From the NCBI GenBank assembly GCA_002692535.1, contig NZKO01000022.1:11797-45503 (forward strand): a DNA stretch of 33,707 nt. The letters are read 5' to 3'. Below, in pieces: positions 1 through 33,707 of this stretch (its first letter is position 1; each line of letters opens with the position of its first letter). Source of the stretch: Opitutia bacterium. Lineage in GTDB: Bacteria; Verrucomicrobiota; Verrucomicrobiia; Opitutales; Seribacteraceae. Under the pieces are notes generated by a model. That model worked only from the letters and a program-made list of their open reading frames with translations, was not told the DNA's origin and made no database searches. Position numbers and translations under genes: made by a program.

Positions 1-1517
1 TTTTCACCAATAAGGGATTTTGGCGTTTTTTGGCTAAAGATGTCCAATCCTTCAGTGATCATGAGAATTTCAGCTCTATTGAGAAGATTGAATATGGTAT
101 TAGCTCCCATGTGATCCTGGGACATGACGAAATCAGCTCCAGCACGATGGAGCGGCTCAACATTACGGTGAAGGAAGGCTCTTGTAATTATTTGAGCGTC
201 AGGACGAAGTTTTCGGCAATATATTGTAAGGTAAATGTTTGTTTCGTCATCGTGACTGGTGATTAAAACGGCAGGAGCCTTATTGATCCCCGCTCTTTCC
301 AAAATTGCCTTATTGGATGCATCTCCCACAATTGAATTTTTGACTTTGGAAGCTTTCGACTCATCCATTTCAATTACTCGATAAGTCACACTCATCTCCT
401 CCAAACAACTGGCTGCCTCTCTACCGACTCGTCCTGCCCCAATTATTATTACTGGCGCAAGATTCTTGGAATATTTTCCAAACCGCTCATCATACTTGTC
501 AAAATTCAAATCCATTCCCGCCAAAAGCAAAACGGTGTGATTGTTTAGCAAAGCTTCTGGCTCAGGGAGTTGAAAGTGTCCACGCTCCCACATCCCAACC
601 ACATTCACGCCTAGATCCTCTCTTAATTTGGTGTCTTTCAAGGTTTGTCCGACTAGGGGTGTCCCGTGAATGGTTGCTTCGGCAATTTTCACCTCATCAA
701 ATGAGCCTATAAGATGAGTGCTCCGATCAGTACAGCTGATTCTCCGTGCCAAAAAAGAACCCATTTGTTTTGAGACTTTTACAATGTGATTTGCCCCTGC
801 AAGGGAAAGTATTTCTTCAGACGTAACTCGATTACAGGTCGCAGTAATTATACATTCCGGATCTGCTTCCCTTGCCCTAAAGGCAATGTTAACATTTCGA
901 ATATCATCATCAGTTGCAACTACCATGGCACTATTGTCAATACCGGCATCTTCGAAGGTTTTGGCATCATCAAGTTTACCAAGCATAACTGGAATCTGCA
1001 TGTCATTGAGCCTAAGTGCATCCTTTAGTTTTTCTACGATAAGAATAAAAGGATATCCAAATTGAGTTAGTTTATCCATAAGATCATGACTTATGGTATC
1101 ATAGTGAGTCAGGATTAGATGCTTTTGCTCTGACCCTTCAAACTTTCTAGGCACGCGTGCTCCTGTTTGATATTCCATGAATGGTTTGTAAAGAAATTCC
1201 ATGAACACAAAAGGAAGCACGATAAACAGGTAAAACACTCCGGTAAACATAACGACCATAGAGAATAAACGGCCGTTACTTTCAGAGAAGGTAATATCAC
1301 CATAACCCAATGTGGACATTGTAGTTAGAACCCAATAAAAAGATTCAATCCAACCAATTGCTTCTGACCTTTCCTCCGACATTAGATGTCGATAGATGTT
1401 CATATATACCACTACAAAAAAAACCAGTATCAATGCAAAACGCAGGAAACGAAAAGCATTGATGCGCTTTTTACGATGATGAAACCCAGACGGAATTGAC
1501 TTAATGAATTCTTTCAC
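1..1517 (-). CDS. Two-TM potassium channel with tandem RCK (TrkA-N) domains, C-terminus off window
   Basis: Probable K+ channel gated through cytoplasmic RCK domains, acting in the inner membrane. About 505 residues are visible and the frame runs off the left edge without a stop. Seen in the translation: a basic N-terminus, TM1 around residues 24-42, a pore helix and selectivity filter TLGYGD at 69-74, and TM2 around 84-106. A first Rossmann-like domain starts near 128 (KHLILTHYDTISHDL) and a second near 354 (VIIIGAGRVGREA). The second has the canonical GxGxxG nucleotide motif. The first does not: it has H-Y-D-T-I-S at that place. Two RCK domains per subunit is the GsuK/BK-type arrangement rather than the MthK type. 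The start is GTG at 1517: no in-frame ATG lies between it and the upstream stop, and the next Met falls inside TM1. No clear Shine-Dalgarno site. Divergent from the leader/PQQ/priA unit. Confidence 0.88.
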   Translation of the reverse strand, partial: MKEFIKSIPSGFHHRKKRINAFRFLRFALILVFFVVVYMNIYRHLMSEERSEAIGWIESFYWVLTTMSTLGYGDITFSESNGRLFSMVVMFTGVFYLFIVLPFVFMEFLYKPFMEYQTGARVPRKFEGSEQKHLILTHYDTISHDLMDKLTQFGYPFILIVEKLKDALRLNDMQIPVMLGKLDDAKTFEDAGIDNSAMVVATDDDIRNVNIAFRAREADPECIITATCNRVTSEEILSLAGANHIVKVSKQMGSFLARRISCTDRSTHLIGSFDEVKIAEATIHGTPLVGQTLKDTKLREDLGVNVVGMWERGHFQLPEPEALLNNHTVLLLAGMDLNFDKYDERFGKYSKNLAPVIIIGAGRVGREAASCLEEMSVTYRVIEMDESKASKVKNSIVGDASNKAILERAGINKAPAVLITSHDDETNIYLTIYCRKLRPDAQIITRAFLHRNVEPLHRAGADFVMSQDHMGANTIFNLLNRAEILMITEGLDIFSQKTPKSLIGE

Positions 1518-1527
1518 AAAATTTATG
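1496..1527 (+). promoter_or_regulatory. Weak candidate promoter for the leader/PQQ/priA unit
   Basis: A TTGACT hexamer at 1496-1501 matches a sigma-70 -35 box at five of six positions. The -10 region 17-20 bases downstream is poor (AAATTT at 1519 or TTTATG at 1522). If used, transcription would begin roughly 35 bases before the leader ATG. The -35 box lies inside the start of the divergent channel gene. Low confidence because of the poor -10. Confidence 0.22.
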
Positions 1528-1554
1528 TCGCTACATCTTGATTTGGTCTTTAGC

Positions 1555-1562
1555 GAGGAGGT
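1555..1562 (+). promoter_or_regulatory. Strong Shine-Dalgarno site (GAGGAGGT)
   Basis: GAGGAGGT ends 4 bases before an ATG at 1567 (GGAGG to ATG spacing 5). It is the best ribosome binding site in the window; most other starts here have weak or no complement to 16S rRNA. It points to the 26-codon ORF, not directly to the PQQ protein start 77 bases further on. Confidence 0.7.
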
Positions 1563-1566
1563 AACT

Positions 1567-1647
1567 ATGAACAGATCAGGTGAAAATTCATCACACTACA
1601 TTATCAAATTAAACACAATAATAACCATCATGATCTTTAGTCTGTGA
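1567..1647 (+). CDS. 26-residue leader peptide ORF coupled to the PQQ-like protein
   Basis: Short ORF of 26 codons. It begins MNRSGENSSHY and ends in a hydrophobic IITIMIFSL. It has a strong Shine-Dalgarno sequence at normal spacing, and its TGA (1645-1647) overlaps the GTG start (1644-1646) of the next gene as GTGA, the classic arrangement for translational coupling. The downstream frame has a stop (TAG, 1638-1640) just before that GTG, so the two products are not one longer reading frame. The peptide has no recognisable family. It could be a leader that delivers ribosomes to a GTG start lacking its own Shine-Dalgarno site, or a small membrane peptide. It is too short to be certain, but site, spacing and overlap together argue against chance. 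Confidence 0.55.
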   Translation: MNRSGENSSHYIIKLNTIITIMIFSL

Positions 1648-3044
1648 GATTACCATTCAAAAAAACAATTCCTCTAATACTGCTATTTTTATTTTTCGGC
1701 AATATTTATGCGGAAGAACGGAGCAGACTAACAAAACACCATATCGCCAAACCGCTTAGTAACGGAGCAAAAACGCTTACTTGGCCCAGATTCAATGGTC
1801 CTTTTGACAATGCGAGAACACAAGAATCACCGTTGTCGACTTCTTCCGGTGAACTCAGTATTGTTAAGATCTGGGAACTGGCAAAAGGCGAAGGATATGC
1901 ATCTCCAGCAATTTCTGCCGATAAGTTGATTTTATTTCATTTGGATGAAGGTCATGAAATCATTGAAGCTCGAAACCCAGAAACAGGTTCTGCGATTTGG
2001 TCATATAAATACCCGGCAGAGTATCGTGATCGATACGGTTATTCAAATGGACCAAGAGCAAGTCCCTTAATTTGGAAAGGAAAAGTATATGCTCATGGAG
2101 TAACCGCCTGGTTAACCTGCCTGGATCTTGTAAGCGGAAAATTGATTTGGAAAAGAGATTTAAAGAGTGAATTTAGAATCCCGGATTATTTTTTTGGTAA
2201 AGGTTCCAATCCCATCATAACAAATGAATCAGTAATAGTAAATGTTGGAGGAGAGAATGGTGAGTGCGTTGTATCCTTTGATTTACTTACTGGAAAAACA
2301 AATTGGGTATGCAAAGATGAATGGGGTGCAAGCTATTCTTCGCCAGTAATGGCAAAGCTTCACGGCAAAGAGGTTTGTCTGGTATTTACTGGTGGCGAAA
2401 GTCGGCCTCCAAAGGGTGGCCTTTTGATTATCGATCCCGAAAATGGACAAACACTAACCCGTTTCCCATGGCGCTCTTCAACTTATGAATCTGCGAATGC
2501 TGTTCCAGCAGTGCCGATAGGAAACAATAGGATATTTCTCAGTGAATGTTATGAGAAGGGTGGGGTCCTAATAAGGATTGATGAAGATTTTGATGCAAGA
2601 ATCGAGTGGCACAAACCAGAACTTAATATTCATTGGATGACTCCAATTTTTAAAAGCGATCATTTGTACGGAGTCTCTGGCAGGCACCAAAGAGGAGCAG
2701 AGATTTTTTGTATTAATACGGAATCTGGTAAGGTGAAATGGAAAAACCGTCTGTCTTGGAAGTACAAATACATGAATCGAGACTTAAATTTGGAATTTTT
2801 CCGAGGCTCATTACTCGATCTTGGCTCAAATGCGATTGGACTTTCCGAATTGGGCTCGCTCATTCTTTTGGAGATGAACCCCAATGGGATAAAGATTTTG
2901 GATACGAAACAATTGTTTTTTGCCCCCGGAGCTTGGACTCTTCCAGCATTAAGTAATGGATTACTCTACATTATGCAGAATGAAACAGATCGATCTTCAG
3001 GTAAAGGCCCTCGTGTTTTATGTTTTGATCTTCGCGGGGAATAG
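1644..3044 (+). CDS. Secreted PQQ-like beta-propeller protein
   Basis: 466 residues, exported. The N-terminus has a clear signal peptide: basic MRLPFKK, hydrophobic LILLFLFF, likely cleavage after NIYA. The mature part shows repeated PQQ/BamB-like propeller blades, recognised by recurring G-x-x-x-W ends: TGSAIWSY, SGKLIWKR, TGKTNWVC and SGKVKWKN, each followed by blade openings such as SPLIWKGKVYAHG. No quinoprotein dehydrogenase catalytic signature or BamB lipobox was seen, so it is probably a structural or binding propeller, or a protein of the PQQ-like family abundant in Planctomycetes and Verrucomicrobiota. The start is GTG: an in-frame TAG lies at 1638-1640 and no ATG precedes the signal peptide. 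It overlaps the leader ORF by 4 bases and ends 3 bases before priA, so all three are probably cotranscribed. Confidence 0.85.
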   Translation: MRLPFKKTIPLILLFLFFGNIYAEERSRLTKHHIAKPLSNGAKTLTWPRFNGPFDNARTQESPLSTSSGELSIVKIWELAKGEGYASPAISADKLILFHLDEGHEIIEARNPETGSAIWSYKYPAEYRDRYGYSNGPRASPLIWKGKVYAHGVTAWLTCLDLVSGKLIWKRDLKSEFRIPDYFFGKGSNPIITNESVIVNVGGENGECVVSFDLLTGKTNWVCKDEWGASYSSPVMAKLHGKEVCLVFTGGESRPPKGGLLIIDPENGQTLTRFPWRSSTYESANAVPAVPIGNNRIFLSECYEKGGVLIRIDEDFDARIEWHKPELNIHWMTPIFKSDHLYGVSGRHQRGAEIFCINTESGKVKWKNRLSWKYKYMNRDLNLEFFRGSLLDLGSNAIGLSELGSLILLEMNPNGIKILDTKQLFFAPGAWTLPALSNGLLYIMQNETDRSSGKGPRVLCFDLRGE

Positions 3045-3047
3045 AAA

Positions 3048-5288
3048 ATGCAAACCGCCAATAGTCTGCTTGTAAAAGTTCAACCTCTTGGTGGCTTCAA
3101 TAAACCGCTCACCTATTTGGTAAACAAAGTGACGGCTAAGGGAATAAAGATTGGATCTTTGGTTCAGATTCCACTTGGAAACAGAAAAGTTTCAGGAATC
3201 ATATGGTCTTTTGAATGCGAGCAACCTTCGAACAAACACAAAATAAGGGAAATTATCAAAGTCATTCAGGAAACTCCCGCTATTACTCCTGACTTAATGA
3301 CATTGGCAAATTGGATAAGCAAATACTATGCATGTTCCAAGGAATCATGTCTTGAGGCAATGATACCTTCTGCCATTCGGGATGGAATGAAACCCAAGTC
3401 ACAAAGATTGATTTGTCTTAAAAAAAACAACAGAGACATCAGTAACATTTCAAAGCAAGCAAATGCGCAACGAAAAATCATTGACTTTCTTGAGATTCAT
3501 AAAGATCCATTACCCGCTTCCGAGCTGATTAAAAAAACCTTCACTTCGTTTTCCACAGTAAATAATTTGCTTAAAAAGGGTATCCTTTCTGAAACACATG
3601 AGATCGTAGAACGGGTTGCATACGAAGACGAGTCCCCAGATTCTTCTATGAAGGTTCCGAGCAACATCCAACTGACAACAGAACAGAAAAAGGCGGCAAG
3701 TGAAATCATTGATGATTTAAACCTAAAGACTTTTAAAACAAGATTGCTATCTGGAGTAACTGGATCTGGTAAAACCGAGGTTTATTTTGAAGCTATGCAA
3801 CATGCATTGAAGCAAGGAGGCACTGTGTTATTTCTTGTTCCTGAAGTTGCCCTGGCACCCCAAACTGTTTCACGTTTAAGGGAACGGTTCTACTCTGAGA
3901 AAGTAGTGGTTTGGCATAGCCATTTATCAGCAGGTGAAAGGGTAGATGCATGGAGGAACCTGACTTGCGGAAATGCCCGAATTGTGGTTGGCGCTCGCTC
4001 CGCAATATTTGCTCCCTTACCCAACCTTCGATTGATCATTGTAGATGAGGAACATGAAACTTCCTACAAGCAGGAAGATAATCCTAGATATCAGGCCAGA
4101 GATGTTGCTGTGGTAAGAGCCAAAGCCAATGGTTCAGTATGCGTACTCGGTTCAGCTACGCCTAGTTTGGAATCGATCAACAATGTGCACAAAAGGAAGT
4201 ACGAAATAAGTAAACTTTCCAAACGGGTTGATGACAGGGAACTTCCCCTTGTCCATTTGATAGACATGCGCAGAGAAAAAGATAAAAACAGGACAACTAC
4301 TATTTTTTCCGTCCCTTTGGTCGAAGCACTAAGAGAACGCTTTGCAAATCGCGAGCAAAGCATTCTTTTTCTTAACAGGAGAGGGTTCAATACTACAATG
4401 CTTTGCCCAGAGTGCGGACATGTTGAGAACTGCAAAGATTGTAGTATAGCACTTACCTATCACAGGACAGATGGGTATCTGAAATGCCATTTGTGTGGTT
4501 TTAGAAAACCATCTCCCCTCAGTTGCAATCAATGCAAATCTTTCGACCTACGTAAAAGAGGACATGGAACCCAAAGAATCGAGGACTTGGTTTCCGATTT
4601 GCTGCCAAAATCCGCGAAGATAAGAAGAGTGGATGCTGATGTCATGACGAAAAGGAATCTTTTTCGCGAGACTTTGTCAGACTTCAGGAAAGGTAAAATC
4701 GATGTACTTGTTGGGACGCAAATGATTGCCAAGGGTCTTGATTTCCCAAAGGTAACGCTTGTTGGAGTCATAGATGCGGATTTGCCATTAAGAATGGAAG
4801 ATTTCCGTGCATCCGAAAAAGCGTTTCAGATGTTGGTGCAGGTTTCAGGAAGATCAGGAAGGGGCAATCGGGCAGGGGAGGTTTTCATTCAAACCTATGC
4901 TCCGCATTCACCGAGTATTCAATATGCGCGCAAAGCGGATTTGGATGGCTTTTTAGAGGAGGAGTTGGAAATGCGGAAAGAATTTAATTACCCTCCCTAC
5001 CGTCATCTCATTCGGCATCTGTTCAGAAGTAGGAGTCAGGCAAAAGTCGATTACTACTGCTCGGAGTGGGCAAAATTGGTAAATAAAAGTCAATTAGAGG
5101 AGATTACAGTCAAAGGACCAGCACCTGCTCCATTGGAGAAGATAAAAGGGCAATATCGCTATCATCTCTTTTATTTCACATCTTCAGTTAACAGTGCTCT
5201 TAAGGCACTCGGAAAAATCAGAGAAAAGTTTCCTTTAGATCCTGATGTGCACGACATTCTGGATGTCGATGCCTATAGCATCACATAA
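3048..5288 (+). CDS. priA: Primosomal protein N' (replication restart helicase PriA)
   Basis: 746 residues, close to the 732 of E. coli PriA. PriA is the cytoplasmic 3'-5' superfamily 2 DNA helicase that recognises abandoned forks and reloads the replisome. Seen: an N-terminal 3'BD-like region (VQPLGGFNKPLTYLV), Walker A GVTGSGKT near residues 236-243, DEEH box at 333-336, motif GSATPSLES, and the zinc-binding insertion with all eight cysteines (453, 456, 462, 465, 480, 483, 493, 496). Then come helicase motifs GTQMIAKGLDFPKV and QVSGRSGRG and the C-terminal PriA domain. GGGGA lies upstream of the ATG at moderate distance. It starts 3 bases after the PQQ-like gene, an odd partner, which suggests shared transcription rather than shared function. 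It converges with the following minus-strand gene across an 8-base gap. Intact. Confidence 0.97.
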   Translation: MQTANSLLVKVQPLGGFNKPLTYLVNKVTAKGIKIGSLVQIPLGNRKVSGIIWSFECEQPSNKHKIREIIKVIQETPAITPDLMTLANWISKYYACSKESCLEAMIPSAIRDGMKPKSQRLICLKKNNRDISNISKQANAQRKIIDFLEIHKDPLPASELIKKTFTSFSTVNNLLKKGILSETHEIVERVAYEDESPDSSMKVPSNIQLTTEQKKAASEIIDDLNLKTFKTRLLSGVTGSGKTEVYFEAMQHALKQGGTVLFLVPEVALAPQTVSRLRERFYSEKVVVWHSHLSAGERVDAWRNLTCGNARIVVGARSAIFAPLPNLRLIIVDEEHETSYKQEDNPRYQARDVAVVRAKANGSVCVLGSATPSLESINNVHKRKYEISKLSKRVDDRELPLVHLIDMRREKDKNRTTTIFSVPLVEALRERFANREQSILFLNRRGFNTTMLCPECGHVENCKDCSIALTYHRTDGYLKCHLCGFRKPSPLSCNQCKSFDLRKRGHGTQRIEDLVSDLLPKSAKIRRVDADVMTKRNLFRETLSDFRKGKIDVLVGTQMIAKGLDFPKVTLVGVIDADLPLRMEDFRASEKAFQMLVQVSGRSGRGNRAGEVFIQTYAPHSPSIQYARKADLDGFLEEELEMRKEFNYPPYRHLIRHLFRSRSQAKVDYYCSEWAKLVNKSQLEEITVKGPAPAPLEKIKGQYRYHLFYFTSSVNSALKALGKIREKFPLDPDVHDILDVDAYSIT

Positions 5289-5296
5289 GTCAAATT

Positions 5297-7207
5297 TCAA
5301 AAAGGGGATTTCAAATGAACTCGTGTCCCCAATCCAAACTGATTATTGCGAATTAATCTCAAGCCGGATCCCGCTGGCACCAATACATCATTGTATGGCG
5401 TGTCGCCTCCACCTAGTTTCTTCCATCCACCAAGACTAAAGAGTATTTCCGGAGCTTCAATGTATCCTGCGCCAGGCTCTGTAATGCTAATTGAAACAAC
5501 CTTTCCATCTGCAACTATTGCGTTTCCACGAGCACCCTGACCACCTCCGCCAACAAACAGAACAAAGACATTTTCCAAATATCCACTCCCTCCATCACCG
5601 GTAGACCATCTTGCGGTCCCTTCATTTAAAAAATCGGAGTTGCCCAGCCGGTCGATGAGCTTAAAACGATCTTGATCCAGCACTTGAATTTCATGGATTC
5701 CGTTGGCTGATGAATCAACAACCAGACCGTCACCATCAGCTACAACCTCTTCATTTTCATTTATTTGATTCTTTGCTGAATTAGTTTTTAAACCCCTCGC
5801 ACCAAATATCTTAACGGCAAATCCATCTGTCAATCCATGACCAGAAGAAGTGATTATGATATCTTCGTTAATCTCATTGGATATCGATGTGATAACTCCA
5901 GAAGCAAGTGATATGTCTAATTGAGTCATGGATGCTCCGACTCCGCTACCGGACTTGGCAGTCGCCGAGGCCTTTCTCGAAACATTCGCATTGGTGCCTT
6001 CCTGCCAATAGGTTGTCCAAACGTTATTTTTGAGAACCTGGACATTATCGGCCAACTCCTGATCTGCACTGGACAACCATTTCGTCCCTTCACTAGGGCT
6101 TGTTGAGGTGAAGACACTGTCAATTAGATCGGAGAGCATCATATCAACGGCAAATGGGTTGGAGATGAGGATATTTGATCCAGCAGGTGGAAATTCCACT
6201 AGGCTACTTTCTGTAAGTGCATTACCCTCAAAGACTAAGTTTAAATCAGAACCGGACTTTCTAGCTAAAATCATAGCCTCTCCGGGCCGGATGACATGAT
6301 TATTTGATATAACGCTAGGATCATCTTTACTTACCCAAGAAATTCCATCGTGAAAAAAGGCTTCATAGGAGCTCGAACCATTGGATTCGTTTTGAAGGTA
6401 GATTAAATCGGCATCAGTGGATGAACCGCTGGATAAAGTTACACTTTCATTCCCAAATAAGTCTCCCAATGTCCAGGCTGTAAAAATTTCTATCATGGCG
6501 TTTGTGAAGAAAACATCGCCGAGTGTCTCATTAAAAGTATTCTCTAGTGTAACCCTATCATTTGCATTGGAAATAATCTTGTAATATCGCCCGGTGTTAT
6601 TCGAGTCTTCGTCCACGAGTCTCAGGTAGTGCACTCCGCCTTCACTCCAAACATTTGGAGCGCTTGAGTAACCTTTTCCGGGCGATGTTAGATTAATCGC
6701 GTTGATTGTTCCCGTATTGGAAAGACTGGCAGAGGCTTCTGCTGGCTCGTAGTCCACACCTCTTTCGGAACCGCTGTCAGGTAGATCAATATAAATTGAA
6801 GGTGGATTCTGAAAACCAGATCCTGCGGACACAATCTCTATTCTGTCTAAGGCACCTGGATCAACAGAACTCAAAAAAGCCTTCAACCTTGGTTTTTGGG
6901 ATACAAATTGGCCAGAAACAAATGGAGCCTTATCGTTGTTTGAAGGGTCTTCCAAGTCAGGAACTTTATGAAAAATCAAGGTGTTATTGGAGATTTGCTT
7001 GACCTGTCCCCTAAAAACAATTCTGCCTTGGAGTGCAGGCGACAAAACGGTAAAAGACGGAGAATCTGCCGATCCACCATTAAGTGGAATGGAAATTGAG
7101 CCAAACTGCTCAATTCTTTCGCCCATGAGTAATGACAAAGACAGGATAAAGCCCATCGGTTTAATTAAACGAAATAATTGACTCCACAGGTTTATCTGAC
7201 TGATCAT
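5297..7207 (-). CDS. TIGR02597-like exported protein with Gly-Tyr-Ala-Pro repeats
   Basis: 636 residues, function unknown. The central part (YYKIISNANDRVTLE, FTAWTLGDLFGN, AFFHDGISWVSKDD, HVIRPGEAMILARK, LISNPFAVDMMLSDL) resembles the TIGR02597 family of exported Verrucomicrobia proteins; this is recognition by eye. A motif of the form G-x-G-[YF]-x-x-x-P occurs three times: GSGFQNPP near residue 127, GKGYSSAP near 176 and GAGYIEAP near 577, each followed by a short beta-strand. This suggests repeated beta elements on both sides of the core. The N-terminus carries Arg/Lys then GFILSLSLLMG, a plausible but weak signal peptide; Met18 is an alternative start. No Shine-Dalgarno site. Probably periplasmic or on the surface. 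It shares only 36 bases of intergenic DNA with the divergent cytochrome-like gene. Confidence 0.7.
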   Translation of the reverse strand: MISQINLWSQLFRLIKPMGFILSLSLLMGERIEQFGSISIPLNGGSADSPSFTVLSPALQGRIVFRGQVKQISNNTLIFHKVPDLEDPSNNDKAPFVSGQFVSQKPRLKAFLSSVDPGALDRIEIVSAGSGFQNPPSIYIDLPDSGSERGVDYEPAEASASLSNTGTINAINLTSPGKGYSSAPNVWSEGGVHYLRLVDEDSNNTGRYYKIISNANDRVTLENTFNETLGDVFFTNAMIEIFTAWTLGDLFGNESVTLSSGSSTDADLIYLQNESNGSSSYEAFFHDGISWVSKDDPSVISNNHVIRPGEAMILARKSGSDLNLVFEGNALTESSLVEFPPAGSNILISNPFAVDMMLSDLIDSVFTSTSPSEGTKWLSSADQELADNVQVLKNNVWTTYWQEGTNANVSRKASATAKSGSGVGASMTQLDISLASGVITSISNEINEDIIITSSGHGLTDGFAVKIFGARGLKTNSAKNQINENEEVVADGDGLVVDSSANGIHEIQVLDQDRFKLIDRLGNSDFLNEGTARWSTGDGGSGYLENVFVLFVGGGGQGARGNAIVADGKVVSISITEPGAGYIEAPEILFSLGGWKKLGGGDTPYNDVLVPAGSGLRLIRNNQFGLGTRVHLKSPF

Positions 7208-7243
7208 ATAAATCTATATTAATATGAATCCATAGTAATTAAA
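7208..7243. promoter_or_regulatory. Short AT-rich divergent intergenic region
   Basis: Only 36 bases separate the annotated starts of two divergent genes. The stretch is almost entirely A/T (TATATTAATATG within it) and could supply -10 elements in either direction, for example TATATT at 7215-7220. The -35 regions would then lie inside the opposite gene's first codons. No convincing -35 partner was found. If the internal Met14 and Met18 starts are the real ones, the spacer is about 125 bases. Confidence 0.3.
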
Positions 7244-8515
7244 ATGCAAAGAGAAAGATCACATTTCCATCTATCATTAGGGATGAAGAAATCCTTCCAA
7301 AGATCCTTTAATTTATCGATTAAATTTATGCTATTCCACTTTTCTTTCATGATTCTGATGGCAGAAATCAAAAAAGTGGAAATTGACTTTGAAAATAAGA
7401 TTCACAATTACCACGGGAACGAAAACTTGGGTTCACTCACTGAGTTGCATGATTACTTCACGAAACATGAAATTAAAAACAAAAAAGGGTTTGATACGGA
7501 GTTGGATTCACTCGAGACCGTTTTAAGAATTTTGAATATCCCTAAAAGCTCTCAAGTACTTGTATTCTCTAATACAAGTTTACAACTTAGTAAGATCAGT
7601 CCAAGAAATCCTAGAGCAATTTTTTTCAATGATGAACTTTATTTAGGGTATGTTCCAGGTGGATTTATCGAGTTGCTTAAGATTGATCCATATGTTGGTG
7701 CCATCCCCTTTGTTTTTCAATTACCCCAAAAGAGCATTGATCAATCTTTCAAAATCCAAAGATCTGATAAATGCATGAGATGTCATGCCTCGAGAAAAAC
7801 TAATTACATTCCCGGTTTACTTTTGGGTTCGGTGATTCCTGCCGTTGGTGGAGGAACATTAGATGTACTCAACAAAAAAAAGCCTTCCCACAACACTCCA
7901 TACAACCAAAGATTCGGTGGTTGGTATTTGAGTTCATCTCACAATTTCCATCCGCATTGGGGTAATTCGCTAGGACGTATGATTGGAGATGAAATCAAAA
8001 AAGTGGAAATTCGATTCCCAACTGAAGAAATTACGCAAATGCACATTTCCGATCAAAGTGATCCCGTTGCCCTACTTGTTCTCGAACATCAGATCGGATT
8101 CACAAATTTATGCATCAGAATACAATACTTGATGAGAGAAAATGGAAATAAAGATCAAATAATCAATGATCTAACTGATGAATTACTTAATTACTGCCTG
8201 TTTTCAAACGAACCGCCTATTCCAAAAGAATTCAATCCAGAGTTATCATCCTTCGCTCGCCATTTCGAAAGAATCTCAGAGTCAGGCGAGAAGATCGATT
8301 TGCTGAAAAAATTAAATCTTCAAACAAGACTCTTTGAAACGAGATGCTCCTTTATGCTTAAAAGCAAAATTTACACATCTTTACCTGAAAAATTCAAAGC
8401 AATCTTTTCTGACAAGTTAAGAAAGTGCCTAAAGGAAAACCAATTAGGAGTGGAATCTTATTCTTCTCATCTGGAAAAGGATGAGAAGAAGCTTATCAGG
8501 CAAGTCTTTTTTTAA
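7244..8515 (+). CDS. Exported single-haem (CxxCH) cytochrome-like protein
   Basis: 423 residues. One haem-c attachment motif, CMRCH, at residues 177-181 in the context SDKCMRCHASRKTNYIPG. Surrounding motifs (QVLVFSNTSLQLSKISPRNPRAIFFND, then YVPGG, and later RFGGWYLSSSHNFHPHWGN) match a family of unnamed c-type cytochrome domain proteins that I recognise from Planctomycetes and Verrucomicrobiota. Covalent haem requires export, and the N-terminus fits: a basic KKSFQRS segment, then FMLFHFSFMILMA. Met14 (7283) would give a cleaner signal peptide than Met1; neither has a good Shine-Dalgarno site. The C-terminal third is charged and Lys-rich, with no recognised domain. Likely a periplasmic electron carrier or haem sensor; partner and reaction are unknown. 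It converges on the rhodanese gene. Confidence 0.7.
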   Translation: MQRERSHFHLSLGMKKSFQRSFNLSIKFMLFHFSFMILMAEIKKVEIDFENKIHNYHGNENLGSLTELHDYFTKHEIKNKKGFDTELDSLETVLRILNIPKSSQVLVFSNTSLQLSKISPRNPRAIFFNDELYLGYVPGGFIELLKIDPYVGAIPFVFQLPQKSIDQSFKIQRSDKCMRCHASRKTNYIPGLLLGSVIPAVGGGTLDVLNKKKPSHNTPYNQRFGGWYLSSSHNFHPHWGNSLGRMIGDEIKKVEIRFPTEEITQMHISDQSDPVALLVLEHQIGFTNLCIRIQYLMRENGNKDQIINDLTDELLNYCLFSNEPPIPKEFNPELSSFARHFERISESGEKIDLLKKLNLQTRLFETRCSFMLKSKIYTSLPEKFKAIFSDKLRKCLKENQLGVESYSSHLEKDEKKLIRQVFF

Positions 8516-8546
8516 TTAGGTAAACTACAAATATGGCTGTAAAAAG

Positions 8547-8927
8547 CTATTTCTTTGCAATGTCCGCACCAGATCTTTTCCAACCTGATATACCCGCGGA
8601 TAAATGCTTTATATTCTTGTATCCAAGCTTAGCAGCAGCGTCAGCACCTCTTTTGTACGCACGGCAACCAGGCCCACCACAATATGAAACTATCAGCGTG
8701 TCTTTGCTTTTAGGCAAAAGGGATGCAAGATTTTTGGATTGAGAGGAAAAATCAATTGCTGAAGGGATGTGTCCTTTGGCAAAAGATTTTGCACCATTAA
8801 CGTCAATAACAGCTACATTGCCTTTTTTTATTGCACCTTGCAGTTCTTTAATGCTGATATCCGGATACTCACCGGCAAAGAGATTGATACTTATAAGAGA
8901 TAATATGATAGGAATGATTTTTTTCAT
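8547..8927 (-). CDS. Periplasmic single-domain rhodanese-like protein
   Basis: 126 residues: a signal peptide (MKKIIPIILSLISINLFAG) followed by one rhodanese domain. Seen: the CH2A-like motif around residues 41-60 (IDVNGAKSFAKGHIPSAIDF), where the usual DVR is DVN; the active-site loop YCGGPGCRA with Cys83 as the presumed persulfide-forming residue and a second Cys88; and the closing GISGWKRSG. The family transfers sulfane sulfur or binds thiols and disulfides. The periplasmic location and the CGGPxC loop suggest a redox or sulfur-handling role outside the cytoplasm. It lies 102 bases downstream of the giant gene on the same strand and converges with the cytochrome-like gene. Substrate unknown. 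Confidence 0.87.
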   Translation of the reverse strand: MKKIIPIILSLISINLFAGEYPDISIKELQGAIKKGNVAVIDVNGAKSFAKGHIPSAIDFSSQSKNLASLLPKSKDTLIVSYCGGPGCRAYKRGADAAAKLGYKNIKHLSAGISGWKRSGADIAKK

Positions 8928-9029
8928 GTGTAATTTGATATTTAGTTAGTCACTCTGGGCATTCAATGGAAAATCATCAAACCTAAATTAAGAAAATTTG
9001 AATATTTCAATGAAGCCTACGAAAGGATG
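8928..9029 (-). other. Intergenic region between giant gene and rhodanese
   Basis: 102 AT-rich bases between the TAA of the giant gene and the ATG of the rhodanese gene. A 5-bp stem TTGAA/TTCAA with a 3-base loop (8998-9010) lies just after the giant gene, but it is AT-only and has no proper T-run. No convincing terminator, Shine-Dalgarno site or promoter was seen, so readthrough from the giant gene into the rhodanese gene cannot be excluded. Confidence 0.4.
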
Positions 9030-9520
9030 TTATGGTTTGTAGACACGTACCCGAAGAAAGCTTTTTCCACCTTTCCTCAAAGCATTTTCAGTCGAGAATG
9101 TGACCCTTTCCATACCCCCTCCCAAATCTACTGTCTTGGTCGTTTCCAATACCACATTCATTCCTGACCAGGTTCTCAAATTCGAACTTCCTTCAACTTT
9201 ATACCGGAAATCCTCACCAGTTGTTTGAATTGAATTTTTATACCTAATGAACGAAATCCTCTGCTTACCATCTGTACCATCCATTAACTTATTTGGCAAA
9301 TGCTGTGGGTTGTCTGGACCAAGCGAATCCAGTCCCATGGCTCTTTCGAATAAATTCGAATAACCATCACCATCAGAATCTGCATAATCCTCATCAAAAG
9401 TCCGCAAGGATTCAGGATAAGACTTGTTTGCATCACGTGCAGTCAATCTTGAAGCAAAGCGGTCCTGAATTCTTGCATAACGGACATCTTGCTTTCGATA
9501 CTCGATCCATGCACTTCTAG
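9030..9520 (-). other. C-terminal calcium-loop and beta domain of the giant protein
   Basis: The last 160 or so residues leave the LamG/Ig theme. A Tyr/Arg-rich helix-like segment is followed by DYADSDGDGYSNLFERAMG, a TSP3- or dockerin-like calcium loop. Then comes a terminal beta domain (DFRYKVEGSSNLRTWSG, FLRVRVYKP at the very end) of a kind often found at the C-terminus of large Verrucomicrobiota exported proteins. No membrane anchor or sortase motif, so it may be a secretion or attachment domain (inference). Confidence 0.62.
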
Positions 9521-12500
9521 TTGGAGCTACTACCTTTAGTCTCTTAAGATGTTTTTCTGAAGCAACGTAATATGCGTTTTCCGGAACAATAAAACTTAGT
9601 GAAACTTCTCCCTCACTGAGAGGAATGATCTTATTGCCCTTATGAATACGAACAATCGAAGAGTTCGAACTGGTAATCTCATAGGGATAACCAATGCTCG
9701 TTGATCGAATACCCTGAAGGGTTAAAGCTCGATGTCCGTATGGGACCGGATTCAAACTTCCTTCCAAGGCATCATCAGGAAAAATGATCAATGGTCTTTG
9801 TTTTGATGAGACCTCAAATGTTCGAGTTACAGGAACTGCAGGGTTAAAATAGGCTGAACCACCTTGAGCCACAGTTATGCTTACCGTGCCCACCAGTCCC
9901 TCCAGACTGACAATTCCGAATGAATTTACCGTAGCTGGTCCGAAATCAACTTGAAATTCAAGCGGAAGACCCGAAGTTGCAGAGGCATTCAATTCAAAGG
10001 GTTCATCATCTCTAACCTTGATATCAATTTCATCAAAAACGATCAATTGATCGTCCTTCACGACCGGATAAATAACCTTAAGCTCTTGATGCTGAGGCAA
10101 TGCAGGATGATAACGGGTATCTCCCATTTGAATGGCAGAAATCGTTACCTCCCCAACTCCATTCAAGTAGGCAAGGTTACCCACAATTGTCAATATCGAG
10201 GAATCACTGGATACGAAACTTACAGGCAATCCAGATGTGGCATATGCAACAAGCTCGAAAGCGGGATCTCCCAATGCTCTATCAGGCAGTTTATGCTTTG
10301 TCGTATTGTCCTCAACATAGGAAATTAGACCACCCCATACGATTTCCTGATCACCCCCAAAAGCAGGAGGTTCAGCAGAATATGGATGCAAATGAGGCAA
10401 ATCCTCATTGAATCCCCACTTGTGCGCCAAGTAGCCTTCGATCTTTTGACGGTTAATGGAATTTATGTCATCTTCAAAGATCAGAGCCTCTGCGATTTCA
10501 CCATTGAAGTTCTCTCCAACGTGATCAATGGCAAGAACTCCGTCTGCGTAAGCATCCGCTCCAATTATTTGTCCATTGATCCATAAAGATTGTGAATTAG
10601 GTGCAACTCTAAGAGAACTTATGCTCCATTCCGAGCTATTTGACTCCGAAACAATGGCAACATTGCCATTCCCATGCTCTAGCGACAAATAACCATCGGT
10701 GCTTGATGTTCTTAGGTCGCCACCAAGTATATTTGAAGGATTGCTGTCTTCATGACGATGAACAATAAAGATAAAATTAGGAGATGTTACCTCGTTTTGG
10801 ATATCAAAGATTTGATTAAAATCAGAATCAAATTGCAGAGTTGCCTTCTTATTCAAAGAAAAAGGCGTCCAAGTGGGCATCTTGAGAATATTAGCCTGTA
10901 CGGGATTATTCGTATTTCCCGATTTATCCGCCCAGATACTTACTCGATTACCGCTTATGAAATCATCCGATGTATCTGGCAATCCATCTCCATTAACATC
11001 CGTTGCATCAAACCAAAGTTTGAGTCCCGGGGTGGAATCGGCGAACAAATTGCCCCACCTAATGGTAAAGGACTGTGATTGATCAGATGCGGGTTCATAT
11101 CTGCGATCCCCGGCCTGCATTGCAGAGATCGTCACTTCACCTGCAGCTTGAAGATAGATGTAGTCACCAACTACGGTTGCTAGCGCGGGATCAGAAGAAT
11201 AAAAGATAACCGGTAATCCAGAACTTGCATTTGCTTCAAGCCTGTATGGGAAATCCCCAACTGATTGATCTGGTATAGGTAAAAAATCAATCAACTGAGG
11301 AACACGAACGACAGTAATGTAGTTATGGACGGGGATGGCGGTTTCAAAGTCAGAATTGCCCATCTGTTGAGCGGTGATACGAGTTGTTCCTGCACCCAAT
11401 AGTTTCAGGCGGTCAAAGTCTCCTCCACCATTACCATAAATCGTAGAAATTTCCAAAGGAGTCAGGCAATCGCTGTAAATTCTCAAATCATCAAACAATG
11501 CATCAATTGGAAGAGAACCACCTCCAAGAGTAAGAGTGGAAAAACGGGATGATATCTCGGCTCCGGTAAAGTGGTGCCCGGAACTTTGCCCCAAGAGCAA
11601 ACCATCAGCATAAATGGACAGGCTTCCATTAACATCTTCATAGGTAATACTCAAATGAGTCCAAACTTCATCAGTCAAAACTTCAGAATCCGTAGAAAGA
11701 ATGAGTTCCTCAGAAAGCCCATCCAAATATAGAAAAACCTTTACGGTTCCGTTGTTGTCATTTTTTTCAATCTTAAAAATGTCCATACCCGGCAGCCCGT
11801 CCTTAGCAATCATTCTAGTACCATTGGAGTCCGTGTTGCTTGGACTTATCCAAAAACTCAGCGTGAAATTGGATTCCATTTCGAAAGTGCCGAAGTCAAT
11901 CCTTCCCTCAGAGGTTCCCATTTTCACTCCATTCCCAAAGTACGCTTTTTCCCACACAGCCTGGCTTCCTGTGGTTTCAAGTCCAACAAGCGTACCATTG
12001 TAACTACCGGTTTCGTCTTTCGCTCCAGCGTACATCGATTCATCAAACTTCCAATAGCCGGAAAGCACATCTTCCCTAGTCACTAAAATCTGGGCAACGC
12101 TCTCGTCCAGAACGGAATAGGTAATGGGAAGATGGGTAAGGTTGCCATCCATTCCCTGGGAAAATCCAGTGAGTGGTACAAAAGGTTCAGTTGCACGTAC
12201 ATTTGTTAGGTTCTGGTCGAAAATGATTTCCTGTTCCAACTTCGGAGACACAGTTAAGATTCCATTTTGATGCGCAAAAAAGTACTTGCTCGAAAACTCC
12301 GCAGTCGAATTTATTTCATAGAGTCCCAAAGGGGTGGGGTGAGTAAGGTTTCCGTCTTGAACAGGTGGAATAATCGAGATGTTCAAGTCATACACGTCAT
12401 CATTACTAACCAAGCCAAATAAATCGTAAGTAAATGGGGGGTTTGCTCGTTCTGGTTTTCTGAATTGGTCATTTGTTTTGATGATGAGCTCCTTAGGCAT

Positions 12501-15500
12501 AATCTGAAAATTCAGCAGAAGAGATTGAGCAGCCAACCAATTTTGATCGCCATCTTGGAATGCTCTCAGTTGAACGAAACCGGAATCCTTGATACTCAAT
12601 CGAGTGCCATTCAAATCAACCGACTGATTACCTTCCAATATTTCAAGTGATACGGGTAACCCTGAAGTGGAACTGAGATTAAGATCCAATGGATCATCGC
12701 CATAGAACAACAAATCTTCATTTATTCCCGATAGAATGCTCTGTCGTCCCTTTAGGACCACTAGACTTGGATCCGAAAATTCTATGCTATCTGAACCAGA
12801 TTGATTGGATGCAGTTACAACAAGTACAAAATCTCCGGTTTCATTAGCCTCACCATAAATCAATCCATTGCTTTGATCGATCATAAGTCCATTGGGCAAA
12901 CCGGTAACGTTAAATTCCGTGGGCCCTTTTAGAGTTTCAATCTGATATGAATACTCATCCCCAAAATACGCAATAAGCGGTGGGTCAACAAAGTTGTATA
13001 CTGATTCCCTCTGCGCTGAGGTCAAAGTCTGATCGTAGATTCGAAGGTCATCGATCACACCCTCAAACGGACCGTCACCCAGAAACCTTCTTCCCCCAAT
13101 GGTCAGCGTAGGGTCTCCGGTAAGGTTGCCCGATGCGTTTACCGGTGTAACGATCTGCTCATTATTTCGATACAATGACAGTTTGTTCCCGTTCCAAGAG
13201 AAAATGAGGTGGATCCACTGATCAATGGGCATAGGGAAAGGTTCCGTGGATCGGAGTTGTGAGCCAATATTGGCATGAGCGGTAAGGAAACCATCGGACA
13301 AAAGGATTGAGAACTGACCACTATTCAAAATTTCAGCACTTGAATCATTGGTTTTCATCCAAAAGCAAATACTGAAGGGTCCCCTAATGTCGAAGGTATC
13401 GTCGTCATTTGTCAGACGAATGGTCTGATTGCCATCAAAACGAAGAGCCGTACCCTCCTTACCTAATTCGGAAAAATCAAACGAATCTGATACAAAACTG
13501 GCATTATCATCCCATAAACCATGGTTATCATTGCCTGAGTCATCCCTTATTTGAGTCCCATTAAGCTCATTGAAAGTCCAAAAGACGATGGGGTTGCGTG
13601 GAGGAAGGATAACTGGGACATTATCGAATGATGGTGGATAATCACTATACGGATGAACTCCAAAATCGCCATCACCATTACCGTAAAGGACGGAAACCTC
13701 ATATGCTGAAAAACTTCGATCATAGACTCTAAAATCATCCAACTTGGAAGAGAACTTACTGTTCCCATAAGCATTTCCTACGGTTTCAATTTCAAGCAAC
13801 ATATGATCATTGACCGAACCGACCATTGAACCATCGACATAAAAACGAGTTATACCGACTTGACTACTGACAGCCAAATGGTGCCACCCCGAAGTTAACG
13901 AATTGACATCGAATGAAGTTAAATTGTCTGCCCCATCATAAATACCGATAAGCTTTCTCGTCGGGAACGAAGATTCCTTTTTCATGTAAATTTGACCGGG
14001 GTCTCCATAAGTTAAGACATGCCGGAAGAAAACACCGTCATTAATAATCGGTGTCTCAAACCAAGTGGACACAGTCCAAGATGCACTGCTGATATCAAGC
14101 TCATTCTGCATGAGATCTAATCTTGCAGTCCAAGGATCGATTGATTCAAACTCAATCCCTGATCCAAATTTCCCCAAAACATTAAGGTCTGCATCCCTCA
14201 CCTCCGCATGCCTCATCTCGGTTGAGAAATCTTGGGCAACCGAGCCATCCGTCTCATCAAACGGATAGTACAACTTCAATCCACGGGTCAGTTTGAAACC
14301 GGTTTGTCCCAAATCATCAACGATTCCCCATTTGTGAGCAAGATATCCCTCAATCATTTGTCTTTCCGCCTTTGGAAGCATTCTATCAAAGACCATGATC
14401 TCGGCGATTTCTCCAACAAGCATTCCATATCCAGTCATAGGGTCAAAACCCAGACTTATTTGTTGTAGAGTATTGCTTTCACTCTGAAAAGCACCGAATC
14501 TGTTACCGGTTTTGGCATCTAAAGTCCAACCTGTCGCTCCATCAGTTGCACCGATGCCTACACCACTCCCTTTTGAAACCATAAATACATGCACTCCTCC
14601 ACTTGAGATAGCGAGGGATCCGACATTGTAAGCATCACCAGAAGAAAATCGGATGGACGGGAGACCATCAAAAGAAGTTCTCATGTATGAGGGTACTCGC
14701 TGTGACACAATTTGAAAGGCATGTTTCTCGGACAAGGACTTATCAATCCACACCGGCATGGGAGAGGCATCAAGAAAATCGTCAAATTTTCCATTACCGT
14801 CGATATCTTGGCCATCCAACCAAAGTACCATGCCGTCAATAGTATACTTGGTAAAGGTGGTATCAAATGCGATAAAGGATTCGGTATTTGGTGACCACTG
14901 CTCACCGCCAAGATTCTCAGCATGTGCCCGGTAAAAATATTCAGTATCCTGAAGCAATCCATCCACTTCTGCATGAAACCTTCCTAGACCTACGGGCTGA
15001 CTACCATTAATCTCAAAAACATAATCCCATTTGGTGGCATCTGCAGGATCCACATCCGTCGAATTCTCATCTATTTTTTCGTCACCCCAAAAGATTTTCA
15101 CAACTGGTTTGTCGCCGCCAATTAAAAGTTTTTTCTGTTGATCGATCGATCCTCCGAAAGGATCCACGTCAAAATATGGATGATTCGTGGATAGTATTTC
15201 TTTATTTAGCTCCCATTTATGGCAAACATATCCCTCCAACTGGAGTAATTCCATATCATTCAATTCTCGGTCGTAAATAATGATTTCAGCAATTTCACAG
15301 GTAGACATTTCTCGGTTGGTGTACCACCCACCAATCTGAAGGACCCCGGGATCAAATGCATTGTTATTTGAACCGCGAGATCCAGATGTGAGAATCTCAC
15401 CATCCCTTCGAAACGTTGCAGCTGGATCTCCTCCTTTCGCTTCAATTTTGCCTACATGAAGATGCCAATTCGTATCGGAAGGTCCTGCTGTTGAAATCCA

Positions 15501-18500
15501 TCCTTCTGCATACCAACGACCAGTGAGTCCATTTTGAAAGCCAAAAAGGTAATTACGATTCCTTGAAGAAATGACCCTGTTGATTTTCGAGCCAGAGTAC
15601 CTTGCAAGAGTAAGTATTGTGTACCCCGATTCCGTCAGAAAATCAAAATCCGCGGATGTCCAAAGCAAATCATCTCCGTCTAAAGCGATCACCGGTTTTC
15701 CTTTGATTCCATCATGTTTTACACTTGGGTCGCCCGATGAATTTTCAAAATGCTTACCACTTCCGGACAAATCGGTCCAAAAACTTATTTGACCACCATT
15801 CTGTACTTCAGTGGATAAGTTGTAGCTTGAAAACCAAGCTTGCATCGTATCGAAAGTGCTTGTCTTGAAACTCAAATCCAATGATTCATCAACTACTTGA
15901 ACCTCTCCGCCGATTGATTCCACATCAACTCGCATGGTTGCCTGAGTTGGCATGACATCGACGGCGGAGACCGCAAATACGCTCGCCTTTCGAATGGCAA
16001 GAAAATCCAAACTGCCATTATTGGTGTAATCCCCGTTATAAACCTCAGAAACTTCGACATTGGTTAATCCACGATCATAAATCCGCAATTCATCAACATT
16101 TCCAAGAAAAGAGCCGTATGATGGAAAAGAGGAGGTTCCGGTGAGTCCACCCAGTGAAGGTTTCTCCAGATGCGTGGAAATGAATGAAGAACTATGAACG
16201 ACTGGATTTCCCTGTAAAGAGTCATCAAGATACATTTTCATAATCTTTGGCAAATCCCCAAAGGTCACAACCAGATGATGCCATTGATTATCACGAATCG
16301 GACTTTCGGATGAAAGTGTACTCATTGAACCACCCTCGACTAGTCTCGCCACAACATAACCATCTTGATCAATTGCTATGGAGAGTCCTGATTCATCAGT
16401 CCCCTCATCATAAATGATCTGCTTTTTATTCGCGGCAAGTTCCACATTGGTTAGATCATCGTTGTAGATTTCCAAAATTTCAGATTCACTCAAACTTGAA
16501 TTGTAAAATCTGAGATCATCCACCTTTCCGTTGAAATGATCCTGCCAAATTGCACTGGAACCGCCGATGTTCCAAGGTACGGAAGAGGAAATTTCGAGTT
16601 GCGAACCAGATGTTACATCCGTTTCACCTCTCTTTTGTCCGTTAAGATAAAGCGAGAGTTTAGATGAGTTGTAATCTATGGATAAAGCGAGATGAGACCA
16701 GTTGTTGGAACTTAGCCCCAGATTAGAACTAACCTTCGCACTGCCCAATTGATCAGCATGGGTGTAAACCAAATTATTGTTCCCGTCCAGAACAAGTCTT
16801 AAGGGACCACGACTCATAACTGTTTTTTCATTGTGTGTAAGAAAAAGAGTAGGGTAGTCCGAAGGTTTTATAATGCTCAAACTGGTAGGACCTCCGCCTG
16901 GTGTTGAAAAATATGCCTCCTGATTTGACCCACCGCCACCTTCTCCATGAGCGATTGCGATACGGTAATATCCGGTTTGCAAATCAATCAAGGTAGATTG
17001 AGTACCACAACAGTTGGGTTGATATAATAACTGTTCATTACCTTTGTCTCCCGATTGTTCAAAAACTCCATCCTGGTCCAAGTCCAACCAAATCGTACCT
17101 CGATCGTCATTACCACGAATCTCCCAAGCATAGGAACCTGTCTGCGGGGCATAAAAAACACCGTTAAACAAACTCAGGTACTGATCATTCCGATTGATCC
17201 CAATGCCAGCGTTGCGATAATCTGAGTCATTATTGAAATCAAGCCCCCTGCCTCCGGGTCCATTGGTCAGAAAGTTTGATCCGCTTGGTGTCAGTCCAAG
17301 CATGCTTTCAATATTTGTGTAATAAGTGTTATCTATGGAACGTAGAAAACCATGAGCAAAAAGCCTGCCCTCCGTGTAAGTGCCAGAACTTTCAATTCCT
17401 GGATTTATCCACATGGAAATTGTATGTGATTTTTGATTCAAACTGGCCATCGGCCCATTTGTCGGGATACTGACCCGATCATTATTTCCATCCAAATGAA
17501 CAGCTTGCCCATTATTTCCAGTCTGGAGATTGGCACCGTTTACAAGTTTCCCGGTCAATTCACTTGCCGAAAGGTCAGGGACATCGGTGCCGCTCTGATC
17601 GTCAAAGGGGTAATATCCTACGATACTTGAGTGCCCAACAACTCTAGGTCCAGTGTAGAATCCACCATCTGTCTTCAACCACATACTCACCGATCTTCCA
17701 TCAAAAGACTTTTCCAGAAACCCTGTTCCATTTGCATCCAAGTCGAGCAAAGTGGAAAACCCGTTAAATGAAATTGATTTACCCATCACCCCTTGAGATC
17801 GGTTATCTAAAGGATCAAAACCGACAAGCGACGCATCATTAAATGGGGCGATGGAATCAGCAACATATGATCCATTGCTCTCGTCCATCCTCCAGTAACC
17901 AATCAACTGGTTACGAATCGCTGGTGTTCCACTTGACCAGTCAAATCCGTCGTCACTTTCCGCAAATGCTCTAAAATGGTATCTTTCGCCTGGTGTGAGT
18001 CCTGTAATTGTCGCATTAAAATCTCCAATTCCAACTTCAGAACCACCATTCACCTCAACGAAGGAATTGTTCCAATCAGATGCACTGAAACCACCATCCT
18101 GAAGTCCGTAATAAATTCTGACGGTTGGGTTGGTCAAATCAACGCTTACCAATTCACCATGAATTACAACACTTGAGTTAGCCTGAGCTTCAACTTCAGT
18201 AAGTTCAACAATTGGCGGGCTCGCAACGGATAAGGTTGAGAAAACCATGGTTCCATCGAGAAATATGCTCTTAATCTCATTCTGACTTAGATCCCTCTCA
18301 TAAATCCGAAGCTCATCAATTATTCCAGTGAAATTGTTGCCACCCGAATTCGTACCTATAAGCATATCAAAATCTTCACCAGTATTTATCGTCGGATTTC
18401 CATAAATATTTCGTGAATAAACATCTCCATCAACAAACAGAATGACATCATTGAGAACCTGAGCCGCACTGGGAAAGACAACAGCAAGTTGATGCCAGCT

Positions 18501-21500
18501 ACCATCATTTACTGACTGAATTCCTTCAAGACGACCACCTCCGACTCTCAAACCAAATTTTCCATCTATAATTTCCAATTCCCAAAGGTTTCCATTTCCA
18601 TTATCACCCCAACTGAGAATTGAACCCTCATTTTCAGAAGTATTCACCCAAATGCTCAAAGATCTCGGTTTGTCTGCAGGAATGCCCTTGAAATTCCTAC
18701 ATACCAAATGTTCCCCAGCACCTCCAAACCGTAATCCGTTCCCATTGCGACCAAATACCCGATCTGATTCTGAAATGCCAACAAAAGAAGCTTTTCGATT
18801 GCCAACCCGATCCATCGAGAATGTCTGATCAATCTCATCAAAACTCCACCATGCAAGCATACCCGTATCCGAAGCTTCACTCCAAGCATTTGGATTTACT
18901 GAATTGGAGGCCATCCAACGATAAAAATAAGTACCATTCATATCCAATCCATCAACTAAATGGCTTACGGTTCCGGTACTGTAGGAACCATTAAGATCAA
19001 CTCGGTAATCCCAGAGACTGGAATCATTTGAATCAATGCTTTCATTAATGCCTCCATCCGTAGATCCCCAGAAAAGTGACATGGTTAGGGATTCTCCACC
19101 ATTGGAAGCAATATTTGCTGACATTTCAGCCGAACTTGAAGTTACAAAACGCGGACTCACTGAATAGGTGACGGGAGCTGTCTTGTTGACAATAACCTGA
19201 ATCTGCTCGATTCCACGACCCGCTGAGTTAAAGGCGGAGATATTAAGGTCAAAAACACCTACTTCATTGGGCAATCCAGTAACCTCACCGGTTAACTCAT
19301 TGAGAATCAAACCAGCAGGTAATCCTTCCACCTCGAACCTTGTTGGGTTTTCAGTTGCCGTAATATTGAATTGATGTTCGATAACTTTTTCACTGATGTC
19401 TTTGCCCTCAAAAATCTGCAAGATGTCATTTCCACCCAAAGCGGCATCATAGACTCTAAAGTCATCAAGACTTCCCTGAAAGTATGCATTCCCATCATTT
19501 CTCCAACGACCAAACTGCAAGGAATCAGCATTGCCAGTGCTGATTTCACCTCGAGTCCAGTTCGCCACCAAACTCCCGTCCACATATACCATGACCTGCG
19601 AACCATTGAAAAGATGAGCAAAATGTGACCAACGATTGCGGAGGTCATTGTTATGATAAACTCTTGGATCCCAACACCAATGTTGTGACAAAAATTGGGT
19701 GTAACCTCCATCTTTTATGTTTCGAATTGCCCAATATCGGTTTTCTCCGGGGCATGCCCTTTCGCCGTAACCATAGAAACCAGGCTCACTCCGCGGATTG
19801 CCGTCTTCAACATAGGTCCAAAAGGAGATTGTACGAGATTTCTTACCGTCTATCCCAAGATCTTCACCAGTCAGCATAGTTGAGACAAACCCAGTTGTAC
19901 CATCAAAGCGGATTGACTTGCCGAAACGGCCTGACTGCCATGTTGCATCTCCTACAAGAGCACCATTGTACCCGGCAACCACATCTGAGGTGACAACTCC
20001 ACTCCCTTCATCCATTGGCCAGTAGGCTCTGAGATTTTGCGGTCTGGTCAAGACTGTCTGCCTGAATTGCAAATCATTGACTTTTAGGTAAGACAAATGA
20101 AGCTTTCTTGGTAAACTAATCTTTGGCGGTCTGATTTCCTGAAAGCTACCATCTCCAACCAAAACTACGCCCCTATCTATAATACCACTGGCTGCCATAA
20201 CGATGCGTCCTCCGCTGGCACCTCGATTTCCGCCCTCGACCGAAACCAAGCCCTTATTGAAGATATTTTTGGCAACAAGCCTTATGGCTCCTCCTGAACC
20301 ACCTCCACCATGATCGTAAATTCCATCCGCACGACCGTTTCCACCGTTTGCACTAATAAAAATACCATCTGCAATGGTTAGATTTCCATCAGCATGGATG
20401 GCCAAGGCACCACCACCTGCACCTGAACCCTGAAAAAGTCTTCCGCTCGACCCGCTACTTCCCGCTAGAAGATCGATTATTCGAGGATCTCCATACTCAT
20501 AGTTGGCGCCAATTCCCCAATTCCCGGCAGGGGTGGGACCGCCAGGTCCAAAACCCGAAAACTTCTCCGAACTTCGTCCCCTCCACGGATTCAAAACAGG
20601 CTTGCCGCCATATCCAGTCTCAGTGTCGGCATCTCCTCCATCCATTACAAAATCGACGCCCAAGTAAACATTACCTCCGGCAACTGTTTCCAAAACCAAG
20701 GACTTATCGCCACGAAGCAAAACTCTACTTGCGCCACCAATGTCAATGTTTCCAAACTTAAAGGTACAAACTTCGTATGGCCATGACTGCCCCATGTTGT
20801 CAACATAGGTTAAACTGGTAAATTCACCTGTTCCGTGCGCTCCACCTTCCACTGAGAAATAACCAGTTTTGGTATCGATGGTCAAAAGTTTGTCTTGGAC
20901 CGAAAGAACAGTGTTCAAATGCTCTCCTCCAAGGAAAACCGAACCCTCATTGGAAAGCCACTCTCCAGAGACGTCAATCTGACCAGCATGGATGTCACCA
21001 TTGGCAATGAGGGCAACACGCCCACCGGAAGAACCTCTGGTCTGGGCATTGCCTGAAACAGTTACACCGGAACCCGCTCTTGCTTCAATTCTACCATAGT
21101 TGAAGATGCGTATTGCCTCCAATCTTACGGCACCGCCGGAACCCGAGGCGGAATCAGAGCCTCCATTTCCACCATTGGCACTTATGATAACATTCTCTTG
21201 AACCGTAATTTCTCCTGACGCCTTGAGAAAAAGAGCTCCGCCACCGGCACCAGAACCTTCCTGACCAGAACCACCTGAGCTTCCACCCAAAAGGAAATTC
21301 AGAGCAGCATCTCCGTAAGTCTCTGCTCCACCAGAACCGTGACCACCGTATGCGGCGCCATTTCCTTGAGCTGAAGATTCAGCTGGAGCACCTGGACCAT
21401 TACCCAAGAGATTACCCGAACCCACTCCATCATATCCTCCGAGCCTACCCACACCGGGGGCATCATCCCTACTGTTCCCTCCATTTGCGTAAAGATTGGA

Positions 21501-24500
21501 ACCTAGAAGAATGTTTCCGGCATTAGCCTCCAGCATAAGGGCATTTTTCCCTGTAAGATTAATCACCAAATTACCACCAAGGCGAATACGATCAAAGGTG
21601 AACCTACAGACAGAGAAAGGCCATAATGCACCCTCATTGTCTCGATAATACTTATCTTCGATAATCCCGACAGCTATGTTCTTTCCGTTGTGAATAAGTT
21701 TTGCAGAGTCTGTGTCTATGGTCAAAATTCCATTTACAAGATCAAGACCCGAAAGAAGTGAAGGAGTTTTCACCCTAATTGTTCCAAGAGTACCTTCCGC
21801 ATCACCTCCGCCACCTGTGACTAATAGATTGCTTTCGCCCAGATTTGTTATCGATGCATTTGATTCCATGAAAATACGGCCTCCGGCTCCACCGTTGGTA
21901 CCACCTGAAACATCCAAGAAGGATTTGTTTGTGAGCAGAATTTCATCACCTTTCAGATGAATGGCACCTCCTGATCCCCCGGCAGAGTTATTGAAACCGG
22001 AACCACCTCCAGAGCGAATCAATGCATCCACAAGAATTTTACCACCAGAAACCAGACGAACAGCACCACCACCACCGCCTCCTCCCGAAAGACCGTTGTA
22101 ACCACCACCACCACTACCCCCGATCAAGTTACTGATCATACCATCACCATAAGGTAAACCACTGCTAAAGGTTGCACGACTTCCAGCTCCGCCATAACCA
22201 CCACCGCCCGGACTTATTCCCGGCAGACCACCACCTGGACCCCTTCCTTTACCATCCAAATCCCCACCAGCCCAACCACCTGGACCAGCCTCGCCCCCAC
22301 CTTCCGCCGAACCAGTGACACCGGATACGTCGATGGTTGTACCTATGACAAAATCAGCAGACCTTGAAATAATTTCCAGAGAATTTTCTCCCTTGACGAT
22401 CACTTCAACCTCACCAAGCAGCTCGACCTGATCAAAAACGAAACTGCAAACCTTGTAGGAATAATTGTTGCCCAAAGGATCGGTAAAGGATCTCTCAGTT
22501 ATGGTGCCATTTCTCAAATCTCCATTGCTATGTTCCCATGTCCCAAGGTCGGTATGAATGATCAACTTGCCTTTTTCGTACCTAATCCTGTCCCCTGCCT
22601 TGAATTCCTTTGTTGTCGGAGCCCAAGCGGAACCTCCGGAATTGGAAACAAAGCTACGATAAAAATAGGTCTGTCCTCTACCAAGACCATCAACTTGAGC
22701 ACCAAAATCACCGTTACTGTAAACCCAAAACTCCACTTCGCCCAACTGATGCCCCCATCCTCGATATCGAGGAAGGAGTCGAATAGCCTGAGTAACCACT
22801 CCATTCATATCAATATCCGTAAACCTACCTTGTTCGGTGAAACCAATTTCTCCAGGGAAAATTCCATGAAATTGGAAGTTGAATTCCTCGTCAGCAATCC
22901 ATACCTCCACTTCCATAAGAGAATCAGGCCTCTCAAACGGTTGATGATAAATCCTAATGTTGTTCATTTCCCGTGTTCCCCCCAAATTGAAAGTCAATTC
23001 GGGGTTTTGCTTATACCATGCAGTCCAAGTGGAACGCCATCCATCGTTGGGTAAATCCAGATCAATTAGCTTTTGAGCGGGGAATGTACCTCCAGCGTTG
23101 TTTGGTGCCGGAGTCGCAATTACGCTCACATCCCTTTCAAGTCGGCGCAACCCAACAAAAACCTCACTCATATCAATGACATTTTCCCAGAGACCCGCAT
23201 TATTTCCACCATCCGTACCGCCCCAGTAAATTTTTGCGTGAGCAGAGGAAACGCTTCTCTTGGGTGCAGATTTAACATAGGGATGACTCATTGAAAGACT
23301 CGAAACCATGCCCCATTTGTGGGCAAGGTAGCCCTCCATTTTTCTCATCACTGAAATGGGAAGCGGTTCATTGTATACCAAAACTTCAGCAAGCCCTCCA
23401 TGCCAGAATTTGTTTGAAGAACGGTCTCTGGAAAAGTTGGACGCGGCAACAAAGCCCTTTGTCCTTAGCCCAAGGATCACATATTCGCTGCTGTCATAGT
23501 TGGTGATAAAACCGTCAAGTTTATCACCATTGACCCTAAGTTCACCATTTGAAACAAAAGGATCGGTCCATTCCGGGTTCCAAACGGTTGAAGCACCTGA
23601 ATGAAAGGCATGTAGGGTGGGATGTCCCAAAATAAAACCTTGATTTGCCGGGCTCCGGTTAAGAACAAGGAAAACAGTACGGATTGTGCTTATTTCATCA
23701 AATTCTAGATAATCGCCAGTACCGTCAAACCGTAGTACGGGCATATCGTTGTTACCCAAAGCGTTCTTAACGAATTCTGGTTGACTGGCATTTACCTCCT
23801 GGGTCGCGTGGTTGCCTTGGCCTGACTTATCAATCAACGTATGAAGCGGAAAACCAAAAGTATGTGTCTCATTGAAATCACTTTTAAAGGGATGATCCAT
23901 TGGAAGTTCACCCGTTAATGCCCATTTATGGGCCAAATAGCCCTCCACTTTTTCAATCTCTCCATCTGAAAGCGGAGAAGTGAACACGAGTAATTCTCCA
24001 AGATCACCATTGGCAGTTCGCCCACCGATATTACGATCATTGGAAAAATTGGAAGCTTCCACGTTTCCACTTGTTCGTAGAGAAAGAATACTTAGCGAAG
24101 ATGGATAATCGGCATCATGCACTTCAATGGTATTTCCATTTGTCCGAAACAGCCCATTTTGAATATTGGGTGAAGTCCAACCAGAATCAAACATAAGGGG
24201 TCCTTTGTGAAAATGATGCTGATTATTGTCTCCAAGCATAAAGTAATAACCACCAGTATGTTTCCATACCCAGAAAACAGTCCGAATATTAGAAAGGTTT
24301 GCAAATGAATGGTATTGTCCATTGGCACCGCTGTATCTCATGACTGACAATCCATTTTGTGCATTTTGCACAACATTTGGAGAACCATGACGGGTCGCAT
24401 CATTTGTGTTCGTACCCTTGTTGGCCCATGTGGAATCGGCACTGGTCAGTTCACTTGCATCCAACCAGACTGCAGGAGAAAGAAAACCTGGGTTCCATGA

Positions 24501-27500
24501 AACTGGATCAGTAACCACGGCATCGTCATAATCTGAACCCCGAATCCCGTCCCCATCTGCATCAGACACATCCAACCACAAACGCAAACCCGAGTAATCC
24601 ATGGGGGTAAAATCATTATTTCCCGTATCCGTGGGGATCATACCCAAACCAGCATCCACCAATTGTCCGGTAAGTACTGCTGAATTGTTTTTTAGATTTG
24701 AAGGATCACGATTTCGAACGACGGGAACCTCAGTTGCAACTGTTAGGCCAACAGCAGTAGTTCCCTCAACTATAGCCTCACCAAAAGTTGGCCGTTCGGA
24801 TGCCCAAGGGTGATTGGAGGGAAGATCAATACCCCATTTATGAGCGAGATAACCGTCAACCAGTTGCCTGCCGTCATCTGCCATCAGACCATTGAAAATG
24901 ATGAATTCGGCAACTTGACATCTAGAAGCCTCTTGAAGATTCCCCCATGCCCCAAATGATAACTGCCCAGGGTAAAAATTCCAGTTATTCGAATTCTGAT
25001 TGTTGGCCAACTCCACTCCATCCGCATAGACGACTGAGACAGGATTTCCGCTGAGGTCTCTTCCCTCTTGTTTCATTGTCCAGATGTGAAAATCAGTATC
25101 CGAAGAGTGTCCACGGTGGACCCAACCGTTCATGAAAAAGCGACCGTTTCGGTTACCGTGATGGCCCATAAACCAGTTATGTCCCCTCGAACTGATGACC
25201 CGGTTATTTCTACCCCCAGTATACCTTGACACTCCAAATGCGGTATAGCCTCCTCCTCGCCATAACTGAAGATCATCAGTTGTGAAATCATAGGATGAGA
25301 CCAATTGATCATTTCCATCGAAATCAACGACAGGTAATCCCTTGTAACCCTCTAGGATAAGTGTGGGGTCACCTTCCTTTATGTCCATGTGGCGCGAGTA
25401 ACCGGATTTGTCGACCCAAGTTGAAATTTCCGTACCCGCATCGGCCGAATCTCCTGTTCCTGAGATGTCAGTGGCATCAAACCACATGGCCAACCCGTTA
25501 GGAAGATTCGATTTTTCAGGTTGAGTACGGGTAAAGAATTGCTTACCCGTCCAATCGAACCCTGCAGAGTTGAATGCATAGAGACGAATGTAGTAAAACT
25601 GATCCGGAGCCAATTCACCGACAGTTTGTGAATTCGAGCCCAACCCCTTTTCTCCCAGATCAAACCTGTACTTCCATTTGTACAGATCGGTACCATGATC
25701 AATTGTGTCAGCGAGTACCCAAACGGTCGGGTCCTCTCCACCCGTTGCCAATACTTCAAATGGAATTTCAAGAAAAGAGGCTCCAGCTGATTGTGGTGGA
25801 GATAGCGAAATTTCAGGAGGACTCGTCAGTACTTCAATTTGATAGGGTTGCAGGGATTGACTGCCATCATCGTAAATAGCCCTAAGCATTGGCTCATAAG
25901 TACCTGAGTAAGTTGGTGAACCAGAAAGATTACCGTCAGTGGGATTAAGAAGAATACCACTGGGCAGTCCACTTGCAACATAGGCAGTGGGTGACCCTGT
26001 CGCCTTTGCAAAGTGGGTAAATTCAGTTTCCGCAAAGATTGTAAAGTCATGGGTTGTGAGAAAACTTGGGGGACCATCCAACTTACCAGGATATGTTGGA
26101 AAAAGTGGATTTTCCATTTGATTTTGGTAGGAGGCAATTATCCAATCATCGGAGCGAACTCGACTGGAAATTCGAATTTCATCCAAAATACTTGAAATGG
26201 TTCCAGTTCCAACCAACCAATCGGACTCGATATCAGACTCAATGGATTGGGATGGATCAAAAACTCCAGATATTGCTTCTGATCCATTGACAAAAAGCTT
26301 TGCAACTCCATTTTCCTGATCTATCTGTTTGTGTAAGTGGTACCATTGGTCGTTGATCAAACCCACTGAACTTTCAAATAAAAGACCACTACTGGCCAAA
26401 GGATGTGCAAAGCCAAAATTTCCATTCTGCAAATTGAGTGCAGAGGAAATTCCGTGATTGAAAAAACTATAAGCACTCAAATCATTGGTAATGGAGGAAT
26501 CAAATGGAACTCTCCAAAAACCAGATTGTGTGGGATCGCTTGGATCAATTATGTGCCATGTCTCATCGCCTGGGATCATAATCCATGGACGCAACCTAGA
26601 TCCGCCCCCCCACTCACCATGAGCTATGGCGATCTTGTAGGGACCGTTAGTATGGTCCAATGGAATAAAACCGCTTGTAAAATTATTAATGCCTCCAATC
26701 ATTTCAGGACCTTCATTTCCGTTGAGTTCAAAAACGCCATCACGGTCCAAATCCAACCAAATGGTCGCCCGATCATCCTTGTCCGTGCAACGGAATCTGT
26801 AGGACCCTGTTTCGGGAGGGTGGAACATACTCATAAATAGGGTCATGTAGTTGTCATTGCGGTTGATACCTATGTTGGCGTCACGAAAATCAGTATCTCC
26901 GCTAAGATAAAGGCCTTGGCGCGGACCATCCTTGTAAAGTCTGGCTCCACTCGGACGAAGGTCGATGAGTTGATTTATGTCGTTAAAGAAACGGTCATTG
27001 GGAACTTGTTCGTACCCTTGAGCATAAAAACTGTCGATAACTTCCGAATCAGGCTGATTCTCCAAGTTGGCCCATATCGAAAATGAAAAACTTTCTCGTC
27101 CAAGATCATTCAAGGAAAAGGATTTGGGGATCTTAATGAATTGATCACTGCCACCATAGAGACTGCGACCGCTTCCGAACTTACCATTTCGTGCCGTAAC
27201 TCCACCAACATTCGTTGCATGATTCCTGTAGGATGACGAATCAGTCAGGATATCCGTTATGTCCATAGGGTACAGATGCCATACACCACGATATCCGGCA
27301 CTCCAAGTTGAACCGTCCGTGGAAGACAATGGTGTAGTGTCTGCAAGCTGGGGATTTCCCCAATAAGCAAAAATTGATTTATCAGAATTTAACTCTGCGA
27401 CTCTAACCCAAACAATTACCGTGTTTTGTTCAAAATCGATCGTTTCTATCTCGTAAGGAAGATCTCTTCCTGTTTCATCATAGAACCTTAGGTCATTGCA

Positions 27501-30500
27501 CTGATCCGAGGCAAAGCTGTTAACGCTGAAGTTTGCGTCCATCAACTGATCCATTCGCACAAGCATTGGAAAGTCATGCAAAGTTTCGGTCCCGGTATAT
27601 CCGGACAAACTCATTTCAATGGAGTGACTGAATGAGTCTACCTCGGAAATCTTAAGGGAAACAATTTGCTGACTGTCACCAAAACTATTGGAAGCGGTAA
27701 CGGTTATTTGGTAGGAACCACCCTGCAAGGGAACACCACTAATTTCGCCAGTGGTCGAATTCAGATCAATTCCAGCAGGCAATCCAACTGCTGAAAAGGA
27801 ATCTGCAGAGGGGAATACGGAGATAAGATAGGAAAAGGGCTTCGCTGGATCGTTCGCATAGCCTTGACCAACCTGATCGGCGATAATAACGGGTGGACCT
27901 TCCACAGTTGAAAAAGAGAGGAAATCGGATACGGGATCAGGCCGTTGGCTTTTGTAAGAGGCCAGTATTGATTCCGGCGACTCCATAAAAAGACCGATTC
28001 TAAATTCATCAACAAAACCGTTCCACCATAAACCTCCAAGCCTGCCAGACCCCAAACGAAAACTTTCCACAGGTCCACCAATAGGACGGGTATCATTAAA
28101 TCCCTCATTAAAAAGCTCGCCATTTTTGTAAACTCTCATGATTCCGAGCTCGACATCCTTTTGGAGCGTCCAATAGATCCAGGCACCCAAATAGTTCGAG
28201 TCCTCCTTATCCAGTCGATCGTATTGATTATTCATCCCGGCATCCCAATAAAATCTAGAATTTGACCATGGAAAATGGACGTTTAAGTGCCTGCCCAAAG
28301 CAGAACCTGATTCAAAGAGGGTTGAGTTTTTAAGACTGGCGAAATTCCCGTAAGTCCAGAATGAAATAGTCAATTGCTCACTACCTGTGGGGGGATGAGA
28401 ATCGAGGGGCAGCTCCAAGTAGTCGTTTTCACCGTCAAAAACAACTGCGTTTCCTACTACACCTTTTGTTCTCACTTCGTCCATATTATGGGGAGTGGCA
28501 TGGAAACTACCACGCGAGTCACGAAACAATGAGGGATCATCTCCATCCATGTGCCATACGGCTCTGTATTTTTGCCAGACAGTACCGTCCCGACTGTAGG
28601 AAGGTTGCTCCTTGTAGTTGGGATTACCCCAGATTGCACGAATGGAGGTGTTTTTATCCAACTTTTCCAATAACACCCAGAAAGAAGACTTGCCTTGAGG
28701 GTTCCAAGTTATGGTTTCGTAGGGCAGTTCACGAACACCGTCGGAAGATAAGAATCTCAAATCATGCCCAAAAGCCGATGAGAATTGCTCGTAACTGAAT
28801 CCAGAAATCGATGTGTCAAGTTCGATGTAAACGGGAAAATTCTCAATGATCTTGTTTTCCGCATAACCTGGAAAATCAACTTCTACGCCATAAATCCAAG
28901 GACGGTAGTCTTTTACATCAAAAACCACATTTTGCTCAAGGGAACCAGCAGAGTTTGATGCTTCAAACCTTGAATAGTAAGTACCCATTGCATTAGGATT
29001 TCCTGATAGAATTGCAGTAGTAGGATCAAATGTCACTCCCGGTGGGAGATTATAGGCCAAGATTTGATCAAACGGTCGATTTGTGGGCAGGGTAACCGCT
29101 AAACTTTGCTCAAACAAAAGAGAATAGGGCGATTCGATAAGTAACTCGGGGCGGTTTTCAAAAATGGGTCTTTTGGATTTGTAGGGATGGGCTCCTGGCA
29201 TGGCGTCGGTCAATGCCCATTTGTGGGCAAGATAACCTTGTATCCTGTCAACGTCTTCATCACTAAGAGCAACGTCATAGATAATGATTTCTGCTATTTC
29301 CACATTGGAGTGAGAAACAATTGATCCATTTTGACTTCTGGCAGCTATGACGAGGTCGTCATCAGGTGCTGGAGTAATAGATCCGGTGTCCAAAACCTGA
29401 AATTCCAAATTACCGTCCGCCCACTGTGCCTTTCTGACTTCGGACTTTCGCATGGCCCAAACATGGGGTTCTCCGTTAAGGGGAGTTCCTCCCGAACGAT
29501 TACTCCAATCGGATGTTCCCGTAACCGTAAACGCTGCGAAATCGGTATTGACCCTCCTGAACTGCCAACCCATTTCATTCTCTCCCCGTTTGGAAAGAAC
29601 CGGTCGCCAATTGCCCGTGTTATGTCCCTGGGCAACAATGAAAATTGTTCCTTCTTCTCCGATATCAAAAGCATCGGAATCTTCAACACGAAGGTATTGA
29701 CCATTGCCATCAAACTTAAGGGTTGTCAGACCGTTCCAACGGTTGACCTGCAGACTGGGACCATTTCCGTTTCCTGCATTCCGCGAATTCCCTGATTTGT
29801 CTCGCCAAAAGTCGACTCTGCCCCCAAAGGGTTCATTACTTGGATCACCATCTGCATCAATGTCAGATGCATCCAACCAAAGCAGCATTTCACCAGCTTC
29901 GACAGAATTTTTTCCAAAATTGAAATCACCAGTTGAAAAAGTTGAAACCTCTGACCAAACTTTACCTGCTGAATTCTCCGCAAGAATTCGAAAATGAAAA
30001 ACTTTCCCGGATTGAAGCCCATCCAGCGAATACTCAAATCCACCGATTGGCTTAACACCCAAATCTATTGAGGCATCCCAGCCTGTTGAAGAGGCATCAA
30101 TATTGGTTACCTTACCCGCATCCTCATCTCCCCAAAAGATTGTAACAACTGGATCTTCACCTCCGAGAACTAAGGTCTCCTCAAGATCCCCGGAATAAAT
30201 AATTTCAACTTCATCCTTTGTCAGAGCACGGTCATATACACGCATATCGTCAATCATTCCCAGAAAGTACTGATCATTCCCCCAGTTACTCCTTCCAATG
30301 TATTGTTGCGTACGTGTAACAGACTGTGGAAGATGACCCAAAACTGCACCCTTAAGTTGTCCATTGCGGTAGATTTTCATCAATCCGGAATCATCAACAG
30401 TTGCCACAACATGTTGCCATTCGTTTAGTGTCCAGAAATCCTGAACGATCAATTGCCGACTATTACCTCCACGGCGAATGCTCCATTCCACTTCGTTGGA

Positions 30501-33500
30501 TGTACCACGATTTGCAACAAGTAGATTGTGGTTGTTTGCTCCATTTGCAAAATCGAACATTCTTTGCCAATTCCCAAGGTTCTCCTTATATGCCCAGGCG
30601 GAAAAACTTGTCGCACCCTCAATCCTAAAGGCGCCCACTTCAACGTAAGCCTGATTGCCACCGTCAAACTTTAACGCCGTACCATATTGACCCCCCATAC
30701 CCTGATGCCATGTGGCTCCACCATAGACTTGGGCCACAGAAGAAAATCCAGTTGAATCGTAAGCCTCGGAACCAAGAGCTTCGTCAAACTTCCAGTGAGC
30801 GATCAAGTCTTTGGAAACCAATGGTGTACCTAGACGAACTACGACAGTCTCTCCACCATTATTTGTGATTTCACCGCGCAAAACTGCAGAGTTTGTAGTT
30901 TGATTCACGGCATTGGCTGGATTCATGGAAGGCGTGGAAACAGTCCTAAACTGACCACTGGAATCAGACCAATCAGAGAACGAAGAGCCTTTTGCCTGGA
31001 CCTGATAATAAATGGTTTCACCGGTCTCAAATCCACCCACTTGAAGACTACCAAAGCCTGCAGACTGAATTCCAACACTCAGTGAATGATCCCACAAACC
31101 GGAATTTTCACCGTGGTCGAAGGATCCCCAATAAAGAATAATTTCCGGTTCTGGACCATCATAGGAGACCAGCTCATAGGAAAGAGTTGCATTTGTATCT
31201 GTAATACCTGTTGCGGGTCTTGTTACAACGATGGGAGGAACCGCCTGATTGCCGGTTGTAAAGCTACGAACAGCACCGGCTCCAGCAAGTAATTTAATCT
31301 CAGATGAATCGAGATCATCATAAAACAACTGAACACGATGCATCTCCCCTGTAAAATCTCCCCACCGCTGGCCAGTTGGACGGGCAACACCAATGGAAAG
31401 TGGAGAAGACCCACTGCTTTCTAGCCTACCGTTGTATTGAGTCCATGTATTGATCTTGGCGCCGTCTAGGTAAACAGTCATCTCAGAACCATACACCAGG
31501 GCCAAATGATACCATATTCCATTGCTTATTCCGGCTTCAACACGAACGGTCTGGTCAGTTGCAGCCGTTCCCGAATCAACATAAATTTCAATCTGAGATC
31601 CTTGGGTTCCAATTTCGAAATTATCATTACTGCGAGCGCTCGATTGTGCAACCAAGACATTGTCTATGCCATGATTGGTTGGCCGAACAGAGCTATCCGA
31701 GCTACGCTTGAACCACAGTGATAGTGTGAATCTGTCAATCTGATCCATTTCATCGATGTCACCAAGGTTCACATAATCGTTGTCTCCATCAAAATGTAGA
31801 ACCTGTCCTTTTTCGGAATCCGTTGCCGACACAGCTCCAGTAATGCTTCCGTTAATTCCGCCAACCTGATCCAACGCAACAGATCCCGTGTCATTGAGCT
31901 CCCAAAAATGCAATGGAATGGCAGAAATGGAATCACCATTTGAAACACCAGCGGTGTTTTCCAGTTTGGTTTGGTAATAGTAGGTCGTGGAAGAATTCAA
32001 GCCGGTCAAAAGTATCGATTCGCTCCCAATGTCTGTCACCACTAACTTGTTGGTCTCAGACGAAGCCAAAAGGGATGGATCAGTACCCCAGTAAAAGGAA
32101 AGGTTACTGTCCATACCGCCCAAATCGAAAATTTTCGACTGTAATCTGGCGGATGTGGAGCCCACTTGGGTAGCTTCTTCAGTCTGTGCACGGGGTGGAG
32201 TTGCCAAGATTTCCAAGTTAAAAGTATCGGAAACATTTCCCCATTGATTTGTAGCTGTAACTGCAACCTCATAATTACCTGCACTTTCCGGCGTTCCGCT
32301 TATGACAAATCCAGGCTCTCCCAATGGCTTGCTGTTTTTGTAAGGGTGCACATCAGACAACTCTTCGTTTAAGTTCCACTTATTTGCCAAATAACCCTCA
32401 ACCTTCTGCTTCTCAGACAGATCAAGAGTTCTCGGATAGAATAAGATTTCACCAACCATCAACTCGGTATCGCCATTGATACGATCAAAGATGGCTTCAG
32501 GTCTCCAATTGCCACTGACATTTGTCGTAATCACATCACCATTTGCTCGAATCTCATAACCATATCTTGAAACAGTCCATGCGATCAGGGATTTCATTTG
32601 AGAGGAAACATTAGTGTTCAATGAAGGATTATTGTCGTTCCATCTTTGCAAACCCCATCTTCCGCTACTGATCATTCTCCAACCTTCAAAGGTAAACAGC
32701 TCTCGATCGGGGAACGATAAACCTGTCTCATACCCAACAAGAAAAAGGGTCATGGGCATACTTACCCCATCAGGAAGTCTCAATGACTTACCGTAATTCA
32801 GATGGACCATTTTCATACCTGTGTTTGGATCAAAAGATAGAAGGGGTCCATTTTCATACTCACTCTCTGCATCTCTTTGATTTACGGAAAGGTCTCTCCA
32901 AAGCCTAATCCTTTCAGGATCATACTGATTTCTGACTGTTGCGTCAAAATCACCAAACCCTGAATTGTAAAGATCAGCTACCTGAGAGGAATTAACTTCC
33001 ACATCATAAATACGAAAATCATCGATGGAACCATTAAAGTCTCCCCACTGATCTGAGAATATCCTACCCATGCCCAATGAAAGCGGAGAATCTCGTGAGG
33101 AATCTAGCGGTCCGTCATAGGGCGTTCTCGACAGTCTTTGAACTCCATCAACAAATACTTTCAGTCCGTTACCGTAAGTGAGCACAAGATGATGCCAAAC
33201 ACCGTCTGAAATATTTGCTCCATTCGTTGCATAACGAGAATCCTGATTACCGCCTCCGGAGTCCAGATATACTTCGATTTCGCTTCCTTCACTACCTATT
33301 TCAATGTTGTCGTTGTCGTAGGAACTTGATTGAGCAAGCATAAGGTTGTCAATCTGATGATTAGTTGGAATGCCAGGAACCTGATTATGCCTTTTGAACC
33401 AAAAGGAGATTGAGAAAAATTCTGGACGGTCCATGTAGGAAACTTTTTCAAAAACCATTCCATCATTGCTTCCGTCAAAAGATACCGAACCACCTTTCTT

Positions 33501-33707
33501 GCCATCTGTCCATTGGGCCTGGTCTATGAGTCGGCCATGATTTCCATTTCCCGAAATATCATAGGCGGTGGATCCATTTGTCTCATCGAAAGGAAGGTGT
33601 AGCACAAGATTGTCAACTGCAACGGAATCATTTCTTTCGTATATTCTCTGCTCATGCATAACGAAACTTTCATTACCATCTGCAGAATACCACGCGAACA
33701 GCCCGGG
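9030..33707 (-). CDS. Giant modular surface/secreted protein (LamG, FN3, PA14, DUF2341, Gly-rich), N-terminus off window
   Basis: One open frame of at least 8,225 codons with no stop from the right edge to TAA at 9030-9032. The ATG at 33659 is not the start: 16 in-frame codons precede it to the edge, and they encode the first strand of a LamG domain (GLFAWYSADG). The signal peptide must lie outside. Domains seen: 20 LamG/ConA-like modules of two types. Type I looks like YWxFDE...DDLRIYD (12 copies); type II looks like LWLDASD...DKSG...EGYLAHKWG...HPY (8 copies). There are also FN3-like modules with the YWG-x-x-DGG motif, He_PIG, DUF2341, PA14-like and F5/8C-like modules, a Gly-rich triplicate, an MBG and Ig-like string, and a C-terminal DSDGDG loop plus SSNLRTW domain. 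Many modules sit inside others. I count about 15 Cys in all. No catalytic signature was seen; probable adhesin or matrix protein. Presumably exported, by inference. Confidence 0.95.
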   Translation of the reverse strand, partial: PGLFAWYSADGNESFVMHEQRIYERNDSVAVDNLVLHLPFDETNGSTAYDISGNGNHGRLIDQAQWTDGKKGGSVSFDGSNDGMVFEKVSYMDRPEFFSISFWFKRHNQVPGIPTNHQIDNLMLAQSSSYDNDNIEIGSEGSEIEVYLDSGGGNQDSRYATNGANISDGVWHHLVLTYGNGLKVFVDGVQRLSRTPYDGPLDSSRDSPLSLGMGRIFSDQWGDFNGSIDDFRIYDVEVNSSQVADLYNSGFGDFDATVRNQYDPERIRLWRDLSVNQRDAESEYENGPLLSFDPNTGMKMVHLNYGKSLRLPDGVSMPMTLFLVGYETGLSFPDRELFTFEGWRMISSGRWGLQRWNDNNPSLNTNVSSQMKSLIAWTVSRYGYEIRANGDVITTNVSGNWRPEAIFDRINGDTELMVGEILFYPRTLDLSEKQKVEGYLANKWNLNEELSDVHPYKNSKPLGEPGFVISGTPESAGNYEVAVTATNQWGNVSDTFNLEILATPPRAQTEEATQVGSTSARLQSKIFDLGGMDSNLSFYWGTDPSLLASSETNKLVVTDIGSESILLTGLNSSTTYYYQTKLENTAGVSNGDSISAIPLHFWELNDTGSVALDQVGGINGSITGAVSATDSEKGQVLHFDGDNDYVNLGDIDEMDQIDRFTLSLWFKRSSDSSVRPTNHGIDNVLVAQSSARSNDNFEIGTQGSQIEIYVDSGTAATDQTVRVEAGISNGIWYHLALVYGSEMTVYLDGAKINTWTQYNGRLESSGSSPLSIGVARPTGQRWGDFTGEMHRVQLFYDDLDSSEIKLLAGAGAVRSFTTGNQAVPPIVVTRPATGITDTNATLSYELVSYDGPEPEIILYWGSFDHGENSGLWDHSLSVGIQSAGFGSLQVGGFETGETIYYQVQAKGSSFSDWSDSSGQFRTVSTPSMNPANAVNQTTNSAVLRGEITNNGGETVVVRLGTPLVSKDLIAHWKFDEALGSEAYDSTGFSSVAQVYGGATWHQGMGGQYGTALKFDGGNQAYVEVGAFRIEGATSFSAWAYKENLGNWQRMFDFANGANNHNLLVANRGTSNEVEWSIRRGGNSRQLIVQDFWTLNEWQHVVATVDDSGLMKIYRNGQLKGAVLGHLPQSVTRTQQYIGRSNWGNDQYFLGMIDDMRVYDRALTKDEVEIIYSGDLEETLVLGGEDPVVTIFWGDEDAGKVTNIDASSTGWDASIDLGVKPIGGFEYSLDGLQSGKVFHFRILAENSAGKVWSEVSTFSTGDFNFGKNSVEAGEMLLWLDASDIDADGDPSNEPFGGRVDFWRDKSGNSRNAGNGNGPSLQVNRWNGLTTLKFDGNGQYLRVEDSDAFDIGEEGTIFIVAQGHNTGNWRPVLSKRGENEMGWQFRRVNTDFAAFTVTGTSDWSNRSGGTPLNGEPHVWAMRKSEVRKAQWADGNLEFQVLDTGSITPAPDDDLVIAARSQNGSIVSHSNVEIAEIIIYDVALSDEDVDRIQGYLAHKWALTDAMPGAHPYKSKRPIFENRPELLIESPYSLLFEQSLAVTLPTNRPFDQILAYNLPPGVTFDPTTAILSGNPNAMGTYYSRFEASNSAGSLEQNVVFDVKDYRPWIYGVEVDFPGYAENKIIENFPVYIELDTSISGFSYEQFSSAFGHDLRFLSSDGVRELPYETITWNPQGKSSFWVLLEKLDKNTSIRAIWGNPNYKEQPSYSRDGTVWQKYRAVWHMDGDDPSLFRDSRGSFHATPHNMDEVRTKGVVGNAVVFDGENDYLELPLDSHPPTGSEQLTISFWTYGNFASLKNSTLFESGSALGRHLNVHFPWSNSRFYWDAGMNNQYDRLDKEDSNYLGAWIYWTLQKDVELGIMRVYKNGELFNEGFNDTRPIGGPVESFRLGSGRLGGLWWNGFVDEFRIGLFMESPESILASYKSQRPDPVSDFLSFSTVEGPPVIIADQVGQGYANDPAKPFSYLISVFPSADSFSAVGLPAGIDLNSTTGEISGVPLQGGSYQITVTASNSFGDSQQIVSLKISEVDSFSHSIEMSLSGYTGTETLHDFPMLVRMDQLMDANFSVNSFASDQCNDLRFYDETGRDLPYEIETIDFEQNTVIVWVRVAELNSDKSIFAYWGNPQLADTTPLSSTDGSTWSAGYRGVWHLYPMDITDILTDSSSYRNHATNVGGVTARNGKFGSGRSLYGGSDQFIKIPKSFSLNDLGRESFSFSIWANLENQPDSEVIDSFYAQGYEQVPNDRFFNDINQLIDLRPSGARLYKDGPRQGLYLSGDTDFRDANIGINRNDNYMTLFMSMFHPPETGSYRFRCTDKDDRATIWLDLDRDGVFELNGNEGPEMIGGINNFTSGFIPLDHTNGPYKIAIAHGEWGGGSRLRPWIMIPGDETWHIIDPSDPTQSGFWRVPFDSSITNDLSAYSFFNHGISSALNLQNGNFGFAHPLASSGLLFESSVGLINDQWYHLHKQIDQENGVAKLFVNGSEAISGVFDPSQSIESDIESDWLVGTGTISSILDEIRISSRVRSDDWIIASYQNQMENPLFPTYPGKLDGPPSFLTTHDFTIFAETEFTHFAKATGSPTAYVASGLPSGILLNPTDGNLSGSPTYSGTYEPMLRAIYDDGSQSLQPYQIEVLTSPPEISLSPPQSAGASFLEIPFEVLATGGEDPTVWVLADTIDHGTDLYKWKYRFDLGEKGLGSNSQTVGELAPDQFYYIRLYAFNSAGFDWTGKQFFTRTQPEKSNLPNGLAMWFDATDISGTGDSADAGTEISTWVDKSGYSRHMDIKEGDPTLILEGYKGLPVVDFDGNDQLVSSYDFTTDDLQLWRGGGYTAFGVSRYTGGRNNRVISSRGHNWFMGHHGNRNGRFFMNGWVHRGHSSDTDFHIWTMKQEGRDLSGNPVSVVYADGVELANNQNSNNWNFYPGQLSFGAWGNLQEASRCQVAEFIIFNGLMADDGRQLVDGYLAHKWGIDLPSNHPWASERPTFGEAIVEGTTAVGLTVATEVPVVRNRDPSNLKNNSAVLTGQLVDAGLGMIPTDTGNNDFTPMDYSGLRLWLDVSDADGDGIRGSDYDDAVVTDPVSWNPGFLSPAVWLDASELTSADSTWANKGTNTNDATRHGSPNVVQNAQNGLSVMRYSGANGQYHSFANLSNIRTVFWVWKHTGGYYFMLGDNNQHHFHKGPLMFDSGWTSPNIQNGLFRTNGNTIEVHDADYPSSLSILSLRTSGNVEASNFSNDRNIGGRTANGDLGELLVFTSPLSDGEIEKVEGYLAHKWALTGELPMDHPFKSDFNETHTFGFPLHTLIDKSGQGNHATQEVNASQPEFVKNALGNNDMPVLRFDGTGDYLEFDEISTIRTVFLVLNRSPANQGFILGHPTLHAFHSGASTVWNPEWTDPFVSNGELRVNGDKLDGFITNYDSSEYVILGLRTKGFVAASNFSRDRSSNKFWHGGLAEVLVYNEPLPISVMRKMEGYLAHKWGMVSSLSMSHPYVKSAPKRSVSSAHAKIYWGGTDGGNNAGLWENVIDMSEVFVGLRRLERDVSVIATPAPNNAGGTFPAQKLIDLDLPNDGWRSTWTAWYKQNPELTFNLGGTREMNNIRIYHQPFERPDSLMEVEVWIADEEFNFQFHGIFPGEIGFTEQGRFTDIDMNGVVTQAIRLLPRYRGWGHQLGEVEFWVYSNGDFGAQVDGLGRGQTYFYRSFVSNSGGSAWAPTTKEFKAGDRIRYEKGKLIIHTDLGTWEHSNGDLRNGTITERSFTDPLGNNYSYKVCSFVFDQVELLGEVEVIVKGENSLEIISRSADFVIGTTIDVSGVTGSAEGGGEAGPGGWAGGDLDGKGRGPGGGLPGISPGGGGYGGAGSRATFSSGLPYGDGMISNLIGGSGGGGYNGLSGGGGGGGAVRLVSGGKILVDALIRSGGGSGFNNSAGGSGGAIHLKGDEILLTNKSFLDVSGGTNGGAGGRIFMESNASITNLGESNLLVTGGGGDAEGTLGTIRVKTPSLLSGLDLVNGILTIDTDSAKLIHNGKNIAVGIIEDKYYRDNEGALWPFSVCRFTFDRIRLGGNLVINLTGKNALMLEANAGNILLGSNLYANGGNSRDDAPGVGRLGGYDGVGSGNLLGNGPGAPAESSAQGNGAAYGGHGSGGAETYGDAALNFLLGGSSGGSGQEGSGAGGGALFLKASGEITVQENVIISANGGNGGSDSASGSGGAVRLEAIRIFNYGRIEARAGSGVTVSGNAQTRGSSGGRVALIANGDIHAGQIDVSGEWLSNEGSVFLGGEHLNTVLSVQDKLLTIDTKTGYFSVEGGAHGTGEFTSLTYVDNMGQSWPYEVCTFKFGNIDIGGASRVLLRGDKSLVLETVAGGNVYLGVDFVMDGGDADTETGYGGKPVLNPWRGRSSEKFSGFGPGGPTPAGNWGIGANYEYGDPRIIDLLAGSSGSSGRLFQGSGAGGGALAIHADGNLTIADGIFISANGGNGRADGIYDHGGGGSGGAIRLVAKNIFNKGLVSVEGGNRGASGGRIVMAASGIIDRGVVLVGDGSFQEIRPPKISLPRKLHLSYLKVNDLQFRQTVLTRPQNLRAYWPMDEGSGVVTSDVVAGYNGALVGDATWQSGRFGKSIRFDGTTGFVSTMLTGEDLGIDGKKSRTISFWTYVEDGNPRSEPGFYGYGERACPGENRYWAIRNIKDGGYTQFLSQHWCWDPRVYHNNDLRNRWSHFAHLFNGSQVMVYVDGSLVANWTRGEISTGNADSLQFGRWRNDGNAYFQGSLDDFRVYDAALGGNDILQIFEGKDISEKVIEHQFNITATENPTRFEVEGLPAGLILNELTGEVTGLPNEVGVFDLNISAFNSAGRGIEQIQVIVNKTAPVTYSVSPRFVTSSSAEMSANIASNGGESLTMSLFWGSTDGGINESIDSNDSSLWDYRVDLNGSYSTGTVSHLVDGLDMNGTYFYRWMASNSVNPNAWSEASDTGMLAWWSFDEIDQTFSMDRVGNRKASFVGISESDRVFGRNGNGLRFGGAGEHLVCRNFKGIPADKPRSLSIWVNTSENEGSILSWGDNGNGNLWELEIIDGKFGLRVGGGRLEGIQSVNDGSWHQLAVVFPSAAQVLNDVILFVDGDVYSRNIYGNPTINTGEDFDMLIGTNSGGNNFTGIIDELRIYERDLSQNEIKSIFLDGTMVFSTLSVASPPIVELTEVEAQANSSVVIHGELVSVDLTNPTVRIYYGLQDGGFSASDWNNSFVEVNGGSEVGIGDFNATITGLTPGERYHFRAFAESDDGFDWSSGTPAIRNQLIGYWRMDESNGSYVADSIAPFNDASLVGFDPLDNRSQGVMGKSISFNGFSTLLDLDANGTGFLEKSFDGRSVSMWLKTDGGFYTGPRVVGHSSIVGYYPFDDQSGTDVPDLSASELTGKLVNGANLQTGNNGQAVHLDGNNDRVSIPTNGPMASLNQKSHTISMWINPGIESSGTYTEGRLFAHGFLRSIDNTYYTNIESMLGLTPSGSNFLTNGPGGRGLDFNNDSDYRNAGIGINRNDQYLSLFNGVFYAPQTGSYAWEIRGNDDRGTIWLDLDQDGVFEQSGDKGNEQLLYQPNCCGTQSTLIDLQTGYYRIAIAHGEGGGGSNQEAYFSTPGGGPTSLSIIKPSDYPTLFLTHNEKTVMSRGPLRLVLDGNNNLVYTHADQLGSAKVSSNLGLSSNNWSHLALSIDYNSSKLSLYLNGQKRGETDVTSGSQLEISSSVPWNIGGSSAIWQDHFNGKVDDLRFYNSSLSESEILEIYNDDLTNVELAANKKQIIYDEGTDESGLSIAIDQDGYVVARLVEGGSMSTLSSESPIRDNQWHHLVVTFGDLPKIMKMYLDDSLQGNPVVHSSSFISTHLEKPSLGGLTGTSSFPSYGSFLGNVDELRIYDRGLTNVEVSEVYNGDYTNNGSLDFLAIRKASVFAVSAVDVMPTQATMRVDVESIGGEVQVVDESLDLSFKTSTFDTMQAWFSSYNLSTEVQNGGQISFWTDLSGSGKHFENSSGDPSVKHDGIKGKPVIALDGDDLLWTSADFDFLTESGYTILTLARYSGSKINRVISSRNRNYLFGFQNGLTGRWYAEGWISTAGPSDTNWHLHVGKIEAKGGDPAATFRRDGEILTSGSRGSNNNAFDPGVLQIGGWYTNREMSTCEIAEIIIYDRELNDMELLQLEGYVCHKWELNKEILSTNHPYFDVDPFGGSIDQQKKLLIGGDKPVVKIFWGDEKIDENSTDVDPADATKWDYVFEINGSQPVGLGRFHAEVDGLLQDTEYFYRAHAENLGGEQWSPNTESFIAFDTTFTKYTIDGMVLWLDGQDIDGNGKFDDFLDASPMPVWIDKSLSEKHAFQIVSQRVPSYMRTSFDGLPSIRFSSGDAYNVGSLAISSGGVHVFMVSKGSGVGIGATDGATGWTLDAKTGNRFGAFQSESNTLQQISLGFDPMTGYGMLVGEIAEIMVFDRMLPKAERQMIEGYLAHKWGIVDDLGQTGFKLTRGLKLYYPFDETDGSVAQDFSTEMRHAEVRDADLNVLGKFGSGIEFESIDPWTARLDLMQNELDISSASWTVSTWFETPIINDGVFFRHVLTYGDPGQIYMKKESSFPTRKLIGIYDGADNLTSFDVNSLTSGWHHLAVSSQVGITRFYVDGSMVGSVNDHMLLEIETVGNAYGNSKFSSKLDDFRVYDRSFSAYEVSVLYGNGDGDFGVHPYSDYPPSFDNVPVILPPRNPIVFWTFNELNGTQIRDDSGNDNHGLWDDNASFVSDSFDFSELGKEGTALRFDGNQTIRLTNDDDTFDIRGPFSICFWMKTNDSSAEILNSGQFSILLSDGFLTAHANIGSQLRSTEPFPMPIDQWIHLIFSWNGNKLSLYRNNEQIVTPVNASGNLTGDPTLTIGGRRFLGDGPFEGVIDDLRIYDQTLTSAQRESVYNFVDPPLIAYFGDEYSYQIETLKGPTEFNVTGLPNGLMIDQSNGLIYGEANETGDFVLVVTASNQSGSDSIEFSDPSLVVLKGRQSILSGINEDLLFYGDDPLDLNLSSTSGLPVSLEILEGNQSVDLNGTRLSIKDSGFVQLRAFQDGDQNWLAAQSLLLNFQIMPKELIIKTNDQFRKPERANPPFTYDLFGLVSNDDVYDLNISIIPPVQDGNLTHPTPLGLYEINSTAEFSSKYFFAHQNGILTVSPKLEQEIIFDQNLTNVRATEPFVPLTGFSQGMDGNLTHLPITYSVLDESVAQILVTREDVLSGYWKFDESMYAGAKDETGSYNGTLVGLETTGSQAVWEKAYFGNGVKMGTSEGRIDFGTFEMESNFTLSFWISPSNTDSNGTRMIAKDGLPGMDIFKIEKNDNNGTVKVFLYLDGLSEELILSTDSEVLTDEVWTHLSITYEDVNGSLSIYADGLLLGQSSGHHFTGAEISSRFSTLTLGGGSLPIDALFDDLRIYSDCLTPLEISTIYGNGGGDFDRLKLLGAGTTRITAQQMGNSDFETAIPVHNYITVVRVPQLIDFLPIPDQSVGDFPYRLEANASSGLPVIFYSSDPALATVVGDYIYLQAAGEVTISAMQAGDRRYEPASDQSQSFTIRWGNLFADSTPGLKLWFDATDVNGDGLPDTSDDFISGNRVSIWADKSGNTNNPVQANILKMPTWTPFSLNKKATLQFDSDFNQIFDIQNEVTSPNFIFIVHRHEDSNPSNILGGDLRTSSTDGYLSLEHGNGNVAIVSESNSSEWSISSLRVAPNSQSLWINGQIIGADAYADGVLAIDHVGENFNGEIAEALIFEDDINSINRQKIEGYLAHKWGFNEDLPHLHPYSAEPPAFGGDQEIVWGGLISYVEDNTTKHKLPDRALGDPAFELVAYATSGLPVSFVSSDSSILTIVGNLAYLNGVGEVTISAIQMGDTRYHPALPQHQELKVIYPVVKDDQLIVFDEIDIKVRDDEPFELNASATSGLPLEFQVDFGPATVNSFGIVSLEGLVGTVSITVAQGGSAYFNPAVPVTRTFEVSSKQRPLIIFPDDALEGSLNPVPYGHRALTLQGIRSTSIGYPYEITSSNSSIVRIHKGNKIIPLSEGEVSLSFIVPENAYYVASEKHLKRLKVVAPTRSAWIEYRKQDVRYARIQDRFASRLTARDANKSYPESLRTFDEDYADSDGDGYSNLFERAMGLDSLGPDNPQHLPNKLMDGTDGKQRISFIRYKNSIQTTGEDFRYKVEGSSNLRTWSGMNVVLETTKTVDLGGGMERVTFSTENALRKGGKSFLRVRVYKP
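9521..12756 (-). other. Ig-like/MBG string with two LamG modules
   Basis: An Ig-like repeat (TSGLPVSLEILEGN) is followed by an MBG/YDG-type module (ELIIKTNDQFRKPE, NGILTVSPKL). Four more repeats of the form SSGLPVxFxSSD...GEVTISAxQxGDxxYxPA follow, then a divergent last one. The first of these four (LPITYSVLDESVAQI) is interrupted at about 12080-11418 by a type I LamG (SGYWKFDESMY to IYGNGGGDF) and resumes LKLLGAGTTRITAQQMG. A type II LamG (LKLWFDATDVNGDG, 11036-10345) sits between two repeats. Confidence 0.7.
12757..13594 (-). other. Type I LamG and He_PIG
   Basis: An uninterrupted type I LamG (IVFWTFNELNG, IRDDSGNDNHG, FSICFWMKTND, GVIDDLRIYDQTL) is followed by a He_PIG (NVTGLPNGLMIDQSNGLIYG, LVVTASNQSGSDS). 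Confidence 0.7.
13595..14844 (-). other. Type I LamG inserted in the tail of a type II LamG
   Basis: The type II LamG (MVLWLDGQDIDGNGK, VWIDKSLSEKHAFQ) reaches IEGYLAHKWGIVDDLG. At 14311 a whole type I LamG (LKLYYPFDETDGS to LYGNGDGDFG) intervenes. At about 13661 the tail resumes VHPYSDYPPSF. In other copies the KWG and HPY motifs are only some 8-10 residues apart. Confidence 0.72.
14845..15974 (-). other. FN3-like module hosting a type II LamG
   Basis: The host opens TQATMRVDVESIGGEVQVV. It is interrupted at about 15880-15133 by a type II LamG (MQAWFSSYN, SFWTDLSGSGKHFE, LEGYVCHKWEL, HPYFDVDP), then resumes LIGGDKPVVKIFWGDEK through EYFYRAHAENLGGEQWSP. The Cys in YVCHKW replaces the Ala found in the same motif of most other copies. 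Confidence 0.7.
15975..18212 (-). other. Four-level nest: FN3-like > LamG > LamG > PA14-like
   Basis: The FN3-like host (IYYGLQDGG, ERYHFRAFAESDDGFDWSSG) is interrupted at about 17915 by LamG-1 (IGYWRMDESNGS). LamG-1 is cut after GGFYTG at about 17650 by LamG-2 (VGYYPFDDQSG). LamG-2 is cut after RLFAHGF at about 17350 by a PA14-like module (GIGINRNDQY, GTIWLDLDQDGVFE, YRIAIAHGEGGGGS) up to about 16846. LamG-2 resumes LTHNEKTVMSRGPL and ends at about 16428. LamG-1 resumes KQIIYDEGTDESGLSI and ends NGSLDF at about 16005. The FN3 tail is ASVFAVSAVDVMP. Confidence 0.72.
18213..20119 (-). other. LamG, He_PIG, and FN3-like module hosting a LamG
   Basis: A type I LamG (LRAYWPMDEGSG, about 20030-19410) is followed by a He_PIG (EVEGLPAGLILNELTGEVTG) and an FN3-like module (SSAEMSANIASNGGESLTM, LFWGSTDGGIN, TYFYRWMASN). 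The last is interrupted after AWSEASD by a type I LamG (18868-18246, LAWWSFDE to SIFLDGTM) and closes VFSTLSVASPP. Confidence 0.7.
20120..20916 (-). repeat. Glycine-rich repeat C
   Basis: Third copy. It opens KLLTIDTKTGYFSVEGG, has the Cys motif YEVCTFKFGNIDIGG, then GGNVYLGVDFVMDGGD, GSGAGGGALAIHADG, FISANGGNG, SGGAIRLVA and SGGRIVMAASG. Copies B and C share GSGAGGGAL and ISANGGNG, so they look closer to each other than to A. Confidence 0.72.
20917..21767 (-). repeat. Glycine-rich repeat B
   Basis: Second copy. It opens GILTIDTDSAKLIHNG, has the Cys motif FSVCRFTFDRIRLGGNLVI, then NAGNILLGSNLYANGGN and Gly-rich strands ending SGGAVRLEA, NYGRIEARAG and SGGRVALIA. It aligns with A and C by eye over its whole length. 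Confidence 0.72.
21768..22605 (-). repeat. Glycine-rich repeat A
   Basis: First of three paralogous blocks of about 265-283 residues. It opens KLIIHTDLGTWEHSNGD, has the single conserved Cys in YKVCSFVFDQVEL, then runs into a Gly-rich tract with many GGG/GGGG runs (PGGGGYGGAGS, GGSGGGGYNGLSGGGGGGG), SGGAIHLKG and GGAGGRIFM. Most Gly-rich and lowest-complexity of the three. Confidence 0.72.
22590..24769 (-). other. FN3-like module hosting a double LamG and a discoidin-like domain
   Basis: The FN3-like host opens with NSAVLTGQLVDAGLG (about 24690). Guest 1 is a type II LamG (LRLWLDVSDADGDG). It is itself interrupted at 24492-23878 by another type II LamG (AVWLDASEL to HPFKSD) and resumes at LIDKSGQGNHATQ. 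The host continues KIYWGGTDGGNNAGLWENVI. Guest 2, about 23150-22712, resembles F5/8C (ATPAPNNAGG, ELTFNLGGTREMNNIRIYH, GHQLGEVEFWV). The host closes NGDFGAQVDGLGRGQTYFYR and SNSGGSAWAP. Confidence 0.7.
24770..26067 (-). other. He_PIG, FN3-like and type II LamG in tandem
   Basis: He_PIG (VASGLPSGILLNPTDGNLSG) is followed by an FN3-like module (GGEDPTVWVLADTIDHG, FYYIRLYAFNSAGFDWTG) and an uninterrupted type II LamG (LAMWFDATDISGTGD, STWVDKSGYSRHMD, VDGYLAHKWGI, HPWASERP). This is one of the few stretches in plain tandem order. Confidence 0.68.
26068..28893 (-). other. Two DUF2341-LamG pairs; the second LamG contains a PA14-like guest
   Basis: The first DUF2341 (28893-28540: FPVYIELDTSISGFSYEQF, HDLRFLSSDGVRELPYE, IRAIWGNP) leads into a LamG (YRAVWHMDGDD) and a He_PIG. 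The second DUF2341 (27640-27270: DFPMLVRMDQ, NDLRFYDETGRDLPYE, IFAYWGNP) leads into a LamG (YRGVWHLYPMD) whose middle is interrupted at about 27035-26520 by a PA14-like module (NIGINRNDNY, ATIWLDLDRDGVFE, YKIAIAHGEWGGGS). The LamG resumes at YSFFNHGISSAL and ends at DEIRISSRVRS. Confidence 0.72.
28890..29919 (-). other. Type II LamG followed by He_PIG
   Basis: An uninterrupted type II LamG (LLWLDASDIDADGD, DFWRDKSGNSRNAG, IQGYLAHKWAL, HPYKSKRP) is followed by a He_PIG module (NLPPGVTFDPTTAILSG, GTYYSRFEASNSAG). It serves as a reference for what an uninvaded type II module looks like. Confidence 0.7.
29920..31230 (-). other. Two FN3-like modules, the second hosting a LamG
   Basis: The first FN3-like module (31229-30910) is uninterrupted: LYWGSFDHGENSGLWD, ETIYYQVQAKGSSFSDWSD, GQFRTVS. 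The second starts at NSAVLRGEITNNGGETVVV, is interrupted by a type I LamG (about 30812-30186, LIAHWKFDEALG to IIYSGDLEE), and resumes LGGEDPVVTIFWGDED through FHFRILAENSAG to about 29920. Confidence 0.7.
31231..32325 (-). other. He_PIG half plus FN3-like module carrying a LamG guest
   Basis: A half He_PIG (FVISGTPESAGNYEV, about 32310-32200) is followed by an FN3-like module (SARLQSKIFDLGG, FYWGTD, TTYYYQTKLENTAG). Just before its last strand it is interrupted by a type I LamG (31917-31271, LHFWELNDTG to LLAGAGA). It then closes with VRSFTTGNQAVPP, the usual FN3 end in this protein. Confidence 0.7.
32325..33707 (-). other. Type I LamG nested in type II LamG (giant protein, visible residues 1-461)
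   Basis: The outer type II LamG begins at the window edge (GLFAWYSADG). It is interrupted near 33611 by a full type I LamG (LVLHLPFDETNGS to DLYNSGFGDFD, near 32936). It resumes at RIRLWRDLSVNQRDAE and ends with VEGYLANKWNL and VHPYKNSKP. Uninterrupted type II modules elsewhere (for example at 11036) run straight from LWFDATD to SIWADKSG. Confidence 0.75.

Follow-up and report, generated by a model that had tools for sequence, protein, structure and literature searches.

Does the giant gene in the window, i.e., the whole 33,707-nucleotide stretch of DNA analysed here, encode complete domains that sit inside other, interrupted domains, and are such guest domains still being inserted? In the giant protein and its relatives we have observed split but collinear hosts, the same loops occupied by different guests, and one guest domain in several host folds. 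Overall, the locus is best explained as encoding an adhesin-like secreted giant, in which guests of carbohydrate-binding type (LamG-A, LamG-B, CBM32/F5-8C and PA14-like) probably occupy loops on the surface of FN3, Ig-like and LamG hosts and behave as recombining cassettes. We put the probability of this reading at roughly 0.78.

Split hosts in the giant protein

The frame at 9030..33707 on the minus strand is open for 8,225 aa without a stop. In the source genome (G000) it continues to the end of contig C22, where it has reached 13,434 aa, still free of stops and still short of its start. Since it stays open past the window edge to the contig end, the window covers only the C-terminal part of this giant surface protein. 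At least 5,209 further codons lie beyond position 33707 (L001) before the contig ends, and a few ambiguous bases are present there (X in the translation). The longest orthologues of the same genus have 14,789 and 14,758 aa, and their N-terminus is a hydrophobic, signal-like stretch. Orthologues are present in most genomes of the genus, with 47–65% identity across the C-terminal 1,225 residues, and those members of the group that have names, e.g., TMED56, TMED44, UBA3151 and AG-891-C06, are assemblies of uncultured marine Opitutia/Verrucomicrobia. The source genome is a fragmented MAG of 136 contigs, and all the compared genomes are likewise fragmented MAGs.

Pfam matches in the window frame include Laminin_G_3, He_PIG, DUF2341 and MBG_2, together with weak matches to F5/8C, PA14/GLEYA and fn3. 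In a putative split DUF2341 host outside the window, the Pfam DUF2341 model spans only the post-guest part. In the middle of the protein (window about 22500-20100, minus strand) a glycine-rich repeat unit (…HTDLGTWEHSNG…GGG…) without a Pfam match occurs three times, in a region of raised GC and strong GC skew.

We have found 14 candidate nestings in the window (Table 1), which bears out the estimate of about 14 made in the first-pass annotation of this sequence. The three examples quoted there, a LamG in FN3 (18866-18252), in Ig (12080-11418) and in LamG-B (14306-13662), were also located where it had placed them. For each candidate the guest was excised in silico, the host halves were joined, and the product was scored against 200 shuffled controls. 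The FN3, LamG-A and LamG-B profiles were trained on uninterrupted copies, and trimming at the junction was permitted equally for real and shuffled halves. In this test the rejoined hosts of W1, W3, W4, W5b, W6, W8b, W8c, W10 and W11 score above all 200 shuffles, narrowly so in the case of W11 (35.9 bits vs a shuffled maximum of 35.2), and that of W5 above 199 of the 200. W2 and W9 are weak in the single sequence and above every shuffle when the scores are summed over 7 and 14 orthologues, respectively. The rise in host score that had been proposed as a check on the nestings is thus seen, relative to shuffled controls, for 12 of the 14 candidates, while W7 is borderline and W8a fails. The F-x-T motif behind the W7 guest is retained in 11 of 11 orthologues, and the FN3 of W8a would be the outermost layer of the deepest nest in the window. 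In almost every orthologue, the guests of W3 and W9 are flanked on either side by a short GG(E/D) motif.

Table 1 Nested domains in the window and sites of variable guest content (n/200, shuffled controls not exceeded by the rejoined host)
Feature	Arrangement	Position in window	Strand	Result or distribution
W1	LamG-A guest in LamG-B host	32949..33614	-	Rejoined host 81.9 bits, 0/200; LamG-A HMM 182 bits
Site a	Loop of W1 LamG-A, profile 147-152, guest-free in window	33140..33148	-	NVNG-filled in G008, G012, G007, G014
W2	LamG-A guest preceding last strand of FN3 host	31278..31913	-	367.4 summed over 7 orthologues vs shuffled maximum 360.2
W3	LamG-A guest in FN3, profile columns 26-33	30186..30815	-	0/200; 526.6 vs maximum 470.4 (7 orthologues)
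W4	PA14/GLEYA-like guest in LamG-A	26490..27026	-	30.0 + 22.3 to 58.2 bits, 0/200; PA14 name sub-threshold
W5	LamG-B, itself split, as guest in FN3	23262..24617	-	1/200
W5b (site b)	LamG-B guest in LamG-B host	23877..24485	-	131.3 bits, 0/200; natural empty alleles
W6	F5/8C (CBM32-like), second guest of the FN3 host of W5	22716..23129	-	0/200
W7	LamG-A guest preceding last FN3 strand	18252..18866	-	Borderline, 614.0 vs shuffled maximum 616.0 (11 orthologues)
Site c	Loop of W7 LamG-A, profile 150-161, guest-free in window	18410..18419	-	Filled in sister species
W8a	Complete LamG nest after or within FN3	16017..17915	-	Nesting unsupported, 773 vs shuffled mean 786
W8b	LamG-A guest in LamG-A host	16443..17627	-	45.9 + 68.0 to 123.6 bits, 0/200; Pfam 51.5 to 64.7 bits
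W8c	PA14/GLEYA-like guest in W8b LamG-A	16842..17348	-	55.8 + 78.6 to 138.4 bits, 0/200; rejoined Pfam 87.8 bits
W9	LamG-B guest in FN3, columns 27-31	15147..15860	-	522.2 vs maximum 486.0 (14 orthologues)
W10	LamG-A guest preceding last motif (HPY) of LamG-B host	13662..14306	-	0/200
W11	LamG-A guest in Ig-like (Big-type) host	11418..12080	-	Profile 25-40 then 48-74
Site d	Two LamG-B in Ig-like domain			Filled in G016, G039
Site e	LamG-B in LamG-B in Ig-like domain			G012 only
Site f	LamG-A in LamG-A			In G024, G019; missing from G015 (76-80% identity to G024)
Site g	F5/8C in LamG-A			Absent from G012, G003
Site h	LamG-B in LamG-A			In G000, G002, G006; not in G038 or remaining clades
Site i	Extra guest in PA14-like stretch			Lacking in G015, G024; enlarged in G016

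Several other matches agree with this picture. LamG-A hosts give paired partial matches that divide the profile between them (2-76 then 81-206, and 3-88 then 107-206) and flank complete guests. The Pfam models, which are independent of the profiles built in this analysis, concur for W8b and for the rejoined W8c. The guest of W6 has a sub-threshold Pfam match to F5_F8_type_C and CBM32 matches by Foldseek. Overall, as judged from these sequence comparisons, the nesting of domains in the giant protein is real: at 12 of the 14 candidate sites the host is collinear and the guest complete, i.e., an A1-B-A2 insertion architecture in the ECOD sense, and natural empty alleles exist in addition.

Guest content across the genus

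The orthologues, at 47–65% identity, keep a collinear order for thousands of residues, and the large differences among them are whole guests. The collinearity reaches up to 10,267 aa: this length of G000 aligns with 10,262 aa of G015, and the aligned part is free of gaps of 20 or more. The search for alleles lacking individual guests, also proposed earlier as a check, has revealed nine sites (a–i) at which guest content varies among the orthologues. Three of them (a, b and c) are within the window, and sites d–i are in the N-terminal part of the protein, beyond it. At least 16 changes are required for the nine sites on the species tree, in which G038, G018 and G039 were positioned by identity.

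Site b exists in three states. The LamG-B host is guest-free in G011, G018 and G021; it carries a LamG-B guest in G000, G002, G006, G038, G015 and G024; and in G016 and G039 it carries a different LamG-B guest, which itself holds a further domain, NVNG. The natural empty allele directly confirms the split of W5b. Site c is guest-free in G000, G002, G022, G015, G019, G021 and G024, and is filled by a 201-aa LamG-B in G003, G007, G008 and G012, whereas G011 and G016 have another LamG-B there, about 258 aa long. Sites c, f and h each require a loss plus a gain, and the direction of change there is uncertain. Since sister species have the same hosts in guest-free and guest-bearing form, the nested domains have been repeatedly gained, lost and exchanged.

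The split points of LamG-A hosts are confined to three places of the profile, namely about 10-35 (sites f, g and h), 75-115 (W4, W8b, W8c and, by its C-terminal half, site i) and 147-161 (site a, and site c twice). The guests in these three loops are of the LamG-A, LamG-B, F5/8C, PA14-like and NVNG kinds.

NVNG is a 174-aa domain without a Pfam family, with a weak resemblance to fn3, and no solved structural relative of it was found. We have counted 19 copies in 13 of the 27 genomes of the genus, none of them in G000. Their ends are constant (from SHLTGDxDSGIS to WHLYAFSNRE), and they are flanked by LamG-A, LamG-B, FN3, cadherin or an Ig-like stretch; for the cadherin host, the score rises from 19.4 bits for one half to 33.9 bits when rejoined, which is above the Pfam cut-off. 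The copies cluster by site across species, so every placement predates the species that have it in common. In other members of the class NVNG is an ordinary end-to-end domain, at times just ahead of a PEP-CTERM-like tail, and this supports the view of an independent domain that has turned guest in this genus. We regard it as a candidate new family (L082-L100, e.g., L082:1501-2022).

Age and exchange of the guests

For 13 of the 14 guests in the window, no absence has been seen in any orthologue compared, and the single variable guest is W5b. Judging by this comparison, the guest density in the window is mostly old accumulation rather than recent activity. In addition, most LamG-B positions each form one old orthologous clade. 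One LamG-B subfamily, on the other hand, supplies the guests at site b in the G000 and G015 clades and, in the G008 clade, those of the site-b array and of site c. Some of the guests at sites d and e belong to it as well. In a quick LamG-B tree with some long branches, the site-b guests of the G000 clade cluster with the array of the G008 clade, contrary to the host tree. G007 and G008 show about 89% nucleotide identity. Apart from the start, which is poorly aligned, this value drops (to 55–68%) in two places only, the middle of the site-c guest and the array at site b. This divergence at the variable sites (L038, L052) suggests recent replacement via recombination. No near-identical donors of the recent guests were found, the best matches being the same guests in related species.

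The first-pass annotation had taken the nests as a sign of an active insertion process. At the time scale of species within the genus this stands, as the nine variable sites and the presence of one domain in several host folds support ongoing insertion; it does not stand for the window, where all guests except one are old, and signs of a dedicated mechanism were not seen.

The age of the window guests, together with the single orthologous clade at most LamG-B positions, is what would be expected if the nests were ancient and static, i.e., if a single burst of accretion before the genus had been kept by selection and the few differences among species were deletions. However, gains are needed where a guest is limited to one tip or clade while the other clades are empty (a, d and e), and where differing guests occupy the same loop across clades (b and c), and NVNG occurs in several host folds. 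This explanation is largely refuted at sites a, d and e, and is quite unlikely in general. It is also unlikely that some nests arose by deletion between tandem domains, in which case an intact domain would be left between the first part of one neighbour and the last part of another. The FN3 halves at W3 and W9 do overlap by a few profile columns, both with GG(E/D), as an imperfect fusion would give, but deletion is not expected to produce what is found at the nine variable sites, where natural empty alleles have the host intact and uninterrupted at the same place. As every genome is a fragmented MAG, an assembly artefact or a chimaera of repetitive metagenome contigs has to be considered too. 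Its probability is negligible, given that the same architecture recurs in many independent genomes (including the public assemblies TMED56, TMED44, ARS1007, UBA3151 and AG-891-C06), that thousands of codons are free of stops, and that related species share junctions.

The constant guest ends and the reuse of the same loops might be accounted for by a mobile element, or a targeted process, dedicated to bringing domain cassettes into reading frames. Against this, selection alone, acting through domain ends and tolerated loops, can account for such constancy, and near-identical copies are missing. Target-site duplications and direct or terminal repeats were sought at the guest ends, and at 18 junction pairs the longest shared strings do not exceed what chance would give; these pairs thus lack the marks of a transposon-like insertion. 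Reverse transcriptase (PF00078) was not found in the source genome, which is 88.7% complete, and the gene was accordingly rejected as the target of a diversity-generating retroelement. We therefore hold a dedicated element to be highly improbable. That a specific process, and not chance recombination plus selection, delivers in-frame whole-domain cassettes into defined loops of surface proteins, with NVNG as its most mobile unit, is very unlikely.

In the preferred reading, that of recombining cassettes, guests would be gained and lost as DNA cassettes through ordinary recombination. The cassettes may be exchanged between species as well as among the giant genes, of which the genus has several, and selection for folding and surface exposure would filter the transfers. 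Insertion would be tolerated because the N and C termini of a guest are adjacent and the hosts accept guests in loops.

Structure and known split-domain systems

Two AlphaFold models have mean pLDDT values of 70.9 and 64.1, and at this middling quality they are compatible with nesting rather than decisive for it. In the model of site b, the two LamG-B units are well predicted and the FN3 host poorly. Foldseek searches with these two models returned LNS/LamG lectin folds and CBM32, which are generic lectin-fold matches and no proof of host closure. S. sanguinis PilC (7oa8) is among the matches of the window model; matches to clostridial neurotoxin binding domains were set aside, as they reflect the shared lectin fold only. 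By fold and family resemblance the guests are lectin- and CBM32-like and thus putative ligand binders. Their function would be lectin display, a role that the LamG, CBM32 and PA14-like guests fit.

The earlier statement that such an insertion process was not known as described turned out to be too strong, since split-host RTX adhesins (PMC12077191, PMC10865825) and the nested RpoC2 (PMC13114784) have already been described. In the RTX adhesins A. hydrophila AhLap, V. cholerae FrhA and Marinomonas MpIBP, ligand-binding domains emerge from split hosts, which keep them off the axis of the adhesin, with the N and C termini together on the side close to it (PMC12077191, PMC10865825); as cited in these two papers, Graham et al. 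2024 also deals with split domains of RTX adhesins. In these adhesins ligand-binding domains, CBM and PA14 types among them, bud from an interrupted Ig-like host that resumes afterwards, a layout shared by the giant protein, and the vWFA guest of AhLap carries an insert of its own, as in the recursion seen here. Our protein shares with the split-domain RTX adhesins the guests arising from split Ig-like or similar hosts, the very great length and, in complete orthologues, the signal-like N-terminus. C-terminal RTX repeats and a type I secretion signal were not found: no RTX family is among the Pfam matches of the window frame at E values up to 0.01, and what is conserved at the C-terminus is an F(L/V)R(L/V)R motif. 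In addition, AhLap has three split units near one end, whereas the giant protein has about a dozen in 8,225 aa, uses FN3 and LamG as hosts, and has empty as well as filled alleles in sister species.

About 20% of multidomain proteins show domain insertion, with guests usually smaller than their hosts (median 115 aa vs 199 aa), and in SI3 of cyanobacterial RpoC2 insertion is recursive, with as many as six levels within a single chain (PMC13114784). In RpoC2 the inserts are of a single motif class and the carrier is an essential enzyme, while the giant protein is extracellular and has varied lectin-like guests, which, contrary to the general rule, equal or exceed the FN3 hosts in size. In modular type IV pilins, for example PilB and PilC of S. 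sanguinis, a structural carrier bears an added functional module, and one such module is concanavalin-A-like (PMC8179133, PMC9934059). They resemble the giant protein in that a carrier presents a functional module outside the cell, but each carrier has a single graft attached via a linker instead of many nested guests in one chain.

What is new here is the density of the nests, their recursion, the guests of FN3 size or larger, and the series of empty and filled alleles within one genus, whereas lectin projection by split domains is already known. Inserted domains are common, yet the insertion event is rarely caught, and usually only the finished architecture survives. Since nine loops of one gene family exist in empty, filled and differently filled versions, nature supplies the controls for direct comparisons of insertion tolerance, loop use, gain versus loss and the effect on binding. 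With these observations, the split-domain mode of lectin presentation, known from RTX adhesins, gains a recursive example of very large size in marine Verrucomicrobiota. They also carry a practical warning, namely that ordinary domain searches overlook or halve the hosts in such proteins. Apart from the giant gene, the source genome encodes more long LamG proteins, on contigs C53 (L003), C30, C47, C119 and C135, and one of these frames has 4,314 aa.
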